A DNA stretch of 64,000 nt, taken from an uncultured Poribacteria bacterium. GTDB taxonomy: Bacteria; Poribacteria; WGA-4E; WGA-3G. The stretch spans positions 4,340,001 through 4,404,000 of the forward strand of contig CATQHZ010000001.1 in the NCBI GenBank assembly GCA_958296135.1. Reading direction: 5' to 3'. Positions 1-64,000 of the stretch are shown piece after piece. Each line of letters begins with the position of its first letter. Positions within the stretch are counted from its first letter, which is position 1. The position numbers were made by a program, and so were the translations under genes. The notes below the pieces were generated by a model that was not told the DNA's origin, made no database searches, and saw nothing but the letters and a program-made list of their open reading frames with translations.

Positions 1-5
1 CTGAG

Positions 6-76
6 CGATCAAGTCGCCAGCATCGTGGACTCTGCCGTAACTTCCATCCTGAGGGATAATCTGAAATCTGGGTCTG
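6..76 (-). pseudogene. Duplicated fragment of the neighbouring TIR-like gene
   Basis: These 71 bases match 307-377, inside the TIR-like gene, with two mismatches and a constant 301-base offset. They correspond to about 24 codons around KPRFQIIPQDG and VHDAGDLIE of that protein. Similarity stops abruptly after 76. The fragment may continue to the left of the window, so it could be the edge of a second TIR gene or a relic of one. Confidence 0.75.
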
Positions 77-256
77 AATCAGGATTTGCAGGATTAAAGA
101 ATTAACAGGATGAGGGGCAACTTTTGCTGCATCGTGCAACCGGTACAGCCAAATCCCTGTGAGGGCGACATGTTTATAGCAACGTTGGCATCTACGGAGA
201 GCCGCCAAAAACAACGATGCCCGAAAAGAACTTCGGTGGTTCTATCCGCACCGTTT
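77..256. other. Non-coding gap, dispersed-repeat-like sequence
   Basis: No convincing ORF is visible. Around 77-115 there is a repetitive A-rich stretch with CAGGATT words repeated three times, a pattern typical of dispersed intergenic repeats. Confidence 0.4.
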
Positions 257-640
257 TTAAGACAATAGTTTCTCTATCATCTCATCTATTTTCTTCCATT
301 TCCATTCGATCAAGTCGCCAGCATCGTGGACTCTGCTGTAACTTCCATCCTGAGGGATAATCTGAAATCTGGGTTTGTCTAACCCCGCGGCGATCTGAAC
401 CTCTTCTTTGACACCGGGCGCATTATGCGTATCTTGTCGCACGATAACTATCACGATGTCAGATTTACGAATCTGTTTTTCGGCTTTTTCCACCCAATCG
501 TCGTTTGGATGATATGCCTCTTGAAGGGAATAATCCCGAAGAGCATAGCAAGAGTTTTCCTTGCCCTGCCCGAAAAAACTTCCATGGAGTTCTTTGTCTT
601 TGTCAAACGCAAAACTCACGAACACACGAACCGTAGCCAT
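257..640 (-). CDS. ThsB-like TIR-domain protein (MTH538/DUF1863 type)
   Basis: A 127-residue single-domain protein. It opens with VRVFVSFAFDKDKEL, has a WVEKAEKQIRKSDIVIVIV strand-helix-strand and a VKEEVQIA helix, matching the TIR-like fold of family PF08937. That family includes ThsB, which makes a cyclic ADP-ribose signal in Thoeris anti-phage defence. The start is set by a clear AAGGAGG box seven bases upstream. No ThsA effector is visible nearby, and the stretch downstream on its strand holds only a fragment of the same gene. It could be an orphan defence sensor, part of a locus beyond the left edge, or an unrelated TIR-like protein. Confidence 0.75.
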   Translation of the reverse strand: MATVRVFVSFAFDKDKELHGSFFGQGKENSCYALRDYSLQEAYHPNDDWVEKAEKQIRKSDIVIVIVRQDTHNAPGVKEEVQIAAGLDKPRFQIIPQDGSYSRVHDAGDLIEWKWKKIDEMIEKLLS

Positions 641-711
641 ATCTCACTACCTCCTTAATGTTATTGCGAGGCTGCTATGACGACTCTGAACCTGACTATC
701 TCTCTATGGGG

Positions 712-736
712 AATGCCCGCCCCACCGATGGGACGG
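712..736. repeat. Short GC hairpin repeat (copy 1)
   Basis: GCCCGCCCC, a short loop and GGACGGGC form a hairpin just downstream of the minus-strand exported-protein gene. Close relatives lie at 1663-1684 and 2270-2290, after or between the next genes. They may act as 3' mRNA stabilisers or weak terminators. Confidence 0.5.
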
Positions 737-745
737 GCAATGCGC

Positions 746-1642
746 TTACTTTTTCGCTTGTACCTTGAGTCGGCCGAAGATGAATTCACACGCTTGATAC
801 TTTTTCCGATTATCGATGTAGCAACTCAATTTCCGTAAGTCACGCCCGTCGATAACCCAGTTGTTATCTAAATCCATCCCTCTGAGCCGGTCAATAGAAT
901 CACGAGGTTCCCAAGAGGCAAAGGCGCGGTTTAGATACTCACCGTAGTTGTCAATGACGTGACGTAAATCCGCGTTGTCAACGCGCCCACTGTAATCCAC
1001 ATCGCCGTTTGAGCGTTGGTGAACCAACCGAGTGTTGAAGACACGGATTGAGTTTGGCTCTGGCGACAGGTTAGGTTCGTAGTAATACTTATCCGGGCCA
1101 GGCTCATAAAACAGTTGGATTCGCACGAACTCGACTTTCGGGTTGACACCCGGTGTGAGAATGCGTATGTTCCTAAACTTCAGGGTGACGAGCGTTCCTG
1201 AAACTTTTCGGTTAGGATTTCCACCATCTACCTGCACGGAATCCAGACCATGGACATGGATGAGTCGTTCCTGAAACCATGTCCGGTCTCTCCGATGGAG
1301 CCCTGCCGACAAGTTCCTGTCATAAACGCCTGCCGTAAAGAACCCTTTTTTGGGCGCGGCCACCTCATCAAATATCAGCACTTCGGGTGGATAGCGGAAG
1401 TCAATCTGGAATCCGACTATCCGTCTACGTTCCACGTCCTGATATGCATTCAGAATTTCAACATCGATTGAGAATTCCTGAAAGTTTTTATTCGGTAGCA
1501 CGGTTTGGTAGTCCTTGAAAAACACCACAGGATCGGTGTGTTCCAAGACACGTGGATATTGTGCGCAGACTGAATTCACTCCAATCAGAATCAAGCTGGC
1601 AATGATTGCACTGCACAGCATGGCGTTTAGCATTTGTTTCAT
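746..1642 (-). CDS. Exported protein with cohesin-like and dockerin type I domains
   Basis: 298 residues. The N-terminal MKQMLNAMLCSAIIASLIL is a signal peptide. The middle (about 30-200) reads like a cohesin/Ig-type beta sandwich, with EFSIDVEILNAYQ and IVGFQIDFRYPPEVLIF. The C-terminal part has two dockerin calcium loops: DVDYSGRVDNADL and DLDNNWVIDGRDL. Having both partner-type domains in one polypeptide suggests cell-surface or matrix assembly, but the ligand is unknown. The start at 1642 follows a GGAGG box; the longer ORF upstream lacks one. The leader resembles that of the lipoprotein gene just upstream, and the two probably share the promoter at 2377-2405. Confidence 0.75.
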   Translation of the reverse strand: MKQMLNAMLCSAIIASLILIGVNSVCAQYPRVLEHTDPVVFFKDYQTVLPNKNFQEFSIDVEILNAYQDVERRRIVGFQIDFRYPPEVLIFDEVAAPKKGFFTAGVYDRNLSAGLHRRDRTWFQERLIHVHGLDSVQVDGGNPNRKVSGTLVTLKFRNIRILTPGVNPKVEFVRIQLFYEPGPDKYYYEPNLSPEPNSIRVFNTRLVHQRSNGDVDYSGRVDNADLRHVIDNYGEYLNRAFASWEPRDSIDRLRGMDLDNNWVIDGRDLRKLSCYIDNRKKYQACEFIFGRLKVQAKK

Positions 1643-1662
1643 GTTCAACCTCCGTATAGAGA

Positions 1663-1684
1663 ATGCCCGCCCCACCGATGGGAC
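1663..1684. repeat. Short GC hairpin repeat (copy 2)
   Basis: Same GCCCGCCCCACCGATGGGAC core as the copy at 712-736, placed between the lipoprotein stop and the next start on the minus strand. Confidence 0.5.
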
Positions 1685-1696
1685 AAGCGGTTGTTA

Positions 1697-2251
1697 TTAA
1701 TCAACAGGTTTCGGCTCACCTACTTCCGTCTTCGGTTTATATAGGCGCGGATCGATCGGATTATCCAACAAACGCCACCGCTCTCGCCGATTCATTATCC
1801 TATCTCGCAACTTATAGCGTCTGATGTTGCGCAGCACGATTGCACCTTTTTCATATCTTGATACCGTGCCTTCCACCCAAATGATGTCATTGGGACGAAC
1901 ATCGGATGGGAGCCTGTTGAGTTCCGTAGTTGTCAGTTCGATGCAGACACTCTGCACTTTCTGCGTTCGACTTTGCATCGGATCTCCGATTTCAAAATAG
2001 ATGCGGTGAAGCTCCCCTTCAGATTCTGCCTTCCAGACTCTGCCGAATCCTTTGCAAATCTTGCCCGAGTATTCCCACTGTGCAGCCAATCGATTGGTTG
2101 CAAAGGCGCGATAGATTTGACGTGCATCAAATGCCTTATCATAATCTCTAAAACTTTCGCCAGCTTTGCCAGGAACCGGCGTGGACATACATCCGCTCAT
2201 GCTTATCACAATCACCGCGCCGAGGAGCATGGCGTTCAACATTCGTGTCAT
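1697..2251 (-). CDS. Predicted lipoprotein, OB-like
   Basis: 184 residues. MTRMLNAMLLGAVIVISMSGC is a lipoprotein signal peptide with the lipobox ending at Cys21. The mature part includes QIYRAFATNRLAAQWEYSGK and a stretch NDIIWVEGTVSRYEKGAIVLRNI that reads like an OB-fold (tRNA_anti-like) strand pattern; that fold is a guess. The start at 2251 was preferred over an upstream one because AGAGG lies just before it and it begins the signal peptide. It is the first gene of a two-gene minus-strand unit with the dockerin protein, whose leader (MLNAML) is similar. Confidence 0.65.
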   Translation of the reverse strand: MTRMLNAMLLGAVIVISMSGCMSTPVPGKAGESFRDYDKAFDARQIYRAFATNRLAAQWEYSGKICKGFGRVWKAESEGELHRIYFEIGDPMQSRTQKVQSVCIELTTTELNRLPSDVRPNDIIWVEGTVSRYEKGAIVLRNIRRYKLRDRIMNRRERWRLLDNPIDPRLYKPKTEVGEPKPVD

Positions 2252-2269
2252 GTTAACCTCTTGTGAAGG

Positions 2270-2290
2270 ATGCCCGCCCCGCAACGGGGA
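2270..2290. repeat. Short GC hairpin repeat (copy 3)
   Basis: GCCCGCCCCGCAACGGGGATGGGC forms a hairpin just upstream of the lipoprotein gene and just downstream of the relic at 2299-2364. Confidence 0.45.
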
Positions 2291-2298
2291 TGGGCAGT

Positions 2299-2364
2299 TG
2301 TTATTAATCAACAGGTTTCGGCATTGCCACCGTGCCGATGCGGAGACGTGCATCGCGTTTGAGT
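2299..2364 (-). pseudogene. 3' relic of a lipoprotein paralogue
   Basis: On the minus strand this reads QGLKRDARLRIGTVAMPKPVD and a stop. The last residues KPVD, the stop and the following bases match the end of the lipoprotein gene at 1691-1713, and the hairpin repeat follows in the same order. It is preceded by an in-frame stop and has no start. This points to an ancestral tandem copy that has been mostly deleted. Confidence 0.55.
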
Positions 2365-2376
2365 CCTTGTCATATA

Positions 2377-2405
2377 ATAATACTACAAATCCATCGAAAT
2401 GTCAA
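2377..2405 (-). promoter_or_regulatory. Sigma70-type promoter for the lipoprotein/dockerin unit
   Basis: On the minus strand: -35 TTGACA (2400-2405), 17-base spacer, -10 TATTAT (2377-2382). Confidence 0.7.
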
Positions 2406-2648
2406 ATTTTTCTGATGTTTTTTTACAACATGGCACGGAAAATGTTCAAAACGGCTGAAAATCCTGCATTTGCGGGAAAAATTGGCAGATGTTGGGTGAG
2501 AGGTGTCGCGCGTCGCACCTATTTTCGGTGGATGTGTCTTTTTGAGACAGCCCTCAGAAATATCCCGATTTCATTCTGGCACTTCACGCGAGCCCGACTT
2601 ACGTCCGGAAGGGCAAAAATGGAATCCTGAATGGCTCTGAAAACGTGC
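2406..2648. other. Intergenic stretch without a supported gene
   Basis: A divergent intergenic region. Start-less or short ORFs here show no family features. Confidence 0.4.
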
Positions 2649-2677
2649 TTGACTTTTTTTATCGGATGTGGTATCCT
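2649..2677 (+). promoter_or_regulatory. Promoter for the LamG protein gene
   Basis: -35 TTGACT (2649-2654), 17-base spacer, -10 TATCCT (2672-2677). It lies about 95 bases before the start codon. Confidence 0.6.
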
Positions 2678-2699
2678 AACCTTCTAACGTTTTATTTGT

Positions 2700-2728
2700 A
2701 GGGGCGGATATAGAAATCCGCCTTTACA
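2700..2728. repeat. REP-B palindrome
   Basis: Variant of GGGCGGATAGAGACATCCGCCC. Further copies occur at 8409, 25020, 28577, 29307, 45332 and 61650. This one lies in the 5' leader of the LamG gene. Confidence 0.65.
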
Positions 2729-2771
2729 GATTGGCGAAATTTGGTATAACACAAGCATGGAGGAATCCATC

Positions 2772-3542
2772 ATGAAATCGCTCAGTATCAGCATCGCACT
2801 GCTCTTCTGTCTTTGCGCCGTTTCATCCGCATTAGAACCCGATGACCCGGCCATCGCCGGCGTATGGCTCTTTGAAGGCAACGTTAAGGACGCGACAGAC
2901 AACGGCAACGATGGAAAAATCGCCGGCAACTTTAAGTTTGAGGCCGGCAAATTTGGAAAGGCTATCATCGCCGCTGGCGGTGGCAGTATTGATGTCCAAG
3001 ATTCAAAAAGCCTGCAGAGTGTCAAAGATGGGTTGACTGTCGCCGCCTGGTTCCGGGTGGATGCCGACTCAGACACGGGTGTCAGGAAAAACGGCGCGTA
3101 TCTGCTAGAGGACCAGTCTGGTGGGGAGCCGGTGCCTGACGGGTTCTCCTTCCGCGTCTGGACAGACAACGGCATTACGCCCGGTTTCTACGGCAAGACT
3201 GAATTGGAGCAGAAGAAGTGGTATCACATCGCTGGCACCTACGATGGGACGAACGTTGAGATGTATGTTGATGGCGAACCCGAGAGCGTCAAAGGCGCGC
3301 TGTCTGCCGACAAAGCTGCTTGGAAACCCGAGTGGGGTGGGAAGGTTGCGGTGGGCGAGGTGTTGCAGCTCAAATTCGGGCCGGAGCAGTTTACCGGTGG
3401 TATTGACGAAGTCGTCATTCTCAGTCGCGCGCTGGAGGCGGAGGAGATTCAGCAGTTGCTCAACGGTTGGGAGGATGCGTTCGCCGTTGAGCCGGATGGA
3501 AAATTAGCGACGACGTGGGGCCGGATGAAGACTCTCCGGTAA
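2772..3542 (+). CDS. Exported LamG/concanavalin-A-like domain protein
   Basis: 256 residues. MKSLSISIALLFCLCAVSSAL is a signal peptide. The rest is one LamG-type jelly roll: AGVWLFEGNVKDATDNGNDG at the start, LTVAAWFRV, WYHIAGTYDGTNVEMYVDGE, and GGIDEVVILSRALEAEEI at the end. Such domains usually bind sugars or other ligands outside the cytoplasm. The extreme C-terminus VEPDGKLATTWGRMKTLR carries a tail also seen in three other exported proteins of the window (ends at 22064, 43307, 44383). The ATG at 2772 follows GGAGG with eight bases between; the ATG at 2757 lacks such a site. Confidence 0.8.
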   Translation: MKSLSISIALLFCLCAVSSALEPDDPAIAGVWLFEGNVKDATDNGNDGKIAGNFKFEAGKFGKAIIAAGGGSIDVQDSKSLQSVKDGLTVAAWFRVDADSDTGVRKNGAYLLEDQSGGEPVPDGFSFRVWTDNGITPGFYGKTELEQKKWYHIAGTYDGTNVEMYVDGEPESVKGALSADKAAWKPEWGGKVAVGEVLQLKFGPEQFTGGIDEVVILSRALEAEEIQQLLNGWEDAFAVEPDGKLATTWGRMKTLR

Positions 3543-3671
3543 TTGCATCGCCGGGCATATTTTGCGTTTGATGTGCAGGGATGGCTGGAGAGGTTGCCCC
3601 TGCACATCAAATCAGGTAGCCACACGAGGATGACGAAAATTTCCGGGATAGGTAAAAGGAAACAAAACCGC

Positions 3672-4613
3672 ATGACTCAAAAAACTGCATTCATCTACCA
3701 CCCCGAATCCCTGAACCACGACACCGGCCCCAACCACCCCGAACGCCCAAACCGACTCCGGGCCAGTCTCGCCGCGCTGCAGAAAAGCAACGCGTGGGAA
3801 CAACTCCACTTAATTGAACCGCCGCACGCCACCCTCGCGCAACTTCGCTACGCGCACGCACCAAACTATAGCGAACATATACGAAAGCACTGCGAACAAG
3901 AAATCCCCCTAACCTACGATACGCCTGTCGTCCAAGCATCGTTTGACATCGCGCGGCTTTCGACAGGCGGCGTGCTGCAGGCGGCAAAGGCAGTCGCAAC
4001 AGGCACGGTGAAAAATGCGTTCGCCCTCGTGCGGCCGCCCGGACACCACGCTACGCCTAATCGGAGCATGGGGTTCTGTCTGTTCAATAACATCGCCATC
4101 GCGGCGCGCTCCCTCCAACGCGAACACGGGTTCGGCAAAATCGCCATTGTGGATTGGGATGTCCATCACGGCAACGGCACACAAGACATCTTTTATGAAG
4201 ACGCTTCCGTGTTCTTTTTCTCTATCCACGAATCGCCACTCTATCCGGGTACTGGCGCAAGGAATGAACGTGGTTATGGACACGGACGCGGCATGACGCT
4301 CAACGTGCCGATGCGCAGCAGAAGTGGAGACAGCGAATACATCACTGTCTTCGAGGATATCCTCCTGCCTGCGTTACGGAAGTTTTCACCGGAGATTCTC
4401 CTCATCTCGGCAGGATTTGACGCGCACCACCGCGATCTGCTCTCTTCAACGGAAGTCACCGCGGCAGGGTTTGCAACGCTGACTGACTTGATTCTTGCAG
4501 CCGCTGAAGAAACCGCATCCGGCCGTGTTGTCTCGGCGTTGGAGGGAGGCTATAGTTTAGAGGGGCTCTCTGAAGCTGTCGTGGCGCATGTGGAACGGTT
4601 GGCGGCCCAATAG
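3672..4613 (+). CDS. Histone deacetylase family hydrolase
   Basis: 313 residues. Family landmarks are all present: HPERPNRL (22-29), RPPGHHA (121-127, the catalytic His pair), GFCLFNN (134-140), DWDVHHGNG (161-169) with zinc ligands Asp163 and His165, Asp250 in SAGFDAHHRD, and Tyr294 in EGGYSLEGL. The family removes acetyl groups from lysines, polyamines or acetoin-related substrates. The bacterial substrate cannot be told from sequence, though AcuC and acetylpolyamine amidohydrolases are the nearest named relatives. The start at 3672 has AAGGA upstream and begins at the conserved N-terminus; 43 codons of open frame upstream are not conserved. Confidence 0.9.
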   Translation: MTQKTAFIYHPESLNHDTGPNHPERPNRLRASLAALQKSNAWEQLHLIEPPHATLAQLRYAHAPNYSEHIRKHCEQEIPLTYDTPVVQASFDIARLSTGGVLQAAKAVATGTVKNAFALVRPPGHHATPNRSMGFCLFNNIAIAARSLQREHGFGKIAIVDWDVHHGNGTQDIFYEDASVFFFSIHESPLYPGTGARNERGYGHGRGMTLNVPMRSRSGDSEYITVFEDILLPALRKFSPEILLISAGFDAHHRDLLSSTEVTAAGFATLTDLILAAAEETASGRVVSALEGGYSLEGLSEAVVAHVERLAAQ

Positions 4614-4643
4614 CGCGGTTACAAAGCGTGCCTACCGGTAGTT
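4612..4643. repeat. REP-A palindrome (degenerate)
   Basis: TAGCGCGGTTACAAAGCGTGCCTACCGGTAG directly after the deacetylase gene, between convergent genes. It is a variant of the REP-A family described in the findings. Confidence 0.5.
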
Positions 4644-4654
4644 ATGAGGGCTGT

Positions 4655-5497
4655 CTACATTTTCTTTCCAATATGGATGGCGACGATGCCGAACGTCTTC
4701 CGATAAAACTGCACATCCGTTAGCCCGCATTTTTCCATCATTTCTTTCAACGCGTCGCAATTCGGGAAGCGCATGACAGAACGAGGGAGATAGCCGTAAG
4801 CATCGTCTTTATTGCGCGAGATGAGATTGCCAAGGAACGGCAAGATGCGCTTGAAATAGAAATAGTAGAGTTGTCGGAACAAGGGGTTCACGGGTTGCGT
4901 AAATTCCAAGATGGCGATTCTACCGCCCGGCACCGCGACGCGCGTCATCTCGCGGATACCCAGTTCCAGATTTCTGGACACCGATTCGGTGATGAAGGAG
5001 GGCAGCTCAGGAAAACCTGCGCTGCGAGGTAGAGACGTAACGGGTTGGGCATCTGAGTCCTGTTGAGGGTTCTGGGCGAATTCTGCGTTTGCGACGTTCC
5101 GAATGCCGAAGCCTACCGAGACAATGTCAAAGGTGTTGTCCAGAAACGGGAGTGTGAAGGTATCCGCTGCAATAAACGGCGCGCTGGTGCCCCGACGCGC
5201 CACCTTTTGATTTCCCACGACTAACATCTCAAGGCAGAAATCTGAACCGATAACGGTGCCGCCCTCATTAACCCCGGTAGGCGCGCTTTGCAAGCGCGCG
5301 AGTTCCTCCGCGTAGGCGAGGGCCAACTCACCCGTGCCGGTGCAGACATCCAGCACCTTGCTTTTCGGCGTGACGCGGCTTGCCTTCACCGTCTCGCGCC
5401 GCCACATCGTATCGCGCCTGAGACTTAGGAGCGAATTGAGGAAGTCATAGTGGCGCGCGATGCGGGCAAAGAGGTTTTTGATTCGGTTTGCGTGCAT
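4655..5497 (-). CDS. ubiE: Demethylmenaquinone/ubiquinone methyltransferase
   Basis: 280 residues, some 30-50 longer than usual MenG/UbiE. The family is recognised from FARIARHYDFLNSLLSL, the SAM motif VLDVCTGTGELAL, FGIRNVAN and the end HIGKKM. It methylates the quinone ring in menaquinone or ubiquinone synthesis. Two segments are extra. One is LARLQSAPTG (around 5274-5302), which is a REP-A palindrome translated in frame. The other is about 40 residues after VANAEF (around 4985-5085), where relatives run straight into the REM-R-V--PGG motif. Both lie where loops can be tolerated and the core motifs are intact, so the enzyme may still work. Confidence 0.88.
   Translation of the reverse strand: MHANRIKNLFARIARHYDFLNSLLSLRRDTMWRRETVKASRVTPKSKVLDVCTGTGELALAYAEELARLQSAPTGVNEGGTVIGSDFCLEMLVVGNQKVARRGTSAPFIAADTFTLPFLDNTFDIVSVGFGIRNVANAEFAQNPQQDSDAQPVTSLPRSAGFPELPSFITESVSRNLELGIREMTRVAVPGGRIAILEFTQPVNPLFRQLYYFYFKRILPFLGNLISRNKDDAYGYLPRSVMRFPNCDALKEMMEKCGLTDVQFYRKTFGIVAIHIGKKM
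5274..5302. repeat. REP-A palindrome inside ubiE/menG
   Basis: GGTAGGCGCGCTTTGCAAGCGCGCG, a near-perfect REP-A copy with its GC arms, in frame inside the methyltransferase gene and translated as LARLQSAPTG on the minus strand. Confidence 0.8.
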
Positions 5498-5532
5498 CGT
5501 CTCTATCCGTTGTGAACCGTGCTTATACCGGG

Positions 5533-5664
5533 TTAATCTTTCTTCCGATGCGGCGGCAGCGGCAGATATTTCCGCCCCTCTTTCCGCCGTTTTTCTCCTT
5601 GCGCTGCCAAATACTCGTAGAGTTCGTCAAGGTCCTTGAACTGCGCGTTGAACTCCCGTTTCAT
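5533..5664 (-). CDS. Small basic hypothetical protein, possibly frameshifted
   Basis: 43 residues, MKREFNAQFKDLDELYEYLA followed by a basic tail ending PHRKKD. It lies 35 bases upstream of ubiE on the same strand. The in-frame ATG has no ribosome site and a stop sits four codons before it. In another frame an AGGAGG-led ATG at about 5719 gives MLSPAQTTLNVLMLPDETG and would run into this ORF if one base were added or lost. So this may be the 3' part of a slightly longer gene carrying a frameshift. No family is recognised. Confidence 0.4.
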   Translation of the reverse strand: MKREFNAQFKDLDELYEYLAAQGEKRRKEGRKYLPLPPHRKKD

Positions 5665-5865
5665 CTGGTAGCATTAATACATTGAGCGTCGTCTGTGCAG
5701 GACTTAACATTGTCTCTTACCTCCTCTTCAGCCACGCATCATACCCGGCATGCGTGAGCACACGATGGATTGTCACCCGCTCACGCTATTTAGGATACCA
5801 CATCAACATTTAATTTCCAAGATAAAATCTACAGGCCGTACGCAAATTCCGAAAACGCCCGTTCA
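5665..5865. other. Intergenic stretch with eroded coding traces
   Basis: On the minus strand, an AGGAGG at about 5727 overlaps the end of a short reading frame ending GYDAWLKRR. Neither this nor the following short frame can be assigned. The rest is A/T-rich and shows nothing else. Confidence 0.3.
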
Positions 5866-5936
5866 GTAGGCGCGCTTTGATGACACTTCAGTACGAAATC
5901 GGACGATTCTGAATTTTCATGAAAGCGCGCCTACAG
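5866..5936. repeat. Split REP-A palindrome with long loop
   Basis: GTAGGCGCGCTTTGATG at the left and GAAAGCGCGCCTAC at the right are complementary, separated by about 40 bases. It sits at the 3' end of pheT, and its right arm overlaps the last codons of that gene. Confidence 0.55.
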
Positions 5937-8384
5937 CCGCAATTCCGCACCCAACTCCCGATTGAGACGCTGAACCACCTTCTCATGGAGCCGGTTAACC
6001 GCTTTGTCTGTCAACGTCTCGGTTGCGGAATGATACGCAATCGTATAGGCAAGGCTCTTCTTGCCCGCCGGCACCGGGTCGCCGACATAGAGGTCGAACA
6101 ACAGCACGGATTCTACCAACTCGCCGCCTGTCGCATAGATGAGGGCTATCGGTTCGTCTGCCGGAATGTCGGCATCCAGCACAATCGCCAAGTCACGTTG
6201 GACTTTCGGATAGATGGAAATCGGTTCAAAGCGTTTGGAGAACGCAGCGGCTTCCGAGAGTACCCCCAGGTCGAATTCAAAAAGGTATGCCTTGTAGGGC
6301 AAATCGTAGTTTTCAAGAACGCTCGGGTGCGCTTCGCCGAAGATACCGAGTCGCGACCGGGAGGGCGAACCTACCAGCACTTGTGCATTGCGGCCGGGAT
6401 GGAAGGTGGGTTCATCGGTTCGCGCAAGCGTGTAATCGACGATGCCGCACACTTCCAGCAGGCCCTCCACGATGCCTTTGATGTCAAAGAAATCAGGAGC
6501 GCGATAGGCATCGCCGTAGACACCGCCGCCAATGTCACCAGCGAGAATGCCTGCCACGCGCGCCGGTTCATCAATGCCACACGCAGCAGTAGGGGGGCTT
6601 GGCACGCGCGCATCCCCCACTAGGAACACCGTGGACACCTCAAATAACGCAATAGTGTTGATTTGGTGATTGTGGTTGTGCCGCGCATTTTCAAGCAGAC
6701 TCGGCAATAGCGTCGTGCGGAGTACGGACATCTCCGGGCTCAGTGGGTTTCGCAACTGCACTGCCTCACGACGCGCGTCTTTTTCACCCAGGCGGAGCCT
6801 GTCAAAGCAACTCGGAGCACAAAAACTATAGTTTACCGCCTCCATCATCCCCGATGCCAGCAGAAAACGCTTGACGCACCGATGAACTTCCAGCTTGACA
6901 TCTGGTTCCGGCATCGGAATATCCCCTTTGGGCAACGTCGTCGGGATGTTATCGTAGCCGTAGACGCGGGCGATTTCTTCAACCAGATCGATCTCGCGGG
7001 TAACATCCGCGCGGAACGTCGGCACGGTAACCTGATAGGTGTCAGCATCACTATGCTCAATGTGAAAACCGAGGCGCGTTAAAATCTCCACCATCTCTGT
7101 CGCTTTAATCTCGGTGCCTAAGACGAAATTGACGCGCGCCGGCCGAAGTTGCATCTGGCATGGCGGCACTTCGCCCGGATAGACATCAACAGCCCCTTCA
7201 CAGAGGGTGCCACCGGCGAGTTCAACGATGAGATGTGCCGCCCGGTCCAGCGCAACGATGACTGCCCCCGGGTCCGTGCCGCGCTCAAATCGGTAGGATG
7301 CATCCGTGTGGATGCCTAACGCCTTTGAGGTGGCGCGGACACTAGCGGGATTGAAATAGGCACTCTCCAGGAGCACATCGCGCGTCTCTTCCGTGATTTC
7401 CGAATCGTAGCCGCCCATGATGCCCGCGAGTGCCACCGGCTCTTCGGCATCGGCAATGACGAGCATGTCGGGAGTGAGTGCCCGTTCAACTTCATCAAGC
7501 GTTGTTATCCGTTCGCCTGCCGCCGCCCGGCGCACAACGATGCGGTTCTCGGCGAGCTTGTGATAATCAAAGGCATGAAGCGGTTGCCCATATTCCATCA
7601 GCACAAAATTCGTCACATCAACGATGTTGTTGATAACGCCTACGCCTACAGATTTCAACCGACGCTGAAGCCATTCGGGAGAGGGGCCGATTTTAACGCC
7701 TTGAATAACGCGCGCAGCATAGCGCGGGCAAAGCGCGGGCGCAGCGATGGACACCGAAGTGGTTTCTCGGATATCAGGCCCGCTAGCGTGCTTAAAAAGC
7801 GCGCCTACGGAGTCTGGCAGCTTCAGCGGATTACCGGTATCGGCGCGGATTTCGCGCGCCACGCCAATAAGACTGAGGCAATCGGCGCGATTCGGCGTAA
7901 TCTCTAACTGCATGACGACATCGTCTAATCCTAACGCCTCGGCAAGCGGAGTGCCGGGGGAAAGGGCTGACGGTAATTCCATGAGGCCCGCGGCATCGTC
8001 TGAGATACCGAGCTCTTTTTCGGAGCAGAGCATTCCGTGAGATTCGGTGCCGCGCAGTTTGGCACGTTTGATTGTCAAACCGCTCGGCAATTCCGTGCCG
8101 ATAGTTGCAACCGGGGCCAGCATGCCTTCCCGCGCGTTCGGTGCCCCGCACACAATCTGGAGCACTGCTGCCTCGCCGACATCTACCCGGCAAACCACCA
8201 ATTTATCAGCATTCGGATGCCGGGTAATCGCGTTCACTTTGCCCACGACTACACCCGCAAGTTCGGCACCGAGGTGCCGCATCGATTCAACTTCAATGCC
8301 GAGCATTGTCAAGCGTTCGGCCAGTTTGCTGGGGGAAAGCGCGAAATCGATATAGGTTTTTAGCCAATTGAAGGTTACGTGCAT
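5931..8384 (-). CDS. pheT: Phenylalanyl-tRNA synthetase beta subunit
   Basis: 817 residues, slightly longer than the usual 795-805. It starts MHVTFNWLKTYIDF, has the EMAP/tRNA-binding domain (about 40-150: VVVGKVNAITRHPNADKLVVC), the B3/B4 region with INNIVDVTNFVLMEYGQPLHAFD, B5, the core and the C-terminal anticodon-binding fold (RDLAIVLDADIPADE). With PheS it charges tRNA-Phe. A REP-A palindrome at 7784-7811 is read in frame as DSVGALFKHASG in the linker before LCPRYAARVI. Relatives vary in this linker, which may explain why it is tolerated. It is co-transcribed with pheS behind the T-box. Confidence 0.95.
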   Translation of the reverse strand: MHVTFNWLKTYIDFALSPSKLAERLTMLGIEVESMRHLGAELAGVVVGKVNAITRHPNADKLVVCRVDVGEAAVLQIVCGAPNAREGMLAPVATIGTELPSGLTIKRAKLRGTESHGMLCSEKELGISDDAAGLMELPSALSPGTPLAEALGLDDVVMQLEITPNRADCLSLIGVAREIRADTGNPLKLPDSVGALFKHASGPDIRETTSVSIAAPALCPRYAARVIQGVKIGPSPEWLQRRLKSVGVGVINNIVDVTNFVLMEYGQPLHAFDYHKLAENRIVVRRAAAGERITTLDEVERALTPDMLVIADAEEPVALAGIMGGYDSEITEETRDVLLESAYFNPASVRATSKALGIHTDASYRFERGTDPGAVIVALDRAAHLIVELAGGTLCEGAVDVYPGEVPPCQMQLRPARVNFVLGTEIKATEMVEILTRLGFHIEHSDADTYQVTVPTFRADVTREIDLVEEIARVYGYDNIPTTLPKGDIPMPEPDVKLEVHRCVKRFLLASGMMEAVNYSFCAPSCFDRLRLGEKDARREAVQLRNPLSPEMSVLRTTLLPSLLENARHNHNHQINTIALFEVSTVFLVGDARVPSPPTAACGIDEPARVAGILAGDIGGGVYGDAYRAPDFFDIKGIVEGLLEVCGIVDYTLARTDEPTFHPGRNAQVLVGSPSRSRLGIFGEAHPSVLENYDLPYKAYLFEFDLGVLSEAAAFSKRFEPISIYPKVQRDLAIVLDADIPADEPIALIYATGGELVESVLLFDLYVGDPVPAGKKSLAYTIAYHSATETLTDKAVNRLHEKVVQRLNRELGAELRL
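7784..7811. repeat. REP-A palindrome inside pheT
   Basis: AGCGTGCTTAAAAAGCGCGCCTACGG, in frame in pheT and translated as VGALFKHAS on the minus strand. Confidence 0.75.
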
Positions 8385-8408
8385 AAATCAGAATCCTCCC
8401 TTTTCCAG

Positions 8409-8441
8409 AGTGCATAACGGACAGATATAGCAATCTGTCCT
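8409..8441. repeat. REP-B-like palindrome
   Basis: GGACAGATATAGCAATCTGTCC between pheS and pheT. It has the REP-B layout with altered arms. Confidence 0.5.
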
Positions 8442-8451
8442 GACAGGTGTC

Positions 8452-9468
8452 CTAAAACTGCCGTAAGAAACGCAGGTCATTCTCATAGAAAGTGCGGATG
8501 TCGGGGATGCGGAATTGGAGGTTCGCAATTCGCTCCACCCCCATGCCGAAAGCAAACCCCGTAACCTGCTCAGGCTCATAGCCGACCGCGTGGAATACCT
8601 CAGGATCGACGGCGCCTGCACCCAGGATTTCAATCCACCCGGTGCCGCCACAACTGCGACACCCCTCACCACCACAGACAGTACACGAAATATCCACTTC
8701 GGCACTCGGTTCTGTGAACGGAAAGAAATGCGGCCGAAAGCGCATCTGCGTATCCGCACCGAACAACTGCCGCGCAAACGAGGTTAGGATACCCTTCAAC
8801 TCGCTAAAGGTTACGTGTGTATCCACTAGCAATCCCTCAACTTGATGGAACATCGGCGTGTGCGAGACATCGTAATCGACGCGGTAAGCCTTGCCCGGCA
8901 CAATAATGCGCACCGGCGGTGGCTGCTGCTCCATTGCGCGAATCTGCACCGGCGACGTGTGAGTGCGCAAGAGATGCCCATCGGTAAGGTAGAAAGTATC
9001 GTGCAAATCGCGCGCAGGATGGTCTGACGGAGTATTCAGCGCGTCGAAATTGTAATAATCCGTCTCCACCTCGGGGCCCGTGGCGATTTGAAACCCCATC
9101 TGTGTGAAAATTGACGTTATCCGCTCCAAGGACTGCATGACAGGATGCGCTTTCCCGTATGCAGGCTTTCTGCCCGGAAGCGTGATGTCCACCGACTCGT
9201 CTGCCAGTTGTTGTAACTGCTGTTGGCGTTGCAGTTCCTGCGCTGTCCGCTCAAACGCCTCGTTCAATTCGGCACGAATCTGGTTTGCCAACTTGCCGAC
9301 AACAGGCCGCTCGGCTTTGGAGAGTTTGCCCATGCCTTTCATCACCGTTGTCAGTTGTCCGTTGCGTCCGAAATATTGGACGCGTAGCGATTCAAGTGCG
9401 TCCAACGTTTTGACCGCGGTGAGCGCGGTGAGTGCAGCGGCGTGGATTTGGTTTAATGCGTCTTGCAT
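8452..9468 (-). CDS. pheS: Phenylalanyl-tRNA synthetase alpha subunit
   Basis: 338 residues, a normal length. Class II motifs are present: DHPARDLHDTFYL, motif 2 around LLRTHTSPVQIRAM, and motif 3 GFAFGMGVERIANLQFRIPD near the C-terminus. A short insert CTVCGGEGCRSCGGTG carries four cysteines in two CxxC pairs, as in some bacterial PheS proteins. The start at 9468 follows GAGG with five bases between; 22 codons further upstream are REP-A sequence. Expression should be controlled by the T-box leader upstream. Confidence 0.95.
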   Translation of the reverse strand: MQDALNQIHAAALTALTAVKTLDALESLRVQYFGRNGQLTTVMKGMGKLSKAERPVVGKLANQIRAELNEAFERTAQELQRQQQLQQLADESVDITLPGRKPAYGKAHPVMQSLERITSIFTQMGFQIATGPEVETDYYNFDALNTPSDHPARDLHDTFYLTDGHLLRTHTSPVQIRAMEQQPPPVRIIVPGKAYRVDYDVSHTPMFHQVEGLLVDTHVTFSELKGILTSFARQLFGADTQMRFRPHFFPFTEPSAEVDISCTVCGGEGCRSCGGTGWIEILGAGAVDPEVFHAVGYEPEQVTGFAFGMGVERIANLQFRIPDIRTFYENDLRFLRQF

Positions 9469-9482
9469 AACAACCTCACATC

Positions 9483-9513
9483 CGGTAGGCGTGCTTTGAA
9501 AGCGCGCCCGCCG
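9483..9513. repeat. REP-A palindrome
   Basis: GGTAGGCGTGCTTTGAAAGCGCGCCCGCCG between the T-box terminator and pheS. Confidence 0.7.
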
Positions 9514-9515
9514 AT

Positions 9516-9571
9516 AAAAAGAAACGCCTGTCACTTTATCTTATCCCACACTGGGGACGAAAGTGACAGGC
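9516..9571 (-). terminator. Intrinsic terminator of the T-box leader
   Basis: On the minus strand GCCTGTCACTTT and AAAGTGACAGGC form a long stem with an interior loop, followed by GTTTCTTTTT. It lies directly after the T-box sequence, as expected for the terminator conformation. Confidence 0.85.
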
Positions 9572-9631
9572 ATCTACTTCCGCGGTACCACCCCGCTTGG
9601 CAAATTCCTTTAAGGGAGCTCATCAGCTAAC

Positions 9632-9662
9632 CTAGCGCGCTTGAAAAGCGCGCCTACCGGTG
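9632..9662. repeat. REP-A palindrome inside the T-box leader
   Basis: CTAGCGCGCTTGAAAAGCGCGCCTACCGG, about 35 bases 5' of the T-box signature on the minus strand. Confidence 0.75.
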
Positions 9663-9929
9663 TTGATGGCGAAATTTGCCCGCTTGATTTCTTGTTCGGT
9701 AACGGTGAACGGACCGGCGCGACCTACTGTCCTTTGCATCCGGGAGGACGCAGTTGGGGTTCAGTTCGGCGGCTCTGGGATGAAATTCGGCTGCTGCTCT
9801 CAAAGCCGCGCTTTCAGCCGGTGGCGCGGCATCTCTACTTGAGATGGGATTGCAAGTTTCACCCTATCTCAGCAGCTTACTGTGTCCCTTCATAGCCTTT
9901 GATTTAATGTTGTAGCACTTACGTAGAAA

Positions 9930-9988
9930 CGAGGGCTGTCAGCGCGCCCTCGTGGCGTGCGCGGTTGAAAACCGCGCCTACCGGTAGT
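9930..9988. repeat. Hairpin and REP-A palindrome after rplT
   Basis: CGAGGG-CTGTCAGCG-CGCCCTCG forms a hairpin (9930-9952), followed by a REP-A copy GCGCGGTTGAAAACCGCGCC (9959-9978). The first may act as the 3' end of the infC-rpmI-rplT message. Confidence 0.55.
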
Positions 9989-10105
9989 GGCGTAATCCCA
10001 AATTAATCTCTATCGTTCAGGCTCGCCCGAGCCCGAACCGTTTGCGATGGCGTACTAGCAAACGACAGCATTTCGGAGAACCAGAAGGTTCTGTCTGTTT
10101 TGGTA

Positions 10106-10453
10106 TTATCCCTTTGCCAGGGAGACCAGCTGTCCAAATCCAGACTCATCGTGCACAGCGATATCGGCGAGAACCTTCCGGTCAAGTTCAATTCCCGCGG
10201 TTTTGAGTCCGTGCATGAATTTGCTGTAGGAGAGTCCGTGGAGTCTTGCAGCGGCGTTAATACGTGCGATCCAGAGTCGTCTGAAATCGCGTTTGCGCGC
10301 ACGGCGGTGCGCGTAGGCGTGATTCCACCCCTTTTCTACCGCCTCAGTAGCAGTGCGCTTGAGGTTGTTCCTGCCGCCGCGGTAACCTTTGGAATGCTTT
10401 AGCATCCGTTTGCGGCGTTTGATTCGGACGTTCCCTGTTTTTACTCGTGGCAT
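10106..10453 (-). CDS. rplT: Ribosomal protein L20
   Basis: 115 residues, normal length. The start [19 protein letters not shown], the [13 protein letters not shown] segment and the [19 protein letters not shown] block are diagnostic. It binds 23S rRNA early in assembly of the 50S subunit. It is the last gene of infC-rpmI-rplT, and pheST follow downstream. In many bacteria L20 represses this operon; no L20 leader site was identified. Confidence 0.97.
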
Positions 10454-10563
10454 TTACGGCTCCTCTCGCAGCCGGCTTTGCGTAGCGGCCGCGGACAATA
10501 GTGTGCCCAGGCGCGCGGCGCGCTGCCGGACAATCGCTCGAATCGGAGGGAAGATTCCGTTCT

Positions 10564-10758
10564 CTACTGATGAATAAGACGCTTTAAGCGTTTTTCGTTG
10601 CTCGGGTCGACGAGGGTGGCTTGGCGCAACCTGCGCTTGCGCTTGGAGGATTTGTTGATGAACAAGTGGCCCGCATAAGCGCGATTGCGGCGGATTTTGC
10701 CTTTCGCCGTAAATTTGAAACGCTTCGCCGCACCTTTATGGGTTTTGATTTTCGGCAT
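10564..10758 (-). CDS. rpmI: Ribosomal protein L35
   Basis: 64 residues, normal length and very basic. MPKIKTHKGAAKRFKFTAKG, then AGHLFINKSSKRKRRLR, matches L35. It lies about 110 bases upstream of rplT in the conserved order. The C-terminus ends KRLKRLIHQ. Confidence 0.97.
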   Translation of the reverse strand: MPKIKTHKGAAKRFKFTAKGKIRRNRAYAGHLFINKSSKRKRRLRQATLVDPSNEKRLKRLIHQ

Positions 10759-10923
10759 TAGAAATCCTTCTCATCATTCGGGGCAAAACCTCTGCCCCCT
10801 GCTGGTTTCTGTGACGTTCGTTCGCTGCTGTCGTATGGGCTGCCATGCAAATCCAAGACAGCAGACTGATGTTCTCGTTCTGAGCGTTTTCGGGTTCTGT
10901 CGCAAGTTGCAACGGGTTGTCAA

Positions 10924-11058
10924 TCAAGTGTCCGCCTGCATCGATACCGTGTTGGCGGCGACAACCTCTTGCACTGCCTCGCGGCCCAGAACACCGAACG
11001 CCGTATGCGCTAGCACGAGCAACACAAGCAGAACTGCCGCTCCGATTTCAGGAGACAC
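10924..11058 (-). CDS. Possible small single-pass membrane peptide
   Basis: A GTG-started frame of 44 codons: VSPEIGAAVLLVLLVLAHTA then FGVLGREAVQEVVAANT. It has one clear hydrophobic segment. It lies in the unusually long infC-rpmI gap. AGGA abuts the GTG with no spacing, and the region around the start is itself palindromic, so it may not be translated. Confidence 0.25.
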   Translation of the reverse strand: MSPEIGAAVLLVLLVLAHTAFGVLGREAVQEVVAANTVSMQADT

Positions 11059-11068
11059 TCCTGCAGGG

Positions 11069-11096
11069 TAAGGCGGGGGCGCGAAGGCCCCCGCGG
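11069..11096. repeat. GC hairpin after infC
   Basis: GCGGGGGC-GCGAAG-GCCCCCGC is a strong stem 20-45 bases downstream of the infC stop. There is no T-run, so it may attenuate or stabilise rather than terminate. Confidence 0.5.
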
Positions 11097-11112
11097 TCAG
11101 CGTACCCGTAAA

Positions 11113-11661
11113 TCATGCCGAAGACTTCGGCATGAGGAGCATCGACATCATGCGCGTCTCCATACGCGGCGGTTGTTCCACCTCGGCGACTTCCGCCAGA
11201 TCGTCCCGGAGCCGCGCGAGCATGTTTCTACCCAAATCGGTATGGAGCATTTCGCGGCCCTTAAACCGAACGGTCGCGCGGACCTTCCAGCCGTGCGCAA
11301 GGAATTCCGCAACGTGCCGTTTCTTGAACTGGTAGTCGTGCTCCGCAGTATCCGGCCGGAACTGCATCTCTTTCAACACAACCTTAGTCTGCTTCTTCCG
11401 GGCCTCGCGCGCGCGCTTATTACGCTCGTACTGATACTTCCCGTAGTCCATGATTTTGCAAACGGGCGGCTTCGCATTCGGTGAGACTTCCACCAAATCC
11501 AAACCGACATCTTCAGCACGCCGCATGGCATCGCGCGTCGGCGTTACGCCTACCTGATTGTTGTCCTGGTCGATCAACAGCACCTCTCGGGCCCGAATCT
11601 GATAATTCGAGCGGCTCTGTCGTTCTCTGGTTCTCTGATTGCGTCTACCTCTATAGTGTAT
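11113..11661 (-). CDS. infC: Translation initiation factor IF-3
   Basis: Recognised from YQIRAREVLLIDQD, VSPNAKPPVCKIMDYGKYQY, KQTKVVLKEMQFRPD and the C-terminal KGREMLHTDLG. It keeps ribosomal subunits apart and checks the start codon. The first standard start (GTG at 11583) falls inside the conserved REVLLID strand and would remove the N-terminal domain's beginning. The frame is open back to a stop at 11667, with no ATG, GTG or TTG. An ATA codon at 11659-11661 has a GGGGGT box eight bases upstream, giving 182 residues. Rare AUU/AUA-type starts are typical of infC and permit autoregulation. The exact start is inferred. Confidence 0.9.
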   Translation of the reverse strand: MHYRGRRNQRTRERQSRSNYQIRAREVLLIDQDNNQVGVTPTRDAMRRAEDVGLDLVEVSPNAKPPVCKIMDYGKYQYERNKRAREARKKQTKVVLKEMQFRPDTAEHDYQFKKRHVAEFLAHGWKVRATVRFKGREMLHTDLGRNMLARLRDDLAEVAEVEQPPRMETRMMSMLLMPKSSA

Positions 11662-11772
11662 TTTTCACACCCCCAAGTTAAAGCACGCTTCTGCTTACAG
11701 CAACGTGTAAGCACCGTGGGACACCCGCCGGGATGTTGCCGGCTCGGTTGTGCCCAAAATCGTAAGTACCTA

Positions 11773-11801
11773 ATTATACCACATTCGTAACGAAAATGCA
11801 A
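11773..11801 (-). promoter_or_regulatory. Promoter of the infC operon
   Basis: On the minus strand: -35 TTGCAT (11796-11801), 17 bases, consensus -10 TATAAT (11773-11778). It leaves a leader of about 105 bases before the proposed infC start. Confidence 0.8.
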
Positions 11802-11802
11802 A

Positions 11803-12159
11803 TTAAAAAAAGCCGATTGTCCACAACGTGCGTAAAACGATAATGCCACCGGCCAGTCCGCCGAAGACGCACATGAAGCCGATGCTGACGATGAGCGCGA
11901 GCCGGACGATGCGTTCGCCGAGCTGCGGTTGTTCGATTGCCCAGGCACGCGCGAGGACAAAGGTTAAGGCGACACTAATAAGGTTCAGCAGGCACGCGCC
12001 TAAAACGGCCAAGAGTAGCCCTGTAAAATCCACCATCTGCATGGTTTCTGGCAGCGAGCCGTATTGTGAATAACGCTGGATAACGCCGATGAGCACGCCG
12101 CCCAAGATGATGATAAAACCGATGAAAACGGTGATGGCTTTTTTGAACGCAGTTCCCAT
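11803..12159 (-). CDS. Small membrane protein of unknown function
   Basis: 118 residues with about three membrane segments: AITVFIGFIIILGGVLIGVI, FTGLLLAVLGACLLNLISVA and LALIVSIGFMCVFGGLAGGI. No family is recognised. The start at 12159 begins the first helix; the 27 codons upstream overlap the promoter at 12200-12228, so they are not translated. Its stop lies just two bases from the infC promoter -35 box. Confidence 0.6.
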   Translation of the reverse strand: MGTAFKKAITVFIGFIIILGGVLIGVIQRYSQYGSLPETMQMVDFTGLLLAVLGACLLNLISVALTFVLARAWAIEQPQLGERIVRLALIVSIGFMCVFGGLAGGIIVLRTLWTIGFF

Positions 12160-12199
12160 TTTCGTTTCAACGCACGCCCGCCCTGGATATATGCCATTA

Positions 12200-12228
12200 A
12201 TTATAGCATATTTTCGGTTAAATTGCAA
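12200..12228 (-). promoter_or_regulatory. Promoter of the small membrane protein gene
   Basis: -35 TTGCAA (12223-12228), 17 bases, -10 TATAAT (12200-12205) on the minus strand. Confidence 0.75.
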
Positions 12229-12255
12229 ATTTATTTCCATTTAACCCAAAAATTC

Positions 12256-12284
12256 TTGATTTATTCAAAAAAAGATGGTAAACT
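12256..12284 (+). promoter_or_regulatory. Promoter of the conserved unknown gene
   Basis: -35 TTGATT (12256-12261), 17 bases, -10 TAAACT (12279-12284), divergent from the minus-strand promoter next to it. Confidence 0.6.
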
Positions 12285-12324
12285 AATTGGCACTGAGAAC
12301 TTTTGAACGCGAAGGAGTTTTTTC

Positions 12325-12915
12325 ATGGGCGTAACATACACTTCGGCGATTGCCGATTTTATTCAGAAATTGGAGACGGACAACCCGCTACCGCCACTCG
12401 TACCGAAACAGGAAGCGAGCGCAGCGTTGACTGAATCCCTCCAAGCGATGTCCACAGACGCGCTGTTTGAAGGACAGACTGTGAAAGATACTACGTTCGG
12501 CGAGGCGATTAAAAGCGGTTTGCTCCTCTGGAACGATGCCTTGGACGAATCGCACACTATCTCGCAGGAACTCGCAAACGCAACGGGGAGCTATTGGCAC
12601 GGCATCATGCACCGCCGTGAACCGGACTATAGCAACGCGAAGTATTGGTTCGGACGCGTCGGCACACACGCCATTTTCCCCCAAGTTCGAGACCGGGCCC
12701 TCGCGCTTTACGAGGAGGCATCGCATCCCTCGGAGGCACTCGCCAGTATCGGGCAAACTATCGCGGCGAACGAGGAATGGAACGCGCATCAGTTTATTGA
12801 CTGGTGCCAAGCAGCCGAAAGCAAGATGGAATCCGATGTTGGCCGTTTCTTGAAACAGGTGCAGGCGGAAGAGATTCGGCTGTTATTGGCGTATTCCTAT
12901 CGGAATGCCCTCTGA
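12325..12915 (+). CDS. Conserved protein of unknown function
   Basis: 196 residues, no signal peptide or membrane segment. The most conspicuous feature is SYWHGIMHRREPDYSNAKYW (about 93-112), rich in His, Arg and aromatic residues. This looks like a conserved active or binding site and is reminiscent of a family seen in planctomycetes and other environmental bacteria. The rest is helical. The start follows GAAGGAG. It has its own promoter and stands alone between divergent and following genes. Confidence 0.65.
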   Translation: MGVTYTSAIADFIQKLETDNPLPPLVPKQEASAALTESLQAMSTDALFEGQTVKDTTFGEAIKSGLLLWNDALDESHTISQELANATGSYWHGIMHRREPDYSNAKYWFGRVGTHAIFPQVRDRALALYEEASHPSEALASIGQTIAANEEWNAHQFIDWCQAAESKMESDVGRFLKQVQAEEIRLLLAYSYRNAL

Positions 12916-13044
12916 TACAAATGAACCATCGGAATTTCAGGAGGCGCGCCCTCCAGGTCGCGACGCATTCAGTATCGGGACCGGGAGAACCGGCCTACCG
13001 AAAACTTTACGCGCTTTCGCTCAATAGAGCAAAGGAGATTTCAA

Positions 13045-14052
13045 ATGTTCACCCGAAATAGAACTGCCACAACAGGCACGCGCATCCTCGTATGCGCCAG
13101 TCTGTTGCTGATAGCGTTTTGCGTTAACTTCGCCGATGCCGCTTCGGTGAAGGCAGGCTACCAATATCAGGAAATCAAGGCGCTTGCTAAAAATCTCGCC
13201 TACGACAGCGAGCCCGCGGAACTTGAGAAGCTGATCGAGAAATCGCGAGCCTTTATTAAGGCGCACCCAAAATACAAACGGGTGGACGAAGTCTACTACC
13301 GCCTTGGCAACGCCTTAATTCGCCTTGAACAGACAGAGGAAGGCACCGCTGTCTTTGAAGAGCTCATTCGTGACTACCGTTCGGCGCGCTACGTTGAACG
13401 CAGTTTGCTGGAATTGGGGTTGGCTTACGACAAACTCGGAAAGCACGACAAAGCGGATGAGGTTTATGAAAAGTTGATGAACCATCCCAAGTATGGCTCC
13501 CGCGTGCAAGCCCAAATCGCAGCGAAAATCCTTGCGTTGGACACAAGCGAACGGAACGGGGAAGAGCCGAATCCTTACGGCCCGCCGGCGAGTGCGTTCG
13601 TCGGGAAACCAGCCAAGGATTTTGAGGTAATCGAGCTGAAAGGCGAGGCACTCTCGTTAGCAGACTATCGCGGGAAAGTCGTGCTACTCGATTTCTGGGC
13701 GACGTGGTGCGGGCCCTGTCTCAACGAAATGCCGCACGTCAAAAAGACGTACGCCACATACCGGGACCAGGATTTCCAGATCATCGGTATCAGTCTAGAC
13801 CGGGGCAAACCGCCGCTGGAGGCGTATCTGGCACAAGAGGAGATTGCCTGGCCGCAATATTTGGATGCAGGTGGCAAAATCGCCACCTTGTATAATGTCC
13901 GAGCGATTCCGTCTACCTTTCTGATTGATGGCGAGGGAATTGTCCGCAAGACGAACCTCCGCGGCGGCGCGCTTGAGAAAGCAGTCGCGGCATTAGTGAA
14001 GGAAAACACGGCGAAGCAGGCAGAGAAAAAAGCGGAAGCCGCTTCGCAATAA
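13045..14052 (+). CDS. Exported TPR-thioredoxin (TlpA/ResA-like) protein
   Basis: 335 residues. The N-terminal RILVCASLLLIAFCVNFADA is a signal peptide or anchor. Residues about 40-180 are TPR-like helices (VDEVYYRLGNALIRLEQTEE; LLELGLAYDKLGKHDKADEV). The C-terminal half is a thioredoxin fold of the TlpA type: GKPAKDFEVIELKGEALSL, VLLDFWATWCGPCLNEMP with the active Cys222-x-x-Cys225, and the cis-Pro motif AIPSTFLID. It likely reduces disulfides outside the cytoplasm, and the TPR part may select a partner. AAGGAG precedes the start. Confidence 0.85.
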   Translation: MFTRNRTATTGTRILVCASLLLIAFCVNFADAASVKAGYQYQEIKALAKNLAYDSEPAELEKLIEKSRAFIKAHPKYKRVDEVYYRLGNALIRLEQTEEGTAVFEELIRDYRSARYVERSLLELGLAYDKLGKHDKADEVYEKLMNHPKYGSRVQAQIAAKILALDTSERNGEEPNPYGPPASAFVGKPAKDFEVIELKGEALSLADYRGKVVLLDFWATWCGPCLNEMPHVKKTYATYRDQDFQIIGISLDRGKPPLEAYLAQEEIAWPQYLDAGGKIATLYNVRAIPSTFLIDGEGIVRKTNLRGGALEKAVAALVKENTAKQAEKKAEAASQ

Positions 14053-14079
14053 CGTGCCCTTTCACCCCGTTGAACCGGT

Positions 14080-14150
14080 AGGGCGGGGGCTCGCGAGGGA
14101 ACCCTCGGCGATTCGCGCTCGCCGGGTTTTCCCTCGCGCTACGGGGTGAG
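14080..14150. repeat. REP-C type palindromic repeat
   Basis: GGTAGGGCGGGGGCTCGCGAGGGAACCCTCGGCG followed by GATTCGCGCTCGCCGGG and GCGAGGG arms. It belongs to the same family as 15402-15650, 37864-37915, 44484-44535 and 61590-61645. Confidence 0.6.
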
Positions 14151-14272
14151 TGACATTTTTTCTCCCATAGGGCCGGGGGGTATTTCCTTCGTTTTTTGGC
14201 CCTCGCCGTATCGTTTAACCTATAACCGATTGCCGCCAAGGCTTTCAAGATTATCGCATATAAGGAGGAACT

Positions 14273-15355
14273 ATGGCACATGTCACCTTAAAGGATGTCA
14301 CTAAAATTTACGATGGCGATGTCCTCGCCGTTGAAAAAGCAGATTTTCAGATTCCTGATGAATGCTTCACCGTGCTTGTCGGCCCATCGGGATGCGGCAA
14401 ATCGACGATTTTGCGGATGATCGCCGGGCTGGAAGAGATAACCCAAGGTGACATTTATATTGATGGAGAACGCATCAACGATATGCCGCCGAAGGATAGG
14501 GATATCGCCATGGTCTTCCAGAATTACGCGCTCTACCCGCACATGTCCGTCTATAAAAATATGGCGTTCGGGTTGAAACTGCGAAAGTATCCGAAAGCGG
14601 AAATCGAACAGCGAGTTCGAGAGGCAGCGGAAATTCTGAGCATCTCGCACCTGTTGGCGCGGAAGCCGAAGCATCTCTCCGGCGGCGAACGGCAGCGCGT
14701 CGCTGTCGGCCGCGCAATAGTCCGACATCCAAAGGTGTTTCTATTCGATGAACCGTTGAGTAACCTCGATGCAAAACTGCGCGTGCAAATGCGAATGGAA
14801 ATCAGCCGACTGCACGACAGGCTCAACGCCACCATCGTCTATGTCACGCACGACCAGGTTGAAGCGATGACGATGGGGGACCAGATTGTCGTCCTCAACG
14901 AAGGGAAAATCCAGCAGATTGCCGACCCGGGCACGCTGTATCATAACCCAGCGAATCAGTTTGTGGGCGGCTTCATCGGCACGCCGCCGATGAATTTTAT
15001 TCAGACCGGCATTCGCCGCGAAACACTCCAATTTGAAGAATTTGAAGTGCTGTTGACTGCCCGTCTCCAGGAAAAGTTGCAAGATTTTTCGAGAGATGCG
15101 GTGACACTCGGCATCCGTCCGGAGGACATCCAGGTCGGCGATGCATCGAAGAATACCGTGACAACGCGGGTGGAGTTAGTGGAGCCGCTCGGCAACCATG
15201 TGCTTTTGTATCTCCGAGCGGGGGAGAGTCATTTCATCGTGCAATCCGACGGTGTCACTATTCCGAGGCACGACGCACTGCTGAATGTCCATTTTAACAT
15301 GGACAAAGCGCATCTGTTTCATCCGGAGACAGGTGAATCGTTAACCGCCGTTTAG
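14273..15355 (+). CDS. ABC transporter ATP-binding protein, sugar (MalK/UgpC) type
   Basis: 360 residues. Walker A GPSGCGKST (about 37-45), signature LSGGERQRVAVGRAIV (about 135), Walker B VFLFDEPLSNLDAKLR and the switch VTHDQVEAMT are intact. The last 120 residues form the TOBE/regulatory domain (LGIRPEDIQVGD). This subfamily energises uptake of maltose, glycerol-3-phosphate or other sugars, and one ATPase can serve several permeases. No permease or binding protein gene is adjacent. AAGGAGG precedes the start. A terminator follows directly, so it is monocistronic. Confidence 0.9.
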   Translation: MAHVTLKDVTKIYDGDVLAVEKADFQIPDECFTVLVGPSGCGKSTILRMIAGLEEITQGDIYIDGERINDMPPKDRDIAMVFQNYALYPHMSVYKNMAFGLKLRKYPKAEIEQRVREAAEILSISHLLARKPKHLSGGERQRVAVGRAIVRHPKVFLFDEPLSNLDAKLRVQMRMEISRLHDRLNATIVYVTHDQVEAMTMGDQIVVLNEGKIQQIADPGTLYHNPANQFVGGFIGTPPMNFIQTGIRRETLQFEEFEVLLTARLQEKLQDFSRDAVTLGIRPEDIQVGDASKNTVTTRVELVEPLGNHVLLYLRAGESHFIVQSDGVTIPRHDALLNVHFNMDKAHLFHPETGESLTAV

Positions 15356-15364
15356 CCACCGGGG

Positions 15365-15393
15365 CGCCCTTTCTTCCCGTAGGGCGTTTTTTT
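15365..15393 (+). terminator. Intrinsic terminator after the ABC ATPase
   Basis: CGCCCT-TTCTTCCCGT-AGGGCG followed by seven T residues. Confidence 0.85.
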
Positions 15394-15401
15394 CGTCCGT
15401 A

Positions 15402-15650
15402 GTGCTGGGGCCCGGCGAGCGCGAATCGCCGAGGGTTTGCCTCGCGATCGTTCACGCGACAAGAAAGGCCCCTTTTACCGTAGCGCGAAGACCTGTCCCT
15501 CGCGCTCTCCCGATCGACAAGAAAGGCCCCTTTACCGTAGCGCGAGGGCCTGTCCCTCGCGATCGTTCACGCGACAAGAAAGGCCCCTTTTACCGTAGCG
15601 CGAGGGACAGGCGAGCGCGAATCGCCGAGGGTTTCCTCCGCCGTGCCGCG
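15402..15650. repeat. Cluster of REP-C palindromes in tandem
   Basis: Three near-identical units of about 60 bases, each with GTAGCGCGAGGGCCTGTCCC or a close variant and a linker GATCGTTCACGCGACAAGAA, bounded by GGCGAGCGCGAATCGCCGAG elements. No gene lies in this gap. Confidence 0.8.
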
Positions 15651-15653
15651 CTC

Positions 15654-16610
15654 TCACAATTCCTGAAGCTGCTGCCACGTTTCCTCGTCTATCGGGATGC
15701 CTTCTTTTTCTCGCTTGCGTTGCTCCTGAAACCCGCGTTCTCCCGGCACCCGAATGTCTGCGCACTTTTCCGATTTAAGATACGCGACGAACCGTGCTAT
15801 CTCCTCGCTGAAGCCGGGAAATCCGCGAAAATTGGCGATGTTGAGCACCATGACAAACAAACCGTTCCCCACGCGTGCGTCTTCGCCGCGGCTGCACCCT
15901 GCCCCCGTCAATGCGCCCGCGAGAATGTCAACAATCACGCTGAGCCCGAAGCCTTTGTAACCACCGAACGGCAAGAGAACCTCGCTGTCCGCATTCACGC
16001 GCCATTCAGGCGGAAGTGCCTCTCCACGATACTGTTTGAGACGCATCTTCCCCGAGGCCACAACGCTGGTAGCCATATCTAACACAATCGGTTCTTGATT
16101 TTTTATTGGCACAGCGCAGGCGAGGGGGTTAGTAGAGAGTCTACCTTCCGTGCCGCCGTACGGTGCAACGCAAGTACCGCCACCGTGGTCATTCGCCATA
16201 AGCAGGCCGAGCATCTCGGCATCTGCGGCGAGGCAGGCGTATCCACCTAACCTGCCGCTCTCGTTGCATCGCGAAACTGCGACGGTGCTGATGTCGGTGT
16301 GGCGTGCCTTCTGAATTGCGATTTCAACGGCGCGCGTCGCAATGACAGGACCGAAACCCCAATGCCCGTCTAGCACGGCGATTGATGCGGATTCTTTCAC
16401 CGTGTCAAGCGGAGCACCAGGCTGAATAAGTCCGGCTTCCAGTTCCCGCACATATTTCGGCAGATGGATGACTCCGTGTGAATCGTGTCCGACACGATTT
16501 GCGTCCACCATAGAGCGGGTGACGATTGTGGCTTCCGCTGCCGGCACATCCCATTTTTGGAAGACATTGAGACAGAGTTGCGTCAGTTTTTTTGCGGTAA
16601 GGTTTGGCAT
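15654..16610 (-). CDS. Malate/L-lactate (Ldh2) family dehydrogenase
   Basis: 318 residues, somewhat shorter than the usual 330-360. Family marks are ANRVGHDSHGV with the catalytic His, LDGHWGFGPV, the Rossmann-independent NAD-binding region MLGLLMANDHGGG, STNPLACAVPIKNQEPIVLD and GGYKGFGLSVIVDILAGAL. These enzymes oxidise 2-hydroxyacids with NAD(P). Between the VASGKMRLKQYRGEALPPEW segment and GGYKGF some residues found in typical members are missing, so substrate range may differ. It is flanked on both sides by repeat arrays. Confidence 0.85.
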   Translation of the reverse strand: MPNLTAKKLTQLCLNVFQKWDVPAAEATIVTRSMVDANRVGHDSHGVIHLPKYVRELEAGLIQPGAPLDTVKESASIAVLDGHWGFGPVIATRAVEIAIQKARHTDISTVAVSRCNESGRLGGYACLAADAEMLGLLMANDHGGGTCVAPYGGTEGRLSTNPLACAVPIKNQEPIVLDMATSVVASGKMRLKQYRGEALPPEWRVNADSEVLLPFGGYKGFGLSVIVDILAGALTGAGCSRGEDARVGNGLFVMVLNIANFRGFPGFSEEIARFVAYLKSEKCADIRVPGERGFQEQRKREKEGIPIDEETWQQLQEL

Positions 16611-16682
16611 TGTGTTGCTCCTAAATGTGAGATGCTAATATTTTATGTGGGGCGGGATTGGTTGTCAAGTGCAAAGACTACC

Positions 16683-16950
16683 CCTTTCACCGTACGGCCC
16701 CTTTTCACCGTAGCGCGAGGGCCGTTACGCCGAAACGTTGTCATCTCTGCAGCCTCGCTGCAGAGATGTCCACTGTCCCTCGCGAGCGTTCACGCGACAA
16801 GAAAGGCCCCTTTTACCGTAGCGCGAGGGCCTGTCCCTCGCGAAGCCCAGACCCACGAAAAACAGCCCCGCAACCCCGGACACCATCTTCTCCGCAGATC
16901 GGTGCATGGCGCAGCACAGGACCGCGCCCTACGGACGAAGGGGCCTTTCA
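16683..16950. repeat. Mixed REP-C units and an inverted CATCTCTGCAG element
   Basis: Contains CGTAGCGCGAGGGC copies and CATCTCTGCAG-CCTCG-CTGCAGAGATG (16741-16768). The latter recurs at 47709-47736, also followed by TCCACTGTCCCTCGC. No ORF here is credible. Confidence 0.7.
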
Positions 16951-17432
16951 ACCGCAGCGCGGCGGCCTGTCAGCCGCGAGCGTTATCGTTTCTCCGATGC
17001 ATGGCGAGGGACAGGCCCTCGCCCTACGGACGAAGGGGCCTTTCAACCGTAGCGCGGCGACCTGTCAGCCGCGAGCGTTCGCGCAAGGCACGGCGCAGCA
17101 CAGGACCGCGCCCTACGGACGAAGGGGCCTCTTAACCGCAGCGCGGCGGCCTGTCAGCCGCGAGCGTTATCGTTTCTCCGATGCACGGCGCGGCACAGGA
17201 CCGCGCCCTACGGACGAAGGGGCCTTTTCACCGTAGCGCGGCGGCCTGTCAGCCGCGAGCGTTATCGTTTCTCCGATGCATGGCGCAGCACAGGACCGCG
17301 CCCTACGGATGAAGGGGCCTTTTCACCGTAGCGCGGCGGCCTGTCAGCCGCGAGCGTTCGCGCAAGGCATGGCGCAGCACAGGACCGCGCCCTACGGCAG
17401 CCACCAGCCCTGTCCCTCGCGAGCGTTCGCGC
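16951..17432. repeat. Tandem array of about 95-bp hairpin units
   Basis: Five copies of TAGCGCGGCGGCCTGTCAGC (or one-base variants) start at 16954, 17049, 17138, 17233 and 17328. Each is followed by a partner hairpin and CCTACGGACGAAGGGGCC. Each unit holds GCGGC-GGCCTGTCA-GCCGC. The array ends just before the sulfatase promoter. Confidence 0.8.
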
Positions 17433-17443
17433 ACGGAAAAAGA

Positions 17444-17472
17444 TTGACATTCCGCCGAAATTCAGGTATACT
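17444..17472 (+). promoter_or_regulatory. Promoter of the sulfatase gene
   Basis: -35 TTGACA (17444-17449), 17 bases, -10 TATACT (17467-17472). Confidence 0.8.
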
Positions 17473-17499
17473 ATCATAAATCTTTAACAGGAATGGCTT

Positions 17500-19107
17500 A
17501 TGAACTCACCACATCGCCCGAATATTCTTTGGATTTCATTAGAGGATACAACCCCACGCTTCGGTTGTTATGGGGATGCAGTCGCACGCACGCCGAATAT
17601 CGACACACTTGCCAGCGGCGGATGCCGGTTCCCGAATGCGTTCTCCACCGCCGGAGTCTGCGCGCCGAGCCGCTCGGCGATCATCACCGGGATGTACCAG
17701 ACCTCCATCGGCACGCATCACATGCGCACGACGCACACGAACCAGAACACGCCCGACATGCCGACTCCGTATGCCGCCGTGCCGCCGCCTTATGTCAAGA
17801 CGTTCACGGAATATCTACGCGGCGCAGGCTATTATTGCACGAACAACAGCAAAACCGATTATCAGTTCACGCCGCCAAGCACGGCGTGGGACGACTGCAG
17901 CAACACGGGACACTGGCGGAATCGGGAGGCGGGACAACCGTTCTTTTCTGTCTTCAACCCTACCGTCACGCACGAAAGTGGGATGTGGGAGCGCGAAAAT
18001 GGCCGGCCCTTAACGACAAATCCTGATGACGTGCAATTACCGCCCTACCTGCCGAATACACCGAAATCGCGCGAGGCATTGGCCCGCCACTACGATAACC
18101 TCGCCACTGCCGATGCACGCGTCGGGGAACTCTTAACTCAGTTGGAAGAAGACGGACTCGCCGACAATACCATCGTCTTCCTCTGGAGTGACCACGGTGA
18201 AGGGCTCCCGCGCGGAAAGCGTTGGCCCTATGATGCAGGCATTCGGATTCCGCTGATTGTGCGCTGGCCCGGTGAAATGTCGCCTGACAGCGTCAGTGAA
18301 CAACTCGTGAGTCTCATCGATCTGGGGCCGACAGTGTTATCGTTGTGTGGCGTGGAAGCACCGGCGCATCTACAAGGACAACCCTTCCTCGGCCCACAAG
18401 CGGTGGAACGGAACTATATCTTCGCCACCCGCGACCGTTACGATGAGTCTTACGACAGGGTGCGCGCCGTGCGCGATAAACGCTATAAATACATCAGGAA
18501 TTATTACCCCGAAAAGCCCTATCTGCTCTGGATCCCGTATCGCAACCGGCACCCAGTGATGCAGGAAATGTGGCGGCTCTACGCCGAAGGCACATTGGAC
18601 GGAGACCCGGCGGTGATGTTCCAGTATCCCCGGCCCGCTGAGGAACTTTACAACGTTGAGAACGACCGGTATGAGCTCAACAACTTAGCATCGGAGCCCG
18701 GGCATCGCGATGTACTGGAACGGATGCGCGGCGCGCTAGCACAGTGGCAAGCCGATTTCGGCGACATGGGGGACATCCCCGAAGAACAGATGGTCGCGAG
18801 GTGGTATCCCGATGGAAAACAACCGCAAACTGCCGCGCCAATTTTCATTCCGATTAACGCAGCGAACCCCGGCATGGAGGTGGCAGCGTCGGGTGGGCAA
18901 TGGGCGGCACCGCTGCTATTGCAACTTCACTGCGCCACGCAGGGCGCGTCTATTGCGTGGACGATGGAGCCGGGTGAAGATGCGCGCTGGCTGTTGTATA
19001 CGGAGCCGTTGCGGATGCCGAGAGGCGAGACCACGGTGCGCGCCAAGGCGGTCCGCATCGGTTATCAGGAGAGTGATGAGCGAGTGATGGCGGTGGAGGT
19101 TGCGTAG
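17500..19107 (+). CDS. Sulfatase (type I, formylglycine-dependent)
   Basis: 535 residues. RPNILWISLEDTTPRFGCYG gives the metal-binding aspartates. Cys54 in VCAPSRSAIITG fits the C-x-P-S-R rule for conversion to formylglycine. DHGEGLPRGKRWPYDAG resembles the N-sulfoglucosamine sulfohydrolase branch, and LYNVENDRYELNNLA is the usual C-terminal signature. The last 80 residues (LHCATQGASIAWTMEPGED and following) look like a chitobiase/beta-hexosaminidase C-terminal (Fn3-like) domain. There is no signal peptide at the chosen start. AGGA lies eight bases upstream; an ATG at 17493 is in another frame. No maturase gene is in the window. Confidence 0.92.
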   Translation: MNSPHRPNILWISLEDTTPRFGCYGDAVARTPNIDTLASGGCRFPNAFSTAGVCAPSRSAIITGMYQTSIGTHHMRTTHTNQNTPDMPTPYAAVPPPYVKTFTEYLRGAGYYCTNNSKTDYQFTPPSTAWDDCSNTGHWRNREAGQPFFSVFNPTVTHESGMWERENGRPLTTNPDDVQLPPYLPNTPKSREALARHYDNLATADARVGELLTQLEEDGLADNTIVFLWSDHGEGLPRGKRWPYDAGIRIPLIVRWPGEMSPDSVSEQLVSLIDLGPTVLSLCGVEAPAHLQGQPFLGPQAVERNYIFATRDRYDESYDRVRAVRDKRYKYIRNYYPEKPYLLWIPYRNRHPVMQEMWRLYAEGTLDGDPAVMFQYPRPAEELYNVENDRYELNNLASEPGHRDVLERMRGALAQWQADFGDMGDIPEEQMVARWYPDGKQPQTAAPIFIPINAANPGMEVAASGGQWAAPLLLQLHCATQGASIAWTMEPGEDARWLLYTEPLRMPRGETTVRAKAVRIGYQESDERVMAVEVA

Positions 19108-19200
19108 CGCGAGGCCCTGTCCCTCGCGTCCCCTCTTTTGTGAGTATCTCTATCTTCGCACGAAGCAGCCCGCGGGGTTACAAACCTCGCCTGCCGATAA
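19104..19200. repeat. REP-C and REP-A copies at the break of a truncated gene
   Basis: TAGCGCGAGGCCCTGTCCCT (19104-19123) followed by CGCGGGGTTACAAACCTCGC (19172-19191). The sulfatase stop is inside the first. Confidence 0.6.
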
Positions 19201-19202
19201 AA

Positions 19203-20161
19203 AATGGGGTTGGCTCAGTTTCGCGCTCATCGGCATCGGGATTTTGACTGCCATCGCGCAACTCAAGCCGCCGCCGAATACCGGATTCGCCATCGATTGG
19301 AAATTTGACTACGAAACAGAGCACTTCTTCAAAGTGCTGAAGCTCATCTCGCGCGCATATCTGCCTATCCCGAAGCCAACGCGCCACTTTTGGAATTCGC
19401 AGCAACTTGAGGCATACCCGCTCTTCCAAACCCTCCAGATGCCGCTCTGTTTTCTCCTCATTCTCTTCGGCGTCGGGTTGACATGTAAACGCCCTACCGC
19501 CTTGCTCATCTATCTCACCGCAACACTCGGACTGCTCGCGTTTTTCTATGTCAAGTATTACGGCAGCATCCGTCACCACGGATTCCTATTCCTGACATTT
19601 CTGACGGTTGCGTGGATTTATCGGGAGTGTCCGGAGATAGGGACAGATGCACAGTTGAAAACCGCGCCTACCGACAGCGAGGAAACGCGTCCGGCACGCG
19701 CGTTCAGCATCATCCTCACCCTCATCCTCGGCTGCCATTTTATGGGTGGTGTCATCGCCGTTAGCATGGATACCCGACATATTTTCTCTTGCGGCAAACA
19801 GACAGCTGAATATATCAAGGCACAAGGGATGCAGGAGATGCCGATGGTAGGCGACACAGATTTCGCCGCTAGCACCATCGTCGGGTATTTAGAGAAAGCG
19901 GTTATTTACTATCCGCGCGGAAGGCGGTTCGGTTCATTTATCCGTTGGGACAGCGCGCGCACTACGGATGTTCCCGACGCGGCTGTCATTGAAGCGGCAA
20001 AAGTGTTAAGCACGCAGACTTCACAACCGGTGCTGATTATCCTGAACCGCGCCGTGAGCGCGCAGCTGCAGGAACGGTATCGTCTCATCAACGTGGCACA
20101 TTTTACCGGTTCTACCATCAGCGACGAAGAATTCTCCCTTTATCAAATGCCCGCGCACTAA
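19203..20161 (+). pseudogene. 5'-truncated multi-pass membrane protein
   Basis: The frame is open from the repeat at 19104 and reads WGWLSFALIGIGILTAIAQ, several further membrane helices (PLCFLLILFGVGLTC; LLIYLTATLGLLAFFYVKYY; FSIILTLILGCHFMGGVIAV), then a soluble tail ending QMPAH. It resembles the C-terminal half of a glycosyltransferase-39-like or similar polytopic protein. There is no start codon with a ribosome site: the frame enters from repeat sequence and the first internal ATG is far downstream. The N-terminal half is therefore missing, apparently broken at the repeats. A REP-A copy (19649-19677) is in frame as AQLKTAPTDS. Confidence 0.55.
19649..19677. repeat. REP-A palindrome inside the membrane protein ORF
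   Basis: GCACAGTTGAAAACCGCGCC then TACCGACAG. It matches the intergenic copy at 9959 at about 26 of 30 positions and is translated QLKTAPTD. Confidence 0.75.
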
Positions 20162-20215
20162 AAAAGCGACAATTTTCCGTTAAATTCAAAAAAAGTCATT
20201 TTTTTCGTTTTTTAT

Positions 20216-20255
20216 GGTACCTTTTGCGCGAAATTCACGTCTAACGTGTTAAAAG
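20216..20255 (+). promoter_or_regulatory. Candidate ECF-sigma promoter (copy 1)
   Basis: GGTACC (20216-20221), 16 bases, then CGTCTAACGTGTTAAAAG (20238-20255). The same boxes with the same spacing lie before the ECF sigma gene (32617-32656, minus strand). An A/T-rich tract precedes both. The layout matches -35/-10 pairs of ECF promoters, with CGTCTAA as the -10. Confidence 0.65.
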
Positions 20256-20398
20256 CAGGTATATCCAAAAAAGTTGGGCCATTTCTCCGAAAATGCCCTA
20301 CAATGAGGAGATATAATGATGCTGAGCAACATTGGCGATGGATTTTTCCGCATGTCAACAGTCTCTCTTTTAGAGGGAGGCAAACGGAGGAAATCAAA

Positions 20399-20887
20399 AT
20401 GAAAACGGCAGTGAAATGCCTAACGCTCATCGGGATACTTGCGCTGTTCAGCCTTGTTATCACCGATATTGCTCCCACGGATCACCCGCCCTCAAGGCAG
20501 GAATCTCGCTGGGTAGGCAACGTCTACGGTTCGGTTGAGATATGGGGGCTCAGTTGGAATCACCCCCGTACAAGCACCTCGCACCACGTCTCTGTCTCTA
20601 ACGAGAGCGACTTCAACGCGAGTTACCTTTACGAGTTTAAGCATTCAATCCTTGAAGGCGGGGGACATGAGATAAAGATGCCTAACCCACCGGTGGAGGT
20701 AACGCTTAAGCCCGATGAGGACGCTGTCTTCATGAAGACAGCGAGTCTCGGATTTACCAATCTCAACAATCTTGGGATCGAGCCTAACGGCATGTTTACA
20801 GTCTCTGCTTACAGCCGCGTCGAGATTCACGCAAGGGGTGCCCGCGGTGGCTGGAAAGTGACACTTAAGCATAGGTTCAACGAATAA
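20399..20887 (+). CDS. Exported protein of unknown function
   Basis: 162 residues. MKTAVKCLTLIGILALFSLV is a signal peptide. The mature part is mostly beta, with NVYGSVEIWGLSWNHPRTST and a C-terminal SAYSRVEIHARGARGGWKVT. No family is recognised. GGAGG precedes the start by nine bases; the frame is open upstream but unlikely to be translated. It lies about 150 bases behind the candidate ECF promoter, which suggests envelope-stress or similar control. Confidence 0.6.
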   Translation: MKTAVKCLTLIGILALFSLVITDIAPTDHPPSRQESRWVGNVYGSVEIWGLSWNHPRTSTSHHVSVSNESDFNASYLYEFKHSILEGGGHEIKMPNPPVEVTLKPDEDAVFMKTASLGFTNLNNLGIEPNGMFTVSAYSRVEIHARGARGGWKVTLKHRFNE

Positions 20888-20975
20888 GGCGGCTTCAGCC
20901 ACCGCATCCGCGTTGCCTGTCACGCTGAGGGGGTGACAGGCAACGGCGCCGCTCTTAAGAGCAGGAGAAATACCC

Positions 20976-22064
20976 ATGAACAGACACAAAATCGGCAGCG
21001 TTTGGCGATACGCCGCCGCGCTCTGCCTCCTCTGCTTATGCGTTCACCGGCCCACGGTTGCAGACATCGTCTTCACCTCCAACCGCGATGGACAACTAGC
21101 GTCGCTTGACAACGAAATCTACATCATGAACGATGAGGGCAGCAACGTCCGCCGGATAACATACGATGGACACCGGAAAAGACTCGTACGGTGGTCTCCC
21201 GATGGCAGGCACCTCCTGTTTTCCATGGATTTAGCCCCCGTCACTCCCGGCGAGGAGAAACAGAATGACATCTTCCTGATGCATCTGGGCAGGCACCGGG
21301 TGCAGACACTCATCGAACATCCGGCGCTAGATGGCCAGGTGGCTTGGGCCCCCGATGGCCAGCGCATTGCCTTTTCAAGCACGCGGAACGGCCTATTGGA
21401 AATCTATGTGCTGCATCTCAATAGCGGGGCACTCCAGCAACTGACGCACAGCGAGGCCGAAGTCCGTGGATACGCAATGGCACCGGACTGGGCGCCCAAT
21501 GGCCGCGAGATTGCCTACGAACTCGCGTTGCCCGGGCAAGGCCGGCACATCTACATCATGGATGCGGATGGAAAACGGAATCGGCCCCTCGTCAAGCAAG
21601 CACCCCTTATCCTAGGGACAACCTTGATGAACTTCAGTCCACGCTGGGCACCGGACGGTGAACGTATTCTCTATCGCGCGGTGACGTCCGTACTAGAAGG
21701 AAACACCTTTCGATTGGCTTCAGCACGTTTCATCATTCGCGACAGACAGGGTGCCACCCCCCGAGCCCTTGACACCCCAGACACTTGGCGACTCAACGCA
21801 GCGTGCTGGGCTGAGGAGGGAGCGGTGATTCTTTTTGCTGCATCCGAAACTGACTCCTTGATGGACACAGTTAGGCCGCCTTACGATATCTATCGCTATG
21901 AACTTGCCAGTCGACAGATTACCAACCTCACTAACCATCCTAGTGAGGATTGGGCGGCGGACTGGACAGCTCACAGTCTTCCTGTTTCCACTACGGGGAA
22001 ACTCACCACGCAATGGAGCCAGATAAAGGCCGGCAAGTCGTCAAGCGGCCATCCCCCTTTTTAG
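20976..22064 (+). CDS. Exported TolB-like beta-propeller (PD40 repeats)
   Basis: 362 residues. A signal peptide (YAAALCLLCLCVHRPTVADI) precedes several PD40 blades: IVFTSNRDG, VRWSPDGRHLLFS, VAWAPDGQRIAFSSTRNG, LEIYVLHLNSG, APDWAPNGREIAYE, HIYIMDADGK and SPRWAPDGERILYR. TolB-type propellers act as periplasmic protein-binding platforms. The C-terminus VSTTGKLTTQWSQIKAGKSS carries the shared tail seen in three other exported proteins, here with a short extension. AGCAGGAG precedes the start. Its relation to the upstream ECF-controlled gene is open; the gap is under 90 bases, so they may be co-transcribed. Confidence 0.85.
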   Translation: MNRHKIGSVWRYAAALCLLCLCVHRPTVADIVFTSNRDGQLASLDNEIYIMNDEGSNVRRITYDGHRKRLVRWSPDGRHLLFSMDLAPVTPGEEKQNDIFLMHLGRHRVQTLIEHPALDGQVAWAPDGQRIAFSSTRNGLLEIYVLHLNSGALQQLTHSEAEVRGYAMAPDWAPNGREIAYELALPGQGRHIYIMDADGKRNRPLVKQAPLILGTTLMNFSPRWAPDGERILYRAVTSVLEGNTFRLASARFIIRDRQGATPRALDTPDTWRLNAACWAEEGAVILFAASETDSLMDTVRPPYDIYRYELASRQITNLTNHPSEDWAADWTAHSLPVSTTGKLTTQWSQIKAGKSSSGHPPF

Positions 22065-22127
22065 CCGCTGCATCCCTTGGCGTGCGAGATGCTACGTAGA
22101 TTGGGGTTTTAGGTTACGGACGCGCTT

Positions 22128-22436
22128 TCAGTGAACGGGTGTCAGCCGGCGCGAACGCCCGTTCATTCTAATAGGAGAATAGAAACCATGAACATCAAAC
22201 CCATACATGCCATCGACATTCTCGTGATATAGGCGCACCAGCTCCTTGGAAACAGCGTCACGAACCTCTTTACGAAGGGCACGACGCAACACCACATCCA
22301 CCTTGCACCCGAACTTATCATCCAAGAAATCCCCAAGTCTGACAAGATGGAACAGACTAGCACCGGCATCGAAATCTACCAACAGAGCCAAGTCGCTCGC
22401 CGCACTACGGCGACGGACGTATAGAGAATAGCCACT
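22128..22436 (-). pseudogene. Remnant of an MntA-type nucleotidyltransferase
   Basis: The minus strand reads SDLALLVDFDAGASLFHLVR then LGDFLDDKFGCKVDVVLRRA, the C-terminal half of the small NTP-transferase family of MntA/HepT-type antitoxins. The essential GS-x-ARGE start of the fold is gone: upstream it decays into VRRRSAASDL, and the only in-frame ATG-like start falls after the metal-binding aspartates. No HepT/HEPN partner is next to it. Confidence 0.6.
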
Positions 22437-22809
22437 GAGCCAAACTCAAGATTGCACTCAATGTCGCAACCCCGCCAAAAATCCACATCCCTAACCGAGT
22501 CTTGGCATGATGGGCATTGACCTCATTACGCGCACGCGCTTCAAGCGTACCGCGTATCCACGCAACGTCTACTTTAACATCCGCAACATCCGCCTGCGTC
22601 TGCTTCACATCTGCCTGCGTCTGTTTTCCATCCACCTGCGTCTGCTTCACATCTGCCTGCGTCTGTTTTCCATCCACCTGCGTCTGCTTCACATCCGCCT
22701 GCGTCTGCTTGATATCAGTTTGCATCTGGGGAATAGGGGCAGTCTGCACCTCCAGCTTCGTTAGCCTATCTCCCTGTGCTTCCAACATCTCACGGGTTTC
22801 GCTATCCAT
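22405..22809 (-). CDS. Coiled-coil protein with C-terminal membrane anchor
   Basis: 134 residues. MDSETREMLEAQGDRLTKLE is followed by repeats of KQTQADV and KQTQVDG (about residues 32-75), encoded by a 42-base DNA repeat. One membrane helix (LGMWIFGGVATLSAILSLAQ) is near the C-terminus. The layout matches XhlA-like small proteins, known from phage and prophage lysis modules, but similar proteins also occur as lone genes. The start follows GGAGGTG. Its 3' end overlaps the nucleotidyltransferase remnant by some 30 bases. Confidence 0.65.
   Translation of the reverse strand: MDSETREMLEAQGDRLTKLEVQTAPIPQMQTDIKQTQADVKQTQVDGKQTQADVKQTQVDGKQTQADVKQTQADVADVKVDVAWIRGTLEARARNEVNAHHAKTRLGMWIFGGVATLSAILSLAQWLFSIRPSP
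22592..22712. repeat. 42-bp tandem repeat within the coiled-coil gene
   Basis: Alternating 21-base units CGTCTGCTTCACATCTGCCT and CGTCTGTTTTCCATCCACCT in about 2.5 double copies. Copy number changes would stay in frame and lengthen or shorten the coil. Confidence 0.8.
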
Positions 22810-22839
22810 AGTCACACCTCCATTATTGTTTTGACAACT

Positions 22840-22868
22840 ATTATACGACATTCCAGGAGAAAAATCAA
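22840..22868 (-). promoter_or_regulatory. Promoter of the coiled-coil gene
   Basis: -35 TTGATT (22863-22868), 17 bases, -10 TATAAT (22840-22845) on the minus strand. Confidence 0.7.
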
Positions 22869-22879
22869 GCTTAAACCGC

Positions 22880-23187
22880 ACAGAGGCCAGAACGATTCAG
22901 TTCTCCCCTTTTGTAGTTCGGGCTCGCCCTGCTTCGCAGGCAACCCCAACAGTGGACATCTCTGCGGGAAGATGGACGATCAGGAAAACCTGAGCGTCTT
23001 GACAGGCGTGACCCCGCAGAGATGCCAAAGTTTAGGCGTGACGGTCCAGCTCGGGCGAGCTAGTTTCCCTACAAGGAGGGGGCCGTTGTCAATTTTCACT
23101 GTTGACATCAAAACCGAACACGGAATGTCTTTGCGCAGCGGCAAACCATAAAATAACCAGCTCTGTAGGCACGGTTTGAAACAGCAC
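22880..23187. other. Repeat-rich intergenic region
   Basis: Holds inverted words GGACATCTCTGCGG and CCGCAGAGATG (22948-23025), a GCTCGCC/GGGCGAGC pair, and a REP-A variant GTAGGCACGGTTTGAAACAG (23166-23185). No gene is supported. Confidence 0.55.
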
Positions 23188-24999
23188 CTACCAAGGATAC
23201 GCATCCAACGCCCCTTGCCACCTTTTAAGCTGCGCCACGCGCTGGGCGGCATCGGTAGGAATTTCAAGCGGCCTGCCGCGGGTATCCACTACCAAACCGA
23301 CGACACCCCCCATCGCTGTCGCTTCAACGGCGTTGCCGCGTCCAGCCCCGAGGTCGAACCGGCGTTCGGGGTGGAGCTTCACCGTCGCTTTTTCGCCCAA
23401 TGCAAGCGGATACAGCCGCAGTTCACCAAAAGAGATTTCCTCCATCTGCGGCGGTTTGCCAGCGATGTCGATTTCAACGGAGAGACACGCCTCACCCTGC
23501 TTCCCTACGCCGACCGGGGCGATACAGGTACCGAGGTGAATTAAACAATCGCGTTCAAAAACGTGCGTCGCGGCTTCCGCATTCACCTGCGCGAGGACAC
23601 CGAGCTGCGGCATCATGAAGATACTATCCACGGCGAGGTGCGTGAGCCCCTCGGGTTGGAATGCATCTATCATCATCAGCATCGCCTGCTGCCGGCGCGG
23701 CGCATGCGACAGCACGCCGCCACTCCCAACCAGCATGTCTAAACTCAGCATATTCACAAGCGTCTGCCCGCTTTCTGTCTGATCGAACGCTTCGGAGATG
23801 GTGCGCTGTTGCTGCACGCCGCGCAATTCCACGGCGAGCTGCTTGTGTTGCTCAAACGCTAACCGCAGTGCCTCGCGCGCGATGGCTTGTTCCAAAACCA
23901 ACTCCTGCAACGTTTGTGGAATCGTCGTCGGGCGAATCATCTTGTTTTTCACGCGATTCCGAAGATCTCCCACCTCAATGTCAAACGGCACCCATCGCAG
24001 GACGTTCTCAAGTCCGGCTTCGGCGAGGACGTTAGAAACGCTATAACTCATGCCGAGGTTCGCACTGACGGTGCGATTGAAAATCGGCGCCGCCTCCCTA
24101 TTTTTGAAAACGGAGAACACATCGGTAGTCGCGCCGCCGATGTCCACACCGACTACCTTAATATCCTGTTGCGCCGCTACAGTCTGGATAATCGCGCCTA
24201 CCGCGCCCGGTGTCGGCATGATAGGCGCATCTGTCCAACCGATGAGTTTCTTATAGCCCGGCGCGTGTGCCATGACGTGTTCAAGGAACTGCTCCTGAAT
24301 CTTGAGGCGCGTCGGCATCAACTCCTCGCGCTCTAAAACCGGACGGAGATTGTCCACTATCTCCAAGGACATCACACCTTCCAAGCATTCCCGAATCAGT
24401 TCGCGGGCATCTTTGTTCCCGGCGTAGATCAGCGGCAGCTCGTATGCAATGCCTAACCGCGGCTGAGGCCGCGCCGCGGCGATAATCTCCGCCAATTCCA
24501 CGACGTGTGAAGTGGTGCCGCCATCTACGCCGCCGGAGAGGAGAAGCATGTCCGGACGCAAGTGCCGAATCCGTTCAATCTTCTCGTGCGGGAGGCGTTT
24601 GTCGTTGGATGCGATGACATCCATGACAATCGCGCCGGCACCGAGCGCAGCGCGCTCCGCACTCTCCGCCGTGAGATTCCGGACAACGCCGGCCACCATC
24701 ATCTGCAACCCACCGCCTGCACTGCTGGTTGAAATGTAGAGATCTACGCCTTCGTCGCCGCGTTGCGGTTTCAAGATAACCCCATCGTCCAGCAATTTCC
24801 GGCCGGCGAGCTCCTCCACTTCGGTGATAGCGTTGATAACGCCAGCGGTTACGTCTTCGACAGGTGCCTCCACGGTGGTAGGTGATTCGCCGCGCACGAT
24901 GAGCTGATAGGCACCGCCGCGCTTCTCAATCAGAATCGCTTTGGTTGTGGTGCTGCCACAATCTGTGGCAAGAATCGAACGGATATCCCCTTCTGGCAT
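23188..24999 (-). CDS. Glutamate-mutase-accessory (MutL/GlmL) family ATPase
   Basis: 603 residues. ILATDCGSTTTKAILIE is the ASKHA phosphate-1 loop. STSSAGGGLQMMVAGVVRNL, DMLLLSGGVDGGTTSHVVEL and VVGVDIGGATTDVFSVFKNR are hallmarks of the MutL/GlmL family linked to coenzyme-B12-dependent glutamate mutase, possibly a chaperone or reactivase. No mutase (glmS/glmE) gene lies in the window, so its client is unknown. The ATG at 24999 is preferred; a longer frame starts inside a REP-B repeat. Confidence 0.85.
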   Translation of the reverse strand: MPEGDIRSILATDCGSTTTKAILIEKRGGAYQLIVRGESPTTVEAPVEDVTAGVINAITEVEELAGRKLLDDGVILKPQRGDEGVDLYISTSSAGGGLQMMVAGVVRNLTAESAERAALGAGAIVMDVIASNDKRLPHEKIERIRHLRPDMLLLSGGVDGGTTSHVVELAEIIAAARPQPRLGIAYELPLIYAGNKDARELIRECLEGVMSLEIVDNLRPVLEREELMPTRLKIQEQFLEHVMAHAPGYKKLIGWTDAPIMPTPGAVGAIIQTVAAQQDIKVVGVDIGGATTDVFSVFKNREAAPIFNRTVSANLGMSYSVSNVLAEAGLENVLRWVPFDIEVGDLRNRVKNKMIRPTTIPQTLQELVLEQAIAREALRLAFEQHKQLAVELRGVQQQRTISEAFDQTESGQTLVNMLSLDMLVGSGGVLSHAPRRQQAMLMMIDAFQPEGLTHLAVDSIFMMPQLGVLAQVNAEAATHVFERDCLIHLGTCIAPVGVGKQGEACLSVEIDIAGKPPQMEEISFGELRLYPLALGEKATVKLHPERRFDLGAGRGNAVEATAMGGVVGLVVDTRGRPLEIPTDAAQRVAQLKRWQGALDAYPW

Positions 25000-25019
25000 A
25001 GGTGTTGTGTTCCTTTGGA

Positions 25020-25048
25020 AGCGGGCGGATAGAGACATCCGTCCCTAC
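25020..25048. repeat. REP-B palindrome
   Basis: GCGGGCGGATAGAGACATCC GTCCC, between the sugar isomerase and MutL-like genes. Confidence 0.7.
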
Positions 25049-25059
25049 AATCGCCTTGG

Positions 25060-25851
25060 TTAATACCCCAACTGCTGCAAATACTCGCGATTGACAGACA
25101 TGCGCTCCACATCCGACCGGGCTTCTACCTGCCCAGGGCATGCAGTAACCCATCTGTCGTAGCCGAGCTCGTCTAGTGTCGCCATGATCTCGGGGAAGTC
25201 CATAACGGTGCCGCCGCCCACATCCACCCAGTTCACATCGTAAGGCGTGCCATCGCCGCCGGTAACCCCCGAATAATCCTGCAGGTGGACATAGACGAGC
25301 GCATCGCGATAGCGGCGGATGGATGCAACCGGGTCATAGCCCCAAAGCGCGGAATGCGACACGTCAATACAGAGTTTGCATTTGCGGAGCAGGCTCATAT
25401 ATTTCGCCCAGTCGTCAATCGAATCGACGGTGGTGTTGGTATGGATATGATAGCAGACCTCGAGGCCATACTGCGCCGCGTATTCTGCCCAGTCTTCGGA
25501 CACATCGGCGAGCGCGGCAAGATCGGTGTTATCTACCGGCCGGTCGCCCGGTTTCCCCGCACCCATAAACATAAAGCAGTCTGCTTCCACTTCCGCTGCA
25601 AAATCGATGCGCCGTTTGTTCAGTTCCATCTGCTGCCGCTCCTTGTCCAGCGGCAGTCCACGCGCGGTGACAGCGGCGACTGGAAGTCCGACGTTATCAC
25701 ACACCTGTCGGATGCGGTTCGGCGTGCCTACCCAGTCTAAGGCCTGCCGCATTTCCCAGCCATCCCAGCCAGCCGCCTTGAGCTGCGTAAGGAGTTCCTC
25801 GAAATCTGGCGTTTGCCAGCGTAAGGTGCTGTATCCAAATTTGAAAGCCAT
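25060..25851 (-). CDS. Sugar phosphate isomerase/epimerase family (TIM barrel)
   Basis: 263 residues. The AP-endonuclease-2-like barrel is seen in KFGYSTLRWQTPDFEELLTQ, GWDGWEMRQALDW, EVCYHIHTNTTVDSIDDW, LCIDVSHSALWGYDP and YVHLQDYSG; the last strands supply metal ligands (His, Asp, Glu). Members isomerise or epimerise keto-sugars or inositol intermediates, and the exact substrate is not predictable. GGAGGAAACT precedes the start. A REP-B repeat separates it from the MutL-like gene downstream. Confidence 0.85.
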   Translation of the reverse strand: MAFKFGYSTLRWQTPDFEELLTQLKAAGWDGWEMRQALDWVGTPNRIRQVCDNVGLPVAAVTARGLPLDKERQQMELNKRRIDFAAEVEADCFMFMGAGKPGDRPVDNTDLAALADVSEDWAEYAAQYGLEVCYHIHTNTTVDSIDDWAKYMSLLRKCKLCIDVSHSALWGYDPVASIRRYRDALVYVHLQDYSGVTGGDGTPYDVNWVDVGGGTVMDFPEIMATLDELGYDRWVTACPGQVEARSDVERMSVNREYLQQLGY

Positions 25852-25865
25852 AGTTTCCTCCTAAT

Positions 25866-25950
25866 GACACCTCGCGGGGGACAGGCCCCCGCGCTACGTT
25901 CCAAAGAACTGCCCCTCTATCGTAGGGCGAGGGCCTGTCCCTCGCCAAAC
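25866..25950. repeat. REP-C palindromes
   Basis: CGCGGGGGACAGGCCCCCGC then CGTAGGGCGAGGGCCTGTCC, between the cysteine desulfurase and isomerase genes. Confidence 0.7.
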
Positions 25951-25969
25951 AACGCCGTTCAACGTTTCT

Positions 25970-27130
25970 TTAACCACGATACAACGTCCGCATCTGCTGG
26001 ATAACCTTCGGCAATTTCGCGAGAACCTCGTCAATTTCCGCCTCCGTCGTATTTCTGCCGAGGGAGAAGCGGACGGTGCCTTGCGCTAACCGCGGCGGCA
26101 ACCCTAATGCCGCAAGCACATGCGACGGCTCCATCGAACCCGAAGTGCATGCCGAACCCGTCGAAACACAGATGCCCTCCATATCCAACCGCAAGATGAG
26201 GCTTTCGCCCTCAATGTTTTCAAAGGAGACGTTGAGGGTGCCGGGGGCACAATAGTCTGGATGTCCGTTATAGTGAAGCCCACTGAGATGCGCATCTAAC
26301 CCCTCGCGCAATCGCTCGGTTACGTTATGGAGGTGCGCGGCGTAAACACCCTGCTCCCGTTTGGCAAACTCGGCAGCGGCACCGAGCCCGACGATGGCAG
26401 GCACATTCTCCGAGCCAGCACGACGATTCCGTTCGTGCGAACCGCCGTGGACAAGATTCGCCAATCGGGTGCCGCGGCGAATGTAAAGCACACCGATGCC
26501 CTTCGGCCCGTAAATTTTGTGCCCCGACAACGTCAGCAGGTTAACACCCAACGCCTGAACGTCAATATCCAACTTCCCTACCGATTGCACGGCATCGGTA
26601 TGCAACGGAATCCCATGCTCTCGTGCAATCTCGCAAATTTCTTCAAGCGGCTGAATGGTGCCGTTCTCGTTGTTGACGTGCATGATGGATATCAGCACCG
26701 TCGTGTCGCGAATAGCGGCGCGAAGTTGCTCCAAGCAGACACGGCCATACCGGTCGACCGGGAGATACGTCACTTCAAACCCGCGTTGCTCAAGGTAGTG
26801 GCACGTATGCAACACGGCGTGATGCTCCACAGACGAAGTGATGATATGATTCCCCTTGCCCCGGCTCTTTTCGAGTTCCGTCAGCCCTTTGATAGCGTGG
26901 TTATCCGCTTCAGTACCACTGCCGGTGAACACGATTTCGCTTGAACTCTTCGCACTGATAAGCGCGGCGACTTGCTCGCGGGCGGTATCAATCGCGTTGC
27001 GCGCCTCGCGTCCGTAGGCATGAATGCTAGCACCGTTGCCGAACGCCTCTGTGAAATAGGGCATCATCGCATCCCGCACTTCGGGACGGAGCGGTGTAGT
27101 GGCGTTGTAATCTAAATAGATACGTTGCAT
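25970..27130 (-). CDS. Cysteine desulfurase
   Basis: 386 residues, the NifS/IscS fold-type I PLP enzyme. Key sites: GSGTEADNHAIKG (71-82), EHHAVLHTC (His103-104 stack on PLP), HTDAVQSVGK (Asp179), the PLP lysine K205 in LSGHKIYGPKG, and the sulfur-carrying C328 in STGSACTSGS. It moves sulfur from cysteine for Fe-S cluster, thiamine or tRNA modification. No scaffold (iscU) gene is adjacent. The short active-site loop and length fit the IscS/NifS class rather than SufS. Confidence 0.93.
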   Translation of the reverse strand: MQRIYLDYNATTPLRPEVRDAMMPYFTEAFGNGASIHAYGREARNAIDTAREQVAALISAKSSSEIVFTGSGTEADNHAIKGLTELEKSRGKGNHIITSSVEHHAVLHTCHYLEQRGFEVTYLPVDRYGRVCLEQLRAAIRDTTVLISIMHVNNENGTIQPLEEICEIAREHGIPLHTDAVQSVGKLDIDVQALGVNLLTLSGHKIYGPKGIGVLYIRRGTRLANLVHGGSHERNRRAGSENVPAIVGLGAAAEFAKREQGVYAAHLHNVTERLREGLDAHLSGLHYNGHPDYCAPGTLNVSFENIEGESLILRLDMEGICVSTGSACTSGSMEPSHVLAALGLPPRLAQGTVRFSLGRNTTEAEIDEVLAKLPKVIQQMRTLYRG

Positions 27131-27145
27131 GGTTATGTCCGTGCG

Positions 27146-28498
27146 CTACTCATAAGTTCGATGATTCAGAAAGGTTATCCGATTCGGAAAAATTTCAACA
27201 TTCACCCGGTTACGTAAAGCAACACCACCGTTCCGATTTAAAAACGAGAGGTTCACCGTATGCGTCCCTGTGGGAAGCGGCATCCGCACCATCAATATCT
27301 GGTTCGGCAGCGTCTGCCATGAACGCGTATCCGCGCCTTCTGTAAACACACCGGCAAGGTTCACGAGTGTCCCTAAAAGACCGTCTTTCTTGTTTGCCTC
27401 GCGGTATAGGAGGTATTTTCCCAAAGCACGTAACAAAGTTCGGAAGAGAATTATGGGGTAATCGGCCTCAAAGGTTTCCAACGCGATTTTTTCGACATCT
27501 TCTACCAAAACCCCTCTCGCCTGCGCTTGGCCCACCTGCACGTTAATCCCCGCGAATTTCGGACGTTTTGAATGGCTTATAGGCATCGCAACGCGCAGGA
27601 GGTATTCCAATTCAACTTCGGGATAGGTTCGTCCCTCGCGCCCTAAAAGTGTCGGAATAAACTTTTCAATTTCCTCATCGTCTTCGCCGAACTTATCTAT
27701 CTTCAAAATAGGAAATACCAGGTCGAACTGTTCCTTCTCTGGCACATATCCCGTTTCATAAAAGAGGATCAGCTCGCCATGGCCTTCAGGATGTGCAGGC
27801 GGTTCCCCATATTGCTTTTCGTAACGCGTAACAAACTCAGTAAATCCCAATTTGCGCGACAATCTCACCAGAGAATTGCCAACATCTTCGGGCAGTGACA
27901 CCTCTGTCTTCTCCGCGGCCTTTTGATAATATTCTTCAGCCTGTCGGTAAGAGATGAAGGCATCGTTCCACTCACCGGCGGCTTCAAAAACCATGGCAGA
28001 CAGATGCGCCGAAAAAGCACTCCCAAAGAAATCATAGTTCTTAACATCACTTTTGAACGCGTTGATGATGCCTGCCGCTTGGCGGCATTCTACGAGTGCC
28101 CCGTCAAGTTGATTGAGATACACGTAGTTGAGAATCTGATAGTAGTAGCCCAAAAGCCGCTCATAACGTTTGCCGGGATACGGACGCACCTTATCGGAAG
28201 TGAGAAGCGAGAGTGCCTCTTTTGAAAGACTCTTCGTCCACCGGTCATCGGCGATAACTTCTGCCTGCTCAAGGGCCTGGTTGCTATCCGAAAACTGGTT
28301 CGCGTAATGCGCAACCAACCCGAACTCAAAGAGCAGCGGGATATCCGCCTTCTTCGCCGCCTGTTTCTTCAGGTTCGTGTAGGCCTGCACATACGCCCCA
28401 GTCTCCATCGAAACACGGAGCTCTTGCATGCTATACGGACTACACCCCACTGCTAGCAAGAACAATAGGAACAACAGAATCGGTAATATTTTGCTCAT
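27146..28498 (-). CDS. COG3014-like lipoprotein
   Basis: 450 residues. ILPILLFLLFLLAVGC is a lipobox signal with Cys19. It is mostly helical and TPR-like at the start (AYTNLKKQAAKKADIPLLFE; LGYYYQILNYVYLNQLDGAL), then beta-rich (LILFYETGYVPEKEQFDLVF). The arrangement with an LpoB-like gene upstream matches the known pairing of COG3014 proteins with LpoB-type lipoproteins in diverse Gram-negative bacteria. Function is unproven; a role in envelope or peptidoglycan control is inferred from its neighbour. Confidence 0.7.
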   Translation of the reverse strand: MSKILPILLFLLFLLAVGCSPYSMQELRVSMETGAYVQAYTNLKKQAAKKADIPLLFEFGLVAHYANQFSDSNQALEQAEVIADDRWTKSLSKEALSLLTSDKVRPYPGKRYERLLGYYYQILNYVYLNQLDGALVECRQAAGIINAFKSDVKNYDFFGSAFSAHLSAMVFEAAGEWNDAFISYRQAEEYYQKAAEKTEVSLPEDVGNSLVRLSRKLGFTEFVTRYEKQYGEPPAHPEGHGELILFYETGYVPEKEQFDLVFPILKIDKFGEDDEEIEKFIPTLLGREGRTYPEVELEYLLRVAMPISHSKRPKFAGINVQVGQAQARGVLVEDVEKIALETFEADYPIILFRTLLRALGKYLLYREANKKDGLLGTLVNLAGVFTEGADTRSWQTLPNQILMVRMPLPTGTHTVNLSFLNRNGGVALRNRVNVEIFPNRITFLNHRTYE

Positions 28499-28576
28499 AA
28501 TTTCGTGTGTGGGCGATAGGCGCGCTTTGATGAAGATTCAAAAAAGAAACGGCTCATTTTTTGCCCGATGGAAACA

Positions 28577-28603
28577 GGCGGATAGAGACATCCGCCCTGA
28601 CAC
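28577..28603. repeat. REP-B palindrome
   Basis: AGGCGGATAGAGACATCCGC then CCTGAC, between the two lipoprotein genes. A REP-A half-site GATAGGCGCGCTTTGATG lies at 28514-28531. Confidence 0.7.
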
Positions 28604-28679
28604 GCATAGCGCGTGCACGCTCCCCGAAAATCATCCGATTAACTACTGAAACTTCAAGGCGGCGCGCCGACAAGCGCAA

Positions 28680-29282
28680 CTACATTTTGAACTTACCGCG
28701 CCCGATGAACTTCTTAATCTTTTTCTGCCCGATCCAGACTTTCTCGTTAGTCTCGATGTTCGTCAACGTCAAATCTGTCTGATAAAATATGACCTGGTCG
28801 CCACCCTCGCGGTCTTCGATGGTGTTGATTTCGCCTGTCATCATGTAATCGGCACCGAGTTCCCGGCCCATCCGTTTGATGGTTTCGATGGCGGCGAATT
28901 CGCCCTGGTCGGTGCGCTCCTCGCGAAGCTCGCCACGTTCACTAGCACTTGACACAGTGCGAACCTTCCCGGAATTGATAAAAGCGCGCTCAATATCGCT
29001 AATGAACGTCTGGACAGCAATGTGCTCCATGCTCTTGTTCCGAATGCCACCGACGATGACGACCGGTTTCGCCGATGCATCTACCATGTGATCGGTCAGC
29101 CAAGGATGGGTCAAACAATCGCCGATGATGCCATCCGCCACGAGGCGGGAATCAGAATCGTTCCAACGGCCGGAAAGATCGATGGTGGTATCGCTATCGA
29201 CGCGCGTCACCTGTTTCGCAGGACTACACCCGATGAGAAGGACAAGTCCGAACAGTAGAGGATATGTCAAAATTTTATACAT
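28680..29282 (-). CDS. LpoB-like outer-membrane lipoprotein
   Basis: 200 residues. ILTYPLLFGLVLLIGC is a lipobox signal with Cys19. The mature domain has the LpoB/PenB pattern VVIVGGIRNKSMEHIAVQTF, the helix FISDIERAFINSGKVRTVSS, and the strands GADYMMTGEINTIEDR and YQTDLTLTNIETNEKVW. In E. coli LpoB activates penicillin-binding protein 1B. Here it precedes the COG3014-like lipoprotein on the same strand with about 180 bases and a REP-B between. Confidence 0.85.
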   Translation of the reverse strand: MYKILTYPLLFGLVLLIGCSPAKQVTRVDSDTTIDLSGRWNDSDSRLVADGIIGDCLTHPWLTDHMVDASAKPVVIVGGIRNKSMEHIAVQTFISDIERAFINSGKVRTVSSASERGELREERTDQGEFAAIETIKRMGRELGADYMMTGEINTIEDREGGDQVIFYQTDLTLTNIETNEKVWIGQKKIKKFIGRGKFKM

Positions 29283-29306
29283 GAGGCTTTTTCCTTTCTT
29301 TATTGC

Positions 29307-29331
29307 GGGCGGATAGAGACATCCGCCCTTA
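29307..29331. repeat. REP-B palindrome
   Basis: GCGGGCGGATAGAGACATCC then GCCCTTAC, between thrS and the LpoB-like gene. A REP-C variant TAGCGCGGGGGGCCTGCCCC follows at 29367-29386. Confidence 0.7.
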
Positions 29332-29448
29332 CCTTTCTTTATGCGGGCGTTTGCCCGCGTATCATGTAGCGCGGGGGGCCTGCCCCCCCGCGAACCTTTC
29401 GCGTCCCACGGACAAAGGGGACATGCTTAGGTTTCATTTTCATCAAAA

Positions 29449-31242
29449 TCAAAAATCCAAATCGGCTTCGGCAACGATTTTGTCAACGCAAGCGGCAAGA
29501 GGCATCGCGCCGATGTCGCCATCATCGCGGCTGCGGACGCTGACGGTGCGGTTCTCCTGTTCGCGTCCACCGATGATGAGCATATACGGCACCCGCTCCA
29601 AGCGCGCCTGCCGAATTTTCGCGCCAATCTTGTCGTCGCTACCGTTCAATTCAACACGGCACCCCTTTTGCAGCAGCAACTGCTGCACTTCTCTGCCGTA
29701 GTCGACAAAACGTTCGCTGATAGTCATCACGACGCACTGCACTGGTGCCAGCCACGTCGGAAACGCGCCTGCGTAATGCTCAATCAGCATCGCGATGAAA
29801 CGTTCAAAACTGCCGCACAGCGCGCGATGGACGACAACAGGACGCTTTTCACTACCATCCCGCGCAACGTAAATCAACCCAAAACGTTCCGGCAGCTGGA
29901 AATCAAGTTGCACAGTGGCACATTGCACCTCGCGGTTGAGCGAATCCTTCACCTGAAAATCAAGTTTCGGCCCGTAAAATGCCGCTTCGCCCGGGTCTAC
30001 CGTGTAGGCGATCTGGTTGTTTTTCAGCACGTCTTCCAGCATGGCTTCGGCGCGATGCCACACCTCAATATCGCCCATGAACTTTTCCGGGTTGCGGGTG
30101 CTTAAATTGCACCGGAACGGCAGGTGGAACGTCCCGTAAATCCGCTGAAAGAGCCCGAGGATGCGTTCATACTCCTCGGCGATTTGCGCCTCGGTGATGA
30201 AGTTATGCGCGTCGTCTTGGCACAGCTGCCGCACGCGCGAGAGCCCGCTCAGCGTCCCCGTCGCTTCGTTCCGATGCAACACACCCTGGTCAAACAGGCG
30301 ATAGGGCAAATCGCGATAACTGTGGCGTTTGCTGCGGTAAATCAACATGTGCGCTGGGCAGTTCATCGGTTTGAGCGCGCTCGCCGGTTCACCCTCTCCG
30401 CTCTCAATAACGAACATATTCTCCCTGAAATGTTCCCAATGCCCGGACGTTTCCCACAGGCTACTATCGTAAATGAGCGGTGTGCGCACTTCCTGATAGC
30501 CTTCGCTCAAATAGAGCTTCCTCACTTTCTCCGACAAGAGGTTGTAAATGAGCGCGCCTTTCGGCAGCCAAAACGCGCTGCCGGGCGATTCCGGGTACAT
30601 CTGGAACAGTTCCAATTCGCGCCCCAATTTCCGATGGTCGCGCTTCGCGGCCTCCTCGCGCTGTGTCAAGTAGGCTGTCAGGGCAGCCTTCGTCTCCCAG
30701 GCAGTGCCGTAAACCCGCTGCAACTGCTCACGATGGCTATCGCCGCGCCAATAGGCACCGGAGACGCGGAGCAGTTTGAAGTGGCGGCATTCACCGGTGG
30801 TGTCAACGTGCGGGCCCTTGCAGAGGTCGGTGAAGTCGCCGTTGTGATAGATGGACACGCCTTCGTCAGCGACACCTTCCGCGCTTGCGCTGACCTCCCG
30901 GTCAGAAATGCCATCGATGAGTTCGAGTTTGAATTTCTGGTCGCGCGCGGCGAACCAAGTGCGCGCCTTGTCGTAATCCCAGTTCTCCTGCAGAAAAGGC
31001 ACGTTCGCGCGGACCATCGCCTTCATGTGCCGTTCAATTTCGGGGAAATCGTCGGGCGTAATCGGGCGCGGCACCTCCATATCGTAATAGAACTCGTTCT
31101 CAATAGGCGGGCCAATCGCAAGTTTCACGCTGGTTTCGCCATCAGGAAAAAGTTGTTGCACGGCATACGCCATGATATGCGCCGTGGAATGACGCAGCCG
31201 CTGTAGATACTCGGCGTTGTCAGGTTGATTGGATTCATGCAT
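29449..31242 (-). CDS. thrS: Threonyl-tRNA synthetase lacking the TGS domain
   Basis: 597 residues. The editing domain comes first (RHSTAHIMAYAVQQLFP with the H-x3-H pair, and YWRGDSHREQLQRVYGTAW). The class II core follows: SSLWETSGHWEHFRENMF, LKPMNCPAHMLIY with the zinc cysteine, and RVRQLCQDDAHNF. The anticodon domain is at the end (LAPVQCVVMTISERF; GGREQENRTVSVRSRD). The usual N-terminal TGS domain of about 60 residues is missing, since the frame begins only some 15 residues before the editing domain. TGS-less forms occur in several phyla. It has its own promoter and no T-box. Confidence 0.95.
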   Translation of the reverse strand: MHESNQPDNAEYLQRLRHSTAHIMAYAVQQLFPDGETSVKLAIGPPIENEFYYDMEVPRPITPDDFPEIERHMKAMVRANVPFLQENWDYDKARTWFAARDQKFKLELIDGISDREVSASAEGVADEGVSIYHNGDFTDLCKGPHVDTTGECRHFKLLRVSGAYWRGDSHREQLQRVYGTAWETKAALTAYLTQREEAAKRDHRKLGRELELFQMYPESPGSAFWLPKGALIYNLLSEKVRKLYLSEGYQEVRTPLIYDSSLWETSGHWEHFRENMFVIESGEGEPASALKPMNCPAHMLIYRSKRHSYRDLPYRLFDQGVLHRNEATGTLSGLSRVRQLCQDDAHNFITEAQIAEEYERILGLFQRIYGTFHLPFRCNLSTRNPEKFMGDIEVWHRAEAMLEDVLKNNQIAYTVDPGEAAFYGPKLDFQVKDSLNREVQCATVQLDFQLPERFGLIYVARDGSEKRPVVVHRALCGSFERFIAMLIEHYAGAFPTWLAPVQCVVMTISERFVDYGREVQQLLLQKGCRVELNGSDDKIGAKIRQARLERVPYMLIIGGREQENRTVSVRSRDDGDIGAMPLAACVDKIVAEADLDF

Positions 31243-31298
31243 TGCGGTTTGCTCTCTTTAAAATTAACGCTTTTTGTCAAAGCGCGGATTACCTTAAT

Positions 31299-31327
31299 AT
31301 TTTAACCTATCCGGGCGGCAATTGCAA
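31299..31327 (-). promoter_or_regulatory. Promoter of thrS
   Basis: -35 TTGCAA (31322-31327), 17 bases, -10 TAAAAT (31299-31304) on the minus strand. Confidence 0.7.
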
Positions 31328-31610
31328 GTTTTTTTGTTAGGCATCGGCAAAATCCCTTAACACCATATCACGAAAAGGCAGAAATGTTAAGAAAAAAGCT
31401 GCCAGGCCCCATTTAGTTTTCACATTTTCGCGTCTCCTTCGTAGGTGGAGATGAGCTCGTCGGAGCTTGAATTGTCTGAAGGGCCCGATCGGTTCAGTTC
31501 CGGCAGTTCGGGCCTGTCCGAGCCCAAACGCGCAGGAGAGGAAAGCACCAAATAGAGAACTGAATCGTCCTGAAAAGCATCGGGACGAGGATAACCCTAT
31601 TTTTCCAGTA
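31328..31610. other. Intergenic stretch without a supported gene
   Basis: Contains loosely inverted GAGCTCG/CGAGCC words and GATCGGTTCAGTTCCGGCAG, which resembles sequence at 22885-22925 and 42160-42200. A 97-codon minus frame here has no family features and its composition is repeat-like. Confidence 0.4.
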
Positions 31611-31654
31611 CCGTAAAAAGGCAGCGTCACGCGTTTGACGCTGCCTTTTTACGG
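31611..31654 (-). terminator. Strong bidirectional intrinsic terminator
   Basis: AAAAAGGCAGCGTCA-CGCGTT-TGACGCTGCCTTTTT: a 15-base stem flanked by A and T runs in both directions. It ends the sigma-factor message. Confidence 0.9.
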
Positions 31655-31704
31655 TAAGGGTGCCCCGATTAATCGGCCGTTTCCCCTGCTTTTAGTGTGG
31701 AGCC

Positions 31705-32478
31705 TCACTTTGAACATGCTGAGCTCCCGATGAGACTTTTCCACTGCTTCATGGCGTGTTTCAAACCCCTCACAACGGCTCTCGGCGAGACATGCATGGA
31801 CTGAGCGGTTTCGGCGAGAGAAAGCTGGTCCAACAGATACCGTTCTGCCATTTGCGCCTCGTCCACCGGGATGACAGCGAGCAAATCGATTGCCTCTATC
31901 GCCTCCTCGTCCATGGATAAGAGCCAGTCGTCAAAACGGTTGGCGACAGTTTTCAAAAACTCTCGCGCCCGTCTCACCCTGTTCCCGACAGCTCTCTCTG
32001 TCGCGTGGGTTAACGCCGCTATCTGCTTGTATGTGGAACCTTCAAGATGATGGAGTTCCAGCACCTGCCGGTCTTTCGGCGGCAGCAAGAAAAGCAAGCG
32101 GTTTTGCAGCGTAACCCGCGTCCGCCTGATGTCGTACTGCTCTGTAGACTGGTAATCGACTGCGTCTCCAATGTAGCGCGACTGCGTGTCGTCAAAAGGG
32201 ACTTGATTGCCCCGATGTTCAGTTTCACGAAGCCTATCTATGGCAAGATGCCGCGCGATAGTTTTTAACCACCCCGGAAATTTTGCCGCATCGCTGAGCC
32301 GATGGAGATTATTGAACGCCTTCACGAAGGCATCGTCGGTGACCTCCTCGGCATCCTCGTAGTTTTCCAAGATGGGGCGGACTACCTGGAAAACGGAATG
32401 GTAATACTTTCGGTAAATCGAAGTCTGGGCGGCTTCGTCGTCCGCCAATTCTTGGATACGTTCTGCGTCATCGTTCAT
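31705..32478 (-). CDS. ECF-type RNA polymerase sigma factor with a second C-terminal HTH
   Basis: 257 residues against about 180-200 for ordinary ECF factors. Region 2 is YYHSVFQVVRPILENYEDAE then EVTDDAFVKAFNN and WLKTIARHLAIDRLRETEH. Region 4 is LLFLLPPKDRQVLELHHLEG then STYKQIAALTHATERAVGNR. After about 30 residues a second helix-turn-helix appears, LSLAETAQSMHVSPRAVVRG (about 223-242), like another region 4. No anti-sigma gene adjoins it. Its probable promoter carries the same boxes as one at 20216-20255, which suggests autoregulation. Confidence 0.85.
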   Translation of the reverse strand: MNDDAERIQELADDEAAQTSIYRKYYHSVFQVVRPILENYEDAEEVTDDAFVKAFNNLHRLSDAAKFPGWLKTIARHLAIDRLRETEHRGNQVPFDDTQSRYIGDAVDYQSTEQYDIRRTRVTLQNRLLFLLPPKDRQVLELHHLEGSTYKQIAALTHATERAVGNRVRRAREFLKTVANRFDDWLLSMDEEAIEAIDLLAVIPVDEAQMAERYLLDQLSLAETAQSMHVSPRAVVRGLKHAMKQWKSLIGSSACSK

Positions 32479-32616
32479 AATTCCTTCCTCCCATATTTGA
32501 GGTGAGGTAACTCAGATTGTATGACAGCACCGATAGTCAACTCAGTTGCAGTATCCGTTCTGCATCTTCATCATTCCTTCTTCTGCGTTGCAGTGAGGGA
32601 ACGATGAAAATGCACA

Positions 32617-32656
32617 CTTTTAACACGTTAGACGTTGATTTGGGACAAAAGGTACC
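32617..32656 (-). promoter_or_regulatory. Candidate ECF-sigma promoter (copy 2, before the sigma gene)
   Basis: On the minus strand GGTACC (32651-32656), 16 bases, CGTCTAACGTGTTAAAAG (32617-32634). Boxes and spacing are identical to copy 1 at 20216-20255, while the spacer differs at about half of its positions. Confidence 0.65.
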
Positions 32657-33370
32657 AAAAATAATGATTTTTTATTTTATCAGAAAAACCGATTTCTTGT
32701 CAAGGAAAATAATTCATGATACGAGAACACGGATATCCATACGTCCGGTTGCGCAGCCGCCCTTTTCATCGGACTTCCGATGAAAATCGAGGGTGGAATT
32801 ACGCGAACTTTTGTCAGCAGGCCGCGCGGCGGGCAGTGAAACTGAGAACTCCATCTCAAGTTTGAATCATGATGTCCTGCTCTAAAGGTTGCGGACAGGT
32901 TCCGAAACGCTCCCAGTAGTGCGATTTGCCCCGCGCACAATGATTTTCTTTGGAAAGTGGCGAGCGGCGCGCCAGCGTGACAACAACCGGAGAACGAAAA
33001 CGTTCTCGGAAGGGCACTTTTCACGTCAGGGGCTCTAAATGATACCCTCGGCACGCAAAAAAAATGAAGGCCGCTTTCAATTTTTTTGACATGAGATGCT
33101 TTTTGGCGGGACATCGTTGCGCCCCCCTGCAGCGGAGGCAGATAATGAAGTTTAAGAAAAGAAGAGGGGTAATTCCGAGGCACTTGGCTGGAAACACTGC
33201 AGACAGAAGAATCTCCGAAAAACGCCGTTGATAAGTAACAAACGGAATGGTAAATTTTTAGCACTGACGCAGACTACACCCCGTAGGCGCAGTTGCAAAC
33301 CGCGCCTACCGGTACTGAATCGCCCTATAGTTGAAAATCTCTCCTACAGAATTTTGTTGAAATCTGTTAG
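32657..33370. other. Long intergenic region without a supported gene
   Basis: A minus-strand frame of 194 codons exists, but it has frequent Cys/His/Ser, no conserved pattern and no ribosome site, so it is judged non-coding. A REP-A copy GTAGGCGCAGTTGCAAACCG then CGCCTACCGG lies at 33282-33311. Confidence 0.45.
33281..33312. repeat. REP-A palindrome
   Basis: GTAGGCGCAGTTGCAAACCG followed by CGCCTACCGGT, about 90 bases before the ceramidase-like gene. Confidence 0.7.
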
Positions 33371-33402
33371 AATAAACAAAACCCCAAAAGGAGACCGGAC
33401 AC

Positions 33403-34767
33403 ATGCCAACGACACTCAAAGCCGGCAGCGCGAGCGCGAATATCACGCCGCCCCTCGGTACAGCGATACCCGGCGGATTTCGAGCGCGATACGCCGAAAA
33501 TGTCGACGACGAACTCTTTGCAAAAGCCATTGTGCTCGATAACGGCGAAACCCGCATCGCCATGGTAACCTGCGATCTCATCGCCGTTACACAGAAAATG
33601 GTGGACTGCGCCAAGAAGCGCATCGCTGACAGGTGCGGCATCCCACCGGCACACGTGATGGTAAACGCCACGCACACGCATACCGCCGTGGCAATCGCTA
33701 ACCTGCTCGGCACGCCGGAGGATACCGATTACACCGAATGGGTACCGCTGAAAATCGCCGATGCCGTGGAATTAGCCGTCTGGCGACTGGCACCAGCGCG
33801 CGTAGGATTCGCAAGCCTCAATGAAGAACGCATCACCTTCAACCGACGGTGGCACATGAAAGACGGCACCGTCCGCATGAACCCCGGGGTCGAACACCCA
33901 GACCTGGTTAGCCCTACCGGCACGATCGACCCCGAGCTAACGATGATGTTCGTGGAAGCAGCGGATGGCACACCGCTCGCCGCCATCGCCAACTTCTCGC
34001 TGCATTACATTGGCACGGATAACGGCAACGCGCTCTCCGCGGACTATTTTGGGCATTTCGCCCGGTTGATGCAACGTTATCTGGGAAAGACCTGCGTCTC
34101 ACTGCTGTGGAACGCCGCATCGGGACAGATTAACAACACTGACTTCAGCGGAAAGAGGAAATGGACAGCGCGTGGACATCAGCAGGCGGAGAAAATGGCG
34201 AATGTCCTCGCCGGGCATTTTATCACTGAAATGCAGTTCATGGAAATGCACGAGACGCTGCCGCTCAGTGGGCACCTGCGCACGTTCACGTTCCCGCGCA
34301 AACGAATCACCGCCGAAGACCTCGAGCTCGCCGAACGGATCTTAGCCGTGCCGCCCGGCACTTACGACAATTATGAAACAGGCCCGTTCAGTTGGGTAGT
34401 CGGACAGCCCATCCCGAAGGCGTTGGTTGACATCTACGCCTTGGAATGCCAGCGCGTAGCAAAGTTGCCCGAACACCTCACCGCGCCCATCCAAGTCATC
34501 CGCATCGGCGAGGCAGCGATCGCGGCGTTACCCGGCGAAGTTTTCGTCGAGACAGGCCTGAACATCAAGTCAGCATCGGATGCAAGCCCGCTGTTCCTCG
34601 TGAGCTTAGCGAACGGCTATATCGGCTACATCTGCACAGACGAAGCGTTGACGCAGGAGGGGGGCTACGAAACATGGGCGGCGATGTCGTCTTTGCCGGC
34701 TGTCGGCACGGTGCCAGCGATGGAGGCTGTCGTCGCGGCGATGTTGGACGCGTCTCACCCTCAGTAG
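33403..34767 (+). CDS. Neutral/alkaline ceramidase-like protein
   Basis: 454 residues. The N-terminal part matches the neutral/alkaline non-lysosomal ceramidase domain: AGSASANITPPLGTAIPGGF at the start, AIVLDNGETRIAMVTCDLIA, and VNATHTHTAVA, where the conserved His-x-His of the family binds zinc. FSLHYIGTDNGNALSADYFG holds a further His and Asp. No signal peptide is present and the C-terminal domain of true ceramidases is shorter, so a cytoplasmic amide or ester hydrolase with a different substrate is possible. AAAAGGAG precedes the start. Confidence 0.8.
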   Translation: MPTTLKAGSASANITPPLGTAIPGGFRARYAENVDDELFAKAIVLDNGETRIAMVTCDLIAVTQKMVDCAKKRIADRCGIPPAHVMVNATHTHTAVAIANLLGTPEDTDYTEWVPLKIADAVELAVWRLAPARVGFASLNEERITFNRRWHMKDGTVRMNPGVEHPDLVSPTGTIDPELTMMFVEAADGTPLAAIANFSLHYIGTDNGNALSADYFGHFARLMQRYLGKTCVSLLWNAASGQINNTDFSGKRKWTARGHQQAEKMANVLAGHFITEMQFMEMHETLPLSGHLRTFTFPRKRITAEDLELAERILAVPPGTYDNYETGPFSWVVGQPIPKALVDIYALECQRVAKLPEHLTAPIQVIRIGEAAIAALPGEVFVETGLNIKSASDASPLFLVSLANGYIGYICTDEALTQEGGYETWAAMSSLPAVGTVPAMEAVVAAMLDASHPQ

Positions 34768-34793
34768 GCGCGGTTTCAAACCGCGCCTACCGC
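34764..34793. repeat. REP-A palindrome (near-perfect)
   Basis: GTAGGCGCGGTTTCAAACCG followed by CGCCTACCG, directly on the stop codon of the ceramidase-like gene. Confidence 0.8.
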
Positions 34794-34878
34794 GAATTTT
34801 CTAACGTCCCGGGCTAATGACTAACTTTCCCAGGGAGTGAAGTCACCTTAACCCAGTTTTCCCCTTTTTCTTAAACAG

Positions 34879-34911
34879 AAAGGACAGGCACATCGTATTA
34901 TGCCTGTCCTA
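34879..34911 (-). terminator. Hairpin downstream of glnB
   Basis: AGGACAGGCA-CATCGTATTA-TGCCTGTCCT is a perfect 10-base stem. T-runs on either side are weak, so it is either a weak terminator for glnB or a 3' stabiliser. Confidence 0.6.
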
Positions 34912-35020
34912 ACGTTCAACTATAGACATTAAAGTCCTAACGGTCCTCTATCGGAATGAGGCACTTTCCGCTTTTCCCGCTGGCGCGCTGAAACACATCG
35001 CGCACCGAAGGCACTTAAGG

Positions 35021-35374
<354 letters not shown>

Positions 35375-35377
35375 TTA

Positions 35378-35406
35378 ACGTGCGCGGCTGCCAAGCGCGC
35401 CTAGCA
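35378..35406. repeat. REP-A palindrome (degenerate)
   Basis: GTGCGCGGCTGCCAAGCGCG followed by CCTAG, between glnA and glnB. Confidence 0.55.
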
Positions 35407-35462
35407 ACCGCGCCCGAAGGATTGCGCCGGGCGGATTGCAGAACAACCCACCCGAAAACACC

Positions 35463-36884
35463 TTAAATGTCGTGATAGAGGTAGAACTCATACGGATGCG
35501 GCCGCATGTTCATGGCATCAACCTCATTCTCACGTTTGTAATCGATCCAGACATCAATGACATCCTGAGTGAACACGTCGCCCTTCAGGAGATACTCGTG
35601 GTCATCCTCTAATGCATCGAGGGAATCGCCGAGGGACACGGGTGTGGACTCAATGTCGGCGAGTTCTTCCGGCTCCAGATCGTAGAGGTCCTTGTCGAGC
35701 GGTTCGCCCGGATGGATGCGATTTTGGATGCCATCAAGGCCCGCCATCAGCAGCGCGCTGAACGCGAGGTACGGGTTACAGGACGGGTCCGGCGTGCGGA
35801 ACTCAATCCGTTTCCCCTTTTCACTCTTAGAGTAGACCGGGATGCGCACACACGCGCTGCGGTTCCGCTGCGAGTAGGCGATGTTCACGGGGGCTTCATA
35901 CCCCGGCACCAACCGCTTGTAAGAGTTGGTAGTCGGCGCAATGATGGCACACAGAGACCGGGCATGCGTGAGAAGGCCGCCGATGTAGTAAAGCGCGTCA
36001 TCGCTCAACAGCGAATACCCCTGCGGATCGTAGAAGAGGTTCTTCCCGTTCTTCCACAGACTCTGATGCACGTGCATCCCAGAACCGTTGTCTTGGAAGA
36101 GCGGCTTCGGCATGAATGTTGCAATCAGGTTGTGAGCACGCGCAACGTTCTTGATGATATACTTATACAACGCCATTTTGTCGCCGACCCGGGTCAAGGT
36201 GTCGAAGCGGATGTCAATCTCACCTTGTCCTGCAGTCCCCACCTCATGGTGATGCATTTCAACATCAATGCCTGCATCGATGAGTTTGAGACAGATTTCG
36301 GAGCGGAGGTCTTGGAACGTGTCGGAGGGCGGCACGGGGAAATACCCCTCTTTGTAGCGCGGCTTGTAGGCGAGATTCGGGTTCTCCTCGCGGCCGGAGT
36401 TCCAACTCCCCTCAACCGAATCAACGTAGTAATACCCCGAATGCTGCGTCTGCTCATAGCGAAGATCATTGAACATATAGAACTCCGCCTCTGGCCCCCA
36501 ATAACTGGTATCCGCAATCCCGGTGGCCTGCAGATATGCCTCCGCCTTCTGTGCGATATGCCGGACATCGCGCGTGTAATTCTCCAACGTAATCGGGTCT
36601 TTGATATTACACGCAATGCTCAGTGTAGGCACCTGGCAAACCGGGTCGATCATCGCTGTCGCCGGGTCCGGGAACAGCAGCATGTCGCTCTCATTAATCG
36701 CCTGGAAGCCGCGGATACTCGACCCGTCAAAACCGATGCCCTCCTCAAAAAGGGATTCGTCCAAGTCACTGGACAAGATGGTTAAGTGTTGCCACATCCC
36801 AGGGAGATCCATGAATTTGAGGTCGATTATCTTAATCTCGTTATCTTTCGCGAGCGCAACCACCTCACTTGGTGTCATTGTCAT
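35463..36884 (-). CDS. glnA: Glutamine synthetase, type I
   Basis: 473 residues. [33 protein letters not shown], the metal-binding [33 protein letters not shown], and [13 protein letters not shown]-like [16 protein letters not shown] are present. The [12 protein letters not shown] loop keeps the tyrosine that is adenylylated in GSI-beta enzymes. The ATG at 36884 lies eight bases after AGGAGG. An ATG two codons earlier is only two bases from it and is less likely. A sigma54-type promoter lies about 110 bases upstream, fitting nitrogen control with glnB. Confidence 0.95.
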
Positions 36885-36990
36885 TCGCATTTCCTCCTAA
36901 ATTATAACTCACAACTAACTGTCGGATAGGTTCGTCCACTGAATGCGCAACTCATTTCATTTGACGAACACGTTACCAAAATTAAACAAA

Positions 36991-37006
36991 GCAAAATCTA
37001 TGCCAA
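36991..37006 (-). promoter_or_regulatory. Sigma54 (RpoN) promoter of glnA
   Basis: On the minus strand TTGGCATAGATTTTGC. GG and GC are separated by exactly ten bases, as in TGGCAC-N5-TTGC. It predicts a start about 95 bases before glnA. No NtrC site was identified with confidence. Confidence 0.75.
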
Positions 37007-37140
37007 GTGCCGCAGCGAGTCGCCAGATCGCGCTACCCTTGACAAAGATAAGGATGCATACGGGATTACCTCATCGATTACCCCATCGGGTTTGCTAAAT
37101 TATTAGGCATAAAATTGCCCAACATTTCAGCATTTTAGCA
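37007..37140. other. Upstream region of glnA
   Basis: Non-coding. Direct words CATCGATTACCCCATCGGG and GGGATTACCTCATCGATTAC (37058-37091) overlap, and could mark an activator site for the sigma54 promoter. This is speculative. Confidence 0.3.
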
Positions 37141-37144
37141 CCTT

Positions 37145-37173
37145 CCATAGGCGCGCTCAAACCGCGCCTACCG
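37145..37173. repeat. REP-A palindrome
   Basis: CATAGGCGCGCTCAAACCGC followed by GCCTACCG, downstream of dcd. Confidence 0.65.
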
Positions 37174-37195
37174 AAAACCAGCAGCAGGACAACCC

Positions 37196-37774
37196 CTACG
37201 AAAATTCAAAATCTTTCGCGAAACGACTCGTTTCGGGGCTGTTTTGGCCCGCGTACTTGTTCGCCGGCTTCTGTCGATACGGCACTCTTGCAGGCGAAGA
37301 GAGCTGCTCAAAAGTGAACGCACAAATCCGCATCCCTGGATACAATTTCACCGGCATGCGGCCGAGGTTGCCTAATTCCAACGTCGCGATGCCTGTCCAG
37401 CCCGGGTCGAAGAGCCCGGCGGTGCTATGCACGATGATGCCCAGTCTGCCGAGGCTGCTTCTGCCTTCTAGGCGCGCCATCACGTCATCGGCCAGTTCCA
37501 GTTTCTCGCGAGTTGCAGCGAGAACAAACTCGCCCGGTTGCATCGTGAAGGCATCGTCATCAGGAACGTCCACGCGCCGCATCAAGTCGTTGGCATCGAT
37601 TTCACCGCGCAAATCGATGTAGGGATACTTGCTATGCTCAAACACGCGAAACGTGTTGCCCAACCTGAAGTCAATTGAGCAACTGCCGAGCTGCGTCTCT
37701 AAATCCGGCGCGGGCGTAATTTTAATTTTCCCCGCCTTCATATACTCAAGAATGTCCCTATCTGACAAAACCAT
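37196..37774 (-). CDS. dcd: dCTP deaminase
   Basis: 192 residues, normal length. LSDRDILEYMKAGKIKITP, the GSCSIDFRLGN motif, and the EGRSSLGRLGIIVHSTAGLF then DPGWTG block with catalytic Glu are diagnostic. It converts dCTP to dUTP for dTTP synthesis; the bifunctional deaminase-dUTPase form cannot be excluded. The promoter -10 box ends six bases before the ATG, so the mRNA is probably leaderless and there is no ribosome site. Confidence 0.93.
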   Translation of the reverse strand: MVLSDRDILEYMKAGKIKITPAPDLETQLGSCSIDFRLGNTFRVFEHSKYPYIDLRGEIDANDLMRRVDVPDDDAFTMQPGEFVLAATREKLELADDVMARLEGRSSLGRLGIIVHSTAGLFDPGWTGIATLELGNLGRMPVKLYPGMRICAFTFEQLSSPARVPYRQKPANKYAGQNSPETSRFAKDFEFS

Positions 37775-37780
37775 GATAGA

Positions 37781-37809
37781 ATTTTACCATTTTTTGCAAA
37801 AAATGTCAA
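37781..37809 (-). promoter_or_regulatory. Promoter of dcd, predicting a leaderless mRNA
   Basis: -35 TTGACA (37804-37809), 17 bases, -10 TAAAAT (37781-37786). Only TCTATC separates it from the ATG at 37774. Confidence 0.8.
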
Positions 37810-37863
37810 ATTTTCTTCTTTTTCATCAGGCGCGGTTTGAAGAACCATGCCCGCAACCCAACC

Positions 37864-37915
37864 GTAGGCCGAGGGCCCGGCGAGCGCGAATCGCCGAGGG
37901 TTTCCCTCGCCACCC
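37864..37915. repeat. REP-C palindrome
   Basis: CGTAGGCCGAGGGCCCGGCG, AGCGCGAATCGCCGAGGG and TTTCCCTCGCC, between glcF and dcd. Confidence 0.7.
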
Positions 37916-37963
37916 CCTCGGCCGCCTAGAGAAATCCGCTATGACAGTGTCAACGAAACGACT

Positions 37964-39292
37964 TTATTCTTCCCACTCCTCCGGGGCGACACCACGATAG
38001 GCGCAATCCAACAGATTCACCGGATGCATCGCTCTCATCGGTAACCCATGCTTTTGGATACCGAGTTGGATCTGGAGGAGGCAGCCCGGGTTACCGGTCG
38101 CGACGATGTCCGCGTGCGTCTCAGCGATGTGCCCCATTTTACGTTCCAGAATTTCCTGTGACAATGCCGGTTGCGTGATGTTATAGATGCCCGCGCTGCC
38201 GCAACACCACTCCGATTCGGTGAGCGCCACTAACTCAAGCCCCGGAATCGCTTGGAGGACTTTGCGCGGCTGAGCTCCGACACCTTGTCCGTGGAGCAGA
38301 TGGCACGGCTCGTCATAAGTGACGCGCCGGTGAATCTCGTCAGTCGGTGGCACCATCTCGATTTCCGCCAAGAATTCGCTGATGTCGCGCATCTTGCCGC
38401 TGAATTGCTTCGCTTTTTCCGCGTAAACAGCATCATCTTCAAGGAGCACATCGTATTCCTTGAGTGTCGCGCCGCAGCCCGCAGCGTTGATGATGATTGC
38501 GTCAAGTTCACCGGTATCAAATGCATCAATGTTCTGTTTCGCGAGCGTTGAAGCAAAGTCGCGCGCGCCGTTATGGAGATGTAACGCGCCGCAGCACGTC
38601 TGCTGTCGCGGCGTGACTACCTCGCAACCGTTACGTGTCAGGACGCGGATGGTAGCCAAGTTCGTTTCGGTAAAAACTTGGTTCATAACACACCCCGGTA
38701 TGAACCCGACACGATAACGCGTTTCGCCATCGGCAGGCGTGATGTCGCGTATCGTGTATTTGAGCCGCGGCGGCGGGATTTTCGGCAGCAGCGATTCCAT
38801 TTTCCCAAGCCGCCCCATCACTTTGAGAATCCCCGTTTTTTGGACGAGCCAGCGGATGCCTAGCCGTTGATAGAGCCACATCAGTTCAAACAGCAGGTCC
38901 AACCGTTCTCGGTGTGGGAGCAGCTGTTTGAAAACCAGATTGTTCCAGAACCGATAGCCTGCGGCGCGGTTTGCGTTGTTTTCATAGATAGCCCGCGCCT
39001 GCTCCAGCAATTCACCGAAGTGAACACCAGAAGGACACGCCGTCTCGCATGCCCGGCAATCCAAGCAGCGGTAGATATATTCCGCCCACTCCTCGTTAAG
39101 CGGTGTGGCATTTTCCGCTTTGAACGCGCTCCCCATGAGATACAACCTACCCCTCGGCGAATCAGTCTCCAGCCCCAATTCGCGATAGGTAGGGCAAGTA
39201 GGGAGGCAGAGCCCGCAGTGCGTGCAGGCATCCCATTTCTTCCAACTGAAAGTCTCTATGCCGACAAGCGGCTGTGTCTGTGGATTGGACAT
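37964..39292 (-). CDS. glcF: Glycolate oxidase iron-sulfur subunit
   Basis: 442 residues. Two [4Fe-4S] motifs lie near the N-terminus: CTHCGLCLPTCP (23-34) and CLDCRACETACP. Two CCG domains follow, with CCGALH and CCGSAG (electron-transfer cysteine-rich motifs). This is the GlcF layout: it passes electrons from the flavin subunit GlcD to the quinone pool while glycolate is oxidised. No glcD or glcE is in the window. A 24-base perfect palindrome lies just upstream of the start. Confidence 0.9.
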   Translation of the reverse strand: MSNPQTQPLVGIETFSWKKWDACTHCGLCLPTCPTYRELGLETDSPRGRLYLMGSAFKAENATPLNEEWAEYIYRCLDCRACETACPSGVHFGELLEQARAIYENNANRAAGYRFWNNLVFKQLLPHRERLDLLFELMWLYQRLGIRWLVQKTGILKVMGRLGKMESLLPKIPPPRLKYTIRDITPADGETRYRVGFIPGCVMNQVFTETNLATIRVLTRNGCEVVTPRQQTCCGALHLHNGARDFASTLAKQNIDAFDTGELDAIIINAAGCGATLKEYDVLLEDDAVYAEKAKQFSGKMRDISEFLAEIEMVPPTDEIHRRVTYDEPCHLLHGQGVGAQPRKVLQAIPGLELVALTESEWCCGSAGIYNITQPALSQEILERKMGHIAETHADIVATGNPGCLLQIQLGIQKHGLPMRAMHPVNLLDCAYRGVAPEEWEE

Positions 39293-39313
39293 AGTTATTC
39301 TTTCTTATACGGT

Positions 39314-39337
39314 TTATCTCCCGTATACGGGAGATAA
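39314..39337. promoter_or_regulatory. 24-base perfect palindrome before glcF
   Basis: TTATCTCCCGTA and TACGGGAGATAA: an uninterrupted perfect inverted repeat 22-45 bases upstream of glcF. It could be an operator for a dimeric regulator. As RNA it would fold, but there is no T-run after it on the minus strand. Confidence 0.5.
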
Positions 39338-39345
39338 CACCTTTT

Positions 39346-39717
39346 TCAGCGGCGAAGCCGTTCGCTCATCGCCAGCAGAAAAAACAGGACAGTGAGCAAA
39401 ATCATGGCGATTGTGCCGACGATAAAGCCGATGTTACCTTGGGCGGCAAAACTTTTTTTCATATTCGCCCGGCTGTTTTCACGAATCTTCTCGGCAAGTT
39501 GCTGTTTGTCTTCCTGCGACAACTCGCCCCTTCTCAGGGATGTAGACTTTGGAGTCGTACGGAAATCCTTCGCGCTTTTCCGTTTGCTTATCGCCGTTCG
39601 GAAAAGGACGAACGCCAATAAACAAGGAGCCAACCACCAGATTATCAGCGGGATGGAGGCAAAGAGCATAAGAATCTTCACGATGAGGGATTTCGCAAAC
39701 TCATAGAGAAATTCCAT
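39346..39717 (-). CDS. Membrane protein of unknown function
   Basis: 123 residues with two membrane segments: SLIVKILMLFASIPLIIWWL and further LAPCLLAFVLF near the N-terminus, and FIVGTIAMILLTVLFFLLAM at the C-terminus. A charged helical stretch (LSQEDKQQLAEKIRENSRAN) lies between. No family recognised. The start at 39717 fits the first helix. It follows the 50-residue membrane protein gene by 28 bases and probably belongs to the same message. Confidence 0.55.
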   Translation of the reverse strand: MEFLYEFAKSLIVKILMLFASIPLIIWWLAPCLLAFVLFRTAISKRKSAKDFRTTPKSTSLRRGELSQEDKQQLAEKIRENSRANMKKSFAAQGNIGFIVGTIAMILLTVLFFLLAMSERLRR

Positions 39718-39745
39718 TTTTCCACGCTCCCGGCTTCCCAAATCC

Positions 39746-39898
39746 CTACCCCTCGCCAAAACGCTCTGCGTCAACTTCCGATTTCCAGCCCGAAGGTTCC
39801 ATTGACGCAGACAGACGGTTACGCCGCGTTTTCCGTTTTGGGAAGATAAGGATGAAAAGCACTACAGAACAGACAACTGTCATAAAGAAACCATACAT
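39746..39898 (-). CDS. Small single-pass membrane protein
   Basis: 50 residues. MYGFFMTVVCSVVLFILIFP is a membrane helix, followed by a basic KRKTRRNR stop-transfer and a polar tail. GAGGAG precedes the start. It lies 20 bases after the nuclease-like gene. Function unknown. Confidence 0.5.
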   Translation of the reverse strand: MYGFFMTVVCSVVLFILIFPKRKTRRNRLSASMEPSGWKSEVDAERFGEG

Positions 39899-39918
39899 TT
39901 TCGTTGTCTCCTCATCCC

Positions 39919-40533
39919 TCAGCAGCACCGGAGAGCAGCCTCTGTCGCGGCTCCGAATACCGAATCAACCACGCCGAGTAGTGCAGGCAAATCATCCGAG
40001 GTAAAACTGGTTCGGTTTCGTGCAAAGACATCCCCGACGAGCCGCCCAAACTCCCACAATTTTCCATCGGTGACAATGCCATGCACAGGAGTCGCCGCAT
40101 CATCATTTATCCTTTGCGCGGCCACCAATTCAGCGAGACATTGGCCCCAGCCTTGCTCAAAGTCGTTTTTCTTTGCCTCAACCATCATTATCAAGGGACT
40201 GCCGACAACGGGGATTCCCAGTTTCGACCGGGTCGCGACGAAGTAATCGGGGGTACCGCTCAAGGTTTCGTCACAAACGATGGATTTCTTTATCCAGAGC
40301 GCGTAATCCTTGGCATACGCCTTATAGACTTCCTTCAGAACCGGAAAGATAACCGCCTCACACCGCGCTCCCTCGGACGCGAAAACGTCAATATACTGCT
40401 GGTTAAATTCAAAGTCTTGCAGAAAATGCTCCGACAGGGTGGAAACTTCACCCTTGACGAAGTCATAGCGCATGTAGGTAATCTGAAAGGTTTCTAGCAC
40501 TTCAGGAATGGTGTTGAAATCGCTAAAGGCCAT
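39919..40533 (-). CDS. PD-(D/E)XK nuclease-like protein
   Basis: 204 residues. GTPDYFVATRSKLG, then PLIMMVEAKKNDFEQGWGQC and LAELVAAQRIN, give the D-(x)n-E-x-K pattern of the restriction-endonuclease fold (Asp about 99, E-A-K about 123-125). Relatives are widespread in cyanobacteria and environmental bacteria as lone proteins of unknown role. It may be nuclease-derived rather than an active restriction enzyme. The start at 40533 follows GAGGTGG. It lies 15 bases downstream of larE. Confidence 0.6.
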   Translation of the reverse strand: MAFSDFNTIPEVLETFQITYMRYDFVKGEVSTLSEHFLQDFEFNQQYIDVFASEGARCEAVIFPVLKEVYKAYAKDYALWIKKSIVCDETLSGTPDYFVATRSKLGIPVVGSPLIMMVEAKKNDFEQGWGQCLAELVAAQRINDDAATPVHGIVTDGKLWEFGRLVGDVFARNRTSFTSDDLPALLGVVDSVFGAATEAALRCC

Positions 40534-40547
40534 GGATGCCACCTCAA

Positions 40548-41396
40548 TTAAACGGCCGTGCCCATGATAATCTTCGTGACTCCTTCGTTAAGACTACCCG
40601 AACGGTAACCCTGCAAATCCAGCGTGACGTGCGCGTATCCCAACACCTTGAAATGTTCGCTGATTTGTTGACGCGCCCCCGCATGGAGGAATCGCGACAT
40701 CTCCGCCGGTTCCAACTCAATCCGGGCAAGCTCTCCATGGTGCCGCACTCGGAACTGACGAATGCCTAAATCGTAAAGGAATTGCTCGGCTGCATCGACT
40801 TGCCGCAGCAATTCGCGCGTAATCCGCATACCATACGGAAAACGGGAGGACAAACACGCGAACGCGGGCTTATCCCACGTCGGAAGCTCCCACGCCTTTG
40901 AAATCTCGCGTATCTCCGCCTTCGTCAGGTTGACATCGATGAGCGGTGCCTGGATACCCATCCGCTTCGCCGCGTCCATCCCCGGCCGATGATCGCCCAC
41001 ATCGTCCGGAATCGCGCCGTAGACAATAGTGCCGACATCGTAGCTCTCGGCGATAGGACGGAGTTTGTCAAACAACTCTGTCTTGCAGAAATAACAGCGA
41101 TTTGTCGGATTGCTGGCGTAGCCTTCCAACGCCAATTCCTCGGTATGCACCGTTTCAAAGCGGATGCCGAGCTGCTTAGCGATATCCTGTGCCGCCCGCA
41201 TCTCGCGGATGGGATAAGAATCGGATATCGCAGTGACAGCAAGCGCATTGTCACCGAGCGCGTGCTGCGCCGCCTCCGCGAGGAAAGTGCTATCCACTCC
41301 TCCCGAAAAGGCAACGATAACCTTTTGATACTCGCGCAAGCAGGAGTAGAGCGCGTCTACCTTCGCTTGCAGGATGGACGATTCCAATGTTTTCAT
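40548..41396 (-). CDS. larE: LarE-type sulfur transferase
   Basis: 282 residues. The PP-loop SGGVDST (31-37) binds ATP. NRCYFCK (Cys101, Cys104) and CLSSRFPYG (Cys181) provide three cysteines; LarE proteins of this kind bind a [4Fe-4S] cluster, unlike the single-cysteine sacrificial enzyme of Lactobacillus plantarum. LarE adds sulfur to the nickel-pincer cofactor of lactate racemase. No larA, larB or larC is in the window. GGAGGAGAG precedes the start, and it sits 24 bases after def. Confidence 0.88.
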   Translation of the reverse strand: MKTLESSILQAKVDALYSCLREYQKVIVAFSGGVDSTFLAEAAQHALGDNALAVTAISDSYPIREMRAAQDIAKQLGIRFETVHTEELALEGYASNPTNRCYFCKTELFDKLRPIAESYDVGTIVYGAIPDDVGDHRPGMDAAKRMGIQAPLIDVNLTKAEIREISKAWELPTWDKPAFACLSSRFPYGMRITRELLRQVDAAEQFLYDLGIRQFRVRHHGELARIELEPAEMSRFLHAGARQQISEHFKVLGYAHVTLDLQGYRSGSLNEGVTKIIMGTAV

Positions 41397-41420
41397 TGAC
41401 TCTCTCCTCCCGAGTCTCTC

Positions 41421-42023
41421 TTAACGCGGACGTTCCGCTAACTGAATCTGCCGCAACTGCGAACTGAGCAACTGCCGTTTCAAACCGCTGAGCCTGTCAA
41501 TAAACAAAACTCCGTTGAGATGATCGATCTCGTGTTGCAGCGCACGCGCCAACAAGCCATCTGCCTCAATCCGAACCCGTTCACGCGCAACGTTAATCCC
41601 TTCGACGACAACTTTCTCCGGACGCTTCACATCGGCGGTGACATCCGGAATACTCAGGCACCCTTCCTCCGCGACAGCTTCCCCCTCCGCACTCAGGATT
41701 TCGGGGTTAAACAACATCACCGGCTCGTATGCCTCGTCGTCATCCTCACCTACGTCAACGATAAGGAAGCGTTTCAAAACGCCCACCTGCGTTGCAGCAA
41801 GCCCAATACCGTTGCCGGTGGCATACATCGTTATCAGCATTTCCTCCGCGAGTTGGAGCTCCGCGGCGGTAATTTCCTCAACCGGTTCAGCCTTCTTGCG
41901 GAGAACCGGGTCACCGTAGTAGCGGAGTTGCAGGGGGGCCGTTTGGCGCAAACACGGTTCTTCTTCAACCACCGCATCGGCAGCTGGCTGCGGATCTTTA
42001 GGTTTTCTTTTTCGTCTTGGCAT
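41421..42023 (-). CDS. def: Peptide deformylase
   Basis: 200 residues. Motif 1 GIGLAATQVG, motif 2 EEGCLSIPD (metal Cys) and motif 3 QHEIDHLNGVLFIDRL (two metal His and catalytic Glu) are intact. It removes the formyl group from new proteins. An N-terminal extension of about 30 charged residues (RRKRKPKDPQPAADAVVEEE) is extra. It heads a minus-strand gene string def-larE-nuclease-like-two membrane proteins-glcF. Confidence 0.93.
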   Translation of the reverse strand: MPRRKRKPKDPQPAADAVVEEEPCLRQTAPLQLRYYGDPVLRKKAEPVEEITAAELQLAEEMLITMYATGNGIGLAATQVGVLKRFLIVDVGEDDDEAYEPVMLFNPEILSAEGEAVAEEGCLSIPDVTADVKRPEKVVVEGINVARERVRIEADGLLARALQHEIDHLNGVLFIDRLSGLKRQLLSSQLRQIQLAERPR

Positions 42024-42058
42024 TCTGTTAGACCTGGGTTCTTTTAAGATATTTTAAT

Positions 42059-42087
42059 ATTTTAACGTTTTTGTCACATTTTGTCAA
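42059..42087 (-). promoter_or_regulatory. Promoter of def
   Basis: -35 TTGACA (42082-42087), 17 bases, -10 TAAAAT (42059-42064). Confidence 0.75.
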
Positions 42088-42318
42088 GAAAAATCTCGAA
42101 AAATCGAAATACAGATTGCATGTCACCCAGGACATTTGCGTTTTCAAACTCCGGTCGTGGATATGAGAACTGAATTGCTCTGGCACGCCACCAGAACTTT
42201 GTAATTCTGAGAACTTACCTGCTAATCCTCTCACCGGTCATCTCTGCAGACAACGCAGCGGATATGTCTTTCTTGTAGACGTAACCCTGCAAGTTCGCGA
42301 TTCAGACAAAAATATTCT

Positions 42319-42421
42319 TGACAATTTTTTTTGAAAAATTGTATCATAATTTGCAAGTGCCAATTAGCAATTCCTTTTTTGAATTTTTTCGCTTGACAAT
42401 TTTTTGAAAATTTGCCATAAT
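42319..42421 (+). promoter_or_regulatory. Duplicated promoter region of an exported-protein gene
   Basis: The proximal promoter has TTGACA (42393-42398), 17 bases, CATAAT (42416-42421). A related block TTGACAATTTTTTTTGAAAA then ATTGTATCATAAT (42319-42351) lies 74 bases upstream and looks like a diverged duplicate with a longer spacer. Confidence 0.65.
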
Positions 42422-42473
42422 GAGGCAAAAGTTGAAGAAAAATTGTCTTACCAACTCAGGAGGCAAGTTCAGA

Positions 42474-43307
42474 ATGAAAAAGTTTTATTTGTTTACCCTC
42501 GCAACGATGCTGATTTTTGCCCTAATCGGGGGGGGGCAAATCGACTCTGCGTTCGCGCAGAAAGTCAACATCATAGGCGGCCCGATAAAAGAGGCCGATT
42601 GGATGAAGAACCCCGGAAAAGCCGCGCTCAACGAAAACCATGCCGCGGAGAAGACGTGGATTACCAAGTGGTACGGCCCCGAAGGCAACTACGAAAACAA
42701 CGGGTCCTTCCAAGCCTCCGCGCCGAAGGACCTCATTGACGAAGGCACCAATGGCAAACTGACGCAGATTTCCCTCTCCACCGTCGCCGGGCTGCAAAAA
42801 ACCAAAACCATCAAAATGGCGTGGGATAAAGAGCACGGGGGCACACGAGAGTGGACCGTCTTTGAAATCGAACCGGCGAACGGTGACAATATGAACCGCG
42901 ACGGCCCTGTGGATAATATTGATACCTACGGTATCGTCGTGATTGCCGCACCCGAGGATATGAAAGCCGTCATGTCACCCGCGCACGATGACCACGCGCA
43001 AATCTGGATTAACGGCGAAAAGTGGTACAACAACTCCGAATGGACAGGTGCCGCGCAGGAAGTTGATTTCAACATCGAAGTCCAATTGCAAAAAGGCGCG
43101 AATGTCTTGCTTTACCGCGTCGGCGAAAGCGGCGGATCCGCTTACCTCAATCTGCACTTTGACGACAACACCCACAGAGTCGCCAAAATCTATCCTGACA
43201 AATCCGATGACCAGGACAGCTTCTTCAAGGAAGTTGCAGGTGTCCTAGCGGTGGACCCTGTCGGAAAGGCGACAACGACGTGGGCTGACATCAAGCGCAA
43301 TCGTTAA
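42474..43307 (+). CDS. Exported jelly-roll-like protein, tandem copy 1
   Basis: 277 residues. MKKFYLFTLATMLIFALIGG starts a signal peptide ending near SAFAQ. The mature part has WITKWYGPEGNYENNGSFQA and, in the C-terminal half, AQIWINGEKWYNNSEWTGAA then VQLQKGANVLLYRVGESGGS and AYLNLHFDD. This last pattern is like galactose-binding/carbohydrate-binding beta sandwiches. It ends VDPVGKATTTWADIKRNR, the shared tail. It is strongly similar to the next gene over its full length. GGAGG precedes the start at 42474. The ligand is unknown. Confidence 0.7.
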   Translation: MKKFYLFTLATMLIFALIGGGQIDSAFAQKVNIIGGPIKEADWMKNPGKAALNENHAAEKTWITKWYGPEGNYENNGSFQASAPKDLIDEGTNGKLTQISLSTVAGLQKTKTIKMAWDKEHGGTREWTVFEIEPANGDNMNRDGPVDNIDTYGIVVIAAPEDMKAVMSPAHDDHAQIWINGEKWYNNSEWTGAAQEVDFNIEVQLQKGANVLLYRVGESGGSAYLNLHFDDNTHRVAKIYPDKSDDQDSFFKEVAGVLAVDPVGKATTTWADIKRNR

Positions 43308-43444
43308 GCGCGAGCCCATTTCGGCGGAAGCATCCGCTCCCGCCACTTATCCCACTGAACTGTAGGGCAAGCTCGCCCGAGCTCGCCGCTTCGGGAGTGG
43401 ACGAAGAGGGACAAACCCCTCAGCAGCATTCTTGTTATTTTTTC

Positions 43445-43473
43445 TTGACAAATTTGCGTTGAAAGACTATAAT
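43445..43473 (+). promoter_or_regulatory. Consensus promoter of tandem copy 2
   Basis: TTGACA (43445-43450), 17 bases, TATAAT (43468-43473): a perfect consensus pair. Confidence 0.85.
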
Positions 43474-43552
43474 TTTGTCATGAATACTATGAGACGCGCG
43501 GAAACAACATTGTTTCCGCGCAAAACTTACCGTAAATAATAAAGGAGTTCAA

Positions 43553-44383
43553 ATGAACACATTTTCTCGTTTGACGCTCGCGATGGCGATGCTTTTCGCC
43601 CTCGCTGTCAGTTTCTCGCACTTCGCCACCGCGCAGGGCGTTGTGAACATTTCGGGCGGCCCACTCGCCGAAGACGCGCACCTGGAAGATCCGACAGAGG
43701 CCCCACTGAACGAAGACCACGCCGATGTTGAAACGTGGATTACCAAATGGTATGGACCTGAAGGTAACTACGAAGATAACGGCGGATTCCAAGCCTCGGC
43801 CGCCATTGATATCATGGATGAAGGCACCAGCGGTAAAATCACCGATGCCTCCCTCTCCACACTGGAAGGGCTGCTCCTCACGCAGACTACCGATGTCGTC
43901 TGGGGCGATGACCACGGCGGCACACGCGCCTGGACCGTCTTTGAAATCGACCCGGCCGATGGAGACAATATGAACCGCGGCGGCCCTGTTGATAACATCG
44001 AAACCTACGCCGTCATTGTTATCGATGCACCTAGTGACATGACCTCCGTGATGTCGCCCGCGCACGATGACCACGCGCACATCTGGATTAACGGCGAAAA
44101 ATGGTATAATAATTCCGCATGGACAGGTGCCGCGCAACAAGTCGACTTCAATGTCGAAGTTGAGCTGCAAAAAGGCGCGAACGTGCTGCTCTACCGGTGC
44201 GGTGAAAGCGGTGGCTCCGCCTACTTCAACCTGCACTTTGACGATGCAACGCACGACGCTGTCACCATCTACCCAAAGGACGCAACCGATAAGCAGAGTT
44301 TCTTTGATGAAATCACACCGCTTACCCCGGTTGAACCGAAAGGGAAGTTGACAACGACCTGGGCTGACATCAGACGCAAATAG
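43553..44383 (+). CDS. Exported jelly-roll-like protein, tandem copy 2
   Basis: 276 residues. Signal peptide LTLAMAMLFALAVSFSHFAT then AQG. It follows copy 1 along its length: WITKWYGPEGNYEDNGGFQA, MNRGGPVDNIETYAVIVIDA, AHIWINGEKWYNNSAWTGAA, and QKGANVLLYRCGESGGSAYF. It ends VEPKGKLTTTWADIRRK. AAAGGAG precedes the start. Each copy keeps its own strong promoter, so both are likely expressed. A terminator follows. Confidence 0.7.
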   Translation: MNTFSRLTLAMAMLFALAVSFSHFATAQGVVNISGGPLAEDAHLEDPTEAPLNEDHADVETWITKWYGPEGNYEDNGGFQASAAIDIMDEGTSGKITDASLSTLEGLLLTQTTDVVWGDDHGGTRAWTVFEIDPADGDNMNRGGPVDNIETYAVIVIDAPSDMTSVMSPAHDDHAHIWINGEKWYNNSAWTGAAQQVDFNVEVELQKGANVLLYRCGESGGSAYFNLHFDDATHDAVTIYPKDATDKQSFFDEITPLTPVEPKGKLTTTWADIRRK

Positions 44384-44410
44384 CGCGTTCGTCCAGTACT
44401 CCCTCTTCCA

Positions 44411-44458
44411 AAGGCGGTTTGTAGCACAATCGCATGCGACAAGCCGCCTTCTTTTCTT
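44411..44458 (+). terminator. Intrinsic terminator after the tandem pair
   Basis: AAGGCGGTTTGT and ACAAGCCGCCTT form a stem with a 16-base loop, followed by CTTTTCTT. Confidence 0.8.
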
Positions 44459-44483
44459 CCCGCCTCAAAAACGCTCTGCCTAC

Positions 44484-44645
44484 CGTAGGGCGAGGGCCCG
44501 GCGAGCGCGAATCGCCGAGGGTTCCTCTCGCCACACTACAAACTCACCCAAACTTTTTTCGCCTATTTCAACACCCACTTGGATTATCGCGGTTTCGCTC
44601 CAGCCGTCCAACACGAGGAACAGGCCCTCGCAATACGGACTAAAG
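44484..44645. repeat. REP-C palindromes
   Basis: CGTAGGGCGAGGGCCCGGCG with AGCGCGAATCGCCGAGGG (44484-44522), and a second partial unit ending GGCCCTCGCAATACGGAC (44621-44641). No gene in this gap. Confidence 0.65.
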
Positions 44646-44684
44646 GAGGTTCTTGGGACAATCAAAAGGATTCGTCACAATTCC

Positions 44685-44713
44685 TTGCAAATCGCATCGG
44701 TATCCTGTATAAT
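44685..44713 (+). promoter_or_regulatory. Promoter of the batC-like gene, predicting a leaderless mRNA
   Basis: -35 TTGCAA (44685-44690), 17 bases, -10 TATAAT (44708-44713). Seven bases separate the -10 from the ATG at 44721. Confidence 0.8.
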
Positions 44714-44720
44714 AAATACC

Positions 44721-45323
44721 ATGTGGAAAAGTGCCCTCAAAATCTCATTCATCACAATATTCGCCCTCGCCCTCGGTGGATGGTTCGGAACCTGGTCCCG
44801 CGATATGCAGTCCGGTAACGAGGCCTATCGACGCGGCGACTATGACGCAGCATTGGCTGCCTTTCAGCAGGCAGTGCTCCAAAAGCCCGATAACCCCATC
44901 GCGCACCATAACCTCGGCACCGCGCTCTATCAGCAGGGAAAGTTTAAAGCGGCGGCGGCGGCGTTTCAGGTGTCGCTCCTCACGGGAGAACAGCGCGCTG
45001 AGACTTATTACAATCTAGGAAATGCACAATTCCGAGCCGGGGAACTCGGCAAAGCGATCGAATCTTATCGGCACGCGCTGCGGCTAACGCCGACGGATGC
45101 GGATGCAAAGCACAACCTCCAATTGGCACTCCAACTGATACAGAATCAGCAGAAAATGAGTGGACAGCAAAAGACAGGTAGGAGGGATACCCCGGTCCCG
45201 AAAGTTTCCCAATCCGAGGCGCGCCGATTATTGGAGCAGCTGCGCGAAAAGGAAAACAGCATCCGGCGCAAGTCATTGCAACGGCAATTCAAAAGCGGCT
45301 ATCGCCGGGAGAAGGATTGGTAA
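44721..45323 (+). CDS. TPR protein, BatC-like
   Basis: 200 residues. An N-terminal membrane segment (ALKISFITIFALALGGWFGT) is followed by three TPR units: GNEAYRRGDYDAALAAFQQA, HHNLGTALYQQGKFKAAAAA and YYNLGNAQFRAGELGKAIES. A basic, Gln-rich tail ends it. The pattern and the following BatD-like gene match the Bat (Bacteroides aerotolerance) cluster. BatA, BatB and the MoxR ATPase usually next to them are not in the window. The ATG at 44721 sits right where transcription should begin; a longer frame would start inside the promoter. Confidence 0.75.
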   Translation: MWKSALKISFITIFALALGGWFGTWSRDMQSGNEAYRRGDYDAALAAFQQAVLQKPDNPIAHHNLGTALYQQGKFKAAAAAFQVSLLTGEQRAETYYNLGNAQFRAGELGKAIESYRHALRLTPTDADAKHNLQLALQLIQNQQKMSGQQKTGRRDTPVPKVSQSEARRLLEQLREKENSIRRKSLQRQFKSGYRREKDW

Positions 45324-45331
45324 TCGTTCTG

Positions 45332-45352
45332 TAAGGGCGGCTGTCTCTATCC
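45332..45352. repeat. REP-B palindrome
   Basis: TAAGGGCGGCTGTCTCTATC then CGCCCG, in the 50-base gap between the batC-like and batD-like genes. Confidence 0.7.
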
Positions 45353-45373
45353 GCCCGATACCTGACCAAAAAC

Positions 45374-47026
45374 ATGCAACGTTTCTCAACGCATCATCAA
45401 AAAATCATCTTCATCACTTTCGCGCTCTTCTCCCTCCTTGGCACCGGAAAAGCAGAAATTGATGTCTCCGCCATAGTCCAACCGCGAGACATCCAATTCA
45501 GCGAGAAAGCGACCTTGGAACTCATGATTTCGGGTAATACGCTCATCGAACATATCGATGCGCCGCGGTTCAATTTTCTGCCGGCGTTCCTAGCCGTGCC
45601 GACGCATTCTTCCACCACGCCGCGGCTGGAAGGCGATAAAATCGCTGTCTCCAAGGCCTGGTCCTACGAACTTATCCCACAGCAAGTGGGTGATTTCGCG
45701 CTCTCGGACATCCGCTTCTCTTACCAAGGCACGCCCTATTTTGCGAATCCCGGCTCCATTCGGGTGAGCGGCGAGGACACGTATCGGGATACCTCCACCG
45801 GCGGCATCCATCAAGTTGAGGCGCAGGTAACGCCATCGAACCCATATCTGAATCAGGCGGTGACGTATACGTTCCGGTATCTCTATACCACCGTGCTTCC
45901 CACGCTAGAATCGCCTACCGCCACGCTTCCCGATTTGTCAAACTTTTTAGTGGAAGCACTCCCATCGCCGCTGAACGAAACGAAGCACGTTCGCGGACAA
46001 ACGTTTCAGGTGCAGGCACAGGTGCGGCGGCTCTATCCCCAGAAAACGGGACGCATTGTCATTGAACCCGCGTCACTAATGCTACCGCTCAACAGCGGTC
46101 CAAAAACTTTGAAAACCGCGCCGCTCATTCTAACCGTCCGGCCACTGCCAGAACTCCCGGTAGGAGAGCCTTCCCGGTCTCGAAAATTTTCCGGTGCCAT
46201 CGGCGAATACCAAATCTCCGCACAAATCGACAAAACTCAAGTTAAAGTAGGAAGCGGCCTGACGTTGTCCGTGCGTCTCTCTGGACGCGGCAACATGCAA
46301 ACGGTCACCGCGCCTCAGATTCCAACGATACCGGGTGTCACCGTCACCGGTCCGACTCCTGGGGCAGGTTCTACTCCGGAGAGTTATGTCTACGCCTACG
46401 CGCTTGTGCCATCGCGAGAGGGGCCGCTACGCATCCCGGCGATTGGCTATACCTATTTCGCGCCGGAACTCGGCACCTACCAAACGACGCACACAGCACC
46501 GATCCCGTTCACCGTGCTCCCCAAACCGAGCGCGGTGGTTGATGTTGAACCCGATGGCGTGGCGTGGGGGCAGTGGTTAATCTTGATAGGGGTCCCCATG
46601 CTCGTTATCGGTTTAGCAGCGGGAGGCTACCTGTGGTATCGTCGCGCTGCAGGCGGGCGCGCGGACGCTGAAGAGCGCGACGCGCCTACCCCAGACCGGG
46701 AGGCACTCGCTGCCCTCAGCAAAATCTTAGAGAGTCGTGCAGATAACGCCACGGCGTTCGGGAACGCCATTGCCCAAGCACTCTATCAATATCTCAGTGA
46801 AACCTTAGGCATCTCGCTAGTCGGCGGATCTGCGAGCCCCGACGCAGTGCAAGCAGCTTGCGCGAACGCAGGACTCTCGGATGCCACTATTCAGGAAGTA
46901 GTCAATATCCTGTCGCAGTGCGATTACTATCGTTTTTCCCCTGCGCCGCTTCCCGTGGATGAACGACAAGCGTTAATCTCCCGCGCTGAGAAGGTAATTC
47001 GACAGATAGAAAATTTGAAAAAATAA
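45374..47026 (+). CDS. BatD-like protein
   Basis: 550 residues. A signal peptide (IIFITFALFSLLGTGKAEI) is followed by repeated beta-sandwich domains: VQPRDIQFSEKATLELMISG, IRFSYQGTPYFANPGSIRVS and ISAQIDKTQVKVGSGLTLSV. A membrane helix (WLILIGVPMLVIGLAAGGYL) is near residue 400, and a cytoplasmic helical tail follows. This is the BatD (oxygen tolerance) layout. Just after the helix, GGRADAEERDAPTPDREA is encoded by sequence with a REP-A-like end (GCGCCTACCCC), a weaker case of in-frame repeat. No ribosome site is evident. Confidence 0.8.
   Translation: MQRFSTHHQKIIFITFALFSLLGTGKAEIDVSAIVQPRDIQFSEKATLELMISGNTLIEHIDAPRFNFLPAFLAVPTHSSTTPRLEGDKIAVSKAWSYELIPQQVGDFALSDIRFSYQGTPYFANPGSIRVSGEDTYRDTSTGGIHQVEAQVTPSNPYLNQAVTYTFRYLYTTVLPTLESPTATLPDLSNFLVEALPSPLNETKHVRGQTFQVQAQVRRLYPQKTGRIVIEPASLMLPLNSGPKTLKTAPLILTVRPLPELPVGEPSRSRKFSGAIGEYQISAQIDKTQVKVGSGLTLSVRLSGRGNMQTVTAPQIPTIPGVTVTGPTPGAGSTPESYVYAYALVPSREGPLRIPAIGYTYFAPELGTYQTTHTAPIPFTVLPKPSAVVDVEPDGVAWGQWLILIGVPMLVIGLAAGGYLWYRRAAGGRADAEERDAPTPDREALAALSKILESRADNATAFGNAIAQALYQYLSETLGISLVGGSASPDAVQAACANAGLSDATIQEVVNILSQCDYYRFSPAPLPVDERQALISRAEKVIRQIENLKK
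46655..46693. repeat. Possible degenerate REP-A in the batD-like gene
   Basis: GCGCGCGGACGCTGAAGAGC then GCGACGCGCCTACCCC keeps the loop GAAGA and the CGCGCCTACC end, but one arm is disturbed. Confidence 0.35.
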
Positions 47027-47102
47027 GCATCTACCCTCGCCCTACAGAACTGAGCGAAGGTTGTGGAACTAACAATCAAACATAAGAAAGGAAACAAACA
47101 AA

Positions 47103-47609
47103 ATGGAAATCCTCTCACTCTTCGTCCTATGGTTACACGTCATCGCCGCGGTCGTCTGGATCGGCGGTAACCTCATCATTGCGATGGTAATCGTCCCTTA
47201 TTTTAGGAAGAGCCTTCCGCCTATCCAACGGGTTCAGATTTTGGCAGAGATAGGCAAACGGTTTGAGCCTGTCGTCTGGGGGTGTGTTGGCGTGCTATTC
47301 TTCACCGGTATCTTTAACATCTTTACGGCGGGTATTCTCACTGCGCCGCCGGAACTGATCGGCGCGTTTATGCGCACGCTGTTCATCAAACTGATGCTCT
47401 TCATCGTGCTAATTATCCTCACCGCGCTGCACGGCTTTGTCTTCGGCCCGAAGATGTCTGCCGCGATTGCGGGATTAGACATCAATCTTGAGGAACTTCC
47501 GCCGGAGGTTCAGCGGCTCCGTTCGCAAATGTCGGTAGTGTCCAGTTTGATGGGCGTTGTTTCGCTGCTGATTTTGTTGGCAGCAGTCGCGCTTCGGATG
47601 GGCATCTGA
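47103..47609 (+). CDS. CopD-like four-helix membrane protein
   Basis: 168 residues with four membrane segments: LSLFVLWLHVIAAVVWIGGN, VVWGCVGVLFFTGIFNIFTA, LFIKLMLFIVLIILTALHGF and SLMGVVSLLILLAAVALRMG. The WLHVIAAVVWIGGN start and conserved His residues fit the CopD/DUF2269-like family of small, possibly haem- or copper-linked membrane proteins. AAGGAAA precedes the start. No copC is nearby. Confidence 0.7.
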   Translation: MEILSLFVLWLHVIAAVVWIGGNLIIAMVIVPYFRKSLPPIQRVQILAEIGKRFEPVVWGCVGVLFFTGIFNIFTAGILTAPPELIGAFMRTLFIKLMLFIVLIILTALHGFVFGPKMSAAIAGLDINLEELPPEVQRLRSQMSVVSSLMGVVSLLILLAAVALRMGI

Positions 47610-47629
47610 TTAAGTGTCCACTTAACCCG

Positions 47630-47757
47630 TAGGGCGAGGGCCGTCAAGGTCACGTCTACAGCAAACGTGCGTGTGTCGCCCCGCGAAAGCATGCTACCTT
47701 TAACGCTGTCATCTCTGCCGCCTCGCTGCAGAGATGTCCACTGTCCCTCGCCATGCT
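47630..47757. repeat. REP-C half and inverted CATCTCTGC element
   Basis: CGTAGGGCGAGGGCCGTCAA (47630) and CATCTCTGCCGCCTCGCTGC then AGAGATG (47709-47735), followed by TCCACTGTCCCTCGCC. The second element matches 16741-16788. It lies in front of cas6. Confidence 0.65.
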
Positions 47758-47777
47758 AAATCCTTACAGAGGACCTC

Positions 47778-48533
47778 ATGCGCATCCAAATCCTCGCCGA
47801 TGTAGGCGAAGGACTCACCATCCCGATTAACTACAACCATTGGCTCTCCGCGACTATCTACCACTTCCTCGCGCGCTCCGATGGAGCATACGCCCATTTT
47901 CTCCACAACGACGGCTACATCGTTGAGAAAAAACATTTCAAACTCTTCACCTTCTCGCAGCTTATGGCGCGCCAGCGATGCGTGCAGGGACAAACCATCC
48001 AGTTCCGATCAACTCTCGTCTGGTATGTCTCGTCGCCGATAGAACGGTTCTTAACCCATTTCGCCGACACGCTGCTGACCGAGGGGCGATTATTCGTCGG
48101 CCCGCATCGGCTCCAGATCCAAGATGTGAGAGTCCCGCGCGCACCTCACTTTACGTCGGAGATGCGCTTCCGCTGCCTATCACCGATTGTCATGTCCGCC
48201 TCCCGTAGAAGAGAGGGACAACCCTATTGCCACTACTGCACCCCCGACGATGCCGAGCTCCCCGAACTCATCCGAAAGAACCTCCACCGGAAGCACGAGG
48301 CAATCTACGGAAACCAACCGCCGCACGATGACCGGTTGTCCTTCCATTTCGATGCAGGCTATCTCCATCGGAAGCGCGGGCGCGTCACTCGTTTAGTGGA
48401 CTACAAAGGCATCAAGATCCGTGGGACGCTCTGTCCGTTTCGCGTCATCGGCAGTCCTGCGCTCATCCGCGTCGGTTACGAGTGTGGGTTTGGAGATAAA
48501 AACAGCGCGGGGTTTGGGATGGTGGAGATTTAA
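47778..48533 (+). CDS. cas6: CRISPR RNA endonuclease Cas6
   Basis: 251 residues. The double ferredoxin-like fold is signalled by IPINYNHWLSATIYHFLARS near the N-terminus, where the usual catalytic His lies, and by the C-terminal Gly-rich loop YECGFGDKNSAGFGMVEI. Cas6 cuts pre-crRNA within each repeat and leaves the 8-base handle; here that would be ATTGAAAC. AGAGGACCTC precedes the ATG. It stands before a separate cas8 promoter, 65 bases from the rest. Confidence 0.92.
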   Translation: MRIQILADVGEGLTIPINYNHWLSATIYHFLARSDGAYAHFLHNDGYIVEKKHFKLFTFSQLMARQRCVQGQTIQFRSTLVWYVSSPIERFLTHFADTLLTEGRLFVGPHRLQIQDVRVPRAPHFTSEMRFRCLSPIVMSASRRREGQPYCHYCTPDDAELPELIRKNLHRKHEAIYGNQPPHDDRLSFHFDAGYLHRKRGRVTRLVDYKGIKIRGTLCPFRVIGSPALIRVGYECGFGDKNSAGFGMVEI

Positions 48534-48545
48534 CGACCGGTTTTC

Positions 48546-48574
48546 TTGACATTTGTTAAGAAATCTGGTATTAT
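48546..48574 (+). promoter_or_regulatory. Promoter of the cas8 operon
   Basis: TTGACA (48546-48551), 17 bases, TATTAT (48569-48574), just after cas6. Confidence 0.8.
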
Positions 48575-48597
48575 ATATAGTAAAGGAGGTGATTGAT

Positions 48598-50352
48598 GTG
48601 GCAGAAAAATTGGAATTGAATCTGGGAAAGTCACAGCCAACACAAACCAATCCTGAGTCGGCACCAATCCCACCCTTGGTGTTGGGCTTAACAGGCAATC
48701 CGTGGACAGACTTCGGCATCGTTAGTTTCTGTGAGGAACTGCGATTCGCGTCTTTCCTGGAAGACCTGAGGTTGACACCGCACGAGGCAATTATCACCGT
48801 TGATAATACCGATGATGAAACGGTTGGCGAGTGGCTAAACCAGATATTCCGGGAACGATGGAATCAACTCTATTGGTTGAGCCGCGGCGCAAAAATTCTT
48901 GAACACCGAACATTCATTTATGACGATGATGGTTTCGTTAATCAAGACCTGTCAAAAACGCAGACTACCGAAAGTGATCGCGCCCAGATTAAAGCGAAAT
49001 GGGCAAACAGTCCAGTTAAGGGGGAAATGTCCCTGACGCAGCAACGGTTTAACTTTATCGGGACCTCTCGCGATGCGAAGGGCCTCAGTGTCAAACAGCG
49101 AAATAACATCCAAGAGTTCATTCTAAATTGGAGGGAACCTGTCGGGAAGAAGGTTTGTGAAACTTCGGGCCGGCCATCTGCAGAACTAAAGAAATTGCTC
49201 CAGGTGGTTAACCCTTTTGCAAACAAGCATCATAACACGAAAGTCCGTGGTGCGCTTGCAAGTAGTGTTACCCCGGAAGTCGGTCCGCTCTACTATCTGA
49301 TTAACCTTTGCGCAACGCTTGATGAGGGTATTCCGTTTGTCTACGACCCGAGTAAGCAAGCAACCCGGCTAATCCTTCCGGAGATGCCAGACCTTGTGCT
49401 CTTAGCCAAAGTTTATGCTCGGTTGCGGGAAAACCTCAGAGACGACCTGAGGCAAAAGGAACTTTATCCTTATACCAACTTGCGCTTTAGACTGCAAATG
49501 TCTAACCGGTACGCGCTCGTGCTCGCGCTGTTTCATAACATCTTTTATGAGTTCACGCCTGACGAAGACCATGGGACTGAAGGCGGATGGGATTTTTGCC
49601 CCCTTGTAGAAGAATCTGGCGAAACAGCTAAACAACTGACGCGTTGGGTTGTTATCCCATTTACGAAAGATCAGGTTGTCAAATTTCAGAATTTCCATAC
49701 CGTTGTTGTCAACCATCGGTTATACGAATTCATTAAACCGATTGACTTCAAGCCTCAGGAAATTAAGTTGGTTACGGACATTCTAGCTCGGATGAAACCT
49801 AAACCGAGAGCACCGGACGGTGAAAACGCCCTCGGTCAATTGAGCGAAGCAATTGCGACAAGCAGCCCGTATCTCCTAAAGACTGCGCTGTTCAGTCTAT
49901 GGAAACATACGGATGCGGTTACTTTTGTGTTAAGCTGTGGGGCCCCACATCCGGTGCGGCTGCTTCAGCCTTTTATTACCCACTTCTTGGAGGTAAACCA
50001 AGTGCTAACCCCCGAATTGCGCGAAGATCTGCGCGCCTTGGGCACCACAATAGGGAATACTTTTCACGCGGATGTGACACTCATTAGTAAGGTGTTCAAC
50101 ATCTCAAGTGCGAGTGCATTCCGGGAAGCCCTGAATGTGGTGATGAACCGCTTATATAAAAAAAGCACAGACCCGAGAGTGAAAAAGCTTTTTCCTGTCA
50201 AGCAGGAGCGAGTCACTCGCATTTTGGATGGGTTGACAGACGAGCATTACAAGCAGATGGCTGAGACGCTTTCCACATACGTCAGCCTCGCCGCGTATAA
50301 CGCCAATGTTAGCCAATCCAAATCCGATAATGATGGAGGACAAAATGGCTGA
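48598..50352 (+). CDS. cas8b: Cas8 large subunit, type I-B (Cst1-like)
   Basis: 584 residues. LVLGLTGNPWTDFGIVSFCE near the N-terminus matches the TGNP-(F/W)-x-D start of Cst1-type Cas8, which recognises the PAM and anchors Cascade. The family is named for a CXXC-CXXC zinc site. Here the first half is reduced to VCETSGRP and no second CXXC is visible, so the zinc site seems lost. GTG at 48598 lies eight bases after AGGAGG; the upstream frame overlaps the promoter. The end overlaps cas7 by eight bases. Confidence 0.82.
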   Translation: MAEKLELNLGKSQPTQTNPESAPIPPLVLGLTGNPWTDFGIVSFCEELRFASFLEDLRLTPHEAIITVDNTDDETVGEWLNQIFRERWNQLYWLSRGAKILEHRTFIYDDDGFVNQDLSKTQTTESDRAQIKAKWANSPVKGEMSLTQQRFNFIGTSRDAKGLSVKQRNNIQEFILNWREPVGKKVCETSGRPSAELKKLLQVVNPFANKHHNTKVRGALASSVTPEVGPLYYLINLCATLDEGIPFVYDPSKQATRLILPEMPDLVLLAKVYARLRENLRDDLRQKELYPYTNLRFRLQMSNRYALVLALFHNIFYEFTPDEDHGTEGGWDFCPLVEESGETAKQLTRWVVIPFTKDQVVKFQNFHTVVVNHRLYEFIKPIDFKPQEIKLVTDILARMKPKPRAPDGENALGQLSEAIATSSPYLLKTALFSLWKHTDAVTFVLSCGAPHPVRLLQPFITHFLEVNQVLTPELREDLRALGTTIGNTFHADVTLISKVFNISSASAFREALNVVMNRLYKKSTDPRVKKLFPVKQERVTRILDGLTDEHYKQMAETLSTYVSLAAYNANVSQSKSDNDGGQNG

Positions 50353-51295
50353 TACGACAACTGCCCTGAAAGGGGTTACAATAGTCTGGCTCAGCAAAAC
50401 CGACTTAAGCAACCTCAACGCTGGTGAAGGCGGCGGGGGCAACGTGACTGAACTGAAAACGTATGATAACGGCAGGAAACCTTACGCGTCCGGACAATCG
50501 GTTCGGCATGCGCTGCGTGAGGCAATTCATCGGAATAACCCCGGCGTATTCCTTTGTGTTCCTGAAACACCTTGCACGCAGGTAGCGGAATGCTGGCTCT
50601 GCGATCTGTTCGGTTTTCTCAATCCGAAATCTGGAGAAGGGTTTGACAGACGCTGGTCCCCGATTAAGGTTACGCCGGCACTCGGTCAAATTGCGAGCGA
50701 CATCGTCACAGACCTGCTCATTCGCATGAGCGACAAAGAGCGGGAGGATAAACAGACTTCAGACCAGCGGATCGCCTACGTCCAGATGATGGCGAACGTC
50801 TACCGCGTTGGGTTATCCCTTGATGTCGCGAACGTTGGCAAGGTTGTTGAGCCGCAATACGAAGGGAAGGGCAAAAACGCTGAGTTCAAAGGGTGGGAAA
50901 CTACCGTAGAAATCGGCCCGGAAGCGAAGGTTGAACGGGCAGTCGCCGTTTTAGATGCAATCGGCGGCATCGCTGACTTCGCGAAACAAGCACGCAACGC
51001 CGCTTCGCTCGCTCCCGACATTTTCCTTGCGTCAACGCACACCCGATACTCCCATCGCACCCTTAGGGCCCTGGAACTTGACAAAAAAGGCGAAGTGAAA
51101 ACCGACGTTCTTCAAGTCATCTTGCAAGATCTACGGGACGATGACGCGGAGATTTTCTGTGGTTTCACCCCAGGAGTTGTGCCAAACGACGACGCATTGA
51201 CGCAACTCCTAGAGGAATTTGGTGTTGAGATGGTCAATCCGATCCGCGCTTTGAAAAATCTCATCGCATCCGTGCGAGAGGCGCGGGTAGAGTAA
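50345..51295 (+). CDS. cas7: Cas7 backbone subunit, Cst2/DevR family
   Basis: 316 residues. IVWLSKTDLSNLNAGEGGGG then NVTELKTYDNGRKPYASGQS opens the RRM-like fold, with SVRHALREAI the usual helix after it. VAECWLCDLFGFL and RRWSPIKVTPALGQI follow, and FLASTHTRYSHRTLRALELD is in the C-terminal part. Cas7 polymerises along the crRNA to form the Cascade backbone. The ATG overlaps the end of cas8 and has GGAGG in front. Confidence 0.9.
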   Translation: MADTTTALKGVTIVWLSKTDLSNLNAGEGGGGNVTELKTYDNGRKPYASGQSVRHALREAIHRNNPGVFLCVPETPCTQVAECWLCDLFGFLNPKSGEGFDRRWSPIKVTPALGQIASDIVTDLLIRMSDKEREDKQTSDQRIAYVQMMANVYRVGLSLDVANVGKVVEPQYEGKGKNAEFKGWETTVEIGPEAKVERAVAVLDAIGGIADFAKQARNAASLAPDIFLASTHTRYSHRTLRALELDKKGEVKTDVLQVILQDLRDDDAEIFCGFTPGVVPNDDALTQLLEEFGVEMVNPIRALKNLIASVREARVE

Positions 51296-51348
51296 CCCTA
51301 CCGGCGGCGGGGATCTGCGAGGATGCCCCGCCTTAAGGGGATTATGTC

Positions 51349-52023
51349 ATGGAAAAGATACTCACCTTTGGTGTCATCTGCCCTTTTTGGGCATCATTTC
51401 GCCACCCAAGTACAGTGAACGTTCATGTCACCTATCCTTTTCCGCCGCCTCCAACGCTTTACGGCATGCTGAATGCGGCAAGAGGCAAACCGCAAGACTG
51501 GAACAAGGACCGGGAGGACTGGCAACTTTCGCTCGTCGTGGAGTCCAACGGGGAATTTCTTGAAACCTTTAGCAAGATTTTGAAACCTGCCCGAGAGGAT
51601 TATCCGGTATTTGATCCGATGCGGACGATACTCATGCGCCAAAAGTTGGTAAAGGTTCACTACTCTATCTACCTCAAGGCCAAGGAACCGTTGCTCGTTG
51701 AGGCGCAGCATGCACTCCGCACGCCCCACTGGCCGCTCTACCTCGGCGAATCGGATGATGTGGTAGATATTATCAACCCGCGTCTTGTCCAAAGCCAACC
51801 GATGAACGTCCAGCAGGCGCACTCAATTATACCAGGGTTTGTAGAGGGGTGCCAATTGGTAAACGTGCCCTTCCGCTACACTGAGGCTACGAGAAAGCAG
51901 TGGCAGGTTGAACGGCAAATCTACTCTCTCCCGCCGGAGGGGAAAGCGGCCGCTTTAACCGAGCCTCGCTTAGCATATCCAATTGAAGGAAGGAACATCA
52001 TTTTTAATGGAAATTCTGGGTAA
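51349..52023 (+). CDS. cas5: Cas5
   Basis: 224 residues. ILTFGVICPFWASFRHPSTV then NVHVTYPFPPPPTLYGMLNA is the typical Cas5 N-terminus. It binds the 5' handle of the crRNA at the foot of Cascade. The C-terminal half is variable, and ends over the cas3 start by 17 bases. Spacing to cas7 is about 50 bases. Confidence 0.9.
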   Translation: MEKILTFGVICPFWASFRHPSTVNVHVTYPFPPPPTLYGMLNAARGKPQDWNKDREDWQLSLVVESNGEFLETFSKILKPAREDYPVFDPMRTILMRQKLVKVHYSIYLKAKEPLLVEAQHALRTPHWPLYLGESDDVVDIINPRLVQSQPMNVQQAHSIIPGFVEGCQLVNVPFRYTEATRKQWQVERQIYSLPPEGKAAALTEPRLAYPIEGRNIIFNGNSG

Positions 52024-54466
52024 ATCTAATCAAACGCTACGCGGCCATATTCATGACTGTCTCACCGTCTGCGATGAGGTTATCGCAAGGCGGGAACCGT
52101 TCCTGCGCCAATTTTGTCTGCGGTACGGTTGTAGTTGGGAAGAAGTGCGCCAATGCCTTCGTTTCGCTGTGTGGTTCCACGACATCGGAAAGGCTTCTGA
52201 CGAGTGGCAGGCCTATATCCGAAATAACGGCGGCCGGATCACGCACGCGCTTCCCTCTTTTGGCATAGGACTTATGGCGAGTAACCCACCTCGTCCTTTT
52301 GATAACAGTCCCCGTTATGCCGCCTTGCTCGCTATCCTCGCACACCACGGGCAACTTCACAAAGATGCCTTCCGGGAAGACAACTACCGGTGGCAAAACG
52401 TCACTTTGCCGGTTGATTACATCAACGCGCATTTCAACGTCTTCCGCGAGTTTGAACCTAATTTTCCTCTTAACCCTTGGGGGCTCAATTCGCTCCGACT
52501 TGGGAAAGTTTGTAAGGCGATAACTTACCTCAAATCAGAGATTCATCAGCAGGGGAATCTTCGGTTTAAGGCTCTTTATTCGCTCATGCTGAATGTGCTA
52601 ACCGCCTCGGATGGATACGCTAGCGGCAATTCTCCTGACGGTGGCACACCGCAGAATCCGCGAGCGACGAACCTAACACGTGAGGAACTCTCTGGTATTC
52701 ACAACCTGTTCCCGCTTTACGATAACGCACCGCTGAAGAATCTCCGGTTCGGTGCCGAACCAAACGACATGCAGCGGGAAATCGTTCAGCAACACTCAAT
52801 ACGGGTAATTTTAAACGCTGGCTGCGGCGAGGGCAAAACTGCCGCCGCGCTGCTTTTTGCCCAAAAGTTATTAAAGGAAAATCGCATCGACCGCGTTATC
52901 TTTACGCTTCCGACGAAATTCACGGCTAACAACCTCAGCCGAGATTTAACGGACAAAACGGACAAAAAGATGTATGCAATCCCCGAAGAACTCGTCGGTA
53001 TTACACACGGTGATGCGGCAGAGTTTCTTCGGCAACGCGCGCGAGAAAACAAGGAAGAGGAACAAGAAAACAGCGAAGACGAAACCGAAAACCTCATCAT
53101 GGCCCAGGTGTTTGAAAACAGCATCTATGCCAAACCGGTGACTATCTCCACCGTAGATCATCTCCTGATGAGCCTTTACCACGGTTACAAATTCGCAGAT
53201 CGTGCCTTCTCTAATGTCGCCTCTTCGCTGGTGGTTTTTGATGAAGTCCACTACTATGAAGAGCATACGATGGGTGCAATTGCTGAAGCCATGCGCCTGT
53301 TAACTGAATTGGAAATCCCGCACCTTGTGATGACTGCCACAATTCCCAGTGTCATTCATCAGGCGTTGGATAAACTGGTTCCAAGTCAACCTTACACATT
53401 TCAGCGCGCACCGGCGGTTATATCGGGCACTACCGAGCCCAAAACGCCGTTTGAAATTGAGCGGTTTTCCGAAACTTTCATTAACGAAAACCGCGAAGTC
53501 TCGCCTGAACTGCTCGAACATGTGGAGCGGCACCTTGATCGGCGGCAGATTATTTTTGTCAACCAGGTCGCGCGTGCGAAGCAGCTCTACCGCGCCTTGG
53601 AAAATGCCGGAACTGACGAAAATCTCATCTGCTATCATTCCGGTTTCATTAGCAAACACCGCAACGAAAAGGAGCGGATTATCCGCGCCCTCTTTAAACC
53701 TTCTGAAAAGCGCGAGCGAGAAGAAGTTTCGGCATTGGAAGCCTCCGGGTTTCAAAACAGTGAACCGTGCATTCTCGTCTCAACCCAAGTGAGCGAACTC
53801 AGTCTTGACATTAGCGCGGATGTGATGTTTTCAGAAATCGCGCCGATTGATTCGATTGTACAGCGCGGCGGTCGACTCCACCGAAAAGGGGAATACCCGC
53901 GCGCCGGTGACAACGTCTATCGGATGTATGTTGCACCACCTTACGATGACGAAAGGGGGTGTCTGCCTTATAAGCCTGAGATTTTGCAACGTTCTTGGGA
54001 GACGCTTGGACACCGTTATACCTTTCAAAACGCTTGTGAGTGGGTTAACGCAGTCTACACTGACTCTCTCCGGCTCATGCACCATGAACTTTCAAAAGCG
54101 ATTCTCACCGATCTGGTCTTCGGCAAAAAACCGCAAGACAATTACGGTGAGGATATCGCGGAAGAAGGGCACGTTGTCATTCGCTTGCCGAAATACCAAA
54201 CTTACGATGTCGTGCCTTGGAAATTTGTGGATGTCGTTAAACAGGATTATCGGAATTACAAGGCACACCACCTCAGCATTTCGGAAGGGGCATTTCGCTT
54301 TGCCACTAGTCAACGTAAAATTTTGCAGCGGAAAGCAAAGCAACAACTGACGAACCGCAGGGGAAACACGCGAGAGATTGAGCTTCCTTTTAACGCTATC
54401 CACGCCCGTTACACCTTTGAAGTGGGGCTTGAACTTGACGAGGAAGCTATCTCAAATCTTCAGTAG
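52007..54466 (+). CDS. cas3: Cas3 helicase-nuclease (HD plus SF2)
   Basis: 819 residues. The N-terminal HD nuclease has His17-type HIHD and FHDIGKAS (His58-Asp59), then ILAHHGQLHK. The helicase has Walker A GCGEGKT (272-278), DEVH (412-415), the motif III MTATIP, and the motif V/VI block STQVSELSLDISADVMFSEI then SIVQRGGRLHRKG. It degrades target DNA recruited by Cascade. HD comes first and helicase second, both in one protein. The ATG at 52007 overlaps cas5; a TTG eight codons earlier is possible. Confidence 0.93.
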   Translation: MEILGKSNQTLRGHIHDCLTVCDEVIARREPFLRQFCLRYGCSWEEVRQCLRFAVWFHDIGKASDEWQAYIRNNGGRITHALPSFGIGLMASNPPRPFDNSPRYAALLAILAHHGQLHKDAFREDNYRWQNVTLPVDYINAHFNVFREFEPNFPLNPWGLNSLRLGKVCKAITYLKSEIHQQGNLRFKALYSLMLNVLTASDGYASGNSPDGGTPQNPRATNLTREELSGIHNLFPLYDNAPLKNLRFGAEPNDMQREIVQQHSIRVILNAGCGEGKTAAALLFAQKLLKENRIDRVIFTLPTKFTANNLSRDLTDKTDKKMYAIPEELVGITHGDAAEFLRQRARENKEEEQENSEDETENLIMAQVFENSIYAKPVTISTVDHLLMSLYHGYKFADRAFSNVASSLVVFDEVHYYEEHTMGAIAEAMRLLTELEIPHLVMTATIPSVIHQALDKLVPSQPYTFQRAPAVISGTTEPKTPFEIERFSETFINENREVSPELLEHVERHLDRRQIIFVNQVARAKQLYRALENAGTDENLICYHSGFISKHRNEKERIIRALFKPSEKREREEVSALEASGFQNSEPCILVSTQVSELSLDISADVMFSEIAPIDSIVQRGGRLHRKGEYPRAGDNVYRMYVAPPYDDERGCLPYKPEILQRSWETLGHRYTFQNACEWVNAVYTDSLRLMHHELSKAILTDLVFGKKPQDNYGEDIAEEGHVVIRLPKYQTYDVVPWKFVDVVKQDYRNYKAHHLSISEGAFRFATSQRKILQRKAKQQLTNRRGNTREIELPFNAIHARYTFEVGLELDEEAISNLQ

Positions 54467-54496
54467 GGCACACTTATGCAATAAAAGGAGCATCTC

Positions 54497-55006
54497 ATGC
54501 AAAACCCAAACCAATCCCACATCACCGGCACCGCCATCAACTACCTCTATATTTGCGAACGCAAACTTTGGTTCTTTCAGAACCACCTTGAAATGGAGCA
54601 TACGTCCGAATATGTCGACATCGGGCAGCTCCTGCACGAGGACACCTACCCGCGCGAGAAACGGCGGGAATGGCTCATCGATGGCATGGTTCGCATCGAC
54701 TTTGTCGATAAGGACGGCATCCTTCACGACATCAAATCCGGTCCCGCGATGGAGACAGCGCATGTCATGCAACTCTGTTATTACCTCTATCTGCTTAAGA
54801 AGAAAGGTGTCACCGACCGGAAGGGGGTTATCAATTACCCGCGCCAACGTCGAACTACCGAGGTAGAACTCACCGCCGATAGAGAGCGCGAACTGGAGGC
54901 TGCCATCGAGAAAGTCACCCAGATTGCAGCGATGCCCACTCCGCCTCGCGCAGACTATATGAAAATCTGCAAGTCCTGCAGTTATCAGGAACTCTGTTGG
55001 AGTTAA
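54497..55006 (+). CDS. cas4: Cas4 exonuclease
   Basis: 169 residues. Cys20 and the C-terminal CKSCSYQELCW (Cys158, Cys161, Cys167) bind the Fe-S cluster. The RecB-type nuclease core includes His47, Asp68 and DIK (78-80). Cas4 trims and selects PAM-carrying prespacers for Cas1-Cas2. It follows cas3 by 30 bases, and AAGGAG precedes the start. Confidence 0.93.
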   Translation: MQNPNQSHITGTAINYLYICERKLWFFQNHLEMEHTSEYVDIGQLLHEDTYPREKRREWLIDGMVRIDFVDKDGILHDIKSGPAMETAHVMQLCYYLYLLKKKGVTDRKGVINYPRQRRTTEVELTADRERELEAAIEKVTQIAAMPTPPRADYMKICKSCSYQELCWS

Positions 55007-55017
55007 GGGAGGAACTT

Positions 55018-56013
55018 ATGTCCCGCAATTACTACATCACGCAACCCGGCCGATTGCGTCGGAAGGATAACACGCTCTATTTAGAGCCGGAGGCGGCACC
55101 GCGCATCCCTATCCCGGTGGAAGATATTGACGCGCTTTACCTCTACGGCGAACTCGACCTGAACACGAAACTGATGAACTTCTTGGCACAGAAGCACATT
55201 CCGTTTCACGTGTTCAACTACTACGGCTATTATTCCGGAAGTTACTATCCGCGGGAGTATCTCAACTCCGGCTCGCTCCTCGTCAAACAGGTGCAGCACT
55301 ACGAAAAACGCGAGAAACGGATGGAGCTCGCACGGGAGTTCGTCGCATCCGCCGTCTTCAATATCCTGAAAATCCTCCGGTATCATACAAACCGAGGAAA
55401 GGATTGCGCCGCCCAAATTGAGGAGATTGAGAAAATCGCTGCCGACAGCCGCGCGGCGAAAAACACGAACGAATTGATGGGATACGAGGGGCTCATCCGC
55501 GATACCTATTACACCGCTTTCAACACGATTCTGACGTTGAAAACGCCGTTTGAGAAACGGGTGCGCCGTCCCGCGGACAATCCGATTAACACCGCTATCT
55601 CCTTCGGAAACTCAATGATGTATGCGGCGTGTCTCACCGAAATCTACCGGACGCAACTCAACCCGACAATCAGTTTTCTGCACGAACCGGGCGACAGACG
55701 CTTTTCCCTCAGCCTCGATCTCGCCGAAATTTTCAAACCGCTCATCGTTGACCGGATTATTTTCCGCTTGTTCAACCGTGGGCAACTCAACGAGGCGAAA
55801 CATTTTGAGACAGAAGTGGGGGCCTGCTATCTCAATGAAAAGGGACGAAAGTTGTTCATCGCAGCGTTCGATGAGCAATTGAAACAGACGATCGCGCATC
55901 GGAAACTGAAGCGCAAAGTCTCCTATCAGCGGCTTATCCGTCTGGAGTGTTACAAACTCATCAAGCACCTCGTCCGGATGGAGCCGTATCAGGCACTTCG
56001 GCCGTGGTGGTAG
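55018..56013 (+). CDS. cas1: Cas1 integrase, I-B type
   Basis: 331 residues. NYYITQPGRLRRKDNTLYLE opens the beta domain. The metal site is Glu157 (MGYEGLIRD), His222 (FLHEPGDRRFS) and Asp234/Glu237 (LSLDLAEIFKP). With Cas2 it inserts new spacers at the leader end. The ATG at 55018 follows GGGAGG and lies 11 bases after cas4. Confidence 0.95.
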   Translation: MSRNYYITQPGRLRRKDNTLYLEPEAAPRIPIPVEDIDALYLYGELDLNTKLMNFLAQKHIPFHVFNYYGYYSGSYYPREYLNSGSLLVKQVQHYEKREKRMELAREFVASAVFNILKILRYHTNRGKDCAAQIEEIEKIAADSRAAKNTNELMGYEGLIRDTYYTAFNTILTLKTPFEKRVRRPADNPINTAISFGNSMMYAACLTEIYRTQLNPTISFLHEPGDRRFSLSLDLAEIFKPLIVDRIIFRLFNRGQLNEAKHFETEVGACYLNEKGRKLFIAAFDEQLKQTIAHRKLKRKVSYQRLIRLECYKLIKHLVRMEPYQALRPWW

Positions 56014-56081
56014 AGAGTGCATCTTGGGTGCATCGGGGAGCGTCTTCCGGCGCGCGCCCGCTATTAGAGAGGTGAAACATC

Positions 56082-56345
56082 GTGTATATCATTCTCGTTT
56101 ACGACATTGAAGTCGCACGCGTTGCGAAAGTCTGCAAGTATTTGCGGCAGCACCTCAACTGGGTGCAAAACTCGGTTTTTGAGGGATACTTAACCAAGGC
56201 GCAGTTAGCGCGCGTCAAATCCGGGTTAGCGTCACTCACAGAACCTGAAAAGGACTCCGTGATCCTCTACCAGTTGCGCGATGCAAGGTGGATGGACAAG
56301 GAGGTGATGGGATTAGACAAGAATCCTGCGACGAACCTGCTCTAA
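56082..56345 (+). CDS. cas2: Cas2
   Basis: 87 residues. IILVYDIEVARVAKVCKYLR with Asp8, then WVQNSVFEGYLTKAQL and DSVILYQLRD, fits Cas2. It scaffolds the Cas1 dimers. The start is GTG with GAGAGGTG upstream. The array leader follows. Confidence 0.93.
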   Translation: MYIILVYDIEVARVAKVCKYLRQHLNWVQNSVFEGYLTKAQLARVKSGLASLTEPEKDSVILYQLRDARWMDKEVMGLDKNPATNLL

Positions 56346-56603
56346 GCAAGGTTTCGGCCGGAATCTGCGGATTGCATTCTGCTGTCGACCTGGTGTGAGA
56401 GGCGGTTTCTTAGGTTGATTGCATGCGCTAATTTCGGAGAAAAGTGCCGATAGATGCGTGTGTTACCGAAGTCCGTCGACCTCCTGGGGAATTGTCACTA
56501 CTGCCGGTCGCCAGCAACTCACCTAGCGAAATAAAAAAAATGGAAATTAACTTGACAAGTACCGCAGGGATGTGGTATCATATATATGCTGTCTGCGGAT
56601 AGC
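56346..56603 (+). promoter_or_regulatory. CRISPR leader with promoter
   Basis: A 258-base non-coding leader between cas2 and the first repeat. A promoter lies at its end: TTGACA (56552-56557), 18 bases, TATCAT (56576-56581), about 23 bases before the first repeat. An A-tract (56530-56540) precedes it. Confidence 0.8.
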
Positions 56604-59600
56604 CTTTTAATCGCACCAGTTTGGAATTGAAACCGTGTTGCCGAATGAGTAGATAGACGTGTTCCAGAGAGCTTTTAATCGCACCAGTTTGGAATTGAAA
56701 CTATCTACCGCAGGAGTAGGTCGGTCTGTGACCTATTCCCCTTTTAATCGCACCAGTTTGGAATTGAAACGGTTTGAATTAGAACCACGTTTAGATGAGG
56801 ATTTCCGCCTTTTAATCGCACCAGTTTGGAATTGAAACCAGCGATACGAGGATATCGGCAAGGTCATTCAGGCTTTTAATCGCACCAGTTTGGAATTGAA
56901 ACAGTGGGGGCCACATAGCCCCCGCCAAAGCAAAATCCTTTTAATCGCACCAGTTTGGAATTGAAACAAGGTCGCAGACACGGTGGCTCCGAAACCGCAA
57001 CTGACTCTTTTAATCGCACCAGTTTGGAATTGAAACACCGGCAACGCCGATTTTGTAAAAACAGCGGCGACTTTTAATCGCACCAGTTTGGAATTGAAAC
57101 CTTACTATGACATATATTATACCACATTTTGAAGCAAAAGCTTTTAATCGCACCAGTTTGGAATTGAAACTTTGCCCTCAGCAACAAGTAACGCTGTATC
57201 GGCATCGCTTTTAATCGCACCAGTTTGGAATTGAAACTCGAAACCTTCCTGCGTAGGTATCGGTAGCACGCGGGCGCTTTTAATCGCACCAGTTTGGAAT
57301 TGAAACTGGAATGTGTGCTAACCTCAAATTATTCCGATGAAGTCCTTTTAATCGCACCAGTTTGGAATTGAAACACAGTCTGCTCCCCGATGCTGAACAG
57401 CGTGTCTATCTTCTTTTAATCGCACCAGTTTGGAATTGAAACAATAAAACTGCAGGTCTCGGTTTTCAACATGCGCGAGCCTTTTAATCGCACCAGTTTG
57501 GAATTGAAACTGTTCATGGGCTTCAGCCCGGGCGCGATTACACCTACAACTTTTAATCGCACCAGTTTGGAATTGAAACGGTAGCCACTGTGGCATGACG
57601 CATCAGCACATTTTCGTCGGCTTTTAATCGCACCAGTTTGGAATTGAAACATTGATATTACCGCATCAATTTAAACTGTCACTTGTCTTTTAATCGCACC
57701 AGTTTGGAATTGAAACAGGCGCATCAGTCTCTCAAAGACTGATACCTCTTTCTCCTTTTAATCGCACCAGTTTGGAATTGAAACCAGATTGCCCAGTGCG
57801 TGAGCGTTGCGACGGTGTAGCTTTTAATCGCACCAGTTTGGAATTGAAACGCGCGTTTTCCTTTCACGCTGTCTTTCCGGAACGTCAACTTTTAATCGCA
57901 CCAGTTTGGAATTGAAACACTTGAAGTGGTCAATCAGAATAACTGGAGATATCCTTTTAATCGCACCAGTTTGGAATTGAAACGATGGCTTCTTCGATCC
58001 GCTCGCGCTCTTCGCGGACGCTTTTAATCGCACCAGTTTGGAATTGAAACATGCGGCTGCCAGCCAACCCACGCGCCCTTTTCTCCACCTTTTAATCGCA
58101 CCAGTTTGGAATTGAAACATGGCGAGTAGGCACGCATCAACTATATCGTGATAGCCTTTTAATCGCACCAGTTTGGAATTGAAACTTCAGGCACGCATCA
58201 ACTATATCGTGATAGCCGCGCTCCTTTTAATCGCACCAGTTTGGAATTGAAACTGCTTTGGACCGTATGTCAAATTCATTATCAATGACCCTTTTAATCG
58301 CACCAGTTTGGAATTGAAACATGGCTGATCTGACCAAATCTCGCAGGTATAATTCCCCTTTTAATCGCACCAGTTTGGAATTGAAACTTTGGACGATAGG
58401 TTGTCTTCATTTATCGCGCACTTTTAATCGCACCAGTTTGGAATTGAAACCGAGGCGACAGGGTGTTGACTTGCCTGGCTCTGCCAAAACTTTTAATCGC
58501 ACCAGTTTGGAATTGAAACCTTTTCTGCGAGCGCGGGTTCGGCATCGAGCGCGGCGACTTTTAATCGCACCAGTTTGGAATTGAAACATTCAACGTTGAG
58601 AGCATCAAGCTTGTTCTGATGCTCTTTTAATCGCACCAGTTTGGAATTGAAACCTCTGTATGACCGAGGTCAGGGACTTCCTGCTTCCTTTTAATCGCAC
58701 CAGTTTGGAATTGAAACTCCAGCACGGCTAGCATTGCAGCGGGGCAACGGGCCTTTTAATCGCACCAGTTTGGAATTGAAACCACTCTCAAACGCCGCCT
58801 TTAAACAGCGCGCCGCCTGCTTTTAATCGCACCAGTTTGGAATTGAAACGCACGCGAGGCGATGAACGAAGTCTTTCGCGCGCATGGCTTTTAATCGCAC
58901 CAGTTTGGAATTGAAACATGGGAAGGTTGGTGCGCCCGCCGTTATCGCCCTCAACTTTTAATCGCACCAGTTTGGAATTGAAACTTTTGAATGCCGCGCG
59001 GGCATCAAAATAGTATTTTTCACTTTTAATCGCACCAGTTTGGAATTGAAACGATAACCTCTTTCACATCCTCAATCATCGCCCGCGTATCTTTTAATCG
59101 CACCAGTTTGGAATTGAAACGTGAACACGGGGGAGAGTGATGGCATCATCTCATCCATCTTTTAATCGCACCAGTTTGGAATTGAAACAGAGAAGGCAGC
59201 CAGGTCGATAGACATAGAAATCCTCTTTTAATCGCACCAGTTTGGAATTGAAACATCCTTACGAGGGTGGAAAGAAACGCATTTGGGGACTTTTAATCGC
59301 ACCAGTTTGGAATTGAAACCGGGTAAGGGCGGAGTCTAGTCTCCGCCGGTCTCAAGTCTTTTAATCGCACCAGTTTGGAATTGAAACGATGCAATTGCTA
59401 CGGAGGCGGGTCCCTCGGTAGACTTTTAATCGCACCAGTTTGGAATTGAAACACTGGAGTGATTAGCCTTCTTCCAAGAGCCAATCGGCTTTTAATCGCA
59501 CCAGTTTGGAATTGAAACACTTTTTTCATGCCGCTTGCATCCTGGTCGACTTCAAACTTTTAATCGCACCAGTTTGGAATTGAAACACTAGCAGGAATGT

Positions 59601-61380
59601 CCTTTTGCCACTTGCCGTCAGACTTTTAATCGCACCAGTTTGGAATTGAAACTCTTATTTTCCGGAAGAGGCGCGGTATGTCGGGTTCGACTTTTAATCG
59701 CACCAGTTTGGAATTGAAACCGCGAAGATCTTCAGACTCCTTCGAGTTCTGCTCCGCCTTTTAATCGCACCAGTTTGGAATTGAAACTTGCAGAGAGAAT
59801 GAAGACGTTGATTTTGCAAAAGCACTTTTAATCGCACCAGTTTGGAATTGAAACCCAGCGAGCACAGACAACCTACCGGAAACCAGCGTAGCTTTTAATC
59901 GCACCAGTTTGGAATTGAAACTCTCGCTAGCGAGGCGATGAAGCGAGGCGAATTCACTTTTAATCGCACCAGTTTGGAATTGAAACCTACAGCAGAGAGG
60001 CGTATGTCGACAGCACACTATACACTTTTAATCGCACCAGTTTGGAATTGAAACTTGAAGTATGAGGCATCTATAGTTGAGCCTTGTCGAACCTTTTAAT
60101 CGCACCAGTTTGGAATTGAAACGAGATCATCGTCTCTCTCGAAGTATTCGAGCATAGAGACTTTTAATCGCACCAGTTTGGAATTGAAACGTGCATGAGG
60201 GGGTTGCGGCACCTACTGATAATCTTTTAATCGCACCAGTTTGGAATTGAAACATTTGCCCAAGTGGGATACAGAGAACGCCGTTGCCTTTTAATCGCAC
60301 CAGTTTGGAATTGAAACACATTAGCGAGACATCGATGCTGGCATGCCTCGCTTACTCTTTTAATCGCACCAGTTTGGAATTGAAACCTGCCAAGCGAGGC
60401 ATTACCGATTTGCCGCTCAGCCTTTTAATCGCACCAGTTTGGAATTGAAACAGGTGAACTTGATGCGACTGAACCTAATCGGAGATACTTTTAATCGCAC
60501 CAGTTTGGAATTGAAACAAAAAGCACCGCGTAAAACTTCTTCTTTCTCATGTTACTTTTAATCGCACCAGTTTGGAATTGAAACTTCGGTATTGGCTTAA
60601 CATCTTCTCACTCCTTAGCCTTTTAATCGCACCAGTTTGGAATTGAAACCTTCGAGCTGCATCATAAGGTCTTGAGCACTTAACTTTTAATCGCACCAGT
60701 TTGGAATTGAAACTTACCTGCGGCGACTCAGGATGCGACAACGATTGCTTTTAATCGCACCAGTTTGGAATTGAAACTTCTCTTCTGCCCACTCTAAATA
60801 GTCAAAGCGATTTCTTTTAATCGCACCAGTTTGGAATTGAAACGATATCTTTTCCAAGCGTGCGGGTAATCCTTATGCGATGCTTTTAATCGCACCAGTT
60901 TGGAATTGAAACCTTGACACAGCCAGAAACGACACACAAGCCGCCGATGGCTTTTAATCGCACCAGTTTGGAATTGAAACTCTATTGGGGACGACTGGGT
61001 GCTTTCAGGAGCAACAACCTTTTAATCGCACCAGTTTGGAATTGAAACCCTTATCACATTCCCGCAACGGTGCCAGCACGTCTGCCACTTTTAATCGCAC
61101 CAGTTTGGAATTGAAACTGTCGCCATCATCAGTAATGCGAAGGAATTCGGTTTCTTTTAATCGCACCAGTTTGGAATTGAAACAGATTATCAGGATACAA
61201 CCACGATTGAAATAACGCTTTTAATCGCACCAGTTTGGAATTGAAACTCCTTCATCTGTTGAATGAAGTCCTCTGCAGAGGCGAACTTTTAATCGCACCC
61301 GTTTGGAATTGAAACCTATCAAGAGCGCGGATTTACGATGAAAACGCTTGCTTTTAATCGCACCCGTTTGGAATTGAAAC
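56604..61380 (+). CRISPR. CRISPR array, 72 repeats of 30 bp, 71 spacers
   Basis: The repeat begins CTTTTAATCGCACC, continues AGTTTGG and ends AATTGAAAC (30 bases). By reading through I count 72 copies with spacers of 33-41 bases, mostly 35-38. The repeat is constant except for the last two copies (61286, 61351), which carry CACCCG for CACCAG. This marks the distal end and agrees with the leader on the cas2 side. The ATTGAAAC end is the expected crRNA 5' handle of type I-B. Spacers 23 and 24 share 28 bases. Confidence 0.98.
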
Positions 61381-61516
61381 CGGATAGCCCAATGCTGCAA
61401 GCTACGTCTTAATGGAAACTCAAAAAAGTCAACACGCACCAATTAGGACAGCGGCGTTACTCTGTGGAAACCCCCGAAAACCGAAAACTAAATCCGCCTC
61501 CCTTCCCCATTTTTTC
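61381..61516. other. Distal flank of the CRISPR array
   Basis: After the last repeat a spacer-like 28 bases is followed by CTTAATGGAAACTC (61408-61421), perhaps a decayed terminal repeat. The rest is non-coding. Confidence 0.35.
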
Positions 61517-61545
61517 TTGACATCAAAACAAAAATCAACTAAACT
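61517..61545 (+). promoter_or_regulatory. Promoter of the lipoprotein cluster
   Basis: TTGACA (61517-61522), 17 bases, TAAACT (61540-61545). Confidence 0.65.
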
Positions 61546-61589
61546 ACCTCAATAATGCTCGCAAATCTACCAAAAAGTCATCGCTAACC

Positions 61590-61671
61590 GTAGGGCGAGG
61601 GAAACCCTCGGCGATTCGCGCTCGCCGGGCCCTCGCCGGGCCCGAAACTGTAAGGGCGGATATCTCTATCC
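61590..61671. repeat. REP-C followed by REP-B
   Basis: CGTAGGGCGAGGGAAACCCT with CGGCGATTCGCGCTCGCCGG (61590-61630), then TAAGGGCGGATATCTCTATC and CGC (61651-61673). Both lie in the leader of the lipoprotein cluster. Confidence 0.7.
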
Positions 61672-61690
61672 GCTTGTTGGAGAAAAACCG

Positions 61691-62335
61691 ATGAAAACCT
61701 TCACTACGCTCAGCATCCTCATCCTGATCCTGGTCTCCGGCTGCACCAACACGCAATATCAAGAGATGCAACACGAACGCGATACCCTCATCGAGAATTA
61801 CGAAAACCTCCGGCGCGAACACGACAGCGGAACGCTTGAAACCGAAATCACCGATAAACTGCTCGGTACATGGAAATTCCTCAACCTCGAAGTCGAGGAG
61901 AACGATGTCACCGAAGAAGTCGCAACCGCAAAAGCCGCGCTCTACGCGCTCGATCTGCAGAATCTCACCCTCGTTTTTTTTGAGATGAACGAATCTTACT
62001 TCTACCGCGGCAAAAGAGGCACGACAGAATTCGCAGGACAGTTCAATATCACTACCGTCCGGTTTGGCGATGAACCGTTCCCATTCATTCGGTTCATCAG
62101 ACGCTCCGGCCCGCTGATGCCGCAGCTGCTCTTCGCCGTCGGGCCTGATGGAAAACCCCTCGGTCTCAAAGGCGCGTCCGGGTTCGCCGAGGCGAAGGCC
62201 GCCGAAATCGGCATCTCTGTCACGGACGACAGACTCTATTTACTGATGTATGGTAAGATGCAACTGAGTCCCGACGGCTGGGTGCAGAGCGGCGGACTCC
62301 AATGTTCCTTTGAACGCATCAAGGAGAATAAATGA
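61691..62335 (+). CDS. Lipoprotein, tandem family member 1
   Basis: 214 residues. FTTLSILILILVSGC is a lipobox signal with Cys18. A coiled start (QEMQHERDTLIENYENLRRE) precedes a beta-rich domain: LLGTWKFLNLEVEEN, LTLVFFEMNESYFYRGKRGT and ITTVRFGDEPFPFIRF, ending RLYLLMYGKMQLSPDGWVQS and CSFERIKENK. The LLGTW start and length suggest a lipocalin-like barrel, as inference. GGAGAAAAACC precedes the start. Its stop overlaps the start region of member 2. Confidence 0.65.
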   Translation: MKTFTTLSILILILVSGCTNTQYQEMQHERDTLIENYENLRREHDSGTLETEITDKLLGTWKFLNLEVEENDVTEEVATAKAALYALDLQNLTLVFFEMNESYFYRGKRGTTEFAGQFNITTVRFGDEPFPFIRFIRRSGPLMPQLLFAVGPDGKPLGLKGASGFAEAKAAEIGISVTDDRLYLLMYGKMQLSPDGWVQSGGLQCSFERIKENK

Positions 62336-63156
62336 TGAAAACCTTAGCCATCCTCAGCATGAAGGTGCTGCTCTTCACCAGCTGCGCCACCCTGCCAACC
62401 CAGGAACTTCAGCAAGAACGCGAAGGGCTCATCGAAGACCTGGGAGATGTCCGAGAACAATACTATCCGGACAAACTCAAGAACGCGATAAGAGAGCTGC
62501 TGCTCGGAAAATGGCAGTTTGTTTCCATAGAGGTCGAAGACGGTAGCATCAACAAGCAGAAGGCGAACCCGCAGGAAAGTGAATCGCCGACAGATGCCAA
62601 CGGACAAGTCACCACCCAGGAACAGCTGTCGGAAGACGACGCAATCCGGTTGCCCCCTGTCAAGGTAACGGACAACCCCGCCAGTCAAAACATCGCAGCG
62701 GCGAAGGCGGCACTCGTCGCATCTACCCGCAAAAACCTGACGGTAGAATTTTTTGAGCGCGCCTCTTCCTACTATTATGCCGGTAAAAACGGAAGCACTG
62801 ATATCACCGGACAGTGTAACGTCACCACGATGCGCTTCGGGGATGAGTCCTATCCGTTTATTCGACTCCATCGACGCACCGGGATGGAAATGATGGAATT
62901 CTTATTCGGTTACGAACCGGTCAGGCATGCGCTGGCAAGGAGCAGACGCACCAGATTCGTCAAAAACTATGAGCGGGACGCGCGAGGCAACCGGCGGCTC
63001 CTAGCCAAATCCAGAGCTTTCCCAATCGCTTCAACGATGGGCATCGCGGTGACAGAAGACCGGCTCTATCTCATCGCGTATGGCGACATGGAATTAACGC
63101 CGAAAGGCTGGATGCGCACCGGCGGCCTCCGATGCACCTTCAAAAGAGTCAAATAA
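62335..63156 (+). CDS. Lipoprotein, tandem family member 2
   Basis: 273 residues. LAILSMKVLLFTSC is a lipobox signal. It follows member 1 over its length (LLLGKWQFVSIEVEDGS; LTVEFFERASSYYYAGKNGS; GIAVTEDRLYLIAYGDMELT). It has an extra 45-residue polar insert (PTDANGQVTTQEQLSEDDAI and neighbours) and a longer loop before the last strands. ATGATG at 62332 offers two starts; the second at 62335 matches member 3. AAGGAG lies eight bases before it. Confidence 0.65.
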   Translation: MKTLAILSMKVLLFTSCATLPTQELQQEREGLIEDLGDVREQYYPDKLKNAIRELLLGKWQFVSIEVEDGSINKQKANPQESESPTDANGQVTTQEQLSEDDAIRLPPVKVTDNPASQNIAAAKAALVASTRKNLTVEFFERASSYYYAGKNGSTDITGQCNVTTMRFGDESYPFIRLHRRTGMEMMEFLFGYEPVRHALARSRRTRFVKNYERDARGNRRLLAKSRAFPIASTMGIAVTEDRLYLIAYGDMELTPKGWMRTGGLRCTFKRVK

Positions 63157-63169
63157 AAAAGGAGAAACC

Positions 63170-63994
63170 ATGAAAACCTTAGCCATCCTCAGCATGAAGG
63201 TGCTGCTCTTCACCAGCTGCGCCACCCTGCCGACTCAGGAACTCCAGCAAGAACGCGAAGAACTTCTCACGGAACTTGAAGATGTCCGCGAAAAACACCA
63301 TCCGGACAAACTCAAGAACGCGATAAGGGAACTGCTGCTCGGAAAATGGCAGTATGTTAGCCTAGAGGTTGAAGATGGTAGCATCAATAAGCGGAAGGCG
63401 AACCCACCACAGAAAAGCGATTCGCCTACGGATGCCAACAGACAAGTCACCACCCAGGAACAACTGTCGGAAGACGACGCAATCCGGTTGCCCCCTGTCA
63501 AGGTAACGGACAACCCCGCCAGTCAAAACATCGCAGCGGCGAAGGCGGCACTCGTCGCATCTACCCGCAAAAATCTGACGGTAGAATTTTTTGAGCGCGC
63601 CTCTTCCTACTATTACGCCGGCAAAAACGGAAGCACCGATATCACCGGGCAGTGTAACGTCACCACGATGCGTGTCGGCGATGAATCGTACCCCTTTATC
63701 CAGTTTAATCGACGCACGGGGATAGAAATGCTAGAGTTTTTGTTCGGTTACGAACAGGCAAGGCGCGTGGTTGCAAAGATTAAACGAATCGCACGTGCCA
63801 AAAGACGCGAGCTCGGAGAACAAGGCAGCATGAAGGTACTCGGTAAAGCTTTATCGTTCTCAGTCATTTCAACGATGGGCATCGCGGTGACAGAAGACCG
63901 GCTCTATCTCATCGCGTATGGCGACATGGAACTAACACCGAAAGGTTGGATGCGCACCGGCGGCATCCGATGCACCTTAAAACGCGTGGAATAG
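63170..63994 (+). CDS. Lipoprotein, tandem family member 3
   Basis: 274 residues. It is nearly identical to member 2 at the DNA level over the signal peptide and over the insert region through ITGQCNVTTMR, with divergence in the loop QARRVVAKIKRIARAKRREL. This patchwork suggests recent duplication and gene conversion. AAAGGAG precedes the start, 13 bases after member 2. The stop is at 63992-63994, so the gene is complete. Confidence 0.65.
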   Translation: MKTLAILSMKVLLFTSCATLPTQELQQEREELLTELEDVREKHHPDKLKNAIRELLLGKWQYVSLEVEDGSINKRKANPPQKSDSPTDANRQVTTQEQLSEDDAIRLPPVKVTDNPASQNIAAAKAALVASTRKNLTVEFFERASSYYYAGKNGSTDITGQCNVTTMRVGDESYPFIQFNRRTGIEMLEFLFGYEQARRVVAKIKRIARAKRRELGEQGSMKVLGKALSFSVISTMGIAVTEDRLYLIAYGDMELTPKGWMRTGGIRCTLKRVE

Positions 63995-64000
63995 TCTGAA

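Follow-up and report, generated by a model that had tools for sequence, protein, structure and literature searches.

A short GC-rich palindrome recurs between the genes of the 64,000-nt stretch of DNA analysed here (the window) and is also read in frame inside several of its protein-coding genes, raising the question of whether a mobile element has added peptides to core enzymes or whether the coding copies are ordinary protein segments that happen to be self-complementary. The window lies in the 5.19-Mb, four-contig genome of a Candidatus Poribacteria species. All 45 named loci among its PheT relatives come from Poribacteria, the closest being isolate AGPOR5 (84–85% identity), and a same-genus sister genome (G001, an 86%-complete assembly) served as the nearest comparison.

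A 23-nt GTAG-tagged hairpin

The repeat, hereafter REP-A, is a 23-nt hairpin, GTAGGCGCGSTTTNNAASCGCGC, with the form of a GTAG-tagged repetitive extragenic palindrome (REP): a short GC-rich hairpin with an unpaired GTAG at one end, followed by an 8-bp stem enclosing a 3-nt loop. The same fold forms in the intact menG copy; in the pheT copy one pair is broken and the fold is weak (z -1.5, matched by 16 of 200 shuffles). Among 65 GTAG-led matches, one stem position pairs C with G in 29 and G with C in 28, a paired change that defines two subfamilies, and the three bases 5' of GTAG read YCS in 43 of the 65. The sequence-only reading had taken a 31-nt full palindrome as the core unit; the unit proved to be the GTAG plus hairpin, the symmetric form with CTAC 3' of the stem accounting for 15 of the 65 matches (both strands counted). 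Assignment to a known Rfam family was rejected, with 0 matches at the gathering threshold in the window.

A scan of the window with a 20-mer, allowing up to three mismatches, returned 12 matches at nine distinct places (three full palindromes matched on both strands) and none in 100 dinucleotide shuffles. It recovered the menG copy, the copy at 19.65 kb and the six places previously listed as intergenic, and gave no match at the pheT copy, one arm of which is more degenerate, or at the batD copy. The 23-mer GTAGGCGCGSTTTNNAASCGCGC with up to four mismatches, which does recover the pheT copy, occurs at 90 places in 464 kb (the window plus 400 kb of neighbouring sequence of its own genome), against one match over three Markov shuffles together and five in the reversed sequence; the palindrome is real, and its coding copies are more numerous than chance would give. 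Genome-wide, exact GTAGGCGCG half-sites number 353 + 388 versus 95 + 116 for the backwards pattern, and the two-armed pattern TAGGCGCGN4-14CGCGCCTA is found at 97 places versus 0 for the reversed pattern. The copies located in the window, with related repeats, are the following:

4613–4635, minus strand: REP-A touching the stop of the open reading frame at 3543–4613
5270–5299, plus strand: REP-A in menG/ubiE, GTAG unit at 5277–5299; in frame, antisense reading ARLQSAPTGV (aa 67–76); clean 30-nt insert
5866–5934, no strand assigned: a facing pair of REP-A arms at the pheT 3' end, separated by about 69 nt; the GTAG of the right arm gives the pheT TAG stop
6588–6611, plus strand: degenerate REP-A in pheT (4 mismatches), in frame as ARVPSPPT (aa 592–599); linker in which relatives have various other inserts
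7782–7808, minus strand: REP-A in pheT, in frame, sense reading VGALFKHAS (aa 193–201); linker replaced, net +4 aa
9485–9507, plus strand: REP-A located at the pheS start or upstream of it
9635–9657, minus strand: REP-A in the pheS T-box leader, within a 60-nt loop expansion
9959–9981, minus strand: intergenic REP-A upstream of the T-box match
19169–19195, minus strand: degenerate REP-A near the called start of the membrane protein gene that also holds the next copy; may precede the true start
19646–19675, minus strand: REP-A in the membrane protein gene, in frame as DAQLKTAPTD; an ambiguous case, the variable linker gaining a net 4 aa
23165–23191, no strand assigned: REP-A full palindrome overlapping the end of the open reading frame at 23188–25038
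33283–33309, no strand assigned: intergenic REP-A full palindrome
34764–34790, no strand assigned: REP-A full palindrome that matches the 27-mer exactly; the TAG stop of the open reading frame at 33403–34767 comes from its GTAG
37147–37171, no strand assigned: intergenic REP-A palindrome whose loop is shortened
46157–46192, plus strand: repeat of the GTAGGAG family, PVGEPSRSRKFS, in frame in a batD-like gene that is 6 aa longer here than in the sister species
46673–46690, minus strand: half-site resembling REP-A in the batD-like gene (ERDAPT); no insert when compared with the sister species

All six supposedly intergenic places hold the repeat, but that at 34764 overlaps a stop codon, that at 4612 touches the end of an open reading frame and that at 9483 is placed at the pheS start or upstream of it. 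The copies at 5866/5926, 6588–6611, 9635–9657, 19169 and 23165 were additional to those first listed.

REP-A is thus a repeat of tens to hundreds of dispersed, mainly intergenic copies: 50 of the 90 places are intergenic, nine overlap gene ends and 31 lie inside genes called with a simple codon-usage caller (340 genes, 83% of the 464 kb). Uniform landing would place about 75 of the 90 in genes, and most intragenic landings therefore seem to have been lost. Among the 31 coding places, 13 lie in the opening 7% of the called gene, where most may be upstream of the true start, and two overlap one another; the N-terminal copy in LpxK, near the called start, aligns with homologues. A similar scan of 348 kb of the sister genome gave 148 places (108 intergenic, 34 coding and 6 at gene ends). 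The commonest antisense reading is xARLQSAPTG, with the APT frame used by 11 of 16 antisense copies, and the commonest sense reading is VGALxKRAY, with the VGAL frame used by six of seven sense copies; that sense copies leave the TAG frame unused follows from the definition of an open reading frame and hence is no evidence. At 5931–5933 (pheT) and 34765–34767, the TAG stop is itself part of the REP.

Copies read in frame within genes

The copies in menG (5270–5299), in pheT (7782–7808) and at 19646–19675 are in frame, as had been claimed, and comparison with relatives separates clean insertions from ambiguous ones. MenG, LpxK, LeuS and LplA, which are essential enzymes in most bacteria, provide the clean cases. 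The 30 nt in menG (ARLQSAPTGV, 10 aa) occur only in the window genome; the alignment check proposed from the sequence was run, and exactly these 10 residues are absent, with conserved flanks, from 28 of 28 full-length rows of relatives (28 rows for the 35 other genomes that gave a match, plus one partial row). In LpxK, the 10 residues RPGGALFKRA are absent from 29 of 29 relatives (29 examined out of 31), two of which have another insert close by, and a solved LpxK shows an 11-residue gap at this site. A 12-residue insert in LeuS is absent from 27 of 27 relatives (27 examined out of 28); in two of these an unrelated insert stands a few residues off, and solved LeuS has gaps there. The LplA insert is absent from 29 of 29 relatives (29 examined out of 31), leaving the protein 14 residues longer than most and nine longer than the sister, which keeps five extra residues at the site. 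MenG, LpxK and LeuS were searched for in the 86%-complete sister assembly and not found, one best match reaching only 1.3e-16, so the nearest relative is unusable for these three.

Further cases point the same way. A 1213-aa protein that is 85% identical to its sister counterpart has one REP copy in common with it and one 10-aa copy unique to the window genome, and the copy in UppP faces a gap in the solved homologue (PDB alignment). Five MenG rows of genus g2 carry another copy, GTAGGTGCGGTTTCTAACCGCACTACA or a close form (VGAVSNRTT), at a different MenG site. The comparisons show, at the level of DNA, in-frame inserts of a GTAG REP in genes for host proteins. The hairpin seems to have jumped into core genes and left them intact, and some enzymes to have gained about 10 aa, which upholds the central proposal of the sequence-only reading, that a dispersed palindrome adds short in-frame peptides to core enzymes in a host unrelated to Rickettsia.

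The copies at PheT residues 193–201, at the LpxK N-terminus and in the 19.65-kb membrane protein are ambiguous and do not qualify as clean insertions, with net gains of only 4 aa where the sequence differs from species to species; in pheT and at 19.65 kb, the element replaced part of a variable linker. A solved PheT has a four-residue gap at the 193–201 site and a nine-residue gap at 592–599. As to the claim that the inserts sit in loops, an AlphaFold model of MenG (mean pLDDT 65.6) places the insert at a helix end and the following loop, and the PheT model (pTM 0.32) is too poor to place its insert. The batD case proposed near 46655–46690 was rejected as an insert: it is a bare half-site (46673), across which the sister species aligns with a one-residue difference.

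Between the window genome and the sister, 52 genes (19,386 aligned aa) contain 17 alignment gaps of at least 4 aa, three of which coincide with a GTAG repeat, all on the window genome's side (the 1213-aa protein, pheT and batD); REPs are therefore one source of indels among several. In different species, in-frame inserts in pheT lie near residues 127, 279, 404, 445, 450 and 593, and only some are clearly palindromic. For in-frame inserts near pheT, weak support comes from a palindrome score of at least 8, which was reached by 10 of 37 (12 clusters, 298 rows; two of the 37 from an open reading frame antisense to pheT) versus 15 of 740 random segments, a figure inflated by low-complexity MenG inserts of the GGAAGG type; in the pheT subset, 2 of 18 inserts reached this score. 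In the sister genome, four in-frame REP-A copies recur every 42 nt in a YbeY gene (Pfam PF02130), and two in-frame REP-A arrays with periods of 36 and 39 nt lie in an M28 peptidase gene (PF04389).

RAYT genes and the spread of REP-A

The window genome encodes two Y1 transposases, L121 and L122, both within arrays of GTAG repeats. L121 scores 127.6 bits on NF047646, the NCBIfam model for the REP-associated tyrosine transposase (RAYT), above the cut-off of 80, which places a RAYT gene in the genome; L122 scores 57.3, below it. RAYTs are described in passages of PMC8266576 as cutting single-stranded REPs at CT near the hairpin, GTAG being required in E. coli. L121 is flanked on both sides by hybrid REP-A-type GTAGGCGCGC ends; the main repeat around it belongs to another family, GTAGGAGAGACC, with hybrid GGCGCGCCTAC ends, rather than to clean REP-A units.

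Thirty Y1 loci of relatives were inspected, two of which hold close L121 homologues. The RAYT of G040, a genome from another family of the order, is 55% identical to L121 and is flanked by inverted GTAGGCGGGGCATCTTGCCCCGCC copies; two more GTAGGCGGGGCATCTTGCCCCGCC copies lie within its own frame (AGQDAPPTG and TGQDAPPTG), forming a 27-residue gain absent from two homologues. The RAYT of G030, 67% identical to L121, has inverted GTAGGAGCGAGC repeats on both sides. Most of the other 28 loci had no L121 similarity by tblastn and no clean REP flanks in our own test.

Among 84 poribacterial genomes, 49 (from 5 of 21 genera) have the full-palindrome pattern TAGGYGCGSTTNNNAASCGCRCCTA, the control count being 0 in all 84; the pattern was not found in the 12 genomes outside the order. 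The sister genome has the most copies (225), followed by the window genome with 63, and all others have at most 13. Y1 genes are present in 9 of 10 chosen genomes with the full pattern and in 12 of 13 without it, cognate types not being separated, and no link between REP-A number and transposase presence was found among these 23 genomes. A search of the 86%-complete sister assembly found no Y1 transposase.

We consider the most probable reading, at a probability of about 0.78, to be that REP-A is a GTAG-tagged REP family whose copies land both between and within genes, that genic copies are kept where the protein still works, that a RAYT is the probable mover and that the peptides are passengers. 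Genic copies would survive where net length and reading keep the protein working, giving net gains of about 10 aa; this selective survival is suggested by the depletion of copies in genes. REP-A would probably be moved as a single-stranded hairpin by an HUH/Y1 transposase, a RAYT of the L121 type, a step to which the form of the element, the RAYT genes of this genome and the REP-flanked RAYTs of relatives point; that Y1 genes do not track REP-A speaks against it. The extra residues, placed at linkers and loop ends, are most likely passengers that the proteins tolerate, with no new function.

The strongest competing explanation needs no transposase: recombination or replication slippage among repeats already present would have spread the copies. 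The sister genome, with its 225 full-pattern copies and no detected Y1 gene, fits it, as does the failure of Y1 genes to track REP-A in the 23 chosen genomes, and the tandem arrays in YbeY and the M28 peptidase look like local amplification. Single new copies in unrelated genes, however, require a dispersal step, and RAYT genes lie among GTAG repeats here and between inverted REPs, as the same type of RAYT, in two relatives; we therefore regard spread with no transposase as unlikely. Less likely still is that the repeats are retained for a role in RNA, as terminators or stability hairpins, the coding copies being strays. The majority of intergenic places, the nine that overlap gene ends and the two REP-borne TAG stops agree with such a role, which may hold in addition to REP spread; it leaves the new genic copies unexplained, and window copies have no T-run 3' of the hairpin, unlike intrinsic terminators. 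That the coding palindromes are ordinary self-complementary segments with no insertion is true of the batD half-site and may apply to the linkers of the membrane protein and pheT, but is highly improbable as a general account: 23-mers that are nearly identical recur in unrelated genes, shuffles give almost none, and relatives lack exactly the inserts of MenG, LpxK, LeuS and LplA.

REP-A among known elements

The kind of element to which REP-A belongs is known. Passages of Di Nocera 2013 (PMC3733652) report that GTAG REPs lie within genes of several bacteria, alone or in clusters, describe dimers and clusters of REPs within genes, TAG stops supplied by REPs and an association with RAYTs, and suggest that inserts may sit in linkers; because dimers and clusters are reported there, clustering as such is not new. 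REP-A resembles the GTAG-tagged REPs with RAYTs treated in parts of that paper and of Nunvar 2010 (PMC2817692) in its unpaired GTAG, short GC-rich stem, many dispersed copies, accompanying RAYT genes, TAG stops for neighbouring genes and some genic copies. It differs from those described in having a stem family of its own in a phylum that PMC3733652 does not mention, exact empty sites in relatives, a relative's RAYT that carries two in-frame copies of its flanking REP, and in-frame tandem arrays in the sister's YbeY and M28 peptidase.

The likeness to Rickettsia palindromic elements (RPEs) raised by the sequence-only reading holds for behaviour and fails for identity. Passages of PMC3767692 describe RPEs of 100–150 bp within open frames, PheT being among the hosts, and REP-A works in the same way, its palindromic inserts too being in frame, in exposed segments and in core enzymes, PheT among them. 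The RPE repeats of R. conorii (the RPE-4/6 type), however, end in CGTC, and CGTC repeats apparently have no dedicated transposase (passages of PMC3733652), whereas REP-A is a GTAG-ended REP in a genome with a RAYT, with a 23-nt unit and net inserts of about 30 nt. Tag and length, rather than alignment, set the two apart; membership among the RPEs was rejected on these grounds, and REP-A is very unlikely to be either an RPE or an RPE descendant.

With REPINs (PMC3116915), REP-A has in common that both are short mobile units based on REPs; unlike them, most REP-A places are single hairpins, and in the window only 5866/5926 resembles two facing REPs. The coding palindromes of nematomorph mitochondria (PMC6649704) are likewise inverted repeats inside protein-coding genes, but those are perfect, up to 284 bp long and mitochondrial, whereas REP-A is a small dispersed GTAG family. 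Among the papers listed, a literature search found no work on palindromic or REP elements of Poribacteria by title or abstract start, subscription papers lying mostly outside the search, and the word Poribacteria is absent from passages of the RepRanger paper (PMC12306157). Intragenic GTAG REPs have thus been known since 2013; the REP-A family and its host are new, and the contrast with relatives is exceptionally clear.

More tentatively, RAYT-driven REPs might act in this lineage as a continuing peptide-insertion mutagen and a standing source of new protein parts, a possibility that we hold to be doubtful. It would comprise repeated landings at the same tolerant sites (the PheT linker near residue 593 and the LeuS editing-domain loop), insertion into the transposase's own gene, and tandem growth into new repeat segments, as in YbeY.

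The exact empty sites mean that a REP family can add about 10 residues to core enzymes whose frames stay open, which extends knowledge of the Rickettsia type to a 5-Mb genome of another phylum. MenG, LpxK, LeuS and LplA constitute natural pairs with and without the insert for measuring the cost of the added peptide, and a RAYT gene with in-frame copies of its own flanking REP offers a natural test case for the pairing of RAYTs with their REPs.

REP copies around and inside transposase genes

Repeats of the GTAGCGCGAGGGCC and GTAGGGCGCGG types are densely arrayed on the DNA around L122, the second Y1 transposase gene of the window genome; the two motifs occur in 47 and 34 exact copies, respectively, in the 464 kb comprising the window and 400 kb of neighbouring sequence. 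These repeats constitute additional REP families. A genome from another family within the order (G040) encodes a REP-associated tyrosine transposase (RAYT) whose reading frame holds two copies of its own flanking REP:

L320:1386-2013 (G040), RAYT gene, inverted REPs on both flanks

REP copies in a leader RNA and in tandem arrays

A 60-nt loop expansion containing a REP-A copy (window 9635-9657) was identified in the pheS leader:

window 9550-9902 (minus strand), T-box leader preceding pheS (score 67 bits, E 2.7e-14, under the gathering score of 93)

This copy represents a REP within a riboregulator. In the sister genome G001, tandem REP arrays are read in frame in two protein genes:

L147:4681-5319 (G001), YbeY gene, one array of four copies
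L157:1-1338 (G001), M28 peptidase gene, two arrays

Both cases look like REP hairpins that have become peptide repeats by growth.

Insert sites in MenG, LeuS and PheT

The window-genome MenG carries a second insert of 39 residues (approximately aa 137-175), unrelated to the REP-A insert and missing from all 28 other full-length rows among the matches listed. Inserts of ~35 aa in menG of L165 and L177 (G010 and G014) and in further rows are encoded by DNA rich in GGAAGG...CCTTCC, a repeat type other than REP-A, at one MenG site. In leuS of L368 and L370 (G012 and G006), a PFPVTGGDP-type insert, present twice over in L370, lies a few residues from the REP-A insert of the window genome, and the two insert types appear to share a tolerant site. 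The same 10-residue insert occupies an identical pheT site near residue 127 in 5 of 52 rows (L069, L077, L080, L083 and L112; shortened in L077), and at one site near residue 279 a 10-residue insert is likewise common to 3 of 52 (L050, L077 and L098). These minority inserts may reflect shared descent, transfer or repeated targeting.
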